This document shows positions 1 to 64,000 of a stretch of DNA of 64,000 nt, piece by piece. Origin of the DNA: Thauera sp. (lineage in GTDB: Bacteria; Pseudomonadota; Gammaproteobacteria; Burkholderiales; Rhodocyclaceae); assembly GCA_024235615.1 (NCBI GenBank), contig JACKMB010000001.1:1-64000 (forward strand), given 5' to 3'. A model generated the notes under the pieces. It worked only from the letters and a program-made list of their open reading frames with translations, had not been told where the DNA came from and ran no database searches. The position numbers and the translations under genes are program-made. Numbering within the stretch: the stretch's first letter is position 1; every line of letters begins with the position of its first letter.

Positions 1-251
1 ACGTCGAGCGGGCCGCCGCCATCCATTACGGGGAGTCCGCGTGCAAGCCCCGTGGTCCGGTGCAGTGCGATCGCACGTACGTGACGCTCACCCAGCTCCC
101 GCAACACTTCGAGCACACACGGCGTGCCGTCAGGCTGGACAAACAGTGCGCGATGCAGTGGCGGCGGCTGGTCACAGCAGATATCGACGACCGGTCCTTG
201 AACGGCTTCGATCCTGCCAAGGCATGCTGTCGAGTGATCGTTGATAAGCAT
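1..251 (-). CDS. atpD: Alternative (N-ATPase-type) F1 ATP synthase subunit beta, N-terminal 83 codons, runs off the left edge
   Basis: Reading the minus strand from the ATG at 251 gives an open frame to the window edge. It contains the beta-barrel start of an F1 beta subunit: GRIEAVQGPVVDI near residues 12-24, then VLEVLRELGERHVRAIAL, then TTGLARGLPV and DGGGPL. Canonical AtpD has the same order (G-x-V-x-G-PVVDV, LEV-x-x-x-LG, VR-x-IA, GL-x-RG-x-V-x-D-TGGP). The PPPLH segment and the diverged spacing fit the alternative F1Fo ATPase better than the housekeeping copy. In N-ATPase operons atpD is the first gene, which fits this position: corA ends 85 bp upstream and the operon would continue leftwards. 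An in-frame TAG upstream of the ATG limits the start. No strong Shine-Dalgarno is visible. The nucleotide-binding domain is outside the window, so function rests on the N-terminus alone. Confidence 0.75.
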   Translation of the reverse strand, partial: MLINDHSTACLGRIEAVQGPVVDICCDQPPPLHRALFVQPDGTPCVLEVLRELGERHVRAIALHRTTGLARGLPVMDGGGPLD

Positions 252-335
252 GGATGCTGACTCGTTAGCCCTTGCCGCTTCATCCTACGCTTGTTGCGCC
301 AAGGGTGGGCAGCGGGCAGACATGGTGCGCCGGTG

Positions 336-1301
336 TCAGAGCCAGCGCGCCTTGCGGAAGCGCCACCACAGGAAGGTGCTGGCGGCGCCGATGATGCCGA
401 GGCCGACGAAATAGCCGTATTCCCACTCCAGCTCGGGCATGTGGGCAAAGTTCATGCCCCAGATGCCGGCAAAGGCGGTGGCCACGGCGAAGATGCCGGC
501 CCAGGCCGCCAGGCGCTTGCTGACCTCGGTCTGGTCGATGGTGACCAGCGAGATGTTCACCTGGATGGCGGTGCCGATGGTGTCGCGGATGCCGTCGAGC
601 GAGGCGTTGATGCGCGTCAGGTGGTCGTAGACGTCGCGAAAGTAGTGCCGGCTCTTGGCGCAGACCTCGGGCACGCGTCCGCTGTGAAGCTTGCCGGCGG
701 CTTCCAGCAGCGGCAGCACGGCGTGCTTGAGCAGGGTGACCTTGCGCTTGAGCCGGTACAGCCGGCGCATGTTCGAGTTGCCCGCGCCCTTGGTGAAGAT
801 GCGCTCCTCGAGCGCCTCGACCTCGTTTTCCAGTTTCTCGATGAGCGGGAAATAGCGGTCGACGACCGCGTCCATCAGCGCATAAAGCACGAAGCCTGCG
901 CCCTTGGCGAGCATCTTCGGCTCACGCTCGCAGCGCGCACGCACGCCGAGGAAATCGCGCGTGCTGTTGTTGCGCACGGAGAGGATGTAGTTGGGGCCGA
1001 CGAAAACATGCACCTCACCGACTTCGAGCTTGCCTTCGCGCTCCTCGATCAGGTGCATGACCACGAAGAGTTCGTCGTCGTACTCCTCGACCTTGGGGCG
1101 CTGATGGCCGTGGTTGGCGTCCTCTACGGCCAGCTCGTGCAGGCCGAACTCCTCTTTCATCACCGCGAGCTCTTCGGGCGTGGCGTCCTTGAGCGCGACC
1201 CAGACGAAGGTGTCGGGCTGCTGCAGGTAGTCGCTGATGTCCTCCACGGGGAGGTCGGCGAGCTTGCGACCGTGCTGGTAGGCGGTGCAGTTGATGAGCA
1301 T
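336..1301 (-). CDS. corA: CorA-family magnesium/cobalt transport protein
   Basis: A 321-residue protein of normal CorA length. The N-terminal cytoplasmic alpha/beta domain includes the segment VEDANHGHQRPKVEEYDDELFVV (first half shown here as family-typical). A long charged helix follows (roughly residues 150-240), then the signature GMN motif in GIWGMNF near residue 284 at the end of the first membrane helix. A second membrane helix precedes the basic tail FRKARWL. CorA pentamers pass Mg2+, and often Co2+ or Ni2+, across the inner membrane. The start follows a good Shine-Dalgarno (GAGGGA) and lies only 13 bp after the mfd stop, so it is probably co-transcribed with mfd. Substrate specificity (Mg2+ versus Zn2+ as in ZntB) cannot be settled from sequence. 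Confidence 0.95.
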   Translation of the reverse strand: MLINCTAYQHGRKLADLPVEDISDYLQQPDTFVWVALKDATPEELAVMKEEFGLHELAVEDANHGHQRPKVEEYDDELFVVMHLIEEREGKLEVGEVHVFVGPNYILSVRNNSTRDFLGVRARCEREPKMLAKGAGFVLYALMDAVVDRYFPLIEKLENEVEALEERIFTKGAGNSNMRRLYRLKRKVTLLKHAVLPLLEAAGKLHSGRVPEVCAKSRHYFRDVYDHLTRINASLDGIRDTIGTAIQVNISLVTIDQTEVSKRLAAWAGIFAVATAFAGIWGMNFAHMPELEWEYGYFVGLGIIGAASTFLWWRFRKARWL

Positions 1302-1314
1302 GGTCGTCCCTCGC

Positions 1315-4300
1315 TTAAGCCTTCACCCCACTTGCCTTCACTGGGTCGGCCTTCACTGGGTCGGCCTTCACCGCGTCGAGCAGGTCCTTCACCGCCTTCA
1401 CCCGCTCCTTGAGGTTGGGCAGGCTGGCGCGGCGCACCAGCTTCTCGGGGCCGGCCATCTTGGTGCTGCGGTCCTTCTGGATCAGGAAGATGACCTTGAC
1501 CGGATCGATCGGCGCGTCCTTGGCGAACTGCACGCTGATCTGCGCGTCCGAGGCGTCGAGTTTGTGCACGCCGTAGTCCTTGACCAGCATGCGCAGGCGG
1601 TGGGTCTCGATCAGGGCGGCGGTCTGCGGCGGGAGTTCGCCGAAGCGGTCGATGAGCTCTTCCTGCAGCGCGCGCAGGTCTTCTTCCAGCTCGCAATTGG
1701 CCAGGCGCTTGTACAGCGTCAGGCGCTCCTGCACGTCGGGGCAGTAGTCGGTGGGCAGCAGCGCCGGGGTGTGCAGGTTGATCTCGGACACCACCTCCAG
1801 CGGCTGCGACAGGTCGGGCTCCTTGCCGGCCTGCAGGTCCTTGACGGCGCGCTTCAACATCTCGGTGTACAGGCTGAAGCCGACCTGCTGGATCTCGCCC
1901 GACTGGCTCTCGCCCAGCACCTCGCCAGCGCCGCGGATCTCGAGGTCGTGCATCGCCAGGTAGAAGCCGGAGCCGAGGTCTTCCATCATCGCGATCGCCT
2001 CGAGCCGCTTCTGTGCCTGCGCGGTGGGCTTGGCGCCCGGCATGGTCAGCAGGTAGGCGTAGGCCTGGTGGTGGCTGCGGCCGACGCGGCCACGCAGCTG
2101 GTGGAGCTGCGCCAGGCCGAAGCGGTCGGCGCGGTTGATGATGATCGTGTTGGCGGTAGGGATGTTGATGCCGGTCTCGATGATGGTGGTGCACAGCAGC
2201 AGGTTGGCGCGCTGCTGGGTGAAGTCGCGCATCACGCGCTCGAGCTCGCGCTCGGGCAACTGCCCGTGGCCGACCACGATGCGCGCCTCGGGCAGCAGCT
2301 CCTCGAGGTCGTCCTTCATGTTGTCGATGGTGTCGACCTCGTTGTGAAGGAAGTAGACCTGCCCGCCGCGCTTGAACTCGCGTAGCACCGCCTCGCGGAT
2401 CACGCCGCGGCTGGAAGGCTGCACGAAGGTCTTGATCGACAGCCGCTTCTGCGGCGGCGTGGCGATCACCGAGAACTCGCGCAGGCCCTCCATCGCCAGG
2501 CCCAGGGTGCGCGGGATCGGCGTGGCGGTCAGGGTCAGGATGTCGACCTCGGAGCGCAGCTGCTTCAAGGCCTCCTTCTGGCGCACGCCGAAGCGGTGCT
2601 CCTCGTCGATGATCACCAGCCCGAGGCGCTTGAAGACGACATCCTTCTGCAGCAGGCGGTGGGTGCCGATGATGATGTCGACCTTGCCTTCCGTGAGCTG
2701 CTGCAGGGCCTCGGCCTGTTCCTTGGCGGACTTGAAGCGCGACAGCTCGGCGAGCTTGATCGGCCAGTCGGCGAAGCGGTCGGCGAAGGTCTGGTAGTGC
2801 TGTTCGGCGAGCAGGGTGGTCGGGCACAGCACCACCACCTGCTTGCCGTCGGCGACCGCGATGAAGGCGGCGCGCAGCGCGACCTCGGTCTTGCCGAAGC
2901 CGACGTCGCCGCACACCAGGCGGTCCATCGGGCGGCCGGACTTCATGTCGCCCACCACCGCGTCGATGGCCGATTGCTGGTCGGGCGTGGTCTCGAAGCC
3001 GAAGCCCTCGGCGAAGGCCTCCAGGTCGTGCTGCTTGAAGTCGAAGCGGTGACCGGGGCGGGCGGCGCGCTGGGCGTAGAGCGCGAGTAGCTCGGCGGCG
3101 GTGTCGCGCACCTGCATCGCCGCCTTCTTCTTGGCCTTCTCCCACTGGCCCGAGCCGAGGCGGTGCAGGTCCACGGCCTCCGGGTCGGCGCCGGCGTAGC
3201 GGGTGATCACGTGCAGCTGCGACACCGGCACGTAGAGCTTGTCGCCGCCGTTGTATTCAAGGTGCAGGAACTCGGTGTCGCCCTCGCCCAGGTTCATGTG
3301 GATGAGGCCGAGGTAGCGGCCGATGCCGTGCGACACATGCACCACCGGGTCGCCGACCTTGAGTTCCGAAAGGTCGCGCAGCCAGCCTTCCATGGTGGCG
3401 GCCTTGCGCGCGTCGCGGCGCACGCGGCTGCGCGCGGTGGCGGCGTAGAGCTCGGTCTCGGTCAGCACCGCGAGCCTGGCAGCCGGCAGCACGAAGCCGC
3501 GCGCGAGCGGGGCGACGCCGAGCGCGAGGCGGGCGTCGCCATCGAGGAAGGCGCCGAAGTCGGCGCTGGCCTCGGGCTTTACGCCGTATTCGGCAAAGAA
3601 CTCGGCCATGGTCTCGCGCCGGCCGGGCGAGTCCGACAGCAGCAGCACGCGGCCGTCGAAGCCGTCGAGGAAGGCCTTCAACTTGTGCAGCGGGTCGGTG
3701 GCCTTGCGCTCGACCGCGACCTCGGGCGGCGGCAGGGCGAGTGCATCGGCGGCTTCGGCGCTTGCCTCGGCACCGATGCTCAGGCGAGGCAGGTTCTTCA
3801 GCGCGACGAAGAAGGCCTCGTCCGAGAGGAAGAGCTGCTCGGGCGCCAGCACGGGGCGGGTGCGGTCGCCCTTGAGCAGGTCATGGCGCGAGCGCGTGTC
3901 CTTCCAGAACTCGGCGATCGCCGCCGGCACGTCACGATGCAGCAGCACCGCCGTCTCGGCGGGCAGGTAGTCGAGCAGGGTCGCGGTGTCGTCGAAGAAC
4001 AGCGGCAGGTAGTACTCGATGCCAGCCGGCGCGATGCCGTTGGAGACGTCCTTGTAGATCGAGGCGCGCGTCGGGTCGCCCTCGAAGGTCTCGCGGAAGC
4101 GGCTGCGGAAGCGCGTGCGGCCCTTGTCGTCGAGGGGGAACTCGCGCGCCGGCAGCAGGCGGATCTCCTTGGTCGGATACACCGTGCGCTGGGTGTCGGG
4201 GTCGAAGGTCTTGATGCTCTCGACCTCGTCGTCGAAGAGGTCGATGCGGAAGGGCAGCGGCGAGCCCATCGGGAAGAGATCGACCAGCCCGCCGCGCACC

Positions 4301-4809
4301 GAGAACTCGCCCGGGCTCACCACCTGGGTCACATGCGCGTAGCCGGCGAGCGCCATCTGCGCCTTGAACTGCTCGACGTCGAGCTTCTCGCCCTGCTTGA
4401 GGAAGAAGGTGTAGGCGGCGAGGTAGCTCGGCGGCGCCATGCGGTAGAGCGCGGTCGAGGCGGGCACCAGCACGAGGTCGGTCTCGCCGCGGCTGATCGC
4501 GTAGAGCGTGGACAGGCGCTCGGAGATCAGGTCCTGGTGGGGCGAGAAGCTGTCGTAGGGCAGGGTCTCCCAGTCGGGCAGCAGGTGCGCGCGCAGGCCG
4601 GGCGCGACCCAGGCGATCTCGTCCTGGAGGCGCTGGGCGTCGAGCGGGTTGGCGGTGATCACCACCAACATGCGGCCGCGGCTGGCGAGCTGGGCGATGG
4701 CGAGCGCGTCGGCCGAGCCGGCCAACGCGTCGAGCTCGAGCCTGCCGCCGGGCTTGGGCAGCTTGGCGGTGGCGAGCCGGGAGAGGAGGGCGTCGAGGGA
4801 GAAGGACAT
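1315..4809 (-). CDS. mfd: Transcription-repair coupling factor Mfd
   Basis: The protein has 1164 residues, the usual Mfd size (about 1150). It strips stalled RNA polymerase from DNA and recruits UvrA. In order: UvrB-homology module (LPDWETLPYDSFSPH, near residue 70), RNA polymerase-interacting domain with the VHVSHGIGRYLG stretch, and a RecG-like translocase with Walker A GDVGFGKTE, DEEH box, LTATPIPRTL and the QLRGRVGRS motif VI. A C-terminal TRCF domain closes it. I chose the ATG at 4809 (MSFSLDALL) because a longer in-frame extension to 5268 is low-complexity and runs into the neighbouring gene. The extreme C-terminus carries a VKADP-type five-residue repeat encoded by a 15-bp tandem DNA repeat at about 1330-1365, which looks like replication slippage. 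corA follows after 13 bp. Confidence 0.97.
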   Translation of the reverse strand: MSFSLDALLSRLATAKLPKPGGRLELDALAGSADALAIAQLASRGRMLVVITANPLDAQRLQDEIAWVAPGLRAHLLPDWETLPYDSFSPHQDLISERLSTLYAISRGETDLVLVPASTALYRMAPPSYLAAYTFFLKQGEKLDVEQFKAQMALAGYAHVTQVVSPGEFSVRGGLVDLFPMGSPLPFRIDLFDDEVESIKTFDPDTQRTVYPTKEIRLLPAREFPLDDKGRTRFRSRFRETFEGDPTRASIYKDVSNGIAPAGIEYYLPLFFDDTATLLDYLPAETAVLLHRDVPAAIAEFWKDTRSRHDLLKGDRTRPVLAPEQLFLSDEAFFVALKNLPRLSIGAEASAEAADALALPPPEVAVERKATDPLHKLKAFLDGFDGRVLLLSDSPGRRETMAEFFAEYGVKPEASADFGAFLDGDARLALGVAPLARGFVLPAARLAVLTETELYAATARSRVRRDARKAATMEGWLRDLSELKVGDPVVHVSHGIGRYLGLIHMNLGEGDTEFLHLEYNGGDKLYVPVSQLHVITRYAGADPEAVDLHRLGSGQWEKAKKKAAMQVRDTAAELLALYAQRAARPGHRFDFKQHDLEAFAEGFGFETTPDQQSAIDAVVGDMKSGRPMDRLVCGDVGFGKTEVALRAAFIAVADGKQVVVLCPTTLLAEQHYQTFADRFADWPIKLAELSRFKSAKEQAEALQQLTEGKVDIIIGTHRLLQKDVVFKRLGLVIIDEEHRFGVRQKEALKQLRSEVDILTLTATPIPRTLGLAMEGLREFSVIATPPQKRLSIKTFVQPSSRGVIREAVLREFKRGGQVYFLHNEVDTIDNMKDDLEELLPEARIVVGHGQLPERELERVMRDFTQQRANLLLCTTIIETGINIPTANTIIINRADRFGLAQLHQLRGRVGRSHHQAYAYLLTMPGAKPTAQAQKRLEAIAMMEDLGSGFYLAMHDLEIRGAGEVLGESQSGEIQQVGFSLYTEMLKRAVKDLQAGKEPDLSQPLEVVSEINLHTPALLPTDYCPDVQERLTLYKRLANCELEEDLRALQEELIDRFGELPPQTAALIETHRLRMLVKDYGVHKLDASDAQISVQFAKDAPIDPVKVIFLIQKDRSTKMAGPEKLVRRASLPNLKERVKAVKDLLDAVKADPVKADPVKASGVKA

Positions 4810-4960
4810 CGTGGTTTCTTGAGCGTCGTCTACGGCGGTGGCCATCCTTGCCTGGAGGGGCGGGATGGCGGTGGGGACGCGGTGGCCGGCAAAGGCAGAA
4901 TTATCCTTCATCCCGGCCCGCCAGCGCACGGCCTGATGGCGCCAATGCGGGCCGGAGGCT

Positions 4961-5587
4961 TCAGGCGGAGGCCGAAAGAGTGGGCGCCTGGCGCGGAGCG
5001 AGCCCTTCGGAATAGGCCTGTGCCGCACGCATGCCGCGATCGACGGCGCCGTCGCGGGTGGCCTCGGCGCCCGTGTCGCCCTGAGCGAACTCGCGGCGGG
5101 CGATCTCCAGGCGCGCATCGTTCGCCATGCGGGCAGCCTGGGCGGCCACCTGGCGGTCCTGGCCCGATGGCTCCGCGGGGGCGAGCGCGGCGGCGCGGAT
5201 GCGCTCGGCCTTGGCGAGGGTCTCCTCGGGAGTGCGGCCCGGCGAGGTGTCGATCCCGACCTCGCCACCGATCGCGTAGCGCTGGCCGTCGGGGCCGGTC
5301 TGGTAGGTGTAGCTGGCGCCCCGCGTCACCAGGCCGGCGCCCGCGGCGACATGCGCCATCTCGTGGGCGCGCACCTCGCGGTCGCGCTTCGCGAGCTCGG
5401 CGACCTGGCGCTGCTCGGCCTCGGAGAGCGCGTCGGCCAGCCCCGCAGGCGTCGCTTGTGTGTCGCCGCCACCTTGCGCCATCGCCGGCGCTGCGGCGGC
5501 GTCGGCAGCGCGGGCGTCATGCATCGTGGTGGTCTGCCGCCACGCCGCGTAAGCGCCACCGAGCGAGGAAACCGACATCCCGGACAT
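4961..5587 (-). CDS. SprA-related putative metalloprotease
   Basis: A 208-residue protein with an HEMAH zinc-binding motif in REVRAHEMAHVAAGAG, followed by YTYQTGPDGQRYAIGGEV. This is the core of the SprA-related family (also called putative metalloprotease CJM1_0395 family). The HExxH-type core and a downstream Glu (GGEVGID) fit a zincin, but no substrate is known. The N-terminus is alanine-rich, with an acidic/glutamine helix (SEAEQRQVAELAKRDRE) before the motif, and no clear signal peptide. The start is either the ATG at 5587 or the one at 5578. The much longer open frame to 6388 overlaps the next gene in another frame and is rejected. It lies 20 bp after the hydrolase-fold gene, on the same strand. 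Confidence 0.75.
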   Translation of the reverse strand: MSGMSVSSLGGAYAAWRQTTTMHDARAADAAAAPAMAQGGGDTQATPAGLADALSEAEQRQVAELAKRDREVRAHEMAHVAAGAGLVTRGASYTYQTGPDGQRYAIGGEVGIDTSPGRTPEETLAKAERIRAAALAPAEPSGQDRQVAAQAARMANDARLEIARREFAQGDTGAEATRDGAVDRGMRAAQAYSEGLAPRQAPTLSASA

Positions 5588-5607
5588 GGATTGGACGGGC
5601 CCCGAAG

Positions 5608-6264
5608 CTATTCGACTCTTACGCGCTCGACCACGGCGAGGTGCTGTTCGAGCCAGCTCGTGACCGCTCGCGCCTGCAGGAGCTCCTGCTGGCGGGCGTC
5701 GCCGGCGTCGGGCAGCGCGAGCCAGTGGCGCGGCCCCCCAAGCAGGGAAAAGGCCTTCTCCAGGATCGCGCTCTCCGGCACGCCCGGGGTGACGATGAAG
5801 CGCACCGGGCAACGCAGGTGGCGCAGGGGCTCGGCCCCCGCGAGATCGGCCCGGCCGTCGACGCAGGCGATCGCCGCGAAGGTCTCCGGCGCCTTGACGG
5901 CCGCGCGGATGGCGGCGGCGCAGCCGGTGTCGTGTGCCACGAGGCCGAGCTGCAGCCCGGCGAGCGGTGGCTGATGGGCGATCCACTCGACCGCTGCGAG
6001 GATGCGCTCGGTGAGGCGGGTGATGTTGAACGACGCGTCGGGGTCGCGCAGCGCCTCCTGCCGCGTGAGCAGGTCGAGGCGCATGGTGGCGAAGCCGCGT
6101 GATTGCAGTGCGAGCTCCAGCGGCCGCGGCCCGGTGTCGAGCGCAGGGTGGCCGCTCGATTGCGGCAGGACGGCAAGCCCGCGGACGTCCGGCGCATGGG
6201 CGAGCAGGCCGTCGAGCCAGGCGCCCTGTGCGGGAATGCTGATGAGGGTGTTTCGAAGTTTCAC
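5608..6264 (-). CDS. Alpha/beta-hydrolase-fold protein lacking the usual serine nucleophile
   Basis: A 218-residue protein that reads like the dienelactone-hydrolase-like family: an N-terminal beta hairpin, LAVLPQSSGHP at the oxyanion-loop position, GFATMRLDLLT, a long helix, then GLVAHDTGCAAAI where the nucleophile elbow should be. In the family this elbow is G-x-S-x-G (commonly GASTG). Here it is AHDTG, so the serine is replaced by Asp. Possible acid and base residues remain (ACVDGRADLAG, GGPRHWLALPDAGD). It could be a non-catalytic fold member or use a different chemistry. It lies between amrS and the SprA-like gene with gaps of about 20 bp, so it is probably in the same transcript. No function is assigned. 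Confidence 0.6.
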   Translation of the reverse strand: MKLRNTLISIPAQGAWLDGLLAHAPDVRGLAVLPQSSGHPALDTGPRPLELALQSRGFATMRLDLLTRQEALRDPDASFNITRLTERILAAVEWIAHQPPLAGLQLGLVAHDTGCAAAIRAAVKAPETFAAIACVDGRADLAGAEPLRHLRCPVRFIVTPGVPESAILEKAFSLLGGPRHWLALPDAGDARQQELLQARAVTSWLEQHLAVVERVRVE

Positions 6265-6282
6265 GTTGCGGGCCGAATGAAC

Positions 6283-7418
<1,136 letters not shown>

Positions 7419-7422
<4 letters not shown>

Positions 7423-7985
7423 GAGGGCTCCCGTTCGGTCTCCTTCCACTTCTCGACGTGATAACGCGCGGCCATGAGCTCGACCACCTCGCGGTTGGTG
7501 GGCAGGCCGGCCTTGTGCTTGAGCGCGGCGAGGAACTGGCGCGGCTCGGGCAGCTGCTCCCACACCTGGGGCAGGAAGGTGGCGCTGCGGCAGCCGGAGA
7601 AGATGATCAGCCCGTCCTCGCCGGGGCGCAGCTGGGCGATGAGCTCTTCCTCGCCGAAGAAGTCGAGGAACTCGGGCTCGGAGAGGATGGAGACCTCGAT
7701 CGTCACCGCGTCGAGCTCTTCGGCGGCGAGCGGCTCGAAGCGCGAATCCTCGAAGGCCGCCGCGAGCGCGTTGTGGATCACGTCCTCGCCGAGCTCGCGC
7801 GAACGCCGCAGGCTGCCGATGCAGCCGCGCAGCTCGCCGTCCCTGGCAAGGGTGATGAAGGTCGCGCCCTTCTCGCGCAGGCGGGGATCGTCCGGGACGA
7901 CCGGGGCGGGCCCGCGGCCGAGGCGGTGGGCGATCGCGGCGCGGGCGAGCGCGAGCAGGGTGGTACCGAAATCAGTGTCGGGCAT
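7419..7985 (-). CDS. amrA: AmmeMemoRadiSam system protein A (AMMECR1 domain)
   Basis: A 188-residue single-domain AMMECR1 protein. It shows the conserved core LRGCIGSL near residue 53, followed by NALAAAFEDSRFEPL and EVSILSEPEFL, and the C-terminal FLPQVWEQ segment. The invariant RGCIG motif contains the cysteine presumed central to activity in this family. The ATG at 7985 lies 14 bp inside the end of amrB, and the stop overlaps the amrS start, so the three genes form one tightly coupled operon. The biochemical role is not known; the human orthologue is named for a contiguous-gene syndrome, which does not reveal a reaction. Confidence 0.93.
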
Positions 7986-8796
7986 GGCTTGGGGGTTCCG
8001 CTTCACAAAAGGCGATGCTGGTGTAGCCGACGACGCGCGAGCGGTCGCCCGCGGTGTCGCCGGAGTTGCGCAGGTCCAGCAGGTGGGCTTGCAGGTGATG
8101 CTTGCGGGCGGCGAGCAGCAGCCCGTTGATCGGGGTGGCGCCACAGGCCTGCTCGTGGTTGAGGCCGGCGCGCAACTCGAGCACCTGGTCGACCGCCGCG
8201 CGATCGGACCACTGTGCCGCGCGATAGCTCAGGTAGTGCGAGAGGTCCGAGCTGATCAGGATCAGGGTCTCGGGTCCGCCCCACAGGCTCTCGATCAGGC
8301 CGGCGGTGGCTTCGGGCGAGGCATCGCCGACCAGGATCGGCACGATCTCGAAGCGCTCGAGGCAGACCTGCAGGAAGGGCAGCTGCACCTCGAGGCAGTG
8401 CTCCTCGGCATGCGGGCGGTCATCGACCAGGACGTCGTCGCGCGCCTGCAGGGCCTGCCAGTCGTCGCGCGCGAGCGGCACCTCGCCGAGCGGCGTGGCG
8501 AAGCGCTGCGCCGCCGGCAGCGAAAAGCCGCGCACCGCCACGCGATGCGTGGGGCCGAGCAGAACGACGCGGCGGATGCGCTCGCGCAATGGCGCGAGCA
8601 GCGCATAGGCGCTCGCCGCCACCGGCCCGGAATACATGTAGCCGGCGTGCGGCACGATGATCGCCTTCGGGGCCGGCGCCGACTCGAAGGCGACGGCGGT
8701 CGAGAGCATCTCGGCGAGCTGGGTGCGCAGCACGCGCTCGTCGCGGGGATAGAACTGCCCGGCCACGGCTGCCGGGCGGATCGAAGCGAGTGCCAT
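7972..8796 (-). CDS. amrB: AmmeMemoRadiSam system protein B (Memo family)
   Basis: A 274-residue Memo-family protein. AVAGQFYP near the N-terminus, the metal-ligand HAGYMYSGPVAA segment, LLGPTHRV, EEHCLEVQLPFLQ and SSDLSHYLSY give the conserved His/Asp/Cys pocket of the LigB-like dioxygenase fold. I chose the ATG at 8796 because AGGA sits about 7 nt upstream; an in-frame ATG at 8820 would add 8 residues. It is the first gene of the amrB-amrA-amrS operon, preceded by a perfect TATAAT, and is divergent from ispD. Fold and family are clear. Whether it is an enzyme or a metal-binding partner of the radical SAM protein is unknown. Confidence 0.93.
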   Translation of the reverse strand: MALASIRPAAVAGQFYPRDERVLRTQLAEMLSTAVAFESAPAPKAIIVPHAGYMYSGPVAASAYALLAPLRERIRRVVLLGPTHRVAVRGFSLPAAQRFATPLGEVPLARDDWQALQARDDVLVDDRPHAEEHCLEVQLPFLQVCLERFEIVPILVGDASPEATAGLIESLWGGPETLILISSDLSHYLSYRAAQWSDRAAVDQVLELRAGLNHEQACGATPINGLLLAARKHHLQAHLLDLRNSGDTAGDRSRVVGYTSIAFCEAEPPSHARH

Positions 8797-8836
8797 GGTG
8801 CAATCCTGCGGGGATGTCATGGTTGGAACATTTCCC

Positions 8837-8842
8837 ATTATA
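8837..8842 (-). promoter_or_regulatory. -10 hexamer upstream of amrB
   Basis: The minus strand reads TATAAT, a perfect sigma70 -10 box, 17 bp upstream of the first candidate ATG (8820) and 41 bp upstream of the preferred one (8796). No good -35 hexamer is found at 16-18 bp spacing (the position reads about GGGACG), so the promoter is weak or activator-dependent. Confidence 0.5.
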
Positions 8843-8925
8843 GGCAGCCCGGCCGGGATCGTCCCGCTTCGAAACCCGCGCTTGCACAAGCCCGCGCCAT
8901 GGGCGGCGCGGCTAGAATGCGCGCC

Positions 8926-9636
8926 ATGCAGACCACCCACCCACGCCACTTCGCCATCGTGCCCGCCGCCGGCAGCGGCTCGCGCATGGCCGCCGCCCGC
9001 CCCAAGCAGTATCTGTCGCTGCTCGGCCGCCCCCTGATCCACCACGCCCTCGCGGTGCTGTGTGCCGCGCCCTCGATCGACGCGGTCTTCGTCGTGCTCT
9101 CGGTGGATGACACGGAGTGGGCCACGCACGACTGGAGCGCGCTCGGCCCCAAGCTGCGCCCGCTCTTCTGCGGTGGCGCCACGCGGGCCGACAGCGTGCT
9201 CGGCGGCCTGCGCGCGATCGCCGGCGATGCGGCGGCGGGCGACTGGGTGCTGGTGCACGACGCCGCGCGTCCCTGCCTGGCGCCGTGGCATGTTGACAAG
9301 CTGGTACGCGAGCTCGCTCACGACGAGGTCGGCGGGCTGCTGGCGGTGCCGGTGGCCGACACCCTCAAGCGCGCCGACGAGCACCGCCACGTCTGCGAGA
9401 CCGTGCCGCGCGACAGCCTGTGGCAGGCGCAGACGCCGCAGATGTTCCGTTACGCCATGCTGCGCCGAGCCCTGGAGGGCGCGCGCGAGGTCACCGACGA
9501 GGCGAGCGCGATCGAGGCCGCCGGGCTGCGGCCGCGGCTGGTGCAGGGCGACGCCACCAACCTGAAGGTCACCTATCCGCTCGACCTGCACCTGGCCGAG
9601 TGGATCCTCAAGAACCGCGAGGGTCACAACGCATGA
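8926..9636 (+). CDS. ispD: 2-C-methyl-D-erythritol 4-phosphate cytidylyltransferase
   Basis: A 236-residue IspD, third enzyme of the MEP isoprenoid pathway, which makes CDP-methylerythritol. Visible motifs: [19 protein letters not shown] (nucleotide-binding loop; shown to its key GSGSRM...KQ), VHDAARPC near residue 106, and the QTPQMF segment, then TDEASAIEA. Two in-frame ATGs occur (8917 and 8926). The first lies inside a TAGAAT -10-like hexamer (8913-8918), so the second is preferred and the mRNA may have almost no leader. The stop overlaps the ispF start (ATGA). Some bacteria fuse these two enzymes; here they are separate but coupled. Confidence 0.96.
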
Positions 9637-10136
9637 GCACTCCCTTCATCCCCTTTCGCATCGGCCAGGGCTTCGACGTTCACGCCCTCGTCCCCGGCCG
9701 GCCGCTGATCGTCGGCGGCGTAACCATCCCCTTCGAACGCGGCCTGCTCGGGCACTCCGATGCCGATGTGCTGCTGCACGCGGTCACCGACGCGCTGCTC
9801 GGCGCCGCCGGGCTGGGCGACATCGGCCGGCTCTTCCCCGACACCGACCCGGCCCACGCCGGCGCCGACAGCCGCGTGCTGCTGCGCGAGGCCTTCGCGC
9901 GCGTGCGCGCCGCGGGCTGGGAGGTGGTCAATATCGATGCCACGCTGATCTGCAAGGCGCCGCGCATCCTGCCGCACGCACCGGCCATGGTGGCCAACCT
10001 CGCCGCCGACCTCGACATGGACGCGGCGGCGATCAACATCAAGGGCAAGACCACCGAGAAGCTCGGTTTCACCGGGCGAGGGGAGGGCATCGCCGCGCAG
10101 GTGGTCGCTTTGATCACACGTGCGGGGCAGGGCTGA
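9633..10136 (+). CDS. ispF: 2-C-methyl-D-erythritol 2,4-cyclodiphosphate synthase
   Basis: A 167-residue protein of standard IspF length. IspF cyclises CDP-methylerythritol 2-phosphate and releases CMP. The metal-binding GFDVHAL (residues about 13-19), [26 protein letters not shown] and [19 protein letters not shown] are all intact. It starts inside the ispD stop codon (4-bp overlap) and is followed by thpR on the same strand. Confidence 0.97.
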
Positions 10137-10320
10137 GCAAGGCGCGTCATGGCGATGGCCGGTGCGGACGGGAAGTCGAGGCATGGCTGAGGCGGGCGCG
10201 AGCATGAACGCAGGCACGGGCGCTTACGCAGGCCTGGGCACAGGGGGAAGTTCTAAACCGGCCGCAGCGAAGGATGGCGTGGGCGAGGGTACGGACTCGG
10301 GTGAGCGTGGAAGCGCGGGA

Positions 10321-10854
10321 ATGGAGCCGCGGTTACGGCTCTTCTTTGCGTTGTGGCCGGATTCGGCCACCAGCGCCGCGCTGCATGCACGCGCACGGGC
10401 GCTGCACACGGAGTGCGGCGGTCGCGCGATGCGCCGCGACACCATTCACCTGACCCTGGCCTTCCTCGGCGACACGCCCGCGCGGGAGGTGCAGCGCCTG
10501 CGGGCGCTGGCTGCGCAGGTCGACGGGGAAAGCTTCGCGCTCGCGCTCGACCACGTCGGGAGCTGGAAGCGCAACCGCGTCCTGTGGACCGGACCGTCCA
10601 TCGTACCGCCCGCGCTGGCCGCGCTCGCGCAGGACCTGGAGGCCCGGCTGCGCGCGGCCGGCTTCGCGCTCGAGGAGCGTGCCTTTTCACCGCATGTCAC
10701 GCTGGTGCGCAACGCCCGCGCAGCGCCCGCCGAGGCACCGCCGGCACCCTTGCGGTGGAGTGTGGCCAGCTTTGTCCTGGTGGCTTCTGAGCGCAGCGCC
10801 GCCGGTGCGCACTACCGGGTGATCGGGCGCTGGCCGCTGCAGCAGCGCGTGTGA
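10321..10854 (+). CDS. thpR: RNA 2',3'-cyclic phosphodiesterase (2H superfamily)
   Basis: A 177-residue protein with the paired HxTL motifs that define the 2H phosphoesterases: IHLTLAFLG near residue 42 and PHVTLVR near residue 129. It also has RLFFALWPD at the N-terminus, typical of ThpR (formerly LigT), which opens 2',3'-cyclic phosphates on RNA. The chosen ATG (10321) gives the normal family start. The open frame extends upstream to 10120 with low-complexity Gly/Ala codons, which I take as non-coding. A REP array begins 15 bp after the stop. An RNA-repair partner, rtcB, lies 1.8 kb downstream, but they are not in one operon. Confidence 0.9.
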   Translation: MEPRLRLFFALWPDSATSAALHARARALHTECGGRAMRRDTIHLTLAFLGDTPAREVQRLRALAAQVDGESFALALDHVGSWKRNRVLWTGPSIVPPALAALAQDLEARLRAAGFALEERAFSPHVTLVRNARAAPAEAPPAPLRWSVASFVLVASERSAAGAHYRVIGRWPLQQRV

Positions 10855-10868
10855 TGACCATTCGCCGC

Positions 10869-11176
10869 ATTCGCGGCCGCCGCCGCTCCTGCAGAAGCCG
10901 GCGCGGTTCCGTCCAATGTAGGAGCGCCGGCAGGCGCGAATGCGGCGGTGAGGCAAGCGGCAATGTCGGCATTCCGCAAGCCCGATTCGCGGCTGCCGCC
11001 GCTCCTGCAGAAGCCGGCGCGGTTCCGTCCAATGTAGGAGCGCCGGCAGGCGCGAAAGCGGCGTTGAGGCAAGCGGCGATGTCGCCATCGCGCAAGCCCG
11101 ATTCGCGGCTGCCGGCACTCCTGCAGGAACCGGCGGGGTCTCTGTGGGAGCGTGTAGGAGCGGCGGCAGCTGCGAA
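10869..11176. repeat. REP-like array 1 (six elements, 116-bp tandem unit)
   Basis: Fills most of the 416-bp gap between thpR and tRNA-Leu. Forward GTAGGAGC-headed elements lie at 10918-10940, 11034-11056 (subtype A) and 11154-11176 (subtype B with a G-U wobble). Inverted copies lie at about 10869-10893, 10986-11009 and 11101-11124. The stretch from about 10870 is a 116-bp tandem duplication, about 2.2 copies, carrying one inverted and one forward element per unit. Confidence 0.9.
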
Positions 11177-11236
11177 TGCGCGGAGCGGATTCGGCGGGCG
11201 TCGATTCCAGCCCGCCGGGACGCGAGGCGGCGCGTG

Positions 11237-11242
11237 TATAAT
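11237..11242 (+). promoter_or_regulatory. -10 box of the tRNA-Leu gene
   Basis: TATAAT lies 28 bp upstream of the mature tRNA 5' end. A convincing -35 is not seen at 16-18 bp. A GC-rich stretch follows the -10, which resembles a stringent discriminator, though this is an inference. Confidence 0.55.
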
Positions 11243-11270
11243 GCTCTCCGCTTCGCTTGTCGGGGTGTGT

Positions 11271-11355
11271 GCGGGGATGGCGGAATTGGTAGACGCACTG
11301 GATTTAGGTTCCAGCGCCGCAAGGCGTGAGAGTTCGAGTCTCTTTCCCCGCACCA
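11271..11355 (+). tRNA. tRNA-Leu, anticodon TAG
   Basis: An 85-nt class II tRNA with CCA encoded. Acceptor stem GCGGGGA pairs with TCCCCGC, the discriminator is A, and the 3' end is CCA (11353-11355). The D arm contains GGTAGAC. The anticodon stem CTGGA/TCCAG encloses TTTAGGT, giving anticodon TAG (reads CUA/CUG). A long variable arm (GCCGCAAGGCG region) and the T arm AGTTCGAGTCT complete it. The class II variable arm and anticodon agree with leucine. Confidence 0.97.
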
Positions 11356-11383
11356 AGGTTTTGTCTAAGGCACCCCACGAACG

Positions 11384-11402
11384 CGCGCCGCGAGGCGGCG
11401 CG
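11384..11402 (+). terminator. GC-rich hairpin downstream of tRNA-Leu
   Basis: CGCGCCGC and GCGGCGCG form an 8-bp stem with a GAG loop, 29 bp after the tRNA. There is no following T-run, so this is a possible processing or termination hairpin, not a canonical intrinsic terminator. Confidence 0.3.
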
Positions 11403-11621
11403 TACAAGCTGCCCGGTGAAGCGCTCAAGCGTGACTAGCCCCTTCACCCTCCATATCCATAACAGTGAGAATATGTGTTATGTAAACTGCGATATCCTTG
11501 TCGAAGTACGCCTGACCGCACCGACACACACTGGAATGACGACGCTGCCCCGCCTATCCTGAAAGCGACTGAGACCAACCGACTGGCCGTTCTCGAGGCA
11601 TATCACCAACCGGGGTGCCGC

Positions 11622-12119
11622 ATGCCAGACACCGAAGGCAAGCCCGACTTCATGGAAAAGTTCGTGCTCAGCGAGATTGCCGGCAAGAAAGCGGCGATCC
11701 ATGCCTACGACGGCATCGTCTGGAAGATCCGCAGCGGGTTCCTGACCCTGACCTTCGGGGGCTGGGCGATCATGCTGCAGAGCCTGGCAGGAAGAGACCA
11801 GGCACCGCATGACTACAAGCCGCTGGTTTGGGGACTGTATCTGTTCAGCCTCGGCTTCACTCTCGGGGCATGGTTTGTCGACCGCAGCTACATCCAGCGC
11901 AAGTTCCGGGTGATCATTGCACTGGACCGCCTGACTGAAGTGCTCACCGCGCGAGGTGGTGACTGCTCCGGTATACCCGCCGATCTGCTGATCATCGCGG
12001 GTGACAACGCAATCAAGCCGTATGATTGTGCCGGCTACCGCAACGCGTTGAAGGCTGAGTCCGTCGTCTATCTGGCGCCCCTTACGGTCATCTTCGCGGT
12101 CGTTTTCTGGCTGCTCTAG
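11622..12119 (+). CDS. Small membrane protein of unknown function, three predicted membrane helices
   Basis: 165 residues from the ATG at 11622 (MPDTEGKPDFME), which follows GGGGTG; in-frame upstream codons to 11475 look non-coding. Three hydrophobic segments are visible: about residues 38-57 (LTLTFGGWAIML), 66-86 (LVWGLYLFSLGFTLGAW) and the extreme C-terminus 147-165 (VYLAPLTVIFAVVFWLL). A charged loop (RKFRVIIALDRLTEVL) lies between the second and third. I recognise no family. Codon use is less GC-biased than the flanking core genes, and the gene sits at the head of the accessory segment after tRNA-Leu. It ends 23 bp before the cupin start, so the two may be co-transcribed. Confidence 0.6.
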   Translation: MPDTEGKPDFMEKFVLSEIAGKKAAIHAYDGIVWKIRSGFLTLTFGGWAIMLQSLAGRDQAPHDYKPLVWGLYLFSLGFTLGAWFVDRSYIQRKFRVIIALDRLTEVLTARGGDCSGIPADLLIIAGDNAIKPYDCAGYRNALKAESVVYLAPLTVIFAVVFWLL

Positions 12120-12142
12120 ACGACATGCGTTCAGGAGGTCTC

Positions 12143-12511
12143 GTGATTTCCAGCTTTGATCCAGGCACCGAGTTCCTGACGCCCGAACGGTGCTACATCG
12201 TCGAGATCCAAAACTGCGCGCATGATCCTGCCTGCTCGATTGCGCGGGCGCGGGTGGCGCCAGGCGTCACCACACAACTCCACGCGCTTCGCGATACCGA
12301 CGAGCGCTACGTGCTCCTGCACGGCCAAGCCGAGATTGAAGTGGGTGGCGGTCCATCCTTGCCCGTTAAGCCGCTCGATGTGGTTCTCATCCCTGCGGGA
12401 TCTTCACAGCGAATCACCAATACTGGCGATGGTGACCTGATCTTCCTGTGCGTCTGCACGCCGAGATTCAACTCCGCGAACTACATCAACCTCGAGCGGC
12501 CAGGCGGATGA
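12143..12511 (+). CDS. Cupin-domain protein
   Basis: 122 residues from the GTG at 12143, chosen because a perfect AGGAGG (12133-12138) lies 4 nt upstream; an in-frame ATG at 12125 would add six residues without a ribosome site. A single small cupin: ARVAPGVTTQLHALRDTDERYVLLHGQAEIEV (metal-binding motif 1 has H and E positions but is partly degenerate), then PLDVVLIPAGSSQRITNTGDGDLIFLCVCTPRF (motif 2, with Q in place of the usual second-motif histidine). It resembles mannose-6-phosphate isomerase-like stand-alone cupins, but no substrate can be named. Metal binding may be altered given the missing histidine. Confidence 0.7.
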   Translation: MISSFDPGTEFLTPERCYIVEIQNCAHDPACSIARARVAPGVTTQLHALRDTDERYVLLHGQAEIEVGGGPSLPVKPLDVVLIPAGSSQRITNTGDGDLIFLCVCTPRFNSANYINLERPGG

Positions 12512-12617
12512 TGAAATTTTGCAGGTTGATCATTTCGAATTTGCTCGCGGGGAAATTCGTAGTGCCAGCCGATCCGTCGCCGTGTGCGGCCTGGCGACGC
12601 CACCCCGCATCGATCCC

Positions 12618-13814
12618 CTACCCCTTCACGCACACCACCTGCTTCAAGGTATGCAGGATCTCGGTCAGGTCGCGCTGGTTGGCCATCACTTCGTCGATGT
12701 CCTTGTACGCGCCGGGAATCTCATCGACCACGCCCTTGTCCTTGCGGCAGATCACCCCTTCGGTCTGGCGTGCAAGGTCGGCTTCGGTGAAGCGCCTGGT
12801 TGCCGCCGTGCGGCTCATGCGCCGGCCTGCGCCGTGCGCGCTGGAGCAGAAACTCTCCGCGTTGCCCTTGCCGCGCACGATGTAGCTGCGCGCGCCCATG
12901 CTGCCGGGGACGATGCCGAGTTCCCCCTGCCCCGCCCGGATCGCGCCCTTGCGCGTCACCCAGACGTCGGCGCCGTAGTGGTGCTCGCGGGCGACGTAGT
13001 TGTGGTGGCAGTTCACCGCCTCGGTGGTGACGGTAAAGGGCGGCAGGTGCCGCGCCAGCCCGGCGAGCACGAGCTCAAGCATCGCCTGGCGGTTGGCCCT
13101 CGCGTACTCCTGCGCCCAATGCACCGCCTCGACGTAATCGGCGAAGTGCTCGCTGCCCTCGGCAAAGTAGGCCAGGTCGCGATCGGGCAGCTGGATCATG
13201 TGGCGCGCCATGTCCTTTCTCGCCAGCTCGATGAAGTACGTCGCGATGGCGTTACCGATGCCCCGGCTGCCCGAGTGCAGCATCACCCAGACCTGCTCAT
13301 GCTCGTCCAGGCAGACCTCGATGAAGTGGTTGCCGCCCCCGAGCGTGCCCATCTGGTTCGCCCATTTGGAGAACTTGCCGAAGGCCTTGAGCAGTTGCGG
13401 ATGGCGCTCGGTCAGCGCCTTGAGGCCGGGCTCGAACGGGCGCACTGCATCGACCAGTACCCGGCCGTCCGCATGCTGGTCGCGGCCGACCGGCACGTCG
13501 CGGCTGATCTGGTCGAACACCCTCTTCAGGCGCTTCTCGTCGATGTCGTTGGCGGTGAGCGACAGGCGCGCCGCGACCATGCCGCAGCCGATGTCGACAC
13601 CCACCGCCGCCGGGATGATGGCCTGGTGGGTGGCGATGACCGAGCCGATGGTGGCGCCGATGCCCAGATGCACGTCGGGCATGGCGGCCACGTGGTGGTG
13701 GATGAAGGGCAGGCTCGCGATGTTGGCGAGCTGCGCCTTCGAGCCTTCGTCGATGTCGTCGGTCCAGATCCTGACTGGCGTGGAACTGCCGTCCAGGACG
13801 GTCTTCACGGGCAT
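12618..13814 (-). CDS. rtcB: RNA ligase RtcB
   Basis: 398 residues, near the usual length of bacterial RtcB (about 400). It joins 2',3'-cyclic phosphate or 3'-phosphate ends to 5'-OH RNA using GTP and Mn2+. Metal ligands are seen in AAVGVDIGCGM (Cys, Asp), TLGGGNHFIEV and the paired histidines of the central domain. HGAGRRMSR near residue 325 holds the histidine that is guanylylated. The start follows AGGAGA at a good distance. It stands alone: no rtcA, RtcR regulator or archease neighbours. It is transcribed against the cupin and lies just left of the IS element, so it belongs to the accessory segment by position. Confidence 0.95.
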   Translation of the reverse strand: MPVKTVLDGSSTPVRIWTDDIDEGSKAQLANIASLPFIHHHVAAMPDVHLGIGATIGSVIATHQAIIPAAVGVDIGCGMVAARLSLTANDIDEKRLKRVFDQISRDVPVGRDQHADGRVLVDAVRPFEPGLKALTERHPQLLKAFGKFSKWANQMGTLGGGNHFIEVCLDEHEQVWVMLHSGSRGIGNAIATYFIELARKDMARHMIQLPDRDLAYFAEGSEHFADYVEAVHWAQEYARANRQAMLELVLAGLARHLPPFTVTTEAVNCHHNYVAREHHYGADVWVTRKGAIRAGQGELGIVPGSMGARSYIVRGKGNAESFCSSAHGAGRRMSRTAATRRFTEADLARQTEGVICRKDKGVVDEIPGAYKDIDEVMANQRDLTEILHTLKQVVCVKG

Positions 13815-14071
13815 GGCTGCTTTCTCCTGGTTCCTGTCGCTGTCCGACGCAGACCCCCGGCCATTGCAGCGCCGAGGCCTCTCCCTGCCGCGCAAAGACG
13901 CAGTCGCGGCGAGGCGCGTGGCGCGAGCCGCCCCACGCACATCGCCAAGCTCGCAAGGCTCGATGCTACTGCAGGGTCCTCACCCGTGTTGAACCAGTAC
14001 AACGCTCCTTCAAACTCGCCAGTGGGCTGATAGGATCGCGCCGTCTCCTCAGCTTGCCTGGCCGATCCACC

Positions 14072-14251
14072 ATGCCCCCACTCCCCCTTCCGACACCGCC
14101 CGCAGACAGCCGGGGAACGCGCGCCGCGCTGATCTTCGCGCTCACTGCCGAGCGCCTGTCGATCCACTACGAGCACGGCCAGTGGCTCACCGAGGCCCAG
14201 GGCGCGAGCTTCATCGCCGACTGGCTCCGACCTGAATCCGTGTTCGCTTAG
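14072..14251 (+). CDS. Small hypothetical protein, 59 residues, beside the IS element
   Basis: An open frame from the ATG at 14072 reading MPPLPLPTPPADS, then a compact ordered part ALIFALTAERLSIHYEHGQWL and ending SFIADWLRPESVFA. I do not recognise it. A -10-like TAGGAT lies about 40 bp upstream. It stops 70 bp before the transposase start, and the insertion may have removed or altered its C-terminus. The 250 bp between it and rtcB hold no other gene that I can support. Confidence 0.35.
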   Translation: MPPLPLPTPPADSRGTRAALIFALTAERLSIHYEHGQWLTEAQGASFIADWLRPESVFA

Positions 14252-14284
14252 CCGGAAATCCAGCCTAACGCATTGATGTAATTG

Positions 14285-15682
14285 TATAATTACGCATCCG
14301 AGCCTTTCACCCAACCGACCATGCCGCGCTTCGAAGTCAAGCAATCCGCCAAGCTCAATCTGACGTCCTACTCGGGCCTGGCGTTGATCGGGCAGTGCTG
14401 CCAGGCGGCACAGGTCGAGGCGGTGATCGACCCGAGGCTGCCGGTGTCGCAGGGTATGCGGAGCTCGGACCTGGTCAAGTCGGTGGTGGGGCTGCTGAGC
14501 CTGGGCAAAAGCGACTTCGAGGCGATCGAGCCGTTTCGCGGCGACCGCTTCTTCAAGGAAGCGCTCGGGCTCGCCAAGGTGCCCGGCAGCGTGTGGATGC
14601 GCCAACGGCTCGATGCCCGCGCGGCCGAGCTGCGCGAGCTGACCGACGAGCTGAGCCTGCGCCTGCTCGAGCGCACCGAGGCGCCGATCACGGCGCACAA
14701 GGGCTACGTCTGCGCCGATCTGGACACCTTCGTGATGGACAACTCCGACACCAAGAAGGAGGCGGTCAGCCGCACTTACCAGGGCGTCGATGGCTACACG
14801 CCGATCGCGCTGTACCTGGGCAACGAGGGCTGGAACCTCGGCCTGGAGCTGCGCGCGGGGTCGCACCACTCGGCGCTGGAGACCGAGTATTTCTTCGAGC
14901 GCGCGTTCCCGCGCCTGCGCCGGGTGTGCGCCGCCGATGCGAAGCTGTTGTGGCGGGCCGACAGCGGCTTCGACAGCGCCCGGCTGCTGTTCGCGCTCGC
15001 CGACGAGCGCAATCGCTGGGCCGAACTCGGGCGTTCGTTCGACTACCTCACCAAGTGGAATCCGCGCCGCCAGGACAAGACCGCCTGGGTGGACCGGGCC
15101 GAGGCCGCCGGTGCGTTCGAAGAAGTGCGCGCGGGCAAACGGGTGGGGCTGCTGGACCTGAAGATCGACCGTGCCTGGAAGAAGGCCAAGCGCACGCTGC
15201 GTCTGGTGGTGCGGGTGACCGAGCGCACGATCGACAAGAAGGGCCAGCACCTGCTGACCCCCGAGATCGAGATCGAAGGCTGGTGGACCAGCCTCGAAGT
15301 GGCGATGGCCGACGTGATCGAGCTCTACAAGCACCACGGGACCCACGAGCAGTTCCATTCCGAGATCAAGACCGACCTGGACCTCGAGCGCCTGCCCTCG
15401 GGCAAGTTCGATACCAACGACGCGGTCGTGCATCTGGCCGCGTTCGCCTACAACTGCCTGCGCTTGATCGGCCAACTCGGGCTGACCGGCGACATCTCGC
15501 CGATCCGCCATCCGGCCAAGCGCCGGCGCATCAAGACGGTGCTGCAGGAGGTGATGTACCGCGCGGCAAAGTTCGTCGAACACGCGCGCCGTATGGTGCT
15601 GGACTTCGGGCGCGGCGTCGCCGCGCATGTGAAGGTGTTCACCACGGTGCAGGCGCGACTGTGCGCGGTGGCTTCGCCGTGA
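14285..15682 (+). mobile_element. IS1380-family insertion sequence (minimum extent)
   Basis: Bounds given are only from the putative -10 box to the transposase stop. I compared about 100 bp on each side by eye and found no convincing terminal inverted repeats or target duplication, so the true ends are undetermined and should lie within 14240-15870. Confidence 0.6.
14321..15682 (+). CDS. IS1380-family transposase
   Basis: 453 residues from the ATG at 14321 (MPRFEVKQSAKLNL), full length for the family, with no internal stop. Typical stretches: TSYSGLALIGQ, SLGKSDFEAIEPFR, KVPGSVWMRQRLD, then the DDE catalytic region with YVCADLDTFVMDNSDT, RADSGFDSARLL (second Asp), and EQFHSEIKTDLDLERLPSGKF (the Glu region). 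A TTG 39 bp upstream is also in frame, but the ATG gives the canonical start. TATAAT at 14285-14290 is a candidate promoter. The gene appears intact and therefore possibly active. Confidence 0.93.
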   Translation: MPRFEVKQSAKLNLTSYSGLALIGQCCQAAQVEAVIDPRLPVSQGMRSSDLVKSVVGLLSLGKSDFEAIEPFRGDRFFKEALGLAKVPGSVWMRQRLDARAAELRELTDELSLRLLERTEAPITAHKGYVCADLDTFVMDNSDTKKEAVSRTYQGVDGYTPIALYLGNEGWNLGLELRAGSHHSALETEYFFERAFPRLRRVCAADAKLLWRADSGFDSARLLFALADERNRWAELGRSFDYLTKWNPRRQDKTAWVDRAEAAGAFEEVRAGKRVGLLDLKIDRAWKKAKRTLRLVVRVTERTIDKKGQHLLTPEIEIEGWWTSLEVAMADVIELYKHHGTHEQFHSEIKTDLDLERLPSGKFDTNDAVVHLAAFAYNCLRLIGQLGLTGDISPIRHPAKRRRIKTVLQEVMYRAAKFVEHARRMVLDFGRGVAAHVKVFTTVQARLCAVASP

Positions 15683-15872
15683 TGCAAATCCGACGGCCGA
15701 ATTCTCCGAATCGAGGCCATTTCGCTGCGGCGAAAGGGCGACGGCCGCGTGGGAGCAGGAAAATGACGTAGCGCACCCCCCGTAAGCCCGGCTCGCCGGG
15801 CCTCCGGGCCGTGAAAGGACGGTGCTCGGGGCTGCGGTGAGCTGAGATTGGGAGTCAGGCAGCAGAAAAATC

Positions 15873-16136
15873 ATGCGCTGGGGCTCGCGGAGCGGGTACG
15901 CGCTGAAGACAACACGGATTCAGGTCCGACGCAGCGAGCGCGCACTGCCGCTGGCGGAGCGCCGCCAGCTCTCCGCGCTCAGCGACGGCCTGGCGCGACA
16001 GATCGCCGGCTCGCTGTCACGGGAGGCGGGCCTCTACACCACGCACGAGATGATGGAAGCGCTCGATCCGAACCACGACTCGGAGTTGGCGCGCTCGATG
16101 ATGGACGAGTGCGCGCGGCTGCTGGACAGCGACTGA
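15873..16136 (+). CDS. Small hypothetical protein, 87 residues, downstream of the IS element
   Basis: The open frame begins MRWGSRSGYALKTTRIQVRRSERAL and continues with helical, charged sequence (ERRQLSALSDGLARQIAG) to HEMMEALDPNHDSELARSMMDECARLLDSD. I recognise no domain. The basic N-terminal third and acidic C-terminal third could suit a small regulator or antitoxin-like protein, but this is only an impression. The real start may be internal. The 190 bp before it, after the transposase, hold a short hairpin (GCCCGG/CCGGGC near 15786-15801) and no other gene. Confidence 0.4.
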   Translation: MRWGSRSGYALKTTRIQVRRSERALPLAERRQLSALSDGLARQIAGSLSREAGLYTTHEMMEALDPNHDSELARSMMDECARLLDSD

Positions 16137-16226
16137 GCGGGTTGCGGGTTTAGGTCTTTTTCCTCACCCATCACTGACTGAGCCCTCGGCCGCCGTTCAA
16201 TCCCATCACGGGGCGCTGCGCCCTCC

Positions 16227-16874
16227 TCACCTGTGCAGCATCGCCAGCCGCCACTCGATCGCCTCGCGCTTCGGATACATGTGCGCCTCGCGCGGCAAGA
16301 ACAGCGGCTTGCCTTCCAGTTCGGTCAGCACTTGGTAGTCCGGAATACGCCGGTCCAGCGCCCGACTCACCCGCCAGCGGAAGTCGCTGTGCGGTGCGAT
16401 CAGGTGCCGGTCGAGCGCCCAATGCATATCCGGGGCGAGCACTGCGCTGAGGGTATCGACCGCAAGCGCATCCTGCAGCAGATCGAACAACTCCGCGTCG
16501 AGTCGCGCGTGATCGATGTTGTCCGTCACCTGCCACACCGTTCTCGCCGTGCTCATGCTGGCAAGTACGTGCTCACGCCCCGACTTTGGCTGCAGATGCC
16601 AGAAGCTCTCGCCGCCTCCGCGCAATCGGCCCGCGAGGTGGAAGAACGGGAAGTAGGGATTGGGGTGGTCGCCCTCGGCCCGTACCGCATTGAAATACAG
16701 CGCGTAGCGTTCAAGCAGCGGCGGCGCGAACTCGACGCGGTTTTCCGTCAGCGCCCCGCCCCGCGCCAGATCGAGCACGGCCAGCAGCATGCAGATCTTG
16801 TGCGGGCTGGCGCGACCGTGCGCCACATTGACGTTGAGCCGCCGAAACCGGTCGACGTAGGTGGAGAGACTCAT
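16227..16874 (-). CDS. Stand-alone sulfur-binding-domain-like protein (restriction-enzyme N-terminal type), no nuclease domain
   Basis: 215 residues from the ATG at 16874. The pattern SPHKICMLLAVLDLARGG (about residues 20-37), an aromatic helix LERYALYF, then PYFPFFHLAGRL and FWHLQPKSG resembles the N-terminal part of McrA-type HNH endonucleases that binds phosphorothioated or otherwise modified DNA (H-K-x-x-x-LL, P-x-x-PF-x-x-L, W-x-L). The following LDAELFDLLQDALAVDTLSAVL segment also matches that domain's layout. No HNH motif follows; the remaining about 50 residues (DYQVLTELEGKPLFLPREAHMYPKREA) are unfamiliar. Its start overlaps the HIT gene's stop by 4 bp. It may be a DNA-modification sensor or a cut-down restriction protein. 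The family match is by eye and moderate. Confidence 0.5.
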   Translation of the reverse strand: MSLSTYVDRFRRLNVNVAHGRASPHKICMLLAVLDLARGGALTENRVEFAPPLLERYALYFNAVRAEGDHPNPYFPFFHLAGRLRGGGESFWHLQPKSGREHVLASMSTARTVWQVTDNIDHARLDAELFDLLQDALAVDTLSAVLAPDMHWALDRHLIAPHSDFRWRVSRALDRRIPDYQVLTELEGKPLFLPREAHMYPKREAIEWRLAMLHR

Positions 16875-17260
16875 TGCCCGCTCCAGTATTTCGCCTTGGC
16901 AGGAAGCACCCACCGCACGCCGCCGCGTGGATCCGGTGTGTCACCGCGATAACGTGGAATCAGGTGCAGATGGAGATGCGCCACGGTCTGTCCAGCCGCT
17001 GCGCCGTCGTTGATGCCGATGTTGAAGCCGTCGGGCTGCAGGGTTCCATCGAGTTCCGCCTTCGCCTGCGTCAGGAGCTCGAACATGCGCGCACGCTCGG
17101 GTGGGGTCAGCTCGAAGAAGGATCCGACGTGGCGCCGCGGGATGATCAGGGTGTGACCGGGCGAGACTGGAAAGGCATCGCGAATCACAAGGGTCACGTC
17201 GTCCGAGAACACGATGCATGCTGCCTCTAGCTGGCAGAAGGGACAGTTCGATCCGGTCAT
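16871..17260 (-). CDS. HIT-family nucleotide hydrolase/transferase
   Basis: 129 residues with the full histidine-triad motif AHLHLHLIPRYRGD near residue 94, an N-terminal CPFC zinc-type pair, and SPGHTLIIPRRHV upstream. These features place it in the HIT branch that hydrolyses dinucleoside polyphosphates or nucleotide phosphoramidates. It is the first gene of a two-gene unit: its stop overlaps the start of the sulfur-binding-domain-like gene (16227-16874) by 4 bp, implying translational coupling. Stand-alone HIT proteins are housekeeping, but tight coupling to a modified-DNA-binding-like protein suggests a specialised role. That role is inference. Confidence 0.9.
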   Translation of the reverse strand: MTGSNCPFCQLEAACIVFSDDVTLVIRDAFPVSPGHTLIIPRRHVGSFFELTPPERARMFELLTQAKAELDGTLQPDGFNIGINDGAAAGQTVAHLHLHLIPRYRGDTPDPRGGVRWVLPAKAKYWSGQ

Positions 17261-17356
17261 GGGGAGATACTACGTCGGTCTGACTTACAATCGAAGCGCT
17301 CCTGGACCGAGGCCAATGGCCGATGTACTCGACCGAAGAGCAACGAGGTACCGCTC

Positions 17357-17545
17357 CTGCTTCAAGCGATCCAGGAGATGAAGGCTTAGGAGCTTCCTGT
17401 CGTCTCCTCGCCGGTCATCCAAGCGCGCAAGAAGACCGGTTTCTCGCTGTCTCACTTGACGGCCAGTATGGGCGTGTCCGTTCGCGCGCTGCTCGCGACC
17501 GCCGGTACGAACCCGAAAGCGATGCTCGCCCTAGCGGGCAAGTGA
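17357..17545 (+). pseudogene. Decayed HTH antitoxin (HigA/NadS-like) remnant
   Basis: Reading from 17357 gives LLQAIQEMKA, an in-frame TAG at 17387, then ELPVVSSPVIQARKKTGFSLSHLTASMGVSVRALL directly joined to TNPKAMLALAGK and a stop. Intact antitoxins of this type read EMKAGR, then a linker, then a helix-turn-helix with LLGVSVRTLQ-x-WEQGRR, a variable stretch and NP-x-AVLALA. The remnant has a stop early on and lacks about 20 codons after SVR, where the WEQGRR part should be. The 318-bp gap 17261-17578 holds nothing else I can recognise, and no toxin partner is seen. Confidence 0.6.
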
Positions 17546-17578
17546 TTCCGTAGCAGAGCACACTACCCTCCCCCGCAC

Positions 17579-18307
17579 ATGTCCCCCACCCCCGACGCCA
17601 CCCCCACCCTCCTCGTCGTCGACGACGATCTGGTCGCGCAGGCGCGCATGAATGCCTACTTCTCCAAGGAAGGCTATCGCGTGCTGCTGGCGGGCGACGG
17701 GGAAGCGTTCTGGCGGCAGCTCGGCCAGGGCGGGGTCGACCTGGTGCTGCTCGACATCAACCTCCCGGGCCAGGACGGCTTGTCGCTGGCGCGTGAGTTG
17801 CGTGCGCGCGACGCCTCGATCGGCATCATCCTGGTCACCAGCCGCGACGACGACGTGGACAAGATCGTCGGGCTCGAGGTGGGGGCCGACGACTACGTGA
17901 CCAAGCCCTTCAACCCGCGCGAGTTGCTGGCCCGCGTCAAGAGCCTGCTGCGGCGCAGCGGGGCGCGGCCGGCGGAGGTGGCGGACAGCCTGCGCTTCGC
18001 GGGCTGGGTGCTGGAGCTGTCGCGGCGCCGGCTGCGCGACCGCGCGGGGCAGGACGTGGCGCTGACGCGCGGCGAGTTCGAGGTGCTCGCACTGCTGGTG
18101 CGCCACCCCGGCGAGATCCTCGACCGAGACCGCCTGTCGCGCGCGGTGAGCGGGCACGACTGGTCGCCGCAGGATCGCTCGGTGGATGTGCTGGTGCGCC
18201 GCCTGCGCGCCAAGCTCGACGACCCGGCGCGCGCGGATTCGCTGATCGCGACCATCCGCGGCGAGGGTTACCGGCTGGCGGTGGACGTGGAGTCCGGCGG
18301 GAGCTGA
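17579..18307 (+). CDS. torR: OmpR-family response regulator, TorR-like
   Basis: 242 residues. The receiver domain has VVDDD (acidic pocket), LVLLDINLPGQDG (phospho-Asp about residue 60), VTSRDDDVDKIVGLEVGADDYVTKPFNP (conserved Thr/Ser and Lys). A winged-helix C-terminal domain carries LTRGEFEVLALLV and RSVDVLVRRLRAKL. LVTSRDDDVDKI and the neighbours torS (convergent) and torT indicate a TorR-type regulator, which in enterobacteria activates TMAO reductase genes. No tor reductase genes are in this window, so the regulon is unknown. Confidence 0.8.
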   Translation: MSPTPDATPTLLVVDDDLVAQARMNAYFSKEGYRVLLAGDGEAFWRQLGQGGVDLVLLDINLPGQDGLSLARELRARDASIGIILVTSRDDDVDKIVGLEVGADDYVTKPFNPRELLARVKSLLRRSGARPAEVADSLRFAGWVLELSRRRLRDRAGQDVALTRGEFEVLALLVRHPGEILDRDRLSRAVSGHDWSPQDRSVDVLVRRLRAKLDDPARADSLIATIRGEGYRLAVDVESGGS

Positions 18308-18330
18308 GCCGGCTCTGCCGCGGCGGGTGC

Positions 18331-21327
18331 CTATGCCCCAAGCCGCAGCGCGTCGAGTGCCTGCAGGGTGTGCGCCCAGGCCCCGCCGAGTTCGCCGGCG
18401 CGCTCGGCGAGGTCCTCGACCCCTGCGGCCCGTGATGGTTCCCGCTTCAGCGCGTCCTCCAGCGTCCCCGCGCACGCCGCCAGCCTCCCCGCGCCCACGT
18501 TGCCCGCGGCGCCGCGCAGCTTGTGGGCGAGCCGCGCGCAGTCCGCCTGCTCGCCCGCGCGGGCGGCGGCGAGCAGCGCGTCGATCAGCGGCTGGCCCTG
18601 CGTGCGGAAGACACGGACGATGTCGGCGACGATCTCCTCGCCCAGCGCCTCCTGCTCTGCGCGCAGGAAGTCGATGTCGATCCAGTCCTCCGCCTGCGGC
18701 GCCTCGGGCGCGGCGGTGGCTGTGGCTGCGGTGACCGCCTCGGCCGCGCTGGCCGCGCCCGGATCGCCCTCGCCCGCCGGCGGCTCGGCGCGGCCCCCCG
18801 AGAGCAGCTTGGCCAGCAGCGCGCGCAGGCGCTGGCGCGAGAAGGGCTTGGACAGGAAGGCGGCGAAGCCGGCTTCGAGCAGGGCATCGACCTCGCGGCG
18901 CGGGATGTGGGCCGACATCAGCACCGCCGGGGTGCGCGCGTGCGCCGGCAGCGCGCGCAGGCGGGCGAGCAACTCGCGGCCGTCGCCGTCGGGGAGGTTC
19001 ATGTCGATGAGGGCGAGGTCGATCGGGCGCTCGTGCAGCAGGCGCAGCGCGTTGTGGATGTCGGGCGCACACACGGCCTGCTGGCCGAGGGCGTCGAGGA
19101 AGCGCTCGACCACCATGCGGTTGACCTCGTCGTCCTCGACCACCAGCACGCGGTGGCCGGGGGCCGGCGCGCTCGCGTCGGTCGTGGCCGTGGCGGCCGT
19201 GGCCTCGGCGGGCGTGGCGGTGGTCGCCGGCAGCGCGATCTCGAAGCTCACCGTGGTGCCCTTCCCCGGCGCGCTCTTCAGCTCGATCGCGCCGCCCATG
19301 GCCTCGACCAGGCGGCGGCACACCGCCAGCCCGAGGCCGGTGCCGGCGTGGTGGCGGCCGCTGTCGCGCACCTGCACGAAGGGTTCAAAGACCTCCTGCT
19401 GGCGCGCGGGCTCGATGCCGATGCCGTGATCCTCGACGGCGAAGTGCAGGCGGCCGGGCTGCGTGCCGGCACGTACGCGCACGGTCACCGCGCCCTCGTC
19501 GCTGAACTTGATCGCGTTGCCGACCAGGTTGAGCAGGATCTGGCTGAGCTTGCGGCGGTCGCCCTGCACGGCGTCGGGCAGCGCGGGATCGACCTCGGCC
19601 ACGAGCGCCAGCCCGCGCACCGCGGCGCGCGTGCCCTGCACCGCGAAGACGTCGTTCACCGTGTCGCGCAGGCTGAAGCCCATGTTGTCGAGCTGCACGC
19701 CGCCGGCCTCGATGCGGGCGAAGTCGAGCATGTCCTCGAGCAGCTCGAGCAGCAGTACGGCCGCGGCGCGCATCTGCGCTTGATACTGCGTGCGCTCGGT
19801 GGCGGAGCCGGCGTCCTCGACGAGCTCGAGCAGGCCGAGGATGCCCGCGAGCGGGGTGCGCAGCTCGTGGCTGACGGTGCCGAGGAAGGCGGTCTTGGCG
19901 CGGTCGGCCTGTTCGGCGGCGTGGCGGGCGCGGGCGTGGTCGGCGGTCTCGCGGGCGAGCGCGGCGTTGGCCTCGCGCAGCTGCGCGGTGCGCGCCAGCA
20001 CCTGGTTCTCGAGCTCCTGCTGCTGGCCGCGCAGCGCCTCGGCGAGGCGGTCGCGCTCGATGGCGTTGGCGCGGAAGCGTTCGAGCGCGACCGCGAGCGA
20101 GGCCAGCTCGTCGTCGCCGGTGGTGTCGATGGCCACCTCGCGCCGGCCGGAGGCGAGCGCGAGGGTGGCCTCTTCGAGCGCACGCAGGCGCCCGAGCGTG
20201 TGGCGGCGCAGCGCGTGGACGGTGAAGCCGAGCGTCACCAGCAGCAGCGCCGCGGCGATCACGCCGAAGGCGATCAGCCCCGAGGTGGCGCTGCGCTCGG
20301 CGGCTGAGCCGGCGGCGGCGAGGAGGCGGCCGCCGCGGTGGATCAACTCGCCAGCGAGGGCGTCGAGCTCGGTGGTGAGCTCGCCGACCACGCCCTGCAA
20401 GGTCTCCACCTGCGCGCGCAGGGCGAGCTCGCGGGCACGCAGCGCGAAGGCGCCCTCGTCTTCGAGCGCGGAGGCGAGCAGCTGATGTACCTGCCGGCCC
20501 TGCTCCCGACCGCCGGGGTCGGGGATGTCCGCGAGCCGGCGCGCCAGCAGCGCGAGGTGTTCGGCGAACTCGCCGCGCGCCGCCTGCAGCCGCGCATTCG
20601 AGTCGAGCTCATCGAGGCGGCCGACGAGGAAGCCGAGCGCATGCACGGTGAGGTTGAGTTCGTGCATGCGTTCGAGGCTGTCGATGTCGAGGTCGAGTAC
20701 GCGCTCCCGCGCCGCCTCGCGCTCGTCGAGACTGCGGGGGCCCTGGACGGGATCGGGTTGCAGCAGGCTGGTGAGCGTGGCCACGAGTTGGGCGGTGGCG
20801 TTGTCGGCGTGGATCCCGGCGAGCTCGTCGAGCTCGTCGATCACCGCGCGCAGGGCGTCGATGCGCTCGACACGGGCCGCGCGCAGCCGCAGGCGCTCCG
20901 CGATCGCCGCGCTCATGCCGCGGAGGGCGGCGGCGAGGCGGTCGCCGGTCGATTGGAGGCGGTCACGCAGTGCCGCCTCGACGTGGGGCGAGCGCAGCGC
21001 CGCGAGGCGGTCGCGCACCAGCGGCACGTCGATGTCGAGCGCGGCGCGCAGCTGCCCGAGCTCGGCCGCCGAGTCCGCCCGCAGCAGCCGCGGGGCCAGC
21101 GCCGCCAGGCGGGCGTTGGCGCGCACCGCCTCGTGCAGCGCGTCGGCCGCCGGCAGGGTGTCGCGCACGATCGCCTGCTGGCTGCTCACCACGCGCTGGA
21201 AGCTCACCCAGCCCACCACCGCCACCAGCACGGTGCCGAGCGCGGCGACGAGCAGGCCGAGCAGCAGGCGCTCGCGCAGGCCGAAGCGGCGTCCGGTGTG
21301 GGGTTTCACGTAAGATGGGGCGGTCAC
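18331..21327 (-). CDS. torS: Tripartite hybrid sensor histidine kinase, TorS-like
   Basis: 998 residues with a GTG start. A membrane helix at about 18-38 (RLLLGLLVAALGTVLVAVVGW) is followed by a long helical periplasmic sensor (TorS-like, about 40-330), a second membrane helix (SGLIAFGVIAAALLLVTLGF), HAMP and a coiled coil. The kinase follows: GTVSHELRTPLAGILG with the phospho-His near 480, NLVGNAIKFS, DHGIGIEP, GTGLGLAV. Then come a receiver (VVEDDEVNRMVV, LALIDMNLPDGDG) and a C-terminal HPt domain (LAHKLRGAAGNVG with phospho-His). This matches the TorS phosphorelay. torT starts 42 bp away, divergently, and torR is convergent, as expected for a Tor sensory set. Confidence 0.88.
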   Translation of the reverse strand: MTAPSYVKPHTGRRFGLRERLLLGLLVAALGTVLVAVVGWVSFQRVVSSQQAIVRDTLPAADALHEAVRANARLAALAPRLLRADSAAELGQLRAALDIDVPLVRDRLAALRSPHVEAALRDRLQSTGDRLAAALRGMSAAIAERLRLRAARVERIDALRAVIDELDELAGIHADNATAQLVATLTSLLQPDPVQGPRSLDEREAARERVLDLDIDSLERMHELNLTVHALGFLVGRLDELDSNARLQAARGEFAEHLALLARRLADIPDPGGREQGRQVHQLLASALEDEGAFALRARELALRAQVETLQGVVGELTTELDALAGELIHRGGRLLAAAGSAAERSATSGLIAFGVIAAALLLVTLGFTVHALRRHTLGRLRALEEATLALASGRREVAIDTTGDDELASLAVALERFRANAIERDRLAEALRGQQQELENQVLARTAQLREANAALARETADHARARHAAEQADRAKTAFLGTVSHELRTPLAGILGLLELVEDAGSATERTQYQAQMRAAAVLLLELLEDMLDFARIEAGGVQLDNMGFSLRDTVNDVFAVQGTRAAVRGLALVAEVDPALPDAVQGDRRKLSQILLNLVGNAIKFSDEGAVTVRVRAGTQPGRLHFAVEDHGIGIEPARQQEVFEPFVQVRDSGRHHAGTGLGLAVCRRLVEAMGGAIELKSAPGKGTTVSFEIALPATTATPAEATAATATTDASAPAPGHRVLVVEDDEVNRMVVERFLDALGQQAVCAPDIHNALRLLHERPIDLALIDMNLPDGDGRELLARLRALPAHARTPAVLMSAHIPRREVDALLEAGFAAFLSKPFSRQRLRALLAKLLSGGRAEPPAGEGDPGAASAAEAVTAATATAAPEAPQAEDWIDIDFLRAEQEALGEEIVADIVRVFRTQGQPLIDALLAAARAGEQADCARLAHKLRGAAGNVGAGRLAACAGTLEDALKREPSRAAGVEDLAERAGELGGAWAHTLQALDALRLGA

Positions 21328-21369
21328 GGTCGGTGGGGAAAGGGTGCGCTTGTGCAGTGGTCGAGGGCA

Positions 21370-22488
21370 ATGAGTCGGCGGGTTTCATCTTACCGGCGGA
21401 GCGTGCGCCACGGGTTGCGCGGCTTCGCGCTGGGCGCCTTGCTGAGCTGCGCCGCGGCGCTTGCCGGCGCGCAGCCGGCGCCCGAGTGGCCGGTGCAACG
21501 CTGGGAGGGCGATCATCGCGCGGCCGACGCCGCGGCGGTGGCGGCGCCGGACATCGCGCCGCCCTCGCCCACGCGCGCCTGGCGCCTGTGCGCGATCTAT
21601 CCGCACCTCAAGGACAGCTACTGGCTGGCGGTGAACTTCGGCATGACCGAGGAGGCGCGCGCGCTCGGCCTCGGGCTGGGGGTGCGCGAGGCCGGCGGCT
21701 ACGGCCAGCTCGCCCGCCAGCGCGAGCGCGTGGCGGCGTGCCTGGCGGATGCGGCGGTCGATGCGCTGCTGATCGGCACCGTCAGCCGCGGCGGGCTCAA
21801 CGACCTGCTCGCGCCGCAGCTCGAGCGCCGGCTCGTGCTCGGGGTCGTGAACGACATCGACCCGCAGGTGGTGCGGGCGCGCATCGCCGTACCCTGGTAC
21901 CAGCTCGGCTGGACGATCGGCCGCTGGCTCGCCGAGCGCCACCCCGCCGGCGCCCCGGCCGCGCGCATCGCCTGGGTCCCCGGCCCGGTGGATGCGGACT
22001 GGGTGGGCTTCATCGACCGCGGCTTCCGCGCGGGCATCGCCGGCAGCGCGGTGCGCATCGTCGCCGAGCGCCACGGCGACACCGGCCGCGCCATCCAGCG
22101 CCGGCTGGTCGAGGCGGTGCTCGACGAGCAGCCGCAGCTCGACTACCTGGTCGGCAACGCCCCCATGGCCGAGGCCGCGATCGCCGAGCTACGCCGGCGC
22201 GGCCGCGCAGGTTCGACGGCGATCGTGTCCTCCTACCTCACCCCGGCGGTCCATGGCGGCATCCTGCGCGGCCGCATCCTCGCCGCGGTGACGGACTTCC
22301 CGGTGCTGCAGGGCCGGCTGGCGGTGCGCCAGGCCTTGCGGGCGCTGGAAGGCCGACCGATCGAGCCCTACCTCGGCCCGAGCGTCGAGCTGGTGGACAA
22401 GCGCTCGCTGGCGCTTTTCCCGGCGCAGTGGATGCTGCCGCCGGCGGGCTTCGTGCCGGTGTATGAGATCGCGCCGGGCGCGCGTTGA
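21370..22488 (+). CDS. torT: TorT-like periplasmic substrate-binding protein
   Basis: 372 residues from the ATG at 21370. An N-terminal signal peptide (basic SSYRRSVRHG, hydrophobic FALGALLSCAAALAGA ending AQP) is followed by a type-1 periplasmic binding fold: AIYPHLKDSYWLAVNFGM, LIGTVSRGGLN, GVVNDIDPQVVRARIAVPWYQLGW, IAWVPGPVDADWVGFIDRGF, YLVGNAPMAEAAI and STAIVSSYLTP. TorT binds the inducer (TMAO in E. coli) and presents it to the TorS sensor domain; adjacency to torS supports the same job here. The open frame upstream to 20338 is antisense to torS and is discarded. Confidence 0.85.
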   Translation: MSRRVSSYRRSVRHGLRGFALGALLSCAAALAGAQPAPEWPVQRWEGDHRAADAAAVAAPDIAPPSPTRAWRLCAIYPHLKDSYWLAVNFGMTEEARALGLGLGVREAGGYGQLARQRERVAACLADAAVDALLIGTVSRGGLNDLLAPQLERRLVLGVVNDIDPQVVRARIAVPWYQLGWTIGRWLAERHPAGAPAARIAWVPGPVDADWVGFIDRGFRAGIAGSAVRIVAERHGDTGRAIQRRLVEAVLDEQPQLDYLVGNAPMAEAAIAELRRRGRAGSTAIVSSYLTPAVHGGILRGRILAAVTDFPVLQGRLAVRQALRALEGRPIEPYLGPSVELVDKRSLALFPAQWMLPPAGFVPVYEIAPGAR

Positions 22489-22524
22489 GTCGGGGACGAC
22501 CTGCAGGCGCCGGAGCAAGCTGCT

Positions 22525-23565
22525 TCAATACAGCGCTTCGTTGCCGAGGTGGCCGCAGCCGGTGTATTCGACCGGCGGGCCCGCGCGTGTCACGGCGAGC
22601 GCCGCGCGAAAGCCATGCACCGTGCCGGTCGACGCATCGCGACAGATCGAGGGAAAGAGCCGCAGGCGCAGCGTCGCGGATTCGGTCGCGCCAGCGAGCA
22701 CGGCCTCCGCGCGGTCAGGGCGCCCGACGGGCCAGTGCCAGGACAGTGGGAGCGGTGGCATGTTCAGGGGCTCGCCGCCTTCGCCGCTGAAGCGTACCGC
22801 CCGGCGGTCCGACTCCAGGCGCCAGGACGGCGCATTGCCCTGCGCGGCGACGCCGAGCGCACTCGTCGGGCAGGCCAGGTCGTGCCCCGCACGGTTGAGC
22901 CGCTCGAGCTGCAGCTCGCCGCCGCGCCGCTCGCCCCAGGCCTCGAGGTAGATCGCGCCGTGCGTATCGAAGCCGGCATCGGTCACCGCGGCGGTGATCA
23001 CCGACTCCGCCGAGACGTCGCGGGCATCGAAGGGCTTGCCGCCGCCGCAGGGGGCGAACCGAAGCTTGCCGGCGTCGCGCTGCAGCGTGCCGCGGAAGAG
23101 CGTGCGCGGCACGGTCAGGCGCGCGGCATCGGCGCCCGGATCGCGCACGAGGGCAAGGTCCTGCCGCGTCGCGATGGGCTGCTCGCTGCGGTCGAGCAGC
23201 ACCAGGCGGTCGACGTCGGCGCGCCGGAAGCTCGACCGCCGGGCGTCGTCGTGGGGCTCGATGCGCAGGGTCTCCCCCGCGCCGGCGTCGATGCGGCTCC
23301 AGGGGCCGATGTACTCCTCGCCGCGATCCCCGGCGGGGGTGCCGAGATAGACGCGCGTCATCCGATACACCAGCGGCAAGCCGCCCTGCCCCATCGTGTA
23401 CAAGGTCAGGCTGGTGCGGATGCCGGCGCAATCGGCGCACGGCAGCGTGCCCACGTAGGGGCCGTCCGCCACCGGCCCCTGCGAGGTGGCTTGCGCGGCG
23501 GCCCCTGTCAACGCCAGGCAGGCGAGTGCAGGCGCCGCCGCGAACCGAAAGCGCGGTCTGCGCAT
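22525..23565 (-). CDS. NlpE N-terminal-domain-like envelope protein
   Basis: 346 residues with an Ala-rich signal peptide (RFAAAPALACLALTGAAAQA). The motif YVGTLPCADCAGIRTSLTLY after it is the CxxC hallmark of the NlpE N-terminal domain (copper/envelope stress lipoprotein). There is no clean lipobox, so the protein may be periplasmic. A second half with an isolated Cys (KLRFAPCGGGKPFDA) and the LACPTSALG stretch look unlike NlpE and could be a further domain of unknown type. The start codon overlaps the stop of the META-domain lipoprotein gene upstream, so the pair is coupled. Likely role: cell-envelope or metal stress, inferred only from the motif. Confidence 0.6.
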   Translation of the reverse strand: MRRPRFRFAAAPALACLALTGAAAQATSQGPVADGPYVGTLPCADCAGIRTSLTLYTMGQGGLPLVYRMTRVYLGTPAGDRGEEYIGPWSRIDAGAGETLRIEPHDDARRSSFRRADVDRLVLLDRSEQPIATRQDLALVRDPGADAARLTVPRTLFRGTLQRDAGKLRFAPCGGGKPFDARDVSAESVITAAVTDAGFDTHGAIYLEAWGERRGGELQLERLNRAGHDLACPTSALGVAAQGNAPSWRLESDRRAVRFSGEGGEPLNMPPLPLSWHWPVGRPDRAEAVLAGATESATLRLRLFPSICRDASTGTVHGFRAALAVTRAGPPVEYTGCGHLGNEALY

Positions 23566-24047
23566 CAGGGTTTGCGCAGCACTTCGGTCGAGCCCATGCG
23601 CACGTCGCCGCCGGCGTTCCTGAGCATCAGCACATGGGCGCCCATGAAGCTGGTGTCGACCACTTCGGCTCCCTTGGTGAACAGGTCGCCGAGGCGGGCG
23701 CTGATCGTGCGCGCCATGTCGCTGGTGCAGGCACGACGCGTGCTGGAAACCTTCGCCTTCAGCAGCCCCTGGTCGAAGCTGTAGGAGCCCTTGAAGTCGT
23801 TGCAGCCGTCGAAGCCGGAGACCGCCTTGGCGCGCGTATCGAAGACCACGACCGCGGGCGGGGTCATGCCCTCGGCCTTGGTGTCGCCGGTGTTCATCAC
23901 GGTCCAGCTGCCGTCCATCTTCCCGAGCACGCCGGGGTCGCTGCCGTCGATCTTGGTGAATGGCGTCATGCCCTTGCCCGAGCAGGCTGCGAGCAGGGCC
24001 GCGACGGCGAGGACGGCGAGGGAACGGGCAGTTTTGGCGGTGTTCAT
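23565..24047 (-). CDS. META-domain (HslJ-like) lipoprotein
   Basis: 160 residues with a lipoprotein signal: MNTAKTARSLAVLAVAALLAACSG, processed before Cys (LAAC lipobox; key part only). The mature part carries META/HslJ features: PAVVVFDTRAKAVSGFDGCNDFKGSYSF and a conserved RRACTS stretch. META-domain proteins are small, secreted, and linked to motility or novobiocin resistance in enterobacteria; mechanism unknown. The ATG at 24047 is chosen for the signal peptide. The stop overlaps the NlpE-like gene start (TGATG). The 267 bp upstream to the sirtuin gene contain the divergent promoter region; I saw no clear box. Confidence 0.75.
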   Translation of the reverse strand: MNTAKTARSLAVLAVAALLAACSGKGMTPFTKIDGSDPGVLGKMDGSWTVMNTGDTKAEGMTPPAVVVFDTRAKAVSGFDGCNDFKGSYSFDQGLLKAKVSSTRRACTSDMARTISARLGDLFTKGAEVVDTSFMGAHVLMLRNAGGDVRMGSTEVLRKP

Positions 24048-24314
24048 GATTGCGGTTTCTCCGTTTGGTGATGGATGGGTGACCCTGGCGCGGCCGAACA
24101 ATTCCCCTGGCATCGGTCGATGCCGGGGGGCACGTGCCCAATACAGGTAATCCAGCAGGATCTGTCCGGAAAAGTTCATCTTTCCGTGGGGGACGGGGCG
24201 CAGATCCGGGCAGAATCGCCACGACGCGTGCCGCAGCAACTGGCTGCAGGCCGGTCTTCCCCTGACGCGCGCGTTGCGGGGGTGTTTTTTCCGCTGTCCT
24301 CTCTGCCCGCCCCG

Positions 24315-25139
24315 ATGAGCCTGCCTGCCGCCCCGATTGCCCGCATCGCCCGCTGGATCCACGAGGCCGACGGCCTGATCGTCGCTGCCGGGGCGGGCAT
24401 GGGCGTGGACTCGGGGCTGCCGGACTTTCGCGGCAGCGCGGGCTTCTGGCGGGCCTACCCGGCGCTCGGGCGCGCCCGCCTGCAGTTCGAGGAGATCGCG
24501 AATCCGGCGGCTTTCGCGCGCGATCCCGCGCTCGCCTGGGGGTTCTACGGGCATCGCCTGGCGCTGTACCGGCGCACCGTGCCGCATCGGGGTTTCGCGC
24601 TGCTGCGCGAGATCGCGGCGGGACTGAGCGCCGGCGCCTTCGTCTTCACGTCGAACGTCGATGGGCAGTTCCAGAAGGCGGGGTTTGCGCAGGAGCGGAT
24701 CATGGAGGTGCACGGCTCCATCCACCATCTGCAGTGCCAGCGTGCGTGCCGTGGCGAGGTGTGGTCGGCGGAAGGCTTCGAGCCGCGGGTGGACGAGGAG
24801 GCCTGCAGGCTGCTCGGCGAGCCGCCGCGCTGCCCGCATTGCGGCGACATCGCGCGGCCCAACATCCTGATGTTCGGCGACTGGGGGTGGATTGCGCGGC
24901 GCACCGAGGTGCAGGAGGCGGCGCTCGCGACCTGGCTGGAGCGCGTGCGCCGACCGGTGGTGATCGAACTCGGCGCCGGCGAGAAAGTGCCCACGGTGCG
25001 CCGCTTCGCCGAGTCGATCGGCGATCGGCTGGTGCGCATTAACCCACAGGCCGAACCGAACCTCCCCGCGGGCGCCGTCCACCTGCGCTGCGGCGCGCTC
25101 GAAGGCATCGCCGCCGTTCACAGAGCCTTGGCCGAGTAG
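24315..25139 (+). CDS. Sir2-family NAD-dependent deacetylase (sirtuin)
   Basis: 274 residues. The Rossmann NAD motif is VAAGAGMGVDSGLPDFRG (residues about 22-39), with the catalytic histidine in MEVHGSIHHLQC near residue 138. Zinc cysteines appear as CQRAC and CPHCGD. The usual TQNVDGLH reads TSNVDGQF here, so the nicotinamide-pocket Gln is a Ser. C-terminal VVIELGAGEKVPTVRRF matches the sirtuin ribose-binding strand (usually I-x-V-GTS), again slightly diverged. These changes define a bacterial subfamily of uncertain substrate rather than a CobB-type enzyme. It is monocistronic; REP array 2 follows 15 bp after the stop. Confidence 0.85.
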   Translation: MSLPAAPIARIARWIHEADGLIVAAGAGMGVDSGLPDFRGSAGFWRAYPALGRARLQFEEIANPAAFARDPALAWGFYGHRLALYRRTVPHRGFALLREIAAGLSAGAFVFTSNVDGQFQKAGFAQERIMEVHGSIHHLQCQRACRGEVWSAEGFEPRVDEEACRLLGEPPRCPHCGDIARPNILMFGDWGWIARRTEVQEAALATWLERVRRPVVIELGAGEKVPTVRRFAESIGDRLVRINPQAEPNLPAGAVHLRCGALEGIAAVHRALAE

Positions 25140-25154
25140 TGCTGACCCGCTGCA

Positions 25155-25556
25155 TTCGCGCCTCCCGGCGCTCCTACAGGTGCGTGCGGAGGTGCCGGGG
25201 GTGATATCGACGCGCGTCGATGGCCGATCGCCCGTTTCCGGAGCGAACCTGCGCCGGCTTCTCGCCCGAACCCGCGCCGGTTTCATGTAGGAGCGCCGGC
25301 AGGCGCGAATGCGGCGTTGGAGAATTCGACGGCCGTCGATCGCCCGCCCGCCCAATTCGCGCCTGCCGGTGCTCCTACAGGTGCGTGCGTAGGCGCCGCG
25401 GCCGAGTTTAACGCGCGCCGATGGCCGATCGCCGGTTTCCGGCCCGAACCTGCGCCGGTTTCATGTAGGAGCGCCGGCAGGCGCGAATGCGGCGTCGAGG
25501 ATCTCGATGCACGTCGATCGTGCCACCGCCCAATTCGCGCCTGCCGGTGCTCCTAC
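25155..25556. repeat. REP-like array 2 (five elements, 178-bp tandem unit)
   Basis: Fills the gap between the sirtuin and GH13 genes. Forward subtype A elements at 25287-25309 and 25465-25487; inverted copies at 25155-25177, 25356-25378 and 25534-25556. The last two have GCACC in place of GCGCC. The forward pair and the last inverted pair are each spaced 178 bp, showing a tandem duplication. The final element overlaps the GH13 stop codon. Confidence 0.9.
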
Positions 25557-27262
25557 ATTTTCCCAACGCGGTATACGCGTGCCTCGTAGGGCGCGAGGTC
25601 GAGCGCGTGTGTCGCGGGGTGCGGCTCGACCGCGCGGTTGGCGAGCAGCAGGCGCTCGTGGCGAAGCACCACGCCGGGGTGATCGAAGCGCGCCTGGCGC
25701 TGACTCAGGTTGACGATCACCGCGATGCGCTCGCCGTCGAGCCGACGCTGGTAGGCGAAGATCTGCGCGTCGTCCTTCATCAGCAGGCGGTAGTCGCCGT
25801 GAAGCAGCGCCGGTTCGGCCTTGCGCAGCGCGATCAGGCGGCGGTAGTGGTTGAGCACCGAGGCCGGGTCGTGGCGCTGCTGGGCGACGTTGATGCGACG
25901 GTGGTTGGGATTGACCGCCAGCCAAGGCCGCCCGCGGGTGAAGCCGGCCTGCGGGCCGTCGTCCCACTGCATCGGCGTGCGCGCCGGGTCGCGGCCGGTG
26001 AGTACGAGGTCGGCGATGATCGCGCGCTCGTCCTCGCCAGCCAGGCGGCGCTGGGCGTAGTCGTTCTTGGCCAGCACGTCGTCGAAGTCCTCGATGTGCT
26101 CGAAGACGCCGTTGGTCATGCCGATCTCCTGGCCCTGGTAGATGAAGGGCGTGCCCTCCATCAGGAAGTACATGGTCGCCAGCGCGGTCGCGCTCTCGCG
26201 CCACAGCGCGCCGGTGTCGCCCCACTTGGAGACGACGCGCGGGATGTCGTGGTTCTCGAGGAAGAGCGCGTTCCAGCCCTTGCCGTGCAGTGCATGTTGC
26301 CAGCGTGACAGCACCTTCTTGAGCGCGACCACGTCGAGGGGTGCGCCCGGCGCGCGCGACCACAGCGCGAGGTGCTCGAACTGGAAGATCATGTCGAGCC
26401 GACGGCGGTCGGTGCCCACCCAGTCGATCGCCTGATGCGGGCCGACCCCGTTGGCCTCGCCCACGGTCATCACGTCGTAGCGGCGGAAGGTCTCGCGGCA
26501 GAGCTCGTCGATGTGGTCGAGCACGCCGTCGACGTTCATGTGCATCGGGAAGGACGGCACCCAGGGCAGGCCGTGCGGATTGGGCAGGTCGGGCAGGCCG
26601 GGCATCTTGCGGATGTGGCTGACCGCATCGAGGCGGAAACCGTCGATGCCCTTGTCCAGCCACCAGTGCACGATTTCGTAGAACGCCGCGCGCATCCCGG
26701 CGTTGGTCCAGTCGAGGTCGGGCTGGCGGCGGGTGAACAGGTGCAGGTAGTACTGTCCGGTGGACGGGTCCCGGGTCCACGCGGGGCCGCGGAAGATGCT
26801 CTCCCAGTTGTTGGGCGGATGGCCGTCGCGGCCCTCGCGCCAGAGGTACCAGTCGCGCTTGGGGTTGTCGGTCGAGGCCCGCGACTCGAGGAACCAGGGG
26901 TGCTCGTCGCTGGTGTGGTTGAGCACCAGGTCGAGGATCAGCTTCATGCCGCGGCGGTGGACCTCGGCGAGCAGGCGATCGAAGTCTTCCATAGTGCCGA
27001 AGGTCGGCAGGATCTTGCGGTAGTCGCGGATGTCGTAGCCGTTGTCGTCGTTGGGCGAGTCGAAGATCGGGCAGATCCAGATCACGTCGACGCCCAGCCA
27101 TTGCAGGTAGTCGAGCCGCGTGAGGATGCCGCGCAGGTCGCCGATACCGTCTCCGTCGCTGTCCATGAAGCTGCGCGGGTAGAGCTGATAGGCGACGGCG
27201 GATTTCCACCAGGGGGTCGAGGCAGCGGTGGCGGGCGCGGGGATGGGCGTAGTCAGGGACAT
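25553..27262 (-). CDS. GH13 alpha-glucosidase / oligo-1,6-glucosidase family enzyme
   Basis: 569 residues, typical for bacterial alpha-glucosidases of GH13. Motifs: VAYQLYPRSFMDSDGDGIGDL (first part family-typical), DLVLNHTSDEHPWF (region I), GFRLDAVSHI (nucleophile Asp near 206), VGEANG (general acid Glu near 281), ENHDIPR (third Asp), and DPARTPMQWDD. The QPDLDWTN segment also fits. It hydrolyses terminal alpha-glucosidic bonds in maltose or isomaltose-type sugars, so it can feed glucose to the neighbouring glucokinase. The TAG stop lies inside the GTAG head of a REP-like element (25553-25556), so the last codons (YRVGKM) abut the repeat. Exact linkage specificity is undetermined. Confidence 0.9.
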   Translation of the reverse strand: MSLTTPIPAPATAASTPWWKSAVAYQLYPRSFMDSDGDGIGDLRGILTRLDYLQWLGVDVIWICPIFDSPNDDNGYDIRDYRKILPTFGTMEDFDRLLAEVHRRGMKLILDLVLNHTSDEHPWFLESRASTDNPKRDWYLWREGRDGHPPNNWESIFRGPAWTRDPSTGQYYLHLFTRRQPDLDWTNAGMRAAFYEIVHWWLDKGIDGFRLDAVSHIRKMPGLPDLPNPHGLPWVPSFPMHMNVDGVLDHIDELCRETFRRYDVMTVGEANGVGPHQAIDWVGTDRRRLDMIFQFEHLALWSRAPGAPLDVVALKKVLSRWQHALHGKGWNALFLENHDIPRVVSKWGDTGALWRESATALATMYFLMEGTPFIYQGQEIGMTNGVFEHIEDFDDVLAKNDYAQRRLAGEDERAIIADLVLTGRDPARTPMQWDDGPQAGFTRGRPWLAVNPNHRRINVAQQRHDPASVLNHYRRLIALRKAEPALLHGDYRLLMKDDAQIFAYQRRLDGERIAVIVNLSQRQARFDHPGVVLRHERLLLANRAVEPHPATHALDLAPYEARVYRVGKM

Positions 27263-27361
27263 GGTCGTGGCGCTCGGGGAATCTGCGGTCCATTGTAGGC
27301 CTGCGGCCGGTCGATGAAGACGTGCCACGAGCTGGAGGATGGCACGGGCCGGAGCGCCGCA

Positions 27362-27596
27362 TTCGCGCCTGCCGGCGCTCCTACATACGACCTCGCTCGG
27401 CAAGCGGTCAGCACGCTCCCGGGGCCGCAGCGAGCGCATTTCTCCACCGGCACGCAGCACCCCAGCCCCTCGGCCGCCCGCCCACCCACGACCCGACGCC
27501 CCTGTAGGAGCGCCGGCAGGCGCGAATCACCCGCCCGGCAACAGCACCGCCACCCACGAACCGACGGCCCCTTGTAGGAGCGCCGGCAGGCGCGAA
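27362..27596. repeat. REP-like array 3 (three elements)
   Basis: Lies in the 422-bp gap between the GH13 gene and glk. Inverted subtype A at 27362-27384; forward copies at 27504-27526 and 27574-27596, which are 70 bp apart with similar flanking sequence (a 70-bp duplication). The rest of the gap holds nothing recognisable apart from glk's upstream region. Confidence 0.88.
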
Positions 27597-27684
27597 GCAG
27601 CCGGCGCAGAACGCCCCTCGCCCGCCGACCGACCCGACTCAGATGCCTTCAAGCTGTGGCGCCGCGTGGCAGAATTGGCTCCAC

Positions 27685-28695
27685 ATGAACCGCGCCTCCG
27701 CCCCCTACCCTCGCCTCGTCGCCGACATCGGCGGCACCAACGCGCGCTTCGCCCTGGTCGAGGCGCCGGGTGCTGCTCCGACGCAGCTGCGCTCACTGCG
27801 CTGCGCCGAGCACGCGGGCCCCGAGGCGGCGTTGCGCGCCTGGCTCGAGGCCACCCGCACCCGGCTGCCCGACTACGCGGCCTTCGGCATCGCCACCCCG
27901 ATCGACGGCGATGCGGTGGCGATGACCAATCACCCCTGGCGCTTCTCCATCGGCACGCTGCGCGCCGCGCTCGGCCTGCGCCGACTCACCGTGGTGAACG
28001 ACTTCACCGCGCTCGCACTCTCGCTGCCTGCACTCGGCGACGACGACCTGGTCCGCGTCGGCGGCGGTGAGGCGCGTGCCGACTCCGCGCGCGCGCTGAT
28101 CGGTGCCGGCACCGGGCTCGGCGTGTCGGGGCTGCTTCCGGCGCCGGGAGGCTGGGTGCCGCTGCAGGGCGAGGGCGGACATGTGACGCTGCCGGCCACC
28201 AACGCACGCGAAGCCGCGGTCGTCGCCTGGCTCGGCGCACGCCACGGCCACGTCTCGGCCGAACGCGTGCTCTCAGGGCCGGGCCTGGTCGCGCTCCACG
28301 AGGCCTTGTGCGCACTCGACGAGGTCCCGCATGTCGAGCGCACCGCGGCCGAGATCACCGAACACGCGCTGGCGGGCGGCTGCCACCACTGCGTCGAGGC
28401 GCTGGAGCTCTTCTGCGCGCTGCTCGGCACGGTCGCGGGCGATCTCGCGCTCACGCTGGGCGCGCGCGGTGGCCTTTACATCGGTGGTGGGATCGTGCCG
28501 CGGCTGGGCGATTTCTTCCTGCGCTCCGCCTTCCGCGAGCGCTTCGTGGCCAAGGGCCGCTTCCGTCCCTGGCTCGAGCAGATCCCGACCTGGGTGATCC
28601 TCGCCCCCCACGCCGCCCTGACCGGCGCCTCTGCGGCCCTGGATGGCGCGATCGAGGTCGGCTTCACCGCCCTCGCCGAGCCGCCCCCCCCGTAG
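27685..28695 (+). CDS. glk: Glucokinase
   Basis: 336 residues of the bacterial GlkA/ROK-unrelated type. The phosphate loop is LVADIGGTNARFAL near residue 10. FGIATPIDGDAVAMTNHPWRF, VVNDFTALALSLPAL (catalytic Asp in NDF), GAGTGLGVSGL, LQGEGGHVTLPA and LYIGGGIVPRL follow in the standard order. It phosphorylates glucose to glucose-6-phosphate. Position beside the GH13 enzyme and the glycogen genes suggests that it recycles glucose released from oligosaccharides. A purine-poor leader with AGAATT about 15 bp before the ATG hints at a very short leader. The upstream frame to 27643 is not needed for the domain. Confidence 0.94.
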   Translation: MNRASAPYPRLVADIGGTNARFALVEAPGAAPTQLRSLRCAEHAGPEAALRAWLEATRTRLPDYAAFGIATPIDGDAVAMTNHPWRFSIGTLRAALGLRRLTVVNDFTALALSLPALGDDDLVRVGGGEARADSARALIGAGTGLGVSGLLPAPGGWVPLQGEGGHVTLPATNAREAAVVAWLGARHGHVSAERVLSGPGLVALHEALCALDEVPHVERTAAEITEHALAGGCHHCVEALELFCALLGTVAGDLALTLGARGGLYIGGGIVPRLGDFFLRSAFRERFVAKGRFRPWLEQIPTWVILAPHAALTGASAALDGAIEVGFTALAEPPPP

Positions 28696-28711
28696 AAGCG
28701 TCACGGTTCAT

Positions 28712-28922
28712 GTAGGAGCGCCGGCAGGCGCGAAGGTGGCGTCGATGGCCTGCGACCGCGTCGCCCGCCGCACCGCCCGATTCGCGGCCGCCGCCGCTCC
28801 TACAGAGGCCGTGCCCGCGTGGTGGTTTGTGTAGGAGCGCCGGCAGGCGCGAAGGTGGGGTCGATGGCCTGCGACCGCGTCGCCTGCTGCACCGCCCGAT
28901 TCGCGGCTGCCGCCGCTCCTAC
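28712..28922. repeat. REP-like array 4 (four elements, 119-bp tandem unit)
   Basis: In the 421-bp gap between glk and glgB. Forward subtype A at 28712-28734 and 28831-28853; inverted subtype B at 28781-28803 and 28900-28922. Both pairs are exactly 119 bp apart, so the whole unit (one forward A, one inverted B) is duplicated. A degenerate third copy may follow at about 28948-28970. Confidence 0.9.
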
Positions 28923-29117
28923 AGGGGCTGTGGGCGCGTGGCGGTTTGTGTGGGCGCGGCGGTAGCCGCGTCGGGGGCTGGAACGTTCCGGACGCACGGC
29001 TTTGGGGGCGATTCGTTGCAGCGCAAAACACGCGAAAGTTTTATCCTTGGGGCTGTCGGGCGTGCTTCGCTGCGACGCAACGAAGAAACGCCCGGCACTC
29101 GAACCGGAGAGGCGCAG

Positions 29118-31379
29118 ATGCGCGGCGAAAAGCAGACCGGCAGGGCCGCAACGCGAAAGAGCGTTGTAGCGAATTCCTTGCAGGCGATGAACCCGGACCT
29201 CGCCCGGGTGGCCCCAGAGTCCTTGCAGTCCTTGCTGCAGGCGAGTCATCCCGACCCCTTCGCGCTGCTCGGCGCGCATGCGGTCGCGGGCGGCGTGGTG
29301 CTGCGCGCGCTGCTGCCCGGCGCCCGCCAGGTCGTGGCGCTCGATCACGACGGCAAGATGCTGCTCGAGCTGCAGCCCCAGGACGGCTCCCCCCTCTTCG
29401 TCGGCGCGCTCCCTGCACGCGCACTGCCGCTGCGCTACCACCTGCACGTGCACTGGGACGACGGCGGCGAGACGCACTTCGACGACGCCTACCGCTTCGG
29501 CGCGCTCATCGAGGATCTCGACGTCTGGCTGCTTGCCGAAGGCAGCCATCACCGCCCCTACGAGTGGCTGGGTGCGCACCCGGTGACGGTAGACGGGGTG
29601 GCCGGCACGCGCTTCGCGGTGTGGGCACCCAACGCGCGCCGGGTCTCGGTGGTCGGCGGCTTCAACGCCTGGGACGGGCGCCGCCACATGATGCGGCACC
29701 GCCGCGAGTGCGGGGTGTGGGAGATCTTCGTGCCCGGCATCGGCGAGGGCGAGCTCTACAAGTACGAGGTCCTCGGTGCCGACGGCGTCGTCCGCCTCAA
29801 GGCCGACCCCTTCGCCTTCCGCGCCGAGCTGCGCCCGCATACCGCCTCGGTGGTGCAGCGCCTGCTGCCCGGGCTGGCGATCGACGAGAGCCGCCGGCGC
29901 GTCAACGCGCTCGACGCGCCGATCAGCATCTACGAGGTTCATCTCGGCTCCTGGCAGCGCAAGGAGGACGGCGGCTGGCTGTCCTACCGCGAGCTCGCCG
30001 AGCGCCTGGTGCCCTACGCAGTCGAGCTCGGCTTCACCCATCTCGAACTAATGCCGGTGCACGAGCACCCCTTCGACGGCTCCTGGGGCTACCAGCCCAC
30101 CGGGCTGTACGCACCGAGCGCGCGCTTCGGCACCCCTGAGGATTTTCGCGCCTTCACCGACGCTGCGCGCGCGGCCGGGCTGGGGGTGATCCTCGACTGG
30201 GTGCCGGCGCACTTTCCGAGCGACGCGCACGGCCTGGCCGAGTTCGACGGCACCCACCTGTACGAGCACGCCGACCCGCGCGAAGGCTTCCACCAGGACT
30301 GGAACACGCTGATCTACAACTACGGCCGCGCCGAGGTGCGCAACTACCTCGCCAGCAACGCGCTGTACTGGATCGAGCGCTTCGGCGCCGACGGCCTGCG
30401 GGTGGATGCGGTGGCCTCGATGCTGTACCGCGACTACAGCCGCAAGGCCGGCGAGTGGGTGCCGAACCGCTTCGGCGGACGAGAGAACCTGGAGGCGATC
30501 GACTTCCTGCGGCGCATGAACCACCTCGTCGGCACGCAGCGCCCCGAGGCGATCACGCTCGCGGAGGAATCGACCGCCTTCCCCGGCGTCAGCCGCCCGC
30601 CCTCGCCCGACCTGCAGGGCGGCGGACTGGGCTTCCACTACAAGTGGAACATGGGCTGGATGAACGACCTGCTGGCCTACCTGGCGCGCGACCCGGTGCA
30701 CCGCAGGCACCACCACGACCAGCTGCGCTTCTCGCTGGTGTACGCCTTCAGCGAGAACTTCGTGCTGCCGCTGTCGCACGACGAGGTGGTGCACGGCAAG
30801 GGCTCGCTGCTCGCCAAGATGCCGGGCGACGACTGGCAGAAGTTCGCCAACCTGCGCCTGCTCTACGGCTACATGTGGGCGCATCCGGGCAAGAAGCTGC
30901 TCTTCATGGGCTGCGAGTTCGCGCCGTGGGCCGAATGGAACGCCGATGCCAGCCTGCCCTGGACGCTGCTCGGGCAACCCGCACACGCCGGCATGCAGCG
31001 CCTGGTGCGCGACCTCAACCGCGTGCTGCGCAGCCATCCGGCGCTGTACGAGCTGGACACGGCGAGCGCCGGTTTCCGCTGGATCTCCCACGACGACGCG
31101 GCGCACTCGGTGCTGGTCTTCGAGCGCCGCGCGCGCGACGGCTGCGGTGTGGTGGTGGCGTGCAACTTCACCCCGGTGGCGCGCGAGGGCTGGCGCATCG
31201 GCGTGCCGGCGGCGGGCACCTGGCGCGAGCTCATCAACACCGACGATGCGGTGTATGGCGGTTCGGGCGTCACCAACGGCACGCTGCCAGCCGAGTCCGT
31301 GCCCTGGCAGGGCGAGGCGCAGTCGATGGTGCTGCGCCTGCCGCCGCTGGGCGTGGCGATGTTCGTGCACGAGGACTGA
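29118..31379 (+). CDS. glgB: 1,4-alpha-glucan branching enzyme
   Basis: 753 residues from the ATG at 29118, preceded by GGAGAGG. It moves a segment of an alpha-1,4 chain to a 6-OH. An N-terminal carbohydrate-binding module ([22 protein letters not shown], about 160-180) precedes the GH13 core: [39 protein letters not shown] (nucleophile Asp), [11 protein letters not shown] (acid Glu), [12 protein letters not shown]. The extra N1 domain (from about residue 30, [17 protein letters not shown]) is the long bacterial form. The next start, MNPDLARV at 29187, is an alternative. It is the first gene of glgB-glgX-glgC-glgA; glgX follows after 34 bp. Confidence 0.96.
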
Positions 31380-31413
31380 CTCGCATGGACGCACGGCCCA
31401 GGAGACCGCAGCG

Positions 31414-33798
<2,385 letters not shown>

Positions 33799-33800
33799 TC

Positions 33801-35069
33801 ATGCCTGCCGAAGCTGCCAACCGACGACGGATCCTCACGCGCAGCACCCTCGCCCTCGTGCTCGCCGGCGGGCGCGGCTCGCGCCTGCGCGATCTCACCA
33901 ACGTGCGCGCCAAGCCGGCGGTGCACTTCGGCGGCAAGTTCCGCATCATCGACTTCGCGCTGTCGAACTGCATGAACTCGGGCCTGCGCCGCATCGGGGT
34001 GATCACCCAGTACAAGTCGCACTCGCTGCTGCGCCACCTGCAGCGCGGCTGGAGCTTCCTGCGCAACGAGATGGGCGAGTTCGTCGACCTGCTGCCGGCG
34101 CAGCAGCGCACCGACGAGGAACACTGGTACCAGGGCACCGCCGACGCGGTCTTCCAGAACCTGGACATCATCCGCAACTCCACCCCGCCCGACTACATCG
34201 TCGTGCTCGCCGGCGACCATGTGTACAAGATGGACTACTCGATCATGCTCGAGGACCATGTCGCGAGTGGCCGTGGCGTCACCGTCGGCTGCATCGAGGT
34301 GCCGCGCGAGGAGGCCAGGGCCTTCGGCGTGATGGCGATCGACGAGCGGCGCCACATCACCGCCTTCGTCGAGAAGCCCGCCGACCCGCCGCCGATGCCG
34401 GGCAACCCGGAGCTGTCGCTCGCCAGCATGGGCATCTACGTGTTCTCGGCCGACTACCTCTACCACCTGCTCGAGGACGACGCGAGGAATCCGGACTCCA
34501 GCCACGACTTCGGCAAGGACCTGATCCCGCGCGCGGTGGCCGAGCACCAGGCGCTCGCCCACCCGTTCACGCTGTCGGCAATCGCCACCCCGCCCTTCTC
34601 CGGCCCCTACTGGCGCGACGTCGGTACGGTCGATGCCTACTGGGCGGCCAACCTCGACCTCGCTTCGACCACGCCGGCGCTCAACATGTACGACAAGGAC
34701 TGGCCGATCTGGACCTACCAGGAGCAGCTGCCGCCGGCCAAGTTCGTCCATGACCTCGACGGCCGCCGCGGCGAGGCGATCAACGCGCTGGTGTCGGGCG
34801 GCTGCATCGTCTCGGGATCGGTCGTGCGCGAGTCGGTGCTGTTCTCCAACGTGCTGGTGCGCTCCTACAGCACGATCGAGCAGGCGGTGGTGCTGCCCGA
34901 TGTGCAGATCAACCGCCATTGCCGCCTCAAGAAGGTGGTCATCGATCGCCGCTGCGTGATCCCCGAGGGCACCGTGATCGGCGAGGACGCCGAGGACGAT
35001 GCGCGCCGCTTCCACCGCACCGAGGGTGGCGTGGTGCTGGTGACGCGCGAAATGCTCGACCGACTCTGA
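33801..35069 (+). CDS. glgC: Glucose-1-phosphate adenylyltransferase (ADP-glucose pyrophosphorylase)
   Basis: 422 residues, normal length. It makes ADP-glucose from ATP and glucose-1-phosphate, the committed, allosterically controlled step of glycogen synthesis. Features: [37 protein letters not shown] (activator/ATP site Lys; shown in part), [37 protein letters not shown] (Glc-1-P site Lys), then the left-handed beta-helix C-terminus ([20 protein letters not shown]). The start lies 2 bp after glgX, with CAGGAG upstream. Confidence 0.96.
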
Positions 35070-35085
35070 GCCGGGGGACGAGACG

Positions 35086-36546
35086 ATGCGGATCCTTCAG
35101 GTTTGTGCCGAGATCTTCCCGTTGCTGAAGACCGGCGGGCTGGCCGACGTCGCGGGGGCGCTGCCACCGGCCCTGGGCGCGCTCGGGGCCGACGTACGGG
35201 TATTGCTGCCCGGCTTCGACGCCATCCTCGCCGGGCTGGAGTCGCCCGTCGAAGTCGCCCGCCTGCAAGCGCCGGGCGAGATGGGGAGCCACCCCGCGCG
35301 CCTGCTGCGGGGGCGCCTGCCCGCGGCCGGGGCGGACGCCTACGTGATCGACGCCCCAGGCTGGTACCGGCGCGCGGGCGGCCCCTACGCCGACGCTGGG
35401 CAGCAGCCCTACGCCGACAACCACCTGCGCTTCGGCCTGCTCGGGTGGAGCGCGGCCGAGCTCGCCCAGGGGCTGGACGCGTCCTGGCAGCCCGACGTGC
35501 TGCACGCGCACGACTGGCACGCCGGCCTCGTCCCCGCCTGGCTGCAGGCCGCGGCGACGAGCGGGCGGCAGCTGCCGGGCTGCGTGTTCACGGTGCACAA
35601 CCTCGCCTACCAGGGCCTGTTCCCGCGCGCCTGCTTCGATGCGCTCGGGCTGCCGGCGCAGTTCTTCTCGATCCACGGCGTGGAGTTCCACGGCCAGCTC
35701 AACTTCATGAAGGCCGGGCTGTATTACGCCGAGCGCGTCACCACGGTGAGCCCGAGCTATGCGCGCGAGATCCAGGCGCCGGAACAGGGCTGCGGGCTGG
35801 ACGGCCTCTTGCGCGCCCGTGCGCACGAGCTCTCGGGCATCCTCAACGGCGTCGATGCGGCGGTGTGGGATCCGGCCACGGACGCGCTGCTGCCGGCGCG
35901 CTACATGGCGGACGACATGGCAGGCAAGGCGCGCTGCCGCAGCGCGCTGAGGCGCGAGCTCGGGCTGGAGGTCAAGGCAGACGGCCCGCTGTACTGCGTG
36001 GTGAGCCGGCTCACCGCGCAGAAGGGCCTGCACCTGGTGCTGCAGGCGCTGCCCGCGCTGCTGGCGGGCGGCGGCCAGTTCGCCCTGCTCGGCAGCGGCG
36101 ACGCCGGTCTGGAGGCCGCCTTCCGCGACGCGGCCGCGGCGACGCCGGATGCGGTGGCGGTGCGTCTCGGCTACGACGAGGCCTTCGCCCACCGCCTGAT
36201 CGCCGGCAGCGACGTGATCCTGGTGCCCTCGCACTACGAGCCCTGCGGGCTGACCCAGCTCTACGGCCTCAAGTACGGCACCCTTCCCTTGGTGCGGCGT
36301 GTCGGTGGCCTGGCCGACACGGTGGCCGACACACGACTCGAGACGCTGGACACCGACGCCACCGGCTTCGTCTTCGAGGAGTTCTCCGCCGCTGCGCTTG
36401 AGCGCACGCTGCAGCGCGTGCGCGCCCTCCACCGCCGCCCGGCCGAATGGCGACGCGTGCGCGCCCGCGGCATGGCGCAGGACTTCGGCTGGGCCCGCGC
36501 CGCCGCCGACTACCTCGCCCTCTACCGCGGCCTCATGCCAATGTAG
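35086..36546 (+). CDS. glgA: Glycogen synthase (ADP-glucose type)
   Basis: 486 residues, GT5 family. KTGGLADVAGALPPAL near residue 15 is the ADP-glucose-binding loop. HAHDWHAGLVPAWL, FTVHNLAYQGLFP, ILNGVDAAVWDPATD, VVSRLTAQKGLHLV and PSHYEPCGLTQLYGLKYGTLPLVRRVGGL (the C-terminal nucleotide and acceptor site; key part YEPCGLTQLYG) are intact. The reaction extends alpha-1,4-glucan. The start follows GGGGGAC 16 bp after glgC, and the genes are probably one transcript. The TAG stop is part of the GTAG head of a REP-like element at 36543-36546. Confidence 0.96.
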   Translation: MRILQVCAEIFPLLKTGGLADVAGALPPALGALGADVRVLLPGFDAILAGLESPVEVARLQAPGEMGSHPARLLRGRLPAAGADAYVIDAPGWYRRAGGPYADAGQQPYADNHLRFGLLGWSAAELAQGLDASWQPDVLHAHDWHAGLVPAWLQAAATSGRQLPGCVFTVHNLAYQGLFPRACFDALGLPAQFFSIHGVEFHGQLNFMKAGLYYAERVTTVSPSYAREIQAPEQGCGLDGLLRARAHELSGILNGVDAAVWDPATDALLPARYMADDMAGKARCRSALRRELGLEVKADGPLYCVVSRLTAQKGLHLVLQALPALLAGGGQFALLGSGDAGLEAAFRDAAAATPDAVAVRLGYDEAFAHRLIAGSDVILVPSHYEPCGLTQLYGLKYGTLPLVRRVGGLADTVADTRLETLDTDATGFVFEEFSAAALERTLQRVRALHRRPAEWRRVRARGMAQDFGWARAAADYLALYRGLMPM

Positions 36547-36875
36547 GAGCGCCGGCAGGCCCGCAGGAGCGCTCGCCGACGCACAACGCCGCCCAAGCGC
36601 AGCATTCGCGCCTGCCGGCGCTCCTACAGGAAACCATCATCGCTCGAAGGGGGGGCGAGCACCGAACCCTCGCCGCTCCTGGAGGAGACCATCGAGTCCT
36701 CGCCGCCTCCTGTAGGAGCGCCGGCAGGCGCGAAGGAGGCTGCACCGACGCGATTCGCATGTGCGAAGGCCCGATTCGCGGCTGCCGCCGCTCCTACACG
36801 AGCCCATCCCGGCTCGGTGGGTGGCACGAACATCGAGCCCGCACCGCTTCCTGTAGGAGCGCCGGCAGGCGCGAA
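36543..36875. repeat. REP-like array 5 (five elements) between glgA and glgP
   Basis: In the 475-bp gap. Elements at 36543-36565 (forward, 3' part diverged), 36605-36627 (inverted A), 36712-36734 (forward A), 36775-36797 (inverted B) and 36853-36875 (forward A). The first element starts inside glgA. A partial CCGCTCCTGGAGGAG stretch near 36672 is a damaged copy. The remaining about 145 bp to the glgP start hold its putative promoter. Confidence 0.9.
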
Positions 36876-36942
36876 GGAGGCCTCGCCGACGCGCAGCGCC
36901 ACCTTGCGGTCTGCTTCGTCGCGCCTTCCCTTGCGAAAGGCC

Positions 36943-36948
36943 TAAAAT
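36943..36948 (+). promoter_or_regulatory. Putative -10 box of glgP
   Basis: TAAAAT, 73 bp upstream of the glgP ATG, in an otherwise GC-rich gap right after the last REP element. No matching -35 at 16-18 bp, so the assignment is tentative. Confidence 0.35.
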
Positions 36949-37021
36949 ACCGGGTTTCGCCTCCGCGCGTCATGTGCCGCGCGCGGGCGCCACCCGTTTC
37001 CCGGAACGCCAGCGAATTCTC

Positions 37022-39496
<2,475 letters not shown>

Positions 39497-39610
39497 GGGG
39501 AAGGCGGGGATAAGCGCATTGGATCACGGGGCCGCACCGTTTCCATGACGCGCCCCGCCGGGTCCGCGCGATAATCGTGCTGCAGTGCACGCAAAGACAG
39601 GGAGCCCATC

Positions 39611-41470
39611 GTGGCGACAGCAGAACTCGAAGACATCCTCGAACGGCACCGGCGCGATCCGCTGCAGTTGCTGCAGATCCTGATCGAGCTCCAGGCCCGG
39701 GACGGCTGGCTTGCGCCGGCCACCCTCGGCGCGTTGGCCGACGCGCTCGGCATGCCGCGCGCCCGTGTCGAGAGCACGGCGAGCTTCTACAGCTTCCTGC
39801 ACACCCGGCCGGCGGGCGAGTACCGCATCCTGTTCTCGGACAACATCACCGACCGCATGCTGGGCAACCAGGCGCTGATGCAGGCGCTGTGCGACAAGCT
39901 GTGGCTGCAGCCGGGCAAGGTGTCGGAGGACGGCCTGGTGAGCGTGGCGACCACGTCTTGCACCGGCATGTGCGACCAGGGGCCGGCGCTGCTGGCCAAC
40001 GGGCGCACGGTCACCCGCCTCACCCCGGAGCGCATCGACGAGATGGCGCACCTGATCCGCCGTCGCGTGCCGGTGGGAGACTGGCCGCCGGAGTGGTTCC
40101 ACGTCGAGGACAACATCCGCCGCCGCGACGTGCTGCTCGACCACGGCCTGGCACCCGGCGCGGCGCTCGCTGCGGCCCTGGAGCGCGGCCCCACCGGCTT
40201 GCTGTCGGAGATCGAACGCTCCGCGCTGCGCGGCCGCGGCGGCGCGGGCTTCGGCAGCGACATCAAGTGGCGCTCGTGCCGTGACGCCTGGGGCGACGCG
40301 CACTACGTCATCTGCAACGCCGACGAGGGCGAGCCCGGCACCTTCAAGGACCGCGTGCTGCTGTCGAGTTACTTCGACCTGGTGGTCGACGGCATGTGCA
40401 TCGCCGGCATGGCGATCGGCGCCAACAAGGGCTTCATCTATCTGCGCGGCGAATACCGCTACCTGCTCGACCGCCTCGAGACGCGGCTCGCCCAGCGCCG
40501 CGAACAAGGCCTGCTCGGGCGCAACATCCTCGGCCGCGGCTTCACCTTCGACATCGAGATCCACCTCGGCGCCGGGGCCTACATCTGTGGCGAGGAGTCC
40601 GCGCTCATCGAGTCGCTCGAGGGCAAGCCGGGCAAGCCGCGCATCCGCCCGCCCTTCCCGGTCACCAACGGCTACCGCGGCCAGCCGACCACGGTGAACA
40701 ACGTCGAGACGCTCGCGCTCGCGGCGTTGATCGCGGTGCGCGGTGGCGAGTGGTTCCGCGCCATCGGCACCCCGGCCTCGACCGGCACCAAGCTGCTGTC
40801 GGTGTCGGGCGACGTGGCGCGCCCGGGCATCTACGAGTTTCCCTTCGGCGTCAGCGTCACCGAGGTGCTCGAGGCCGCCGGCGCGCGCGACACGCAGGCG
40901 GTGACCAGCGCCGGCGCGGCCGGGCATTGCCTGGCGGCGGACGAGTTCGGCCGCCGCATCGCCTTCGAGGACGTCGCCACCGGCGGCTCGATCATGGTCT
41001 TCGACGCCTCGCGCGACATGTTCGAGGTGGCGCGCAACTTCGCCCACTTCTTCGCGCACGAGAGCTGCGGCTTCTGCACGCCCTGCCGCGTCGGCACCGC
41101 GGTCAACGCGCGCCTGCTGGACAAGCTCGCCGCCGACCACGGCTCGCCCTACGACCTCGACGAGATCGCGAAGATGCACCGCCTGATGCAGGGCGCCAGC
41201 CACTGCGGCCTGGGCAACACGGCGACGATCGCGATCGACGACATGCTGGCCAAGTTCCGCCCCGCCTTCGAGCGCCGCCTGCACTCGCCCGACTACGAGC
41301 CCGCCTTCGACCTCGACGCCGCGCTGTCACAGGCGCGCCGGATGACCGGCCGCGACGACCCCGGCGCCCACCTCGGCGACAACCACGAGGCGCTGGCCGA
41401 GGCGCGGCCCCATGCGCAGGGCGCCCACTCCTCCGCCGACCCGGTCTCGGCAAAGGATCTGCAGCCATGA
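39611..41470 (+). CDS. hoxF: NAD-reducing hydrogenase diaphorase subunit HoxF (fused NuoE/NuoF-like)
   Basis: 619 residues with a GTG start and AGGGAG upstream. The first about 150 residues are a NuoE/HoxE-like domain (LQARDGWLAPATLGALADALG) that keeps only two of its four cluster cysteines, in TSCTGMCDQGPA. The NuoF-like part has the FMN loop RGRGGAGFGSDIKW, the NADH site GAGAYICGEESALIESLEGKPG (key GEESAL), and a 4Fe-4S site ESCGFCTPCRVG plus HCGLGNT. It passes electrons between NAD(H) and the hydrogenase. The stop overlaps the hoxU start. GATAAT at 39570-39575 is a possible -10. Confidence 0.95.
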   Translation: MATAELEDILERHRRDPLQLLQILIELQARDGWLAPATLGALADALGMPRARVESTASFYSFLHTRPAGEYRILFSDNITDRMLGNQALMQALCDKLWLQPGKVSEDGLVSVATTSCTGMCDQGPALLANGRTVTRLTPERIDEMAHLIRRRVPVGDWPPEWFHVEDNIRRRDVLLDHGLAPGAALAAALERGPTGLLSEIERSALRGRGGAGFGSDIKWRSCRDAWGDAHYVICNADEGEPGTFKDRVLLSSYFDLVVDGMCIAGMAIGANKGFIYLRGEYRYLLDRLETRLAQRREQGLLGRNILGRGFTFDIEIHLGAGAYICGEESALIESLEGKPGKPRIRPPFPVTNGYRGQPTTVNNVETLALAALIAVRGGEWFRAIGTPASTGTKLLSVSGDVARPGIYEFPFGVSVTEVLEAAGARDTQAVTSAGAAGHCLAADEFGRRIAFEDVATGGSIMVFDASRDMFEVARNFAHFFAHESCGFCTPCRVGTAVNARLLDKLAADHGSPYDLDEIAKMHRLMQGASHCGLGNTATIAIDDMLAKFRPAFERRLHSPDYEPAFDLDAALSQARRMTGRDDPGAHLGDNHEALAEARPHAQGAHSSADPVSAKDLQP

Positions 41471-42198
41471 ACGACTCCTTCCTGCTCGACGGCGAGGACA
41501 TCCCCTTCACGCCCGGCCAGACCGTGATGCAGGCCGCGGCCGCCGCGGGCAAGTACATTCCGCACCTGTGCTGGCATCCGGACTTCGCCGCGCACGGCTC
41601 GTGCAAGCTGTGCACGGTCAAGATCGGCGGCCGCTTCGCCACCTCCTGTACGGTGCGCGCCGCCGCCGGCCAGGAGGTGGAGAACCGCACTGAAGAGCTC
41701 GACGCCAAGCGCCGCACGCTGCTGCAGCTGCTCTTCGTCGAGGGCAACCACTTCTGCCCGTCGTGTGAGAAGAGCGGCGACTGCGCGCTGCAGGCCACGG
41801 CCTACGAGATGGGGATGCTGACGCCGCACTTCGACCACTTCTACCCCGACCGTCCGGTCGACGCTTCGCACCCCGACGTGCTGCTCGACTTCAACCGCTG
41901 CATCCTGTGCGAGCTGTGCGTGCGCGCCAGCCGCGATGTCGATGGCAAGAACGTGTTCGCGCTCGCCGGGCGCGGCACCCGGTCGCACCTGGTGGTCAAC
42001 AGCGACACGGGGCGCCTCGCCGACACCGACTTCGCCGCCACCGACCGCGCCGCCGCGGTGTGCCCGGTGGGGGTGATCCTTAAAAAACGGGTGGGCTTCG
42101 CGGTGCCGATCGGGCTGCGCACCTACGACCGCAAGCCGATCAGCGCGGGTATGGGCGCCGACGACAAGGCCGGCGCGGGCATCGGGGAGGCCGGCTGA
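41467..42198 (+). CDS. hoxU: NAD-reducing hydrogenase diaphorase subunit HoxU
   Basis: 243 residues, NuoG N-terminal-like iron-sulfur protein. A 2Fe-2S plant-ferredoxin domain (HLCWHPDFAAHGSCKLCTV, then FATSC), a His/Cys 4Fe-4S motif (NHFCPSCEKSGDC), and a further cluster motif with CILCELCVRASRDV and CPVGVI. It wires HoxF to the hydrogenase module HoxYH. The start overlaps the hoxF stop by 4 bp and the stop abuts hoxY (1-bp overlap), so translation is coupled. Confidence 0.95.
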   Translation: MNDSFLLDGEDIPFTPGQTVMQAAAAAGKYIPHLCWHPDFAAHGSCKLCTVKIGGRFATSCTVRAAAGQEVENRTEELDAKRRTLLQLLFVEGNHFCPSCEKSGDCALQATAYEMGMLTPHFDHFYPDRPVDASHPDVLLDFNRCILCELCVRASRDVDGKNVFALAGRGTRSHLVVNSDTGRLADTDFAATDRAAAVCPVGVILKKRVGFAVPIGLRTYDRKPISAGMGADDKAGAGIGEAG

Positions 42199-42773
42199 TG
42201 CGTATCGAGACCACGAACGGCGCGGGAGGCGCGCCACGCAAGCTCAAGGTGGCGACCGTGTCGCTGGCGGGCTGCTTCGGCTGCCACATGTCCTTCCTCG
42301 ACATCGACGAGCGCCTGCTGCCGCTGCTCGAGCTCGTCGAGTTCGACCGCTCGCCGATCACCGACATCAAGCACTGCGGCCCCTGCGACATCGGGCTCAT
42401 CGAGGGCGGGGTGTGCAACGCCGAGAACGTGCACGTGCTGCGCGAGTTCCGCGCCAACTGCAAGGTGCTGATCGCGCTCGGCGCGTGCGCGGTCAACGGC
42501 GGCCTGCCGGCGCAGCGCAACCACCTCGAGCTCGCCGACATCCTGCAGGAGGTCTACCGCACCGGCCACGGCCTCGCGGAAGGCAGCCGCATCCCCGACG
42601 ACCCCGAGCTGCCGCTGCCGCTGAACCAGGTCCATCCGGTGCATGAGGTGGTGAGGATCGACTACTTCTTGCCGGGCTGCCCACCCTCGGGCGATGCGAT
42701 CTGGACCTTCCTGACCCAGCTGATCGAGGGCAAGGACCCCAGTCTCGGACATGGGCTGCTGCATTACGACTGA
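42198..42773 (+). CDS. hoxY: NAD-reducing hydrogenase small subunit HoxY
   Basis: 191 residues. The small-subunit cluster cysteines are in SLAGCFGCHMSF, KHCGPCDIGL, LGACAVNGGLP and FLPGCPPSGDAIW, giving the proximal 4Fe-4S site of the [NiFe] hydrogenase. There is no Tat signal, as expected for a cytoplasmic enzyme. It is separated from hoxH by 231 bp that hold three REP-like elements, so the operon is interrupted by repeats. Confidence 0.94.
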   Translation: MRIETTNGAGGAPRKLKVATVSLAGCFGCHMSFLDIDERLLPLLELVEFDRSPITDIKHCGPCDIGLIEGGVCNAENVHVLREFRANCKVLIALGACAVNGGLPAQRNHLELADILQEVYRTGHGLAEGSRIPDDPELPLPLNQVHPVHEVVRIDYFLPGCPPSGDAIWTFLTQLIEGKDPSLGHGLLHYD

Positions 42774-42780
42774 GGCCGCT

Positions 42781-42920
42781 TTCGCGCCTGCCGGCGCTCC
42801 TACAGACACCCTCGCGGCGTGGCCCGACGTAGGGGCGGCGGCAGCCGCGAAGCGGACGACCGGAGGTGCGACGCGCGTGCCGTCCCCGATTGCCGTTTTC
42901 GCGCCTGCCGGCGCTCCTAC
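42781..42920. repeat. REP-like array 6 (three elements) inside the hox operon
   Basis: Between hoxY and hoxH. Inverted subtype A at 42781-42803 and 42898-42920, and a forward subtype B copy (GTAGGGGC variant) at 42829-42851. The two inverted copies are 117 bp apart and share flanking AGACACCCTCG, so they arose by duplication. Confidence 0.9.
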
Positions 42921-43004
42921 AGACACCCTCGTAGCGTGGTCTTCACCGCATAGGCGCTGCGGCCCCCGCAGAACGCTTACTCAAGGACGCGAAGGAAACC
43001 AGCC

Positions 43005-44471
43005 ATGAACTTCGAACTCGAAACCGCCTCGGTTCCCGGCGAAAACCTGCGCCGCGTCGCCATCGACCCTGTCTCGCGCGTGGAAGGCCACGGCAAGGTC
43101 ACGATCCTGCTCGACGAGGACAACAAGGTGCATCAGGTGCGCCTGCACATCGTCGAGTTCCGTGGCTTCGAGCGCTTCATCCAGGGGCGGCCGTACTGGG
43201 AGGTGCCGGTGATGGTGCAGCGCCTGTGCGGCATCTGCCCGGTCTCGCACCACCTCGCGGCGAGCAAGGCGCTCGACCTCATCGTCGGCGCCAGCAAGGT
43301 CACCCCGACGGCCGACAAGATGCGCCGCCTGATGCACTACGGCCAGATCCTGCAGTCGCACGCGCTGCACTTCTTCCACCTGTCCTCGCCCGACCTGCTG
43401 TTCGGCTTCGGCTCCGAGGTCGGCCGGCGCAACATCGTCGGCGTGGCGCAGCAATACCCCGACATCGCGAAGAAGGGCATTCTGCTGCGCAAGTTCGGCC
43501 AGGAGGTGATCCGCCTCACCGCCGGCAAGCGCGTGCATGGCACCGGCGCGGTGCCGGGCGGGGTCAATCGTTCGCTGACTGCCGACGAGCGCAAGGAGCT
43601 GCTCAAGGACGCCTACCAGATGATCGCCTGGAGCCGCGACGCGGTGCGCATCATCAAGGAGCTCCACCAGCAGGACCCGGCGCTCTACGACCACTTCGGC
43701 ACCGTGCGCTCGAGCTTCATGGGCCTGGTCGCGCCGGATGGCAGCCTCGACCTCTACCACGGCGTGCTGCGCGCCCGCGACGCCGATGGCCGGATCCTGT
43801 TCGACCAGGTGGACTATCAGACCTACGACCGCCTCATCACCGAGGAGGTCAAGCCCTGGAGCTACATGAAGTTCCCCTACTTCACGGCCATGGGCCCCGA
43901 GGCCGGCTGGTACAAGGTCGGCCCGCTCGCGCGCGTGCAGAACTGCGACAGCATCCCCACGCCGTTTGCCGAGCACGAGCGCCGCGAGCTCGTCGCCTAC
44001 GCCGGCGGCAAGCCGCTGCATGGCAGCCTGGCCTTCCACTGGGCACGCATGATCGAGATGCTCTTCGCCGCCGAGACCATCAAGGACCTGCTGCACGACG
44101 ACGACCTCTCCGGCACCGAGCTGATGGCCGGCGGCGAGCGTCGGCGCGAGGGCGTGGGCGTGATCGAGGCCCCGCGCGGCACCCTCTTCCACCACTACCA
44201 GGTGGGCGACGACGACCTCGTCACCATGGCCAACCTGATCGTCTCCACCACCAACAACAACCAGGCGATGAACACCGCCGTGCGCGAGGTGGCGAAGCAA
44301 TACCTCGACGGGCAGGAGATCACCGAGGGCCTGCTTAACCACATCGAGGTCGCCATCCGCGCCTTCGACCCCTGCCTGTCCTGCGCCACCCACGCGCTCG
44401 GCAAGATGCCGCTGGAGGTCACACTGGTGGATGCCGAGGGCACGGAGCTGGACCGGAAATACAAGGCATGA
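43005..44471 (+). CDS. hoxH: NAD-reducing hydrogenase large subunit HoxH
   Basis: 488 residues with AAGGA before the ATG. [NiFe]-site cysteine motifs are intact: RLCGICPVSHH near residue 77 and DPCLSCATH near 462. RVEGHGKVTI is also present. A C-terminal extension after the last histidine (ALGKMPLEVTLVDAEG and on) is the peptide removed by the maturation protease HoxW, which is encoded next with a 4-bp overlap. This is the catalytic subunit of a group 3d-type bidirectional hydrogenase by motif and operon context. Confidence 0.96.
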   Translation: MNFELETASVPGENLRRVAIDPVSRVEGHGKVTILLDEDNKVHQVRLHIVEFRGFERFIQGRPYWEVPVMVQRLCGICPVSHHLAASKALDLIVGASKVTPTADKMRRLMHYGQILQSHALHFFHLSSPDLLFGFGSEVGRRNIVGVAQQYPDIAKKGILLRKFGQEVIRLTAGKRVHGTGAVPGGVNRSLTADERKELLKDAYQMIAWSRDAVRIIKELHQQDPALYDHFGTVRSSFMGLVAPDGSLDLYHGVLRARDADGRILFDQVDYQTYDRLITEEVKPWSYMKFPYFTAMGPEAGWYKVGPLARVQNCDSIPTPFAEHERRELVAYAGGKPLHGSLAFHWARMIEMLFAAETIKDLLHDDDLSGTELMAGGERRREGVGVIEAPRGTLFHHYQVGDDDLVTMANLIVSTTNNNQAMNTAVREVAKQYLDGQEITEGLLNHIEVAIRAFDPCLSCATHALGKMPLEVTLVDAEGTELDRKYKA

Positions 44472-44992
44472 GCACCGTGGCCGGGGAGGACGGTGCGCCG
44501 GTGCAGGGGCACGAAGCGCCCGCGCCGGGCTCCGGGCTGGAGGCGGTGGTACCCGCGCCAGTGCTGGTGTTCGGCTGGGGCAACCCGAGCCGGGGGGACG
44601 ATGCGCTCGGGCCGCTGTTCGTCGACGCGGTCGAGGCGATGAGGCTGCCCGGCGTCGAATGCCTCACCGACTTCCAGCTCCAGGTCGAGCACGCGCTGGA
44701 TCTGCGCGGGCGCGCGCGGGTGCTGTTCGTGGATGCGTCGGCCGATGCGGCAGCGCCCTTCACGTTCGAGCGCCTCGAGCCCGCGCGCGACGCGAGCTTC
44801 ACGACCCACGCGGTGTCGCCGCAGGCCATCCTGCAGGTGTATTGCGAGGTCGAAGGCGAGCTTCCGCCGTCGTGCTGGCTGCTGGCGATTCGCGGAGAAG
44901 GCTGGGAGCTTGGTGCCCCGACGAGCGCCACCGCGCGAGAGAACCTGCGCGCGGCGATCGCCTGGTCGCAAACCTGGCTTGCACAGGGCTGA
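44468..44992 (+). CDS. hoxW: Hydrogenase maturation endopeptidase HoxW
   Basis: 174 residues. The protease fold of the HybD/HycI type: VFGWGNPSRGDDALGPL (Ni-sensing Asp in the family) near residue 34, then VLFVDASADAAAP and THAVSPQAIL (His). It clips the C-terminal tail of HoxH after nickel insertion. The first about 30 residues form a Gly/Ala/Pro-rich extension. No hypABCDEF genes appear in the window, so the rest of the maturation set must lie elsewhere. Confidence 0.9.
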   Translation: MSTVAGEDGAPVQGHEAPAPGSGLEAVVPAPVLVFGWGNPSRGDDALGPLFVDAVEAMRLPGVECLTDFQLQVEHALDLRGRARVLFVDASADAAAPFTFERLEPARDASFTTHAVSPQAILQVYCEVEGELPPSCWLLAIRGEGWELGAPTSATARENLRAAIAWSQTWLAQG

Positions 44993-45004
44993 GCCGCGCC
45001 GGAC

Positions 45005-45349
45005 TCATCCGACCAGGCTGCACGTGACGCCCTGCTCCCACACCCGCCGCATCGCCTGCGCAATCGGGCCGAACCCGCCGCGCATCCCGCACCAGCGCCT
45101 TGGGCTGTACGCCGGAAACGCCGCTTGAGGTCGCAAAACGCTCGATCGCCCCTCCGACAGGTTCATCTGCAACACCGGATGGAGTCCGTCCGGATATTCA
45201 TCGCCGGCGAGCTTCAGCGGCATGGTCAGCGAGACCTCTTCGCTCGGCCGCGCAGAAGGGTCGTAGGCGAAGGCACAGCGTCGCGGATCCGATCCCACTC
45301 GATCGAGCCGTCCGCTCAGCACGCCATCCGACCACACCTCCAGCATCAT
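45005..45349 (-). pseudogene. hipA: Truncated hipA toxin-kinase gene
   Basis: 114 codons from the ATG at 45349. The start MLEVWSDGVLSGRLDRV, FAYDPSARPSEEVSLTMPLKL and PVLQMNLSEGR are the N-terminal subdomain of HipA-type Ser/Thr kinases, which are normally about 400 residues. After SEGR the frame turns into sequence I do not recognise (RWCGMRGGF...AQAMRRVWEQ), then stops. The kinase core (ATP-binding and catalytic residues) is missing, so the toxin should be inactive. The start overlaps the hipB stop. Confidence 0.7.
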
Positions 45350-45606
45350 CGTCTCCCGCGTCCCGCCAGCAGATCATCCAGCGTCGGCAGCCGCCCCTCG
45401 GGCATCACCTGCAACTCCAGCCCCAGCAACGCGCAGATGCGCAGGACCTTGCGGATCCCGATCTCGCCGATGCTGCCGTTCTCGAGCTGCGACAGACTGG
45501 TACGGCCACCACCCGCGAGGCGTGCGAGTTCGTCCTGGGCGAGCCCGCGTGCCTGGCGCGCCGAGCGAAGCCTCGAGCCGATTCCGATCATGTTCATGAT
45601 CAGCAT
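45346..45606 (-). CDS. hipB: HipB-like HTH antitoxin
   Basis: 86 residues from the ATG at 45606 (a TTG at 45615 and ATGs at 45597 and 45591 are also possible). An XRE-type helix-turn-helix: IGSRLRSARQARGLAQDELARLAGGGRTSLSQLENG, ending PTLDDLLAGRGRR. HipB neutralises HipA and represses its own operon. Here HipA is only a fragment, yet HipB is intact and has a matching palindrome upstream, so autoregulation may persist. The stop overlaps the hipA fragment start (coupled). Confidence 0.8.
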   Translation of the reverse strand: MLIMNMIGIGSRLRSARQARGLAQDELARLAGGGRTSLSQLENGSIGEIGIRKVLRICALLGLELQVMPEGRLPTLDDLLAGRGRR

Positions 45607-45634
45607 ACGAAACAAGACGTCGTTATTCTGGCTC

Positions 45635-45656
45635 CATGTTCAGCATACTGAACATG
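45635..45656. promoter_or_regulatory. Palindromic operator upstream of hipB
   Basis: Perfect 9-bp arms CATGTTCAG and CTGAACATG with a 4-bp CATA spacer, 29 bp upstream of the hipB start. A second, shorter palindrome (ATCATG-TT-CATGAT at 45587-45600) overlaps the start. Likely HipB-binding sites; inferred from position and symmetry. Confidence 0.6.
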
Positions 45657-45741
45657 CACGATGCCTACGCCCCGAACGTGCGTTTTCCGATGCACCGACT
45701 TGGCACCGGGAAGGCGGATCCCGCTCGCGGGTTCCCTGCGC

Positions 45742-47166
45742 CTATTCCAGCCCGCGCAACTGCTCGAGCGCCTCCTCCACCCGCTCCACCGCGATCACGG
45801 TGAGCCCCTCGATCGGCTGCTTCGGCGCGTTCGCGCGCGGAACGATGGCGGTGTCGAAGCCGAGCTTGGCGGCTTCCTTCAGCCGTTCCTGCCCGCGCGG
45901 TGCGGGCCGGATCTCGCCGGCGAGGCCGACTTCGCCGAACACCGCCAGGCCGCGCTTCAACGGTCGATCGCGCAGCGAGGACACGATCGCGAACAGGATC
46001 GCGAGGTCGGCCGCCGGCTCGGTGATCTTGACCCCGCCGACCGCGTTCACGAACACGTCCTGGTCGAAGCACACCACGCCGGCGTGGCGGTGCATGACCG
46101 CGAGCAGCATCGCGAGGCGGTTCTGCTCCAGGCCCACCGACAGGCGCCGGGGGTTGGGGCTCTGCGACGAATCGACCAGGGCCTGCACCTCGACCAGCAG
46201 CGGGCGCGTGCCCTCCTGGGTGATCAGCACGCAGCTGCCGGCGACCTGCTGCGAGTGCTGCGAAAGGAAGATCGCCGAGGGGTTGGAGACGCCGCGCAGG
46301 CCGCGCTCGGTCATGGCGAACACGCCGAGCTCGTTGACCGCGCCGAAGCGGTTCTTGAACGCGCGGATGAGGCGGAAGCTGGAGTGGGGGTCGCCCTCGA
46401 AGTAGAGCACGGTGTCGACGATGTGCTCGAGCACGCGCGGACCGGCGAGCGTGCCGTCCTTGGTGACGTGGCCGACGAGGATCAGGCTGGTGCCGCTCTG
46501 CTTGGCGAAGCGGGTGAGCTGGGCGGCGCACTCGCGCACCTGGGCGACCGAACCCGGCGCGGACTGCAGGGCCTCGGAATACACGGTCTGGATCGAGTCG
46601 ATCACCGCCACCCGCGGGCGCGCCTCGCGCAGGGTATGGAGGATGCGCTCGAGGTTGATCTCGGCGAGCATCTGCAGCGGCGACGGCGGCAGCTGCAGGC
46701 GCTGGGCGCGCAGCGCGACCTGCTCGCCGGATTCCTCGCCGCTGACGTAGATCACGCCCCCGGACGCCTTGCCGCCCTTGGCCGAAGTGCCCTCGCCGCC
46801 TGCGGCCGGGGTGGTCGCAGCCAGGTTGGAGAGCGCCTGCAGCAGCAGGGTGGACTTGCCGATGCCCGGGTCGCCACCGATCAGCACGACCCCACCGCAG
46901 ACCAGGCCGCCGCCGAGCACGCGGTCGAATTCATCCAGCCCGGTGGGCTGGCGCGGCTCCTCGCGCGGCTCGAGTGCGGATAGTGGCTGCAGCCGGCTGC
47001 TCTCGCCGGCGAGCGCGGCGAAGCGGCTGCCCGCGGCCGGCGCGGCGGGCTCGAGCACGGTCTCGACGAGGGTGTTCCAGGCCTGGCACTGCGGGCACTG
47101 GCCCTGCCAGCGCACGGCCTGCGCACCGCATTCGGTGCAGACGAAAGCGGATTTCTGGCGTGCCAT
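45742..47166 (-). CDS. radA: DNA repair protein RadA
   Basis: 474 residues. An N-terminal zinc finger (CTECGAQAVRWQGQCPQC), Walker A GGDPGIGKST near residue 98, the RadA-specific KNRFG motif (RAFKNRFGAVNEL) and a C-terminal Lon-like domain (VNAVGGVKITEPAADLAI, FGEVGLAGEIRP). RadA is a helicase-like ATPase that processes recombination intermediates. It is monocistronic, ending 76 bp before the radA-distal hip region. Confidence 0.97.
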   Translation of the reverse strand: MARQKSAFVCTECGAQAVRWQGQCPQCQAWNTLVETVLEPAAPAAGSRFAALAGESSRLQPLSALEPREEPRQPTGLDEFDRVLGGGLVCGGVVLIGGDPGIGKSTLLLQALSNLAATTPAAGGEGTSAKGGKASGGVIYVSGEESGEQVALRAQRLQLPPSPLQMLAEINLERILHTLREARPRVAVIDSIQTVYSEALQSAPGSVAQVRECAAQLTRFAKQSGTSLILVGHVTKDGTLAGPRVLEHIVDTVLYFEGDPHSSFRLIRAFKNRFGAVNELGVFAMTERGLRGVSNPSAIFLSQHSQQVAGSCVLITQEGTRPLLVEVQALVDSSQSPNPRRLSVGLEQNRLAMLLAVMHRHAGVVCFDQDVFVNAVGGVKITEPAADLAILFAIVSSLRDRPLKRGLAVFGEVGLAGEIRPAPRGQERLKEAAKLGFDTAIVPRANAPKQPIEGLTVIAVERVEEALEQLRGLE

Positions 47167-47220
47167 CAGGGTCTTCCGAAACGGCGACAGGGCTCCGGCT
47201 GCAGCCGGAGCTTGCGGGTA

Positions 47221-48138
47221 TCAGTCCTGCTCCTGCTCGGCCGCGATGCGGGCGAACTCCTCGCACACGTGGTCGGCGAAGGCGTTGATCAGCCGTGAGC
47301 GGAACTTGTCGCGCGGCAGGATCACCTCGAGCGGAGTGTGCAGGCGCGGCTGCAGCGGGATCGCCACCAGGCGGCCCTCCTCCACGTCGCGCCGGATCGC
47401 GCGCCCGGAGGCGATCGCGAAGCCGAGGCCCGCAGCCGCGAGCTGCTTGACCGCGGCGAGGCTGCCGAGCTCGGCGCACAGGGTGATCTGGCTGCCCGCG
47501 ATGCCGGCGGCCTCGAAGAACTCGTCGGCGATCTGGCGGATGCCGTTGCCCGGGTCGCGATCGATGAAGGGGTGGCCGACGAGGTCACGCGCGGTGAGCT
47601 CCTTGAACTTCGCCAGCGGATGGTTCGGGCTGCAGATCACCAGCAGGTCGTCGCTCGCGGCGCTGCGGCGCTCGATGCTGGGCTGCTCGGTGGCGATCTC
47701 GATGAGGCCGAGGTCGAGGTCGCGCGCGGCCACGCGGTCCTCGGTGAGCTTGGAGGTGCCGACCACGACCCGCGGCAGCACGCCGGGGTAGCGGCGCTTG
47801 AAGCTCTCCAGCACCTGAGGCAGCCAGTAGGCGGCGATCGTGGTGCTGGTGCCGATGCGCAGCTGGCCGGCGAGCTCGTCGGTGAGCTCGGAGACGCGCG
47901 AGTCGAGCTCGGCCGAGAGGCCCAGGATGCGCTCGGCGTAGGCGAGCACGAGCTCGCCCGCGGCGGTGAGCGTGATCTTGCCGTGACCGCGATCGAGCAG
48001 GCGGGTGTCGAAGTGCTCCTCGAGCTGCTTGATCTGGAAGGTGACTGCCGGTTGCGTCATGTGGAGGTGTTCCGCGGCACGCGTGAAGGAGCCGTGCTTC
48101 GCAACCGCGTGGAATACCTGGAGTCTGCGATCTGCCAT
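47221..48138 (-). CDS. LysR-family transcriptional regulator (CysL/CbbR-like)
   Basis: 305 residues. The winged HTH at the N-terminus (FHAVAKHGSFTRAAEHLHMTQPAVTFQIKQLE, residues about 9-40; key SFTRAAEHL...QPAVT) and a substrate-binding domain with GTSTTIAAYWLPQVL and DLLVICSPNHPLA. The closest types are CysL/CbbR-like regulators, but effector and targets cannot be read from sequence. It is divergent from lplT across 217 bp. That gap contains an AT-rich patch (48142-48175), unusual for this genome, that could hold its operator. Confidence 0.85.
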   Translation of the reverse strand: MADRRLQVFHAVAKHGSFTRAAEHLHMTQPAVTFQIKQLEEHFDTRLLDRGHGKITLTAAGELVLAYAERILGLSAELDSRVSELTDELAGQLRIGTSTTIAAYWLPQVLESFKRRYPGVLPRVVVGTSKLTEDRVAARDLDLGLIEIATEQPSIERRSAASDDLLVICSPNHPLAKFKELTARDLVGHPFIDRDPGNGIRQIADEFFEAAGIAGSQITLCAELGSLAAVKQLAAAGLGFAIASGRAIRRDVEEGRLVAIPLQPRLHTPLEVILPRDKFRSRLINAFADHVCEEFARIAAEQEQD

Positions 48139-48355
48139 GGTGTGAATAAGTACGATTTATATAAGTGGATTAAAGCACAATCCAGCGCATTCGGGTGGAT
48201 CACGGCGCGTTCGTCGCGAGGCCCGCTCCGCTGCCGGCGCAAACCGTTGCCATACGGGCGTTTGCGCGCCCCCGCACATGCGCTGAGCGAGATCATCACG
48301 GGGCAATCCGCTTCGTGATATAAACCGCGCTTCGACCTTCCGCCGCGACCCGACG

Positions 48356-49606
48356 ATGCCGCTCGGCTTCTACATCATCATGGCAGCGCAGTTCTTCTCC
48401 GCGCTGGCCGACAATGCCTTGCTGATCATCGCCATCGCCATGCTTCGGGACATGGCGGCCCCCTCCGAATACGAGCCACTGCTCAAGCTCTTCTTCACTG
48501 TCTCCTACGTCGCGCTCGCCGCCTTCGTCGGCGCCTTCGCCGACTCGATGCCCAAGTGGCGGGTGATGCTGATCAGCAACACGATCAAGATCGGCGGCTG
48601 CCTGATGCTCTTCCTGGGTACGCATCCGCTGTTCGCCTACGCGGTGATCGGCCTCGGCGCGGCAGCCTACTCGCCGGCCAAGTACGGCATCCTCACCGAG
48701 TACCTCCCCCACCGCCTGCTGGTGGTGGCCAACGGCTGGATCGAGGGCCTCACCGTGGCGGCGATCATCGTCGGTACCGTGGTCGGCGGCATCATGATCC
48801 GGGGCGACGTCTCCACCTGGCTGATGGGGCTGGGCCTGCCCGGCGTCGGCTCGGCCTTCGGGGCTGCGGTGCTGATGGTCGGTACCCTGTACCTGGTGGC
48901 GGCCATCTTCAACATGTACATCCCGGACACCGGGGTGGACCACAAGCCGCTCAAGAGCAACCCGCTCTACCTGCTGCACGACTTCAACCACTGCCTGCGC
49001 CTGCTCTGGCGTGACAAGCTCGGGCAGATCTCGCTTGCGGTCACCACGCTGTTCTGGGGTGCCGGCGCGACGCTGCAGTTCATCGTGATCAAGTGGGCGG
49101 AGCACAACCTCGGCATGAACCTGTCGCAGGCCTCGATGCTGCAGGGCGTGGTGGCGCTCGGCGTGGCCACCGGCTCGGTGCTGGCGGCACGCTACATCAC
49201 GCTGCGGCGCGCGGTGAACGTGATCCCGCTCGGCATCGCGATGGGCCTCGGGGTGATGACCATGGTGGGCGTCACCGAGGCCTGGATCGCGATGGTGCTG
49301 ATGGTGATCGTGGGCGGCCTGGCCGGCTTCTTCGTGGTGCCGATGAACGCCCTGCTGCAGCACCGCGGCCACATCCTGATGGGCGCGGGGCACTCGATCG
49401 CGGTGCAGAACTTCAACGAGAACCTGTCGATCCTGGTGATGACCGGAACCTATGCGCTGCTGATCGTGCTCGGCCTGTCGATCAACACCGTGATCGTGAT
49501 GTTCGGCCTCTTCGTCGCCGGCACCATGCTGCTGGTCAAGCGTCGCCACGACGCCAACCAGCGCGAGTTCGACAACGTCGCGCTGCTCGAGGATCGGCTG
49601 CACTGA
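48356..49606 (+). CDS. lplT: Lysophospholipid transporter LplT (major facilitator)
   Basis: 416 residues with about 12 membrane helices. The start MPLGFYIIMAAQFFSALADNALLIIAI is the family signature (ADNA in helix 1), followed by FADSMPKWRVMLISNTIKIGGC and the later NVIPLGIAMGLGVMT. LplT flips lysophosphatidylethanolamine back across the inner membrane for re-acylation. In E. coli it sits with the acyltransferase aas; no acyltransferase is adjacent here. TATAAA at 48319-48324 may be its -10. Confidence 0.9.
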   Translation: MPLGFYIIMAAQFFSALADNALLIIAIAMLRDMAAPSEYEPLLKLFFTVSYVALAAFVGAFADSMPKWRVMLISNTIKIGGCLMLFLGTHPLFAYAVIGLGAAAYSPAKYGILTEYLPHRLLVVANGWIEGLTVAAIIVGTVVGGIMIRGDVSTWLMGLGLPGVGSAFGAAVLMVGTLYLVAAIFNMYIPDTGVDHKPLKSNPLYLLHDFNHCLRLLWRDKLGQISLAVTTLFWGAGATLQFIVIKWAEHNLGMNLSQASMLQGVVALGVATGSVLAARYITLRRAVNVIPLGIAMGLGVMTMVGVTEAWIAMVLMVIVGGLAGFFVVPMNALLQHRGHILMGAGHSIAVQNFNENLSILVMTGTYALLIVLGLSINTVIVMFGLFVAGTMLLVKRRHDANQREFDNVALLEDRLH

Positions 49607-49688
49607 GGACCGGCCGTGCGGAGGCGACGCCCCCGCACGCCGGCTCCACCGCCGATCTGCGCCCTTCCCTCCGTTCGCCCCTCCGCCC

Positions 49689-50630
49689 TCAACCTGTCCC
49701 GGCCATCAGCCGGCGCGCGAAGCAGAGGTCTTCCCAGGCCTTGGCCTTGTCCTGCGGATTGCGCAGCAGATAGGCCGGGTGGTAGGTGACCACGACCGCA
49801 ACGCCCGCGCGCTCGAAGCGCTTGCCGCGCGCCGCCGAGATCGCGATCTCGCGATCGAGCAGCGCCTGCGCGGCCGGACGGCCGAGCGCGATCAGGAGTT
49901 GCGGCTGCACGAGCGCGATCTGGCGGTCGAGGTAGGGCAGGCAGGCGGCGATCTCGCCGCGCTCCGGGGTGCGGTTGTGCGGTGGCCGGCACTTGACGGC
50001 GTTGGCGATGTAGACGTCCTCGCCACGCTTCAACCCGATCGCCGCCAGCATGTTGTCGAGCAGGCGCCCGGCCTGGCCGACGAAGGGCTCGCCGCGCTGG
50101 TCCTCCTCCGCGCCCGGGCCCTCGCCCACCAGCATCCAGCGTGCCTGGCGGTCGCCGACGCCGGGCACGGCCTGCTTGCGGCGCTCGCACAGAACGCAGG
50201 CCCTGCAGTCGCGGATCCCGGCTTCGAGGGCGTCCCAGTCGAGGGTGGCGATGCGGGCGCTGCGCGCCGGGTCCGGCGCTGCAGGCGCAGCGAGCGTGGC
50301 TGCAGGCGTGGGGGTGGCCGGGGGCTGGGGGCGAGCGGCGTGGATCCGTGGCGGCTCGGCGTTGCGCGGCGCGGCCGGGTGCGCCGGCCTCGGCTGCGGC
50401 CCGGCGGCCGGCTCAGGTTCGACGGAGCGTGCCATCGGCGTGGGTGGCGCCTCGGCGCGTGGCGTCGCGATCGCCGCTGCCGTCCCGGTCCACGCAGGCG
50501 CGCTGTCTTCCGGCGCGGAATCCTCCGTCACGTCCGCCTCCGCGTGCCGCGCGCGCAGGCGCCAGATCGGACCCAGGCCCATCTCGCGCAGCACCGCGTC
50601 GCGGCGGGAAGACAGGCGCGGCGCGCTCAC
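49689..50630 (-). CDS. Uracil-DNA glycosylase, family 4-type
   Basis: 313 residues with a GTG start. Residues about 1-125 are a Pro/Ala-rich linker unlike the domain. The glycosylase follows: an iron-sulfur cluster Cys pair (CRACVLCERR), GVGDRQARWMLVGEGPGAEEDQRGEPFVGQAG (key GEGPGAEED), NAVKCRPPHNRTP and TYHPAYLLRNP. It removes uracil from DNA. Its start overlaps the rimI stop by 4 bp, making tsaB-rimI-udg one coupled unit. The long disordered N-terminus may be a partner-binding tether. Confidence 0.92.
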   Translation of the reverse strand: MSAPRLSSRRDAVLREMGLGPIWRLRARHAEADVTEDSAPEDSAPAWTGTAAAIATPRAEAPPTPMARSVEPEPAAGPQPRPAHPAAPRNAEPPRIHAARPQPPATPTPAATLAAPAAPDPARSARIATLDWDALEAGIRDCRACVLCERRKQAVPGVGDRQARWMLVGEGPGAEEDQRGEPFVGQAGRLLDNMLAAIGLKRGEDVYIANAVKCRPPHNRTPERGEIAACLPYLDRQIALVQPQLLIALGRPAAQALLDREIAISAARGKRFERAGVAVVVTYHPAYLLRNPQDKAKAWEDLCFARRLMAGTG

Positions 50631-51073
50631 AGCGTGCGCCTCATCACGATCGCATCCTCGCGCCCGTCGGCGGCGGGGTAATAGCCGCGCCGGCGACCGA
50701 TCTCGACGAAACCGCTGCGCGCATAGAGGCGTAGCGCGGCGGCGTTCGAGGGCCGCACCTCGAGGTAGAAGTCGCAGGCGCCGCGCGCCTTTGCGCCCTC
50801 GGCCAGCCAGTCAAGGAAGCGCATGGCCAGGCCCCTGCCCTGCAGCGCGGCGACGATGCCGATGTCGAGCAGGTGGGCCTCGTCGAGCACGTTCATCACG
50901 ATCGCGTAGCCGGCAGACACGCCATCGCACGTGAGGACCCACGCGTCGTAGCCGCTGGCGAGCGAGTCCGCAAAGTTGCCGCGCGACCAGGGGTGGGCGT
51001 GGAGCTCCGCCTCGCGCGCGCTGACCCAGTCGAGGTCCTCCTCGCGCATCGGCGCGAAGGCGAGCGCCTGCAT
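50627..51073 (-). CDS. rimI: Ribosomal protein S18-alanine N-acetyltransferase
   Basis: 148 residues, GNAT fold. The acetyl-CoA-binding loop is VAALQGRGLAMRFLDWL near residue 75; FYLEVRPSNAAALRLYARSGFVEIGRRRGYY (key EVRPSN..A..LY...GF) is the C-terminal GNAT motif. It acetylates the N-terminal alanine of S18 in E. coli. Placed between tsaB and udg with overlaps on both sides (TGATG and a 4-bp overlap), which is the common gene order of tsaB-rimI in gammaproteobacteria and betaproteobacteria. Confidence 0.92.
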   Translation of the reverse strand: MQALAFAPMREEDLDWVSAREAELHAHPWSRGNFADSLASGYDAWVLTCDGVSAGYAIVMNVLDEAHLLDIGIVAALQGRGLAMRFLDWLAEGAKARGACDFYLEVRPSNAAALRLYARSGFVEIGRRRGYYPAADGREDAIVMRRTL

Positions 51074-51765
51074 CAGGCGCGCCCCCCGCGCGCGCGACGC
51101 TCGGCGGTGGTGAGGGCGACCTTGTCGCGCACATAGAGCGGCGCGGCCAGTTCGGGCGCCACCAGCACAGCGTCGCGCGCCTGGATGGCACCGAGGCGGG
51201 CGACCTCTTCGGCGCGCGGGTACAGGTCGGGCTGGCAGGCGACGAGGCGCCCGGCGGTCCTTGCCTCGAGCTCCTCCGGCCAGGCACGGAAGGCGGACCC
51301 GGCCGCGCTCCACTCGCCGGGCGGCAGTTCGAGGTCGAGCGGTGCGCAGCAGCGCAGCGTGCCCTGCAGGCGCGGCACCCCTTCGCCATCGCAGACAAAG
51401 GTCGCGCAGTAGATCTCCCCCATGCGAGCATCGGTTGCCGCGAGAACCCGCGGTGCGCCCACCTGGAGCGCGAGCGCCTGCAGGCTGCCGACTGCGGCCA
51501 CGCCAAGATCCGCGGCGAGCGCGACACCCTGGGCGACGCCGCAGGCGAGGCGCAGTCCGGTAAAGGCCCCGGGCCCGGCACCAAAGGCGACGGCGTCGAG
51601 CTGCGCGACGGCGAGCCCAGCCTCGGCGAGGAGTTCGCGCAGGTCGCGCAGCACCGCCTCGGAATGATTGGCCGCGCCCTGGATGCGCCGGACCAGCAAC
51701 TCGTCGCCATGCAGCAACGCGACGCTGCCGTGCTCGGTGGCGGTTTCGATGGAGAGGATGTTCAT
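51073..51765 (-). CDS. tsaB: tRNA threonylcarbamoyladenosine biosynthesis protein TsaB
   Basis: 230 residues. An ASKHA-fold protein: LSIETATEHGSVALL at the N-terminus, FGAGPGAFTGLRLACGVAQGVA near residue 62, and ATDARMGEIYCATF. It partners TsaD and TsaE in making the t6A37 modification of ANN-decoding tRNAs. First gene of tsaB-rimI-udg. The 147 bp upstream hold only a promoter-length gap before the next minus-strand gene. Confidence 0.95.
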   Translation of the reverse strand: MNILSIETATEHGSVALLHGDELLVRRIQGAANHSEAVLRDLRELLAEAGLAVAQLDAVAFGAGPGAFTGLRLACGVAQGVALAADLGVAAVGSLQALALQVGAPRVLAATDARMGEIYCATFVCDGEGVPRLQGTLRCCAPLDLELPPGEWSAAGSAFRAWPEELEARTAGRLVACQPDLYPRAEEVARLGAIQARDAVLVAPELAAPLYVRDKVALTTAERRARGGRA

Positions 51766-51912
51766 GGGGCCGCCATTCTACCCACGGAGCGCCGTTTCGT
51801 ACGCCGATGGGCCCATACAGAAGCGGTTGCCACGGCGAATGCAGCGGTTCCGATACGTGCCGCGCTGAGCTCACCGCCTTGTTCGCGCCCGCAGGCGCGC
51901 GGACATGACCGC

Positions 51913-52275
51913 TCAGCGCTGCGGCTTGCGGCCCGGCTCCTCGCGGTAGGCGCCGCGGGCGGCGTCGCGCATGTGGCGACGCAGGTCGCTGCGCTCTTCG
52001 TCGCTCATCCGCCGGCGCTCGCGCGCGCCGTCGCGATCCTTGTGCTGTTCGCTCAGCGTGTCGCGCCACTCGGGACGCTCCCCGGCACCGGCCGGGCGGA
52101 AGCGCTGCGCCTGCTCCTCACCGCCGACGATGAAGCGCAACTGCGCGCTTGCCTCCGAAGGCGCAAGCGTACAAACCAGGAGCGCGCCACATACGATGGA
52201 GGTGCGCACGCCCGAAAACCTGCCCGGGTTCGGCAGCCAAGGACCCAGACAAGGGGAAACCGGTGAATCACTCAT
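51913..52275 (-). CDS. Small secreted protein of unknown function
   Basis: 120 residues from the ATG at 52275; a GTG at 52209 would start directly at the signal peptide (RTSIVCGALLVCTLAPSEASAQ), and could be the true start (98 residues). After the signal, the mature part is hydrophilic and rich in Arg/Glu/Asp: FIVGGEEQAQRFRPAG, then DTLSEQHKDRDGARERRRMSDEERSDLRRHMRDAARGAYREEPG. The charged helical C-terminus suggests a coiled or disordered periplasmic protein. I do not recognise a family. Its promoter would face the ompR upstream region, with a 12-bp inverted repeat between the two. Confidence 0.55.
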   Translation of the reverse strand: MSDSPVSPCLGPWLPNPGRFSGVRTSIVCGALLVCTLAPSEASAQLRFIVGGEEQAQRFRPAGAGERPEWRDTLSEQHKDRDGARERRRMSDEERSDLRRHMRDAARGAYREEPGRKPQR

Positions 52276-52394
52276 GACAGCGATGCGCGGCACCGGCCAT
52301 CGCGAAGAGGCCTGCGCCGCAGGAGAAAGTCGATGACGGCACCTTACGGCAAACCGGCCGGCGCGCAAAGCCTCCGCCCGTCGCACCGAAGTGG

Positions 52395-52436
52395 CTTTGT
52401 AAGGCGATATTGCCACCTCATCCACGCCTTACGAAG
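52395..52436. repeat. Inverted repeat upstream of ompR
   Basis: CTTTGTAAGGCG (52395-52406) and CGCCTTACGAAG (52425-52436) are 12-bp arms with one G-T mismatch and an 18-bp spacer. It lies about 75 bp before the ompR ATG, in an AT-richer patch. It could be an operator for the divergent or forward gene, or an attenuator-like hairpin. No T-run follows. Confidence 0.55.
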
Positions 52437-52510
52437 GGTTACCGGGAAAGCCACGCTGCGCGCTCCGGGAAGGCTGGCACGGGCCCGCGAGTCAGGCTAG
52501 CATTTCATAC

Positions 52511-53284
52511 ATGAACCAGAAAAATCGCTATCGCATTCTCGTGGTGGATGACGACGCGCGCCTGCGCGAGTTGTTGTCCCGCTACCTGCAGGAGCAGGGT
52601 TTCTCGGTGAAGGCCGTCGGCGACGCGCCGATGATGGATCGTGCCCTGCACCGTGAGCACTACGATCTGATCGTGCTCGACCTGATGCTCCCCGGCGAGG
52701 ATGGCCTGTCGATCTGTCGTCGGCTGCGCGCGGCCGAGAACCAGATCCCCGTCATCATGCTGACCGCAAAGGGCGACGACGTCGATCGCATCGTCGGACT
52801 GGAGATGGGCGCCGACGACTACGTCGCCAAGCCCTTCAACCCGCGCGAGCTGGTTGCGCGCATTCAGGCGGTGATGCGCCGGCAGCCGCAGACGCTGCCT
52901 GGCGCACCCACGCCCGAGGACGAGATCGTCGTGTTCGGCCGGGTCAAGGTTAACCTGGGCACGCGCGTGCTGGTGCGCGACGGCGAGGAGATCCAGCTCA
53001 CCACCGGCGAGTTCTCGCTGCTCAAGGTGCTGCTCACCCACCCGCGCCAGCCGCTTTCGCGCGACAAGCTCATGGAGCTTGCGCGCGGGCGTGAATACGG
53101 CGTGTTCGACCGCGCCATCGACGTGCAGGTCTCGCGCCTGCGCAAGCTCGTCGAGGACGACCCCGCAAAGCCGCGCTACATCCAGACCGTCTGGGGCTTC
53201 GGCTACGTCTTCGTTCCCGACGAACAGAAGAACGGCGAGGACAAGGACGGTGAGCCCGAATCCCCCTCGGGCAGCGAGGCCTGA
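52511..53284 (+). CDS. ompR: OmpR-type response regulator
   Basis: 257 residues. The receiver domain has ILVVDDDARLRELLSRYL, LIVLDLMLPGEDG (phospho-Asp near 58) and MLTAKGDDVDRIVGLEMGADDYVAKPFNP. The winged helix has LTTGEFSLLKVLLTHP and RAIDVQVSRLRKLVEDDPAKPRYIQTVWGFGYVF (key part). It is closely OmpR-like with an acidic C-terminal tail (EQKNGEDKDGEPESPS). It overlaps envZ at TGATG, so the two are coupled. TAGCAT at about 52497-52502 is a possible -10. Confidence 0.93.
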   Translation: MNQKNRYRILVVDDDARLRELLSRYLQEQGFSVKAVGDAPMMDRALHREHYDLIVLDLMLPGEDGLSICRRLRAAENQIPVIMLTAKGDDVDRIVGLEMGADDYVAKPFNPRELVARIQAVMRRQPQTLPGAPTPEDEIVVFGRVKVNLGTRVLVRDGEEIQLTTGEFSLLKVLLTHPRQPLSRDKLMELARGREYGVFDRAIDVQVSRLRKLVEDDPAKPRYIQTVWGFGYVFVPDEQKNGEDKDGEPESPSGSEA

Positions 53285-54699
53285 TGGCCGAATCCGTCGA
53301 GACCATCGCCGGTCCGGTACGCAAACGCCTGCTGCCGAGCACCCTGCTCTGGCAGACCTTTCTGCTTGTCGCGCTGCTGCTCATCGTTGCGCTCGGCAGC
53401 TGGGTGCAGATCTTCCGTTACTTCCAGGAACCGGCGCGCGCCCGCGACGTCGCGCAGATGGTCGTGTCGGTCATCAACCTGACCCGCACGGCGCTGATCA
53501 ACGCCGACTTCGACCGCAGGGTCGATCTGCTGATCGATCTCGCCGCGCTCGAAGGCATCCGCATCTATCCGGCCGAGGCCACCGACGAGCTCGAGCCGCT
53601 CGGCGACACCCGGCCGCTGCGCCTGCTCACCGCCGACGTGCGTCGCCAGCTCGGCGACCACACCCGCTTCGCCTCGCGCTGGAAGACGCTCGACGGCTTC
53701 TGGGTGAGCTTCCGCCTCGACCCCGACGACGCCAACGACGAGTACTGGGTGATGCTGCCGCCCGAGCGCATCGAGAACCCGGACGACTTCGGCTGGCTGG
53801 GCTGGGGCGGTGGCGCGCTGCTCGCCGCGCTGCTCGGCGCCTTCCTCATCGTGGCCCGGGTGAGCGCGCCCCTGCGCCAGCTCGCGCGCGCCGCACGCAT
53901 CGTGGGCAGCGGCGAGCGTCCGCCTCCCCAACCCGAAAGCGGCCCGCAGGAGATCGCCCTCGTCGCGCGCGCCTTCAACCGGATGGCGGACAATCTCGCG
54001 CGCATGGACGAGGATCGGGCGCTGATCCTGGCCGGTGTCTCCCACGACTTGCGCACGCCGCTGGCGCGCCTGCGCCTCGGTATCGAGATGTCGGGCGCGC
54101 CCGACGACGAGGTGAGCGCGATGGTCGCGGACATCGATGAGATGGATCGCATCATCGGCCAGTTCCTCGATTTCGGCCGCGGCGACGCACAGGAACCCAC
54201 CGCGGCGATCGACCTCGCGACCCTGGCGCGCGAGGTGACCGAGCCCTACCGCCTGCGCGGCGTGGACTTGCGGCTCGACATCCCCGAGAGCCTGTTCGCC
54301 CAGGCGCGCGCGCTGTCGATCCGGCGCGCGCTCGCCAACCTGATCGACAACGCGCTGCGCTACGCGGGAACGGACGCTCCGCTGGAGGTGACGGTCTCCA
54401 GCGCGGGGGGGCAGGCGCGCATCGAGGTCGCCGACCGCGGACCGGGCATCCCAGAGAGCGAGATCGAGCGCATGCGCCAGCCGTTCACACGGCTGGACAA
54501 GGCGCGCGGCAACACCAAGGGCGCAGGCCTCGGCCTCGCCATCGTCGATCGGGTCATGCGCGCGCACCATGGCCGGCTCGAGCTTTCCGCCCGCGCCGGC
54601 GGCGGCCTCCTGGCCGCGCTCTGCCTGCCACTCGCGGCGCCCGCAGGGGAACAGGATAGAATGCGGCGCTCCGTGCCAAGCGAACCGGACCGACCATGA
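53284..54699 (+). CDS. envZ: EnvZ-type osmosensor histidine kinase
   Basis: 471 residues. Membrane helices at about 21-39 ([16 protein letters not shown]) and 178-196 ([15 protein letters not shown]) enclose a periplasmic domain; HAMP follows. The H-box is [19 protein letters not shown] (phospho-His near 257), then [24 protein letters not shown] and [12 protein letters not shown]. It is EnvZ-like in architecture and position, phosphorylating OmpR. Its stop overlaps yciB by 4 bp. Confidence 0.92.
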
Positions 54700-55304
54700 A
54701 ATTCCTCTTCGATCTCCTGCCGGTGATCCTCTTCTTCGCCGCCTACAAGATCGGCGGCGCCAACCCCGAAGCCTCGCACGCGCTCGCTGCGGGCTGGCTG
54801 GGCGACGGCATCGCGGTCTCGCAGGCCCCGATCCTGATCGCCACCTTCGTCGCCATCCTCGCCACCTTCCTGCAGATCGCGCTGGTGTGGGTCAAGCACC
54901 GCAAGGTCGACACCATGCTGTGGATCAGCCTGGCGATCATCGTCGTGTTCGGCGGCGCCACCCTGTTCTTCCACAACCCTACCTTCATCAAGTGGAAACC
55001 GACCGCGCTGTACTGGCTGTTCGGGGGCGTGCTGCTGGGCTCGGCCTGGCTGCTCGGGCGCAACCTGATCCGTGCCATGCTGGAGGCCCAGATCAAGCTG
55101 CCCGACCCGGTGTGGGCGCGGCTCAACCTCGCCTGGGCCGGCTTCTTCATCGCGATGGGCGTGCTCAATCTCTGGGTCGCCTACAACTTCAGCGAAGAGG
55201 CCTGGGTCAACTTCAAGATGTTCGGCGGCATGGGGCTCATGCTGGCCTTCGTGCTCGCCCAAGGGTTCTACCTGTCCCGCCACATGGAAGAGGAAAGCAA
55301 CTGA
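54696..55304 (+). CDS. yciB: Inner membrane septation protein A (YciB/IspZ)
   Basis: 202 residues with about five membrane helices. Start [25 protein letters not shown] is the family signature. [26 protein letters not shown] and [26 protein letters not shown] (key part KMFG..G) are typical. YciB is linked to septation and membrane integrity; exact function unsettled. It overlaps envZ and yciI (1 bp) in the ompR-envZ-yciB-yciI-bolA-ppiC string. Confidence 0.95.
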
Positions 55305-55603
55305 TGTTCTACGCCCTGATCGGTGAGGATGCTCCCGGCGCCCTCGAGACGCGCCTGGCCGTCCGTCCGCAACACGTCGCACGCCTCGAGGCCTTGCGCG
55401 ACGAAGGCCGCCTGCTGCTCGCCGGACCGATGCCCGCGATCGACTCGCCCGACCCCGGTCCCGCAGGCTTCGCCGGCAGCCTGATCGTCGCCGAGTTCGA
55501 CTCGCTCGCCAGCGCCGAGGCCTGGCTGCGGGAAGACCCCTACGTGCAGCAAGGCGTCTTCGCCCGCACCACGGTGCGCCCGTTCCGGAAGACCCTGCCA
55601 TGA
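55304..55603 (+). CDS. yciI: YciI-family protein
   Basis: 99 residues. [31 protein letters not shown] (His in the RPQHVARL position) and GPMPAIDSPDPGPAGFAGSLIVAEF match the YciI/DUF1330-like fold with a His-Asp pair. Family role unclear. The ATG sits inside the yciB stop (TGATG) and its own stop overlaps bolA. Confidence 0.9.
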   Translation: MFYALIGEDAPGALETRLAVRPQHVARLEALRDEGRLLLAGPMPAIDSPDPGPAGFAGSLIVAEFDSLASAEAWLREDPYVQQGVFARTTVRPFRKTLP

Positions 55604-55887
55604 GCGCCACAAGGGTCGAACGCATCCGCGCCGCACTGCAGGACCGCTTCGCGCCGACACGACTCGAGATCGGTGACGACAGCGCGCTGCACGCCGGTCA
55701 CGCGGGCGCCCGCGAGGGCGGGGGGCACTACCGGGTTTTCATCGTGGCGGAGGCCTTCCAGGGCTGCAGCAGAGTGCTCCGGCAGCGTATGATCTACGAC
55801 GCGGTCGGGGACATGATGCACAAGGACATCCATGCCCTCGCCATCCGCGCGCTAACGGCCGCCGAGGCCGAATCACAAGGACATTGA
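55600..55887 (+). CDS. bolA: BolA-family protein
   Basis: 95 residues. The fold is visible: VERIRAALQDRF at the N-terminus, DDSALHAGHAGAREGGGHYRVFIVAEAF, and a helix MIYDAVGDMMHKDIHALAIRAL near the end. Invariant histidines include the one in HALAI. BolA proteins bind monothiol glutaredoxins or act in morphology and stress. The gene starts within the yciI stop and ppiC begins 10 bp after it. Confidence 0.93.
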   Translation: MSATRVERIRAALQDRFAPTRLEIGDDSALHAGHAGAREGGGHYRVFIVAEAFQGCSRVLRQRMIYDAVGDMMHKDIHALAIRALTAAEAESQGH

Positions 55888-55897
55888 AGGAATCTCC

Positions 55898-56680
55898 ATG
55901 AAACATTTCCCGAGCCGTCTCGCCATCACCCTGCTCGCCGGCTTCCTCGCGCTGCCCGCCCTCGCCGCCTCCCCGGTGGCCAAGGTTAACGGCGTCACGA
56001 TTCCCGGCGAGCGTGCCGAGGCCATGCTGACCGAGCAGCGCGCCCAGGGTGCGCCGGATGGCGAGCAGCTGCGCAACGCAGTGCGTGAAGAGCTGATCCG
56101 CCGCGAGGTGCTGAGCCAGGAGGCGGGCAAGAAGGGCCTGGACAAGAAGGCGGACGTCAAGGCGCAGATGGAAATGGCCCGCCAGGCCATCCTGATCCGC
56201 GCCTACCTGCAGGACTACGTGCGCGCCAACCCGATCAGCGACGCCGACCTGATGAAGGAATACGACGCGATCAAGGGCCGCATGGGCGACAAGGAATACA
56301 AGCCCCGCCACGTGCTGGTCGAGACCGAGGACCAGGCCAAGGCGATCATCGCGCGCCTGCAGAACGGCACTGCCTTCGAGGAAGTCGCCAAGGAGTCGCG
56401 CGACCCCGGCTCCAAGGAGCGCGGCGGCGAACTCGGCTGGAGCAACCCCGCCATGTTCGTGAAGCCGTTCTCGGACGCGATGGTCCGGCTCGAAAAGGGT
56501 AAGTACACGGCGACCCCGGTCAAGAGCGACTTCGGTTACCACGTCATCCAGCTCGACGACGTGCGCGACGTGCAACCGCCCCCGTTCGATGAGGTCAAGC
56601 CGCAGCTGCAGCAGCGCCTGCAGCAGCAGAAGGTCGAGCGTCACGTGCTCGAGCTGCGCGAGAAGGCCAAGGTCGAGTAA
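55898..56680 (+). CDS. Periplasmic parvulin-type peptidyl-prolyl isomerase
   Basis: 260 residues. A signal peptide (RLAITLLAGFLALPALA) is followed by an N-terminal SurA-like helical domain (VAKVNGVTIPGERAEAMLTEQ). A rotamase domain follows: RHVLVETEDQAKAIIARL, FEEVAKESRDPGSKERGGELGWSNPAMFV, FGYHVIQLDDVR (key RHVL, GGELG, GYHVI). It assists folding of secreted proteins. Last gene of the run, ending just before the bidirectional terminator at 56763-56800. Confidence 0.9.
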   Translation: MKHFPSRLAITLLAGFLALPALAASPVAKVNGVTIPGERAEAMLTEQRAQGAPDGEQLRNAVREELIRREVLSQEAGKKGLDKKADVKAQMEMARQAILIRAYLQDYVRANPISDADLMKEYDAIKGRMGDKEYKPRHVLVETEDQAKAIIARLQNGTAFEEVAKESRDPGSKERGGELGWSNPAMFVKPFSDAMVRLEKGKYTATPVKSDFGYHVIQLDDVRDVQPPPFDEVKPQLQQRLQQQKVERHVLELREKAKVE

Positions 56681-56762
56681 GCACTCGTCCGGGGCGCGCC
56701 TTGCCGGCGCGCCTGCATGAAGCCGGTACCGGAGTGCTTGCGCGCGCCGGACCCGACACAAC

Positions 56763-56800
56763 AAAAACCGCTGCGGACGAAAGCCCGGCAGCGGTTTTTT
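56763..56800. terminator. Bidirectional intrinsic terminator
   Basis: AAAAACCGCTGC (56763-56774) and GCAGCGGTTTTT (56788-56799) form a perfect 12-bp stem (loop 13 nt), with T-run on the plus side and A-run on the minus side, so it can end both ppiC (plus) and the acyl-CoA dehydrogenase transcript (minus). Confidence 0.93.
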
Positions 56801-56841
56801 CGTGCGGCCGCCCCGTCGCTCTCGCGCCGGGGACTGCCCGA

Positions 56842-58638
56842 TCAGAACAGCTCTTCGCTCAGCTCGAGCGCGCCCGGCGCGCCATTGACGACGGTGTAGG
56901 CCAGCCCACCGGCCTGCGCAAGCACATGGTCGGCGTAGAAGCGCGCGGTGACGATCTTGGCCTTGTAGAAGCCCGCGTCGCCCTCGCCCGCCTCGAGCTT
57001 GCGTTTCGCGACCAGCGCGGCGCGCGCCATCTGCCAGCCGCCGGCGACGATGCCGAGCAGCTTCAGGAAAGGCACCGAGCCGACCGAGGCCGCCTTGATG
57101 TCCTTGGAGTAGGTGGCGAGGATGTAGGCCACGGCCTCTTCCAGCGCTGCGATGCCATTGCCGAGCGCACGCGCGATGGCCGCGAAGGCCTCGTCCTGCA
57201 CGCCGCCGAGCTCGGCCTCGACAGCACGCATCGTCTTGACCACGGCAGCGACGGTGGCGCCGTTCTCGCGCGCGATCTTGCGACCGATCAGGTCATTGGC
57301 CTGGATCGCGGTCGTGCCCTCGTAGATGGTGGTGATGCGGGCATCGCGGAAGTGCTGCGCGGCGCCGGTCTCCTCGATGAAGCCCATGCCGCCGTGCACC
57401 TGCACGCCGTCCGAGGTGACGTCGATCGAGTTCTCGGTGCACCAACCCTTGACCACCGGGATCATCAGGTCGACAAAGGCCTGGTTCTGCGCACGCACCG
57501 CCTCGTCGGCGTGGTTGTGCGCCTTATCGAAGGCGGCGCCGACGACGTACGCGAGCGCGCGCATCGCCTCGGTCTTGCTCTTCATGTTCATGAGCAGGCG
57601 GCGCACGTCGGCGTGGTGCAGGATGTTGACCTTCGGACCGCCACGCACGCCGGCATCGGTGCCCTGGATGCGGTCCTTGGCGTACTGCAGGGCGTGCTGG
57701 TAGGAACGCTCGGACAGCGCCAGCCCTTCCATGCCGACCGCGAAGCGGGCCTCGTTCATCATGATGAACATGTACTCGAGGCCGCGGTTCGGCTCACCGA
57801 CGAGGGTGCCGATCGCGCCGCCCTTGTCGCCGAAGGCGAGCACGGCGGTCGGGCTGGCGTGGATGCCGAGCTTGTGCTCGATCGACACGCAATGCACGTC
57901 GTTGCGCGCGCCCAGGCTACCGTCGGCGTCGACCATGAACTTGGGCACGACGAACAGCGAAATTCCCTTCACCCCCTCGGGCGCGTCCGGCAGGCGGGCG
58001 AGCACGAGGTGGATGATGTTGTCGGTGAGGTCGTGCTCGCCGTAGGTGATGAAGATCTTCTGGCCGAAGATCTTGTAGGTGCCGTCACCCTGCGGCTCGG
58101 CCTTGGTGCGCACCGCGGCGAGGTCGGAACCGGCGTTCGGCTCGGTGAGGTTCATCGTGCCGGTCCACTCGCCGGCGATCATCTTGGGCAGGTAGAGGTT
58201 CTTCTGCTCGTCGGTGCCGCGCAGCATCAGGGCCTCGATGGCGCCGCTGGTCAGCATCGGGCACAGCGAGAAGGCCATGTTGGCCGACTTCCACATTTCC
58301 ATGACCGCGGTGGCGAGCAGCTTGGGAAGGCCCTGGCCGCCGTATTCCGGATCGCACGGCAGCGCGGTCCAGCCCGACTCGGCGAACTGCGTGTAGGCGT
58401 CCTTCCAGCCCGGCGCGGTGGCGACCTCGCCGTCGTTCCACTTGGCGCCTTCCTGGTCGCCGGTCCAGTTCAGCGGGGCGAGCACGCCGCTGGCGAACTT
58501 GTCGGCTTCTTCCAGGATCGCGTCCACGAGGTCGGCCGAGACCTCCTCGTTGCCGGGCAACTGCATGACTTCGTCGAGACCGGCGAGCTCACGCATCACG
58601 AACTGCATGTCGCGGATGGGGGCGTTGTATTGACTCAT
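56842..58638 (-). CDS. Acyl-CoA dehydrogenase (C-terminal extended, DmdC/AcdA-like)
   Basis: 598 residues, the long subfamily. The FAD/substrate region includes GEWTGTMNLTEPNAGSDLAAVRTKA (catalytic-pocket Thr/Ser), KIFITYGEHDL and the C-terminal QVHGGMGFIEETGAAQHFRDARITTIYEGTTAIQANDL. The usual catalytic Glu sits in IYEGTTAIQ. An extra C-terminal helical domain continues to the end (EELF). It introduces the first double bond of acyl-CoA and donates electrons to ETF, whose genes lie downstream. A neighbouring CbiM-like gene is 33 bp away. Chain-length specificity unknown. Confidence 0.93.
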   Translation of the reverse strand: MSQYNAPIRDMQFVMRELAGLDEVMQLPGNEEVSADLVDAILEEADKFASGVLAPLNWTGDQEGAKWNDGEVATAPGWKDAYTQFAESGWTALPCDPEYGGQGLPKLLATAVMEMWKSANMAFSLCPMLTSGAIEALMLRGTDEQKNLYLPKMIAGEWTGTMNLTEPNAGSDLAAVRTKAEPQGDGTYKIFGQKIFITYGEHDLTDNIIHLVLARLPDAPEGVKGISLFVVPKFMVDADGSLGARNDVHCVSIEHKLGIHASPTAVLAFGDKGGAIGTLVGEPNRGLEYMFIMMNEARFAVGMEGLALSERSYQHALQYAKDRIQGTDAGVRGGPKVNILHHADVRRLLMNMKSKTEAMRALAYVVGAAFDKAHNHADEAVRAQNQAFVDLMIPVVKGWCTENSIDVTSDGVQVHGGMGFIEETGAAQHFRDARITTIYEGTTAIQANDLIGRKIARENGATVAAVVKTMRAVEAELGGVQDEAFAAIARALGNGIAALEEAVAYILATYSKDIKAASVGSVPFLKLLGIVAGGWQMARAALVAKRKLEAGEGDAGFYKAKIVTARFYADHVLAQAGGLAYTVVNGAPGALELSEELF

Positions 58639-58670
58639 TGTTGGCGCTCCGGAAAAGGTTGAACAGCCTG

Positions 58671-59336
58671 CTACTTGTCGAGCAGATAGCGGCGATCGTC
58701 GAATGCACTCACCCATTCGGGCCGATACACCACCATCAGCGTGATGATCGCGCCGCTGATCCAGCCCTCGGAAAACCCGAGCAGCAGGAAGAACGGCAGG
58801 TAGTCGCTCCACAGGAAGCCTGCGGAATACGCGCCGGACAGCGCCAGCACGGTCGAGGCGGTCAGCCCCTGTGCCATCACGGTCAGCGCGGAACCGGCAA
58901 AGCCGGTCACGAAGATGAAGATGAAGAAGTGCGCCGGAAGCAGGCGCTCGACCAGGCGATGCAGGCCGCTCGCGACCGCCACCGGAACCAGCACCATCAG
59001 CACGAAGTTGGCGGGCCAGTCGCCCCACTCCAGCGCGCCGTTGAGGGTGATCCCGCACAGTGCCAGCGCGAGCGCGGCGACCGCCTTCCACGGTCCGAGC
59101 GCGAGCGTCGCCGCCATCGCGCCGAGCAGGTGCAGGTTAAGGCCGGGCTTGACCCCGGCCTTCATGCTCCAGATCAGCGTGAGACAGACCGCGAAGCCGA
59201 ACAGGACGTTCAGCTGCACGCCGCCGGCGAGCTCCTTCCACGGCAGCCTGCGCGCGAGCGCGAGCAATCCCAGCGCGGCGAGCGCGTACACCGCAGCCTC
59301 GACGCCTGCCGAAAGCAGCGACGCCGGGAGATCCAT
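58671..59336 (-). CDS. CbiM-like predicted membrane protein
   Basis: 221 residues, about six or seven membrane helices. GGVQLNVLFGFAVCLTLIWSMKAGVKPGLNLHLLGAMAATLALGPW (key GLNLHLLGA) resembles energy-coupling-factor permease CbiM-type segments. There is no ATPase (CbiO), CbiQ or CbiN partner here, so it is unlikely to be a complete cobalt/nickel uptake system. It lies between an acyl-CoA dehydrogenase and etfA on the same strand with short gaps, which is an odd location. Function unresolved. Confidence 0.6.
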   Translation of the reverse strand: MDLPASLLSAGVEAAVYALAALGLLALARRLPWKELAGGVQLNVLFGFAVCLTLIWSMKAGVKPGLNLHLLGAMAATLALGPWKAVAALALALCGITLNGALEWGDWPANFVLMVLVPVAVASGLHRLVERLLPAHFFIFIFVTGFAGSALTVMAQGLTASTVLALSGAYSAGFLWSDYLPFFLLLGFSEGWISGAIITLMVVYRPEWVSAFDDRRYLLDK

Positions 59337-59357
59337 GCCCGCGTTCCCCGCGTCCGG

Positions 59358-60290
59358 TCAGAGCGCCCCGGTCAGTTCCGGCACCACCTGGAACAGGTCG
59401 CCCACGAGGCCGTAGTCGGCCACCTGGAAGATCGGCGCTTCGGGATCCTTGTTGATCGCCACGATCACCTTGGAGTCCTTCATGCCGGCCAGATGCTGGA
59501 TCGCGCCCGAGATGCCGACCGCGATGTAGAGCTGCGGCGCGACGATCTTGCCGGTCTGGCCGACCTGGTAGTCGTTGGGCACGTAGCCGGCGTCCACCGC
59601 GGCGCGCGAGGCGCCCAGGGCGGCGCCGAGCTTGTCGGCGAGCGGCTCGAGGAGCTGCTTGAAGTTGTCGCCGCTGGCGAGGCCGCGACCGCCCGAGACG
59701 ATGACCTTGGCGGCGCCGAGCTCGGGGCGCGCGCTCTTGACGATCTCGCGACCGACCAGCGCGGTGGTGCCGAGGTCCGCCGCGGCGGCGACCGCCTCGA
59801 CCGGCGCGGCGTTGCTGCCGGCTTCGGCGGCGTCGAACGCGGTGGTGCGCACGGTGATCAGCTTGATCGCGTCGGCGCTCTTGACGGTGGCGAGCGCGTT
59901 GCCGGCGTAGATCGGACGCACGAAGGTGTCGGCCGACTCGACCGCGACGATGTCGCTGATCTGCGCCACGTCGAGCAGCGCGGCCACGCGCGGCAGCATG
60001 TTCTTGCCGGCCGGCGTGGCCGGGGCGAGCACGTGGCTGTAGCCGCCGGCCAGGCCCCTGACCAGCTCGGCGACGTTCTCGGCGGTCTGCGCCTCGTACT
60101 GCGGCGCGTCGCACACCAGCACCCTGGCCACGCCGGCGACCTTGGCCGCGGCCTCGGCCGCGGTGCCGCAGCCGGCACCCGCCACCAGCACATGGACGTC
60201 GCCGCCCAGCTTGGCGGCCGCGCTCACGGTGTTGAGCGTGGCCGCCTTGATCGATTGGTTGTCGTGTTCCGCGATAACGAGAATGGCCAT
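59358..60290 (-). CDS. etfA: Electron transfer flavoprotein subunit alpha
   Basis: 310 residues. [36 protein letters not shown] at the N-terminus, [21 protein letters not shown]-like region (here [16 protein letters not shown]) and the FAD-binding stretch [74 protein letters not shown] (key [21 protein letters not shown]). It passes electrons from acyl-CoA dehydrogenases to ETF-quinone oxidoreductase. etfB ends 2 bp upstream. Confidence 0.97.
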
Positions 60291-60292
60291 GT

Positions 60293-61042
60293 TCAGATCA
60301 CCTTCGCAACGTTCTTGAGTTTGTCGACCAGCTGGGCCACGTCGGCCACGCGCTCACCGGCGCTGCGCTTGGGCGGCTCGGCGACCTTGAGCGTGGCCAG
60401 GCGCGGGGCGACATCGACGCCCAGGTCGGCCGGCTTGACGGTCTCGAGCGGCTTCTTCTTGGCCTTCATGATGTTGGGCAGCGTGGCGTAGCGCGGCTCG
60501 TTCAGGCGCAGGTCGGTGGTCACCACCGCCGGCAGCTTCACCGACAGGGTCTCGAGGCCGCCGTCGATCTCGCGCGTCACGGATGCCTTCCCGTCGGCCA
60601 GCGTCACCTTGGACGCGAACGTCGCCTGCGGCCAGCCCGCCAGCGCGGCGAGCATCTGGCCGGTCTGGTTGGCGTCGTCGTCGATCGCCTGCTTGCCGCA
60701 GATCACCAGGTTCGGCTGCTCCTTGTCGCACACCGCCTTGAGCAGCTTGGCCACCGCCAGCGGCTGCAGCTCGACGTCGGTCTCGACCAGGATGCCGCGG
60801 TCGGCACCGATCGCCATCGCCGCGCGCAGGGTCTCCTGGCACGCGCCCACGCCGCAGGACACCGCCACCACCTCGGTGGCCACGCCCGCTTCCTTCAGGC
60901 GCACCGCCTCCTCGACCGAGATCTCGTCGAAGGGGTTCATGCTCATCTTGACGTTGGCCAGGTCCACGCCGCTGCCGTCGGCCTTCACGCGAACCTTGAC
61001 GTTGTAATCGACCACGCGCTTTACGGGTACGAGAATCTTCAC
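60293..61042 (-). CDS. etfB: Electron transfer flavoprotein subunit beta
   Basis: 249 residues from the GTG at 61042, with AGGAG about 9 nt upstream. [19 protein letters not shown], the [14 protein letters not shown] region, and [32 protein letters not shown] are the ETF-beta signature. It binds AMP and completes the ETF heterodimer. First gene of an etfB-etfA pair and likely controlled by the divergent TetR regulator and the repeat operator at 61154-61187. Confidence 0.96.
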
Positions 61043-61153
61043 TCTGACGCGCTCCTCTTCTTTGCAGGGGATGGTAGGCCCGGGATGCGGGCCCGACTTC
61101 CGGATTATGTCACCGCCCTTGGCCGGCCGCACTGCTGCAGGGCAGCAATTCCA

Positions 61154-61187
61154 TACGGTCAAGTATGGCGCGTACGGTAGCGTATGG
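61154..61187. promoter_or_regulatory. Two direct operator repeats between etfB and the TetR gene
   Basis: TACGGT-N3-GTATGG occurs at 61154-61168 and 61173-61187, exactly 19 bp apart (same face of the helix). It lies in the shared divergent region. Likely binding sites of the TetR protein encoded alongside; inferred from position. Confidence 0.6.
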
Positions 61188-61213
61188 TCGTCGAATCGTC
61201 AATACTACTGCGT

Positions 61214-61822
61214 ATGGAAAACATCGTGAAAAAGCCGCGTACCCAACTCGACCGGGCCGCCTGGGTCGCCGGCGCCACCGAGGTGCTCGCCGAGGAAGGC
61301 ATCGCGGGCCTGCGCGTCGAAGTGCTGGCGAAACGGCTCAAGGTAACCAAGGGCAGTTTTTACTGGCACTTCACCGACCGCCGCGACCTGCTGATGGCGG
61401 TACTCACGCACTGGAAGGAAGGCCGCATTCGCGACATCATCAAGCAGACCCGCGCCCAACCGGGCCGCGAGCTCGAGCAGATCTACCACGTCATCGACGT
61501 GTATAGCGCGAGCCGCAGCCGCCGCGGCATGATGATCGAGCTCGCCGTGCGCGACTGGGCGCGCCGTGACGCCGAGGCGGGCGCGATCGTGGCCGAGGTT
61601 GACGATGTCCGCCTGCGCTGCGCGCGCGACCTCTTCCTCGCCTGCGGCGTACCGATGGAAGAGGCCTCCAGCCGCTGCATGCTGCTCTACGCCTATGTCT
61701 TCGGTGTATCGCTGATGATCTACGAGAAGTTCGACCGCGACGTCGCGCGTCTCAAGCGTGACATCGCAGACCTGATCGCGCGCTCCTGCGCCGTCGGCAC
61801 TACTGGCGCCGCGGCAGCCTGA
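61214..61822 (+). CDS. TetR-family transcriptional regulator
   Basis: 202 residues from the ATG at 61214 (MENIVKKPRTQLDRAAWV); an ATG at 61184 lies in the operator repeat and is rejected. The TetR HTH: GATEVLAEEGIAGLRVEVLAKRLKVTKGSFYWHFTDRRDLL (key GLRV..LAKRL.VTKGSFYWHF). The ligand domain is all-helical with no further recognisable motif. By position it should regulate etfB-etfA and perhaps acyl-CoA dehydrogenase. It is divergent from etfB; a stop is followed after 3 bp by the convergent tatD gene. Confidence 0.88.
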   Translation: MENIVKKPRTQLDRAAWVAGATEVLAEEGIAGLRVEVLAKRLKVTKGSFYWHFTDRRDLLMAVLTHWKEGRIRDIIKQTRAQPGRELEQIYHVIDVYSASRSRRGMMIELAVRDWARRDAEAGAIVAEVDDVRLRCARDLFLACGVPMEEASSRCMLLYAYVFGVSLMIYEKFDRDVARLKRDIADLIARSCAVGTTGAAAA

Positions 61823-61825
61823 GTC

Positions 61826-62596
61826 TCAGTGCGGCTGCCAGCCACCGAGCGTCTCCATCAGGTTGAGCCCGGTCTTCTCGATCACCTCCTCCACGTCGAT
61901 TCGACGCAGCTCAGCGAGAATCCGCGCGTACCGTGCCAGGTTCTGCGGCAGGTTGCGCTCGCCGCGCGCCCACGCCGGCGGGATGTCCGGCGCATCGGTT
62001 TCCAGCACGATGGATTCCAGCGGCAGGCTGCGCGCGAGCTCGCGGATGCGAGTCGAGCCCTCGTAGCTCATCGCACCGCCAAAACCGAGCCGGAAGCCGA
62101 GCGCGATGAAGGTATCGGCCTGCTGGCGACTGCCATTGAAGGCGTGGGCGATGCCACCGCACACCCGAGCCCGGCGCAGTTCGCGCAGGATCGGGTCGAT
62201 CGCGCGCCGCACGTGCAGGATCACGGGCAGCCCGTGGCGGCGCGCCAGTCCGAGCTGCGCAATGAAGAACCGCAACTGGCGCTCGCGATCGACCTCGACG
62301 GCAAAGTGATCGAGGCCGATCTCGCCGACGGCTCGCGCAGCGCGTTCGGCGAGCAGCTCGTCCAGCCGATCGAGGTCGTCCTCCCGCGCCTGCATCACGT
62401 ACAGCGGATGGATGCCGAGCGCCGGACAGACATCCGCGCGCGCCGCGGCGAGCGCGAGCACGGCGTCGCAGCTCGCGCGATCGACCGCCGGCACGACGAA
62501 GCCCCGCACCCCCGCAGCACGCGCGGCCTCGATCACCACCGCGCGGTCGGGCGCGAACTCGGCGGCGTCGAGGTGGATGTGGGAGTCGATCAGCAT
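61826..62596 (-). CDS. tatD: TatD-family metal-dependent hydrolase (DNase)
   Basis: 256 residues. DSHIHLD near the N-terminus, ALGIHPLYV, VGEIGLDHFA, ILHVRRAIDPILRELR, GIAHAFNGSRQQADTFIALGFRLGFGG and VLETDAPDIPP are the ordered metal-ligand motifs of TatD proteins (His, Glu, Asp). It is likely a DNase or phosphoesterase. Ends 3 bp from the TetR gene (convergent), with the enoyl-CoA hydratase gene 28 bp upstream on the same strand. Confidence 0.92.
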   Translation of the reverse strand: MLIDSHIHLDAAEFAPDRAVVIEAARAAGVRGFVVPAVDRASCDAVLALAAARADVCPALGIHPLYVMQAREDDLDRLDELLAERAARAVGEIGLDHFAVEVDRERQLRFFIAQLGLARRHGLPVILHVRRAIDPILRELRRARVCGGIAHAFNGSRQQADTFIALGFRLGFGGAMSYEGSTRIRELARSLPLESIVLETDAPDIPPAWARGERNLPQNLARYARILAELRRIDVEEVIEKTGLNLMETLGGWQPH

Positions 62597-62624
62597 CGCC
62601 GGCACGACCGCGGGCTTGCGGCGC

Positions 62625-63434
62625 TCAGCGCCCCTTGAACTCGGGCTTGCGCTTGGCGATGAAGGCGTCGATGCCTTCGGCCGCATCCTCGCACATCGCG
62701 TTGCAGGCCATGGTCTCGGCCGCCATCTGGTAGGCCGCATCCAGCCCCATCTCGAGCTGCTTGTAGAACATCTGCTTGCCCATGCGGATCGCCGCCGGCG
62801 ACTTGGACAGGATGGACGCGGCCAGGCGGCCGACCTCGGCGTCGAGCTCGTCGGCGGGCACCACGCGATTCACCAGCCCGCGGCGCTGCGCCTCGTGCGC
62901 GTCGATGAAGTCTCCGGTGACGAGCATCTCGAAGGCCTCCTTGCGCCCCATGTTGCGGGCAAGGCCGACGCTCGGCGTGGCGCAGAACAGCCCGACATTG
63001 ATGCCCGACACCGCGAAGCGGGCGTGGTCCGCCGCCACGGCGAGGTCGCACATCGACACCAGCTGGCAGCCCGCGGCGGTGGCGATGCTGTGCACGCGCG
63101 CGATCACGGGCTGCGGCAGCTCGGTGAGCTTCATCATGAACTTCCCGCACAGGCGGAACAGGCGCTGCTGGAAGTCGAGCGTGTGGTTGCCGCGCATCTC
63201 CTTGAGGTCGTGGCCGGCGCAGAAGGCCTTGCCCTCGCCGGCGATGACCACCACGCGCACCGTCTCGTCGCGCGTGATCTCGTCGACCGCGGCGATCAGG
63301 GCCTCGAGCATCTCGAACGAGAGCGCATTGAACTGTTGCGGGCGGTTGAGCGTGAGCGTGGTCACGCCGCCGGCATCCTCTCGGCGCAGGATGGGGGCTT
63401 CGGTTTCTACCACGGGGCTGGACTCGGCGTTCAT
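62625..63434 (-). CDS. Enoyl-CoA hydratase/isomerase family protein
   Basis: 269 residues from the ATG at 63434, which has a strong AGGAGGAG upstream; ATG 63458 is not supported. The crotonase fold: TTLTLNRPQQFNALSFEMLEAL, VVVIAGEGKAFCAGHDLKEM (oxyanion-hole Gly-His-Asp), IATAAGCQLVSMCDLAVAA and FEMLVTGDFIDAHEAQRRGLVNRVV. The catalytic Glu positions read as Ser or Cys-type (GLFCATPSVG), so the reaction may differ from classic hydration. It lies in the acyl-CoA oxidation cluster. Confidence 0.9.
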   Translation of the reverse strand: MNAESSPVVETEAPILRREDAGGVTTLTLNRPQQFNALSFEMLEALIAAVDEITRDETVRVVVIAGEGKAFCAGHDLKEMRGNHTLDFQQRLFRLCGKFMMKLTELPQPVIARVHSIATAAGCQLVSMCDLAVAADHARFAVSGINVGLFCATPSVGLARNMGRKEAFEMLVTGDFIDAHEAQRRGLVNRVVPADELDAEVGRLAASILSKSPAAIRMGKQMFYKQLEMGLDAAYQMAAETMACNAMCEDAAEGIDAFIAKRKPEFKGR

Positions 63435-63657
63435 CGTTCTCTCTCCTCCTGGATTCATGATTGCTGGGCTTGGCGGCCACGGTCGGCAACGTTAACGTCA
63501 ACCGGCACAGCGCGCCAGCGCTTCGCACGGTGGCATGGTCCGCCGCGGTGCTGACGGCATCGATCCGGGTGTGAGAAAACGCACACCCTTCGACCCCACG
63601 ACAGCCCAAACTGAATATGGAGCCACGGACAAGAACTCGAACAGGGGGTGTCGGCGC

Positions 63658-64000
63658 TTGAACCTCAGAACCCGTTTTCTCCTGCTCATCTCCGCACTGA
63701 TCGTGGTCGGGTCGGTCGTGGCGTGGGTGGTGTTCCATCATGTGGCGCGCCAGATCGTGGTGCAATGGGGGCAGCGCGTCGCCGAAATCCAGGTGCGCTA
63801 CGACCGCGCCCGGCTGCTGCAGCCGCTCGAGCGTGAGATCGCGCTGGCACGGCAGATGGCTGACTCGCTTGTGCTCAAGCGCTGGGCGCGCTCGTCCGGG
63901 GATCCGGCGCTCGAAGCCGAGGCCGTCCGCGAGATGGAGAACTTCCGCCGTAATTTCAGCTCCGGCAACTACTTTGTCGCCTTGCGCGGCTCCGGCGCCT
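63658..64000 (+). CDS. Membrane-anchored sensor protein, N-terminus, runs off the right edge
   Basis: Translation from the TTG at 63658 has AGGGGG about 9 nt before it. The sequence opens with a membrane helix (RFLLLISALIVVGSVVAWVVF), then a helical periplasmic region VRYDRARLLQPLEREIALARQMADSLVLKRWARS and NFRRNFSSGNYFVALRGSGA. This pattern is typical of extracytoplasmic sensing domains of diguanylate cyclases or sensor kinases; the output domain is outside the window. The 223-bp gap before it has the divergent enoyl-CoA hydratase promoter region; no other gene is supported. Confidence 0.7.
   Translation, partial: MNLRTRFLLLISALIVVGSVVAWVVFHHVARQIVVQWGQRVAEIQVRYDRARLLQPLEREIALARQMADSLVLKRWARSSGDPALEAEAVREMENFRRNFSSGNYFVALRGSGA

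What the first reader, a model, noticed from the sequence alone, without database searches (positions are those of the whole stretch)
10869..42920. GTAG-headed REP elements with a compensatory stem swap (26 copies in the window)
Seen: a 23-bp element begins GTAGGAGC, ends GCGAA and occurs 26 times in six intergenic clusters, in both orientations. Subtype A has stem GCGCC-GGCA-GGCGC; subtype B has GCGGC-GGCA-GCCGC. The fourth base pair flips from C:G to G:C on both arms while the GGCA loop stays constant, and one copy has a G-U wobble. That covariation points to selection on a hairpin. Known: REP elements mobilised by RAYT (TnpA-REP) transposases start with GTAG and form imperfect hairpins, and opposite-facing pairs form REPINs. 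Inference: this is a RAYT-type REP family with two diverged subtypes. No RAYT gene is in the window.
Basis: partly seen in the sequence, partly recalled or inferred. Interest (0 to 1): 0.75.

Follow-up and report, generated by a model that had tools for sequence, protein, structure and literature searches.

The report
Thauera REP hairpins with mismatched ends
A bacterial genome carries over a thousand copies of a tiny DNA hairpin, thought to be mobile, often in pairs whose two ends differ by one flipped base pair; at most of the few matching places that could be compared with a related species, the hairpin tip differs while its surroundings are alike.

Summary
In detail: 26 of 26 copies in the window, 1,168 in the 4.01 Mb genome. 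Covariation is near-total: 545 A, 297 B and 8 mixed of 850 exact copies, about 389 mixed expected if arms were independent. The family reading holds: the genus is Thauera, and a REP-associated transposase (RAYT) sits among such REPs outside the window. Thauera REPs and a RAYT are already in print. 'Two diverged subtypes' is not the best reading: A and B are mostly the two ends of one inverted pair (REPIN). Of 72 pairs, A-B 42, A-C 15, A-A 11, with a mixed copy 4, B-B 0. Folding suggests that unlike ends keep both small hairpins but cost the long hairpin about 7.5 kcal/mol. The newer part lies outside the window: at 13 flank-anchored orthologous REPs shared with a sister species the loop differs in 11; a control species kept it in 13 of 16. 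Loop class follows RAYT clade in the Thauera loci compared. The published 'orthoswitch' model expects old copies to stay and decay.

The parts
10870..10892 (-). REP, B type (loop GGCG, head GCAG)
10918..10940 (+). REP A, end of A-B REPIN 10918-11008
10986..11008 (-). REP B (head GCAG), partner end of that REPIN
11034..11056 (+). REP A, end of REPIN 11034-11124
11102..11124 (-). REP with mixed arms (decayed), partner end
11154..11176 (+). REP B with G-U wobble
25155..25177 (-). REP A, loop GGGA
25287..25309 (+). REP A, end of A-A REPIN 25287-25378
25356..25378 (-). REP A, partner end
25465..25487 (+). REP A, end of A-A REPIN 25465-25556
25534..25556 (-). REP A, partner end; overlaps the stop codon of the alpha-amylase ORF by 4 bp
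27362..27384 (-). REP A, within the called alpha-amylase ORF, whose true start is uncertain
27504..27526 (+). REP A
27574..27596 (+). REP A
28712..28734 (+). REP A, end of A-B REPIN 28712-28803; this cluster has a flank-anchored A orthologue in G026 with loop GCAA
28781..28803 (-). REP B (loop GGCG), partner end; flank-anchored orthologue in G026 has loop GCCA
28831..28853 (+). REP A, end of A-B REPIN 28831-28922
28900..28922 (-). REP B, partner end
36543..36565 (+). REP A, eroded on its 3' side; overlaps the stop codon of the glycogen synthase ORF by 4 bp; flank-anchored orthologue in G026 has loop GCAA
36605..36627 (-). REP A
36712..36734 (+). REP A, end of A-B REPIN 36712-36797
36775..36797 (-). 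REP B, partner end
36853..36875 (+). REP A
42781..42803 (-). REP A
42829..42851 (+). REP B, end of B-A REPIN 42829-42920
42898..42920 (-). REP A, partner end

Best explanation
These are GTAG-family REPs of a Thauera genome, many arranged as REPINs (two inverted REPs, GTAG outside, spacer mostly 44-49 bp), and most likely copied by one RAYT encoded on another contig. Subtypes A and B (and a third, C) are mainly the two different ends of one asymmetric REPIN. Each end must keep its own stem so that the RAYT can recognise a small hairpin in single-stranded DNA; that selection gives the compensatory C:G to G:C flip. Making the two ends different leaves both small hairpins intact but weakens the long hairpin that would join the ends. 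Shown here: copy number, covariation, pairing bias, a RAYT flanked by these REPs, the loop-RAYT link. Inferred: transposition, RAYT recognition, and that the asymmetry is kept because it favours the two-hairpin fold or escapes hairpin-cutting repair.
For: 545 A, 297 B and 8 mixed of 850 exact copies; 389 mixed expected under independence. RAYT P0001 hits NF047646 at 145 bits (cut-off 80) and has 7 REPs around it. Inverted pairs: own 72 (A-B 42, A-C 15, A-A 11, A-mixed 3, B-mixed 1, B-B 0); G024 70 (A-B 37, A-C 23, A-A 8, B-B 1, D-D 1); G026 64 (A-B 53, A-A 7, A-mixed 2, B-B 2). Counting the first pair of each cluster, unlike pairs with an A end are 25 of 36, 21 of 28 and 26 of 30; 33, 43 and 1 of 5000 shuffles are as high. 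DNA-parameter folding of clean REPINs with GGCA loops: the long hairpin beats the two-hairpin fold by 19.9 kcal/mol in A-A (n=12) and 12.4 in A-B (n=50), while the two-hairpin fold is equally stable (-24.0, -24.1). Spacers carry some direction when read from the A end (own 0 of 2000 random orientations as high; G026 4; G024 52).
Against: A-A pairs exist (11 of 72), so asymmetry is not obligatory. Some other Thauera REPINs have like ends: L038 and L043 and the TTCA-loop pairs listed for G018. The long hairpin stays the more stable fold in 12 of 12 A-A and 50 of 50 A-B REPINs, so asymmetry only narrows the gap. Descent from one A-B master element could explain the pairing without selection. Tandem arrays inflate the raw pair counts. 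No movement was observed. Stretches were sampled; those of G024 and G026 and part of the own C2 stretches were chosen because they held REP hits.
Confidence: 0.8

Rival explanations
1. Two REP families diverged independently, each with its own spread, lying side by side by chance or site preference.
For: Two clear sequence classes; clusters with A only exist (e.g. 25155-25556).
Against: No B-B pair among 72 in the own-genome sample; one RAYT above the NF047646 cut-off in the genome; A and B share head, tail and loop here, and in G026 both carry the other loop class.
Confidence: 0.07
2. The asymmetry is only inherited: a master A-B REPIN was copied many times and the flip has no function.
For: Spacers are slightly more alike when read from the A end, as descent from one oriented master predicts. 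Some REPINs of other Thauera have like ends (L038, L043; G018).
Against: At other Thauera RAYT loci the ends differ in other ways (stem pair A:T versus G:C in L048, loop base in L037, head GTGG versus GTAG in L039, outer stem in L044), which hints at repeated arrival at unlike ends.
Confidence: 0.3
3. Selection acts on an RNA hairpin (terminator, mRNA 3' end protection), not on DNA mobility.
For: 23 of 26 window copies are clear of the eight ORFs checked and two overlap stop codons; the literature proposes RNA roles.
Against: Tandem arrays of alternating orientation and an unpaired GTAG head conserved on one side fit a DNA-level RAYT substrate better. No expression data were at hand.
Confidence: 0.1
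4. For the loop change only: the sister species lost old REPs and gained new ones at the same intergenic spots, so the copies only look orthologous.
For: Of 33 aligned REP pairs at 14 loci, 20 have flank identity under 70% and only 11 pass 70% over at least 35 columns; 4 of 22 loci have no clean REP in G026. Turnover is real.
Against: The 13 pairs pass flank thresholds set on 5,805 non-orthologous pairs, on both sides. At L321:11590 the sequences beside the REPs are nearly identical (with one 37-base gap nearby) and the REPs differ at the two loop bases plus two bases of one copy.
Confidence: 0.3

Closest known systems
GTAG-1 REPs of Thauera sp. MZ1T (Di Nocera et al. 2013, PMC3733652; abstract, the sections on GTAG families and on dimers, and passages seen)
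   Same: Genus, GTAG head, two bases before a 5-bp stem, three conserved bases after it, clustered copies. The paper also says that most families have subfamilies with alternative complementary stem residues and that many dimers are heterodimers.
   Different: The figure with the consensus is not held, so identity to MZ1T copies was not checked. The parts seen do not describe loop change at orthologous sites.
Thauera RAYT and REPs (Nunvar et al. 2010, PMC2817692; passages seen)
   Same: A RAYT with Pseudomonas-like REPs in high number in a Thauera genome.
   Different: Asymmetric ends and loop classes of Thauera REPs are not in the passages seen; whether the strain is the same was not checked.
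REPINs of Pseudomonas fluorescens (Bertels and Rainey 2011, PMC3116915; passages seen)
   Same: Inverted REP doublets with a spacer and a cognate RAYT; the paper contrasts a long-hairpin with a clover fold.
   Different: GI REPINs there are described as symmetrical; here the ends mostly differ by a compensatory flip.
Asymmetric REPINs of enterobacteria (noted in PMC8049555; passages seen)
   Same: The two REPs of a REPIN differ.
   Different: There by a one-base insertion or deletion; here by a base-pair flip that keeps stem length.
REP orthogroups and 'orthoswitch' in Pseudomonas and Stenotrophomonas (Nunvar et al. 2013, PMC3686654; abstract, first part of the results, section 8 seen)
   Same: REP classes change beside orthologous RAYTs; abundance follows the RAYT.
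   Different: Their model has old REPs staying and decaying; here flank-anchored orthologous copies carry the other loop.

Membership tests
GTAG REP element | Unpaired GTAG head followed by a short palindrome | tested here: met
GTAG REP element | Stem kept by compensatory changes | tested here: met
   842 of 850 exact copies have matched arms
GTAG REP element | High copy number | tested here: met
   1,168 copies at up to 3 mismatches
GTAG REP element | Extragenic placement | tested here: inconclusive
   23 of 26 window copies clear of eight Pfam-supported ORFs; not tested genome-wide
RAYT-mobilised REP/REPIN | Cognate RAYT (Y1 HUH) flanked by the same REPs | tested here: met
   L032: P0001, NF047646 145 bits, PF01797 28 bits, 7 REPs
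RAYT-mobilised REP/REPIN | Inverted doublets of fixed spacing | tested here: met
   64 of 72 own-genome pairs, taken with gaps of 30-60, have a gap of 44-49
RAYT-mobilised REP/REPIN | RAYT binds and cuts the REP; the element moves | not testable with these tools
   Only indirect: 4 of 22 orthologous loci lack a clean REP in G026
Thauera GTAG-1 family of Di Nocera 2013 | 5-bp stem, two unpaired bases after GTAG, 3-bp motif after the stem | tested here: met
   GTAG-GA-5 bp-loop-5 bp-GAA
Thauera GTAG-1 family of Di Nocera 2013 | Same consensus as strain MZ1T | not tested
   The figure is not held
IS200/IS605 insertion sequence | Transposase gene itself present in several mobile copies | tested here: not met
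   One match to P0001 in the own genome; two Y1_Tnp hits in all

The most novel reading that the evidence does not exclude
REP hairpins are overwritten in place. When the loop class of a lineage changes (GGNA or GCNA, each tied to its own RAYT group), resident dispersed REPs are converted at their old sites with spacers and flanks left alone, perhaps because RAYT-made single-stranded REPINs anneal to other REPs at the replication fork, or because the RAYT exchanges hairpins between sites. The REP population would then follow its transposase without losing its places.
Probability: 0.4. Interest if true: 0.75.

Novelty: new member of a known kind. Interest (0 to 1): 0.5.

Why it matters
Di Nocera et al. 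wrote that the preference for heterodimers 'has no obvious explanation'; the flip seen here keeps each small hairpin while cutting the long hairpin's advantage by about 7.5 kcal/mol, which can be tested on single-stranded DNA. Second, the model seen in print for a change of REP class has new copies spreading beside decaying old ones. Flank-anchored copies that carry the other loop point to conversion in place instead, and Thauera species pairs make that directly testable by genome comparison.

Tried and rejected
Rejected: two independent families (0 B-B of 72 pairs). Rejected: A and B matched to separate RAYTs; one RAYT is over the NF047646 cut-off, and the second Y1 gene, L031, scores 78.9 against a cut-off of 80 with no match to this REP pattern in its 3.3 kb locus. 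Rejected as source of the whole pattern: DNA exchange between species. One tract of G024 is 96-100% identical to G026 around clusters 3 and 4 and carries the G026 loop class, so it was probably imported, but that cannot explain changes confined to the loop elsewhere. Those two loci did not pass the flank filter in the control comparison with G024; under the filter one such pair passed, with a changed loop (again 13 of 16 the same). Under the filter the own-G026 comparison gave 17 pairs at 9 of 16 loci, loop the same in 2; two of the 17 are not clean REPs.

Left open: direction of the loop change. In the own genome GCNA loops are commoner in decayed copies (5 of 69) than in intact ones (2 of 342; p 0.002), and in G026 GGNA shows the same trend (3 of 21 against 7 of 202; p 0.06), so the ancestor may have been mixed. 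Led nowhere: no RAYT was found in G026 at E 1e-10; its assembly is 77% complete, and of the RAYT's neighbour gene only a 25-base match was found. G008 gave only 7 inverted pairs. G024 against G026 gave 2 usable pairs, both at one locus of the probably imported tract. Stem type was the same in 12 of 13 orthologous pairs, but most are A, so this is weak.

Literature: searches for REP or REPIN with asymmetric, gene conversion, concerted evolution, orthologous plus loop, orthoswitch, and BIME with gene conversion listed no paper whose listing or passages seen describe in-place loop change; several listed papers were not opened, and the library lacks most subscription papers. Higgins et al. 1988, seen only as a title in reference lists, raised gene conversion for REPs.

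Full report
WHAT IS THERE. The 26 copies are real (26 matches at up to 3 mismatches; mean 0.00 in 100 shuffles). Genome-wide there are 1,168 copies in 4.01 Mb, 581 forward and 587 reverse, with 1 match to the reversed control pattern. The nearest named RAYT relative is that of Thauera phenylacetica B4P (99% identical), whose contig has the length of the contig holding the G024 match, and G024 is of the same genus as the window. Among 61 genomes searched, own included, 22 hold the pattern at up to 2 mismatches, all in this genus.

COVARIATION. Exact copies with head, outer stem and tail fixed and the loop free: A 545, B 297, and all four combinations of C and G at positions 10 and 17 together 850. 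So 8 are mixed; about 389 would be expected if the arms were independent. A third subtype C has T at positions 9 and 18; it could pair in a shifted register, which is my reading of the letters and not a computed fold.

THE RAYT. Two Y1_Tnp hits lie on contig C5. One, P0001 (151 aa), matches NCBIfam NF047646 at 145 bits (cut-off 80) and PF01797 at 28 bits; its one PDB sequence match at E up to 0.001 is 4er8, TnpA-REP. It holds an HLH motif and a downstream tyrosine, read by eye. It is flanked by 7 REPs, five A (one with a mismatch) and two C. Of 15 RAYT loci listed, 12 have clearly repeated GTRG hairpins nearby, one has a single copy, one is doubtful and one has none (my reading of the list). 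Thauera REPs and a Thauera RAYT are in print (PMC3733652; PMC2817692 passages).

A AND B ARE TWO ENDS. In 864 kb of the own genome 72 inverted pairs with GTAG outside and a gap of 30-60 were found: A-B 42, A-C 15, A-A 11, A-mixed 3, B-mixed 1, B-B 0. In G024: 70 (A-B 37, A-C 23, A-A 8, B-B 1, D-D 1). In G026: 64 (A-B 53, A-A 7, A-mixed 2, B-B 2). Taking the first pair of each cluster, unlike pairs with an A end number 25 of 36, 21 of 28 and 26 of 30, against shuffle means of 17.1, 14.0 and 15.3; 33, 43 and 1 of 5000 shuffles are as high. Spacers, first A-B or A-C pair per cluster, are slightly more alike when all are read from the A end (0.620 against 0.591 in the own genome; 0, 52 and 4 of 2000 random orientations as high in own, G024 and G026). 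This fits a REPIN with defined ends.

WHY UNLIKE ENDS. With DNA energy parameters, the fold with two separate hairpins has nearly the same energy for A-A (-24.0, n=12) and A-B (-24.1 kcal/mol, n=50) REPINs with GGCA loops, while the long hairpin falls from -43.8 to -36.5. The flip is a change that each small hairpin does not feel and the long hairpin does. The long hairpin remains favoured in all 62, so this is a shift, not a switch. PMC3116915 (passages) supposes that the long fold is poorly recognised by RAYT and the clover fold well; PMC3733652 suggests protection from SbcCD. Either would favour unlike ends. At some other Thauera RAYT loci the ends differ in other ways: A:T against G:C at the same stem pair (L048), loop base (L037), head (L039), outer stem (L044). 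Against this, L038 and L043 show pairs with like ends, as do the TTCA-loop pairs listed for G018. Asymmetry is thus common here but not a rule of the genus.

LOOP AND RAYT. In a tree of 46 RAYTs with at least two clean flanking REPs, the first two loop bases are clustered (14 changes against a shuffled mean of 23.8, 0 of 200 as low). In Thauera the GG-loop RAYTs (own, G024, G019, two of G008) form a supported group (99/96) and the GC-loop RAYTs (G020, one of G012, G015, G004, plus one record labelled Verrucomicrobiota) another (98/94). Over the whole tree the label is not perfect: GG needs 3 changes and GC 2, and the TT and CT labels are intermixed. One row was skipped, one ambiguous label kept, and the locus L047 of G008 is labelled GG though 5 of its 19 REPs have GCCA. 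PMC8266576 (abstract and part of the discussion) reports that single loop positions are critical for two RAYTs.

LOOPS DIFFER AT ORTHOLOGOUS SITES. The own genome and G024 mostly use GGNA loops and G026 GCNA (GGCA 347 of 401 in own and 163 of 215 in G024; GCAA, GCGA and GCCA together 204 of 223 in G026). Own clusters were placed in G026 by flanks on both sides: 22 of 109 clusters, 4 of them without a clean REP in G026. REPs were paired only if 40 bp on each side passed thresholds from 5,805 non-orthologous pairs. That left 13 pairs at 9 loci. The loop differs in 11 of 13 (position 13 in 11, position 14 in 10) and is GGCA in both species in the other 2; the other 21 positions together differ 12 times; stem type is the same in 12; flank identity is 0.84. 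Against G024 the same procedure gave 16 pairs at 7 loci (one of them not a true REP); the loop is the same in 13, flank identity 0.865 (11 of 13 against 3 of 16, p 0.0007). At L321:11590 own and G026 run nearly identical beside the REPs apart from one 37-base gap, and differ at the loops. At 16% divergence per site, 7 of 9 loci changed has probability 7e-5. The published model for class change (PMC3686654 section 8) has old copies staying and decaying. Most loosely aligned copies (20 of 33 have under 70% flank identity) cannot be judged, and loss and gain of copies is going on as well.

VERDICT. The finding is sound as an observation. The family is a known kind in a genus already reported. The better reading of the two subtypes is two ends of one element. 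The loop difference at orthologous sites is the part worth a second look; its numbers are modest and the sister genome is incomplete.

Noticed in passing
window 36543-36546 and 25553-25556: In two of six clusters a REP overlaps a gene end by 4 bp, so that its GTAG supplies the TAG stop codon (glycogen synthase ORF 35086-36546; alpha-amylase ORF 25553-27460).
   Followed up: partly
window 25155-36875: Four of the six REP clusters lie beside genes of glycogen or maltose metabolism (alpha-amylase, glucokinase, glycogen synthase, phosphorylase).
   Followed up: no
window 11271-11355: tRNA-Leu gene about 95 bp after REP cluster 1.
   Followed up: no
L031 973-1860 (-): Second Y1 transposase-like gene, 295 aa with an extra C-terminal part, no match to this REP pattern in its 3.3 kb locus, just below the RAYT family cut-off.
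   Followed up: no
L203 (G024:C121) 5829-7570: Tract with flanks 96-100% identical to G026 and with its loop class, while the other compared loci of the two are 89-96%: probably imported DNA.
   Followed up: partly
G008 whole genome: Strong strand bias: A copies 35 forward and 4 reverse; B copies 2 forward and 32 reverse.
   Followed up: no
L100 (record labelled Verrucomicrobiota MAG): Its RAYT is almost identical to that of G004 (Thauera sp. 28) and its REP loops are of the same class, so the contig is probably misbinned.
   Followed up: no
L065 3593-4836: One tandem array of 21 nearly alternating A and B copies, period about 118 bp.
   Followed up: no
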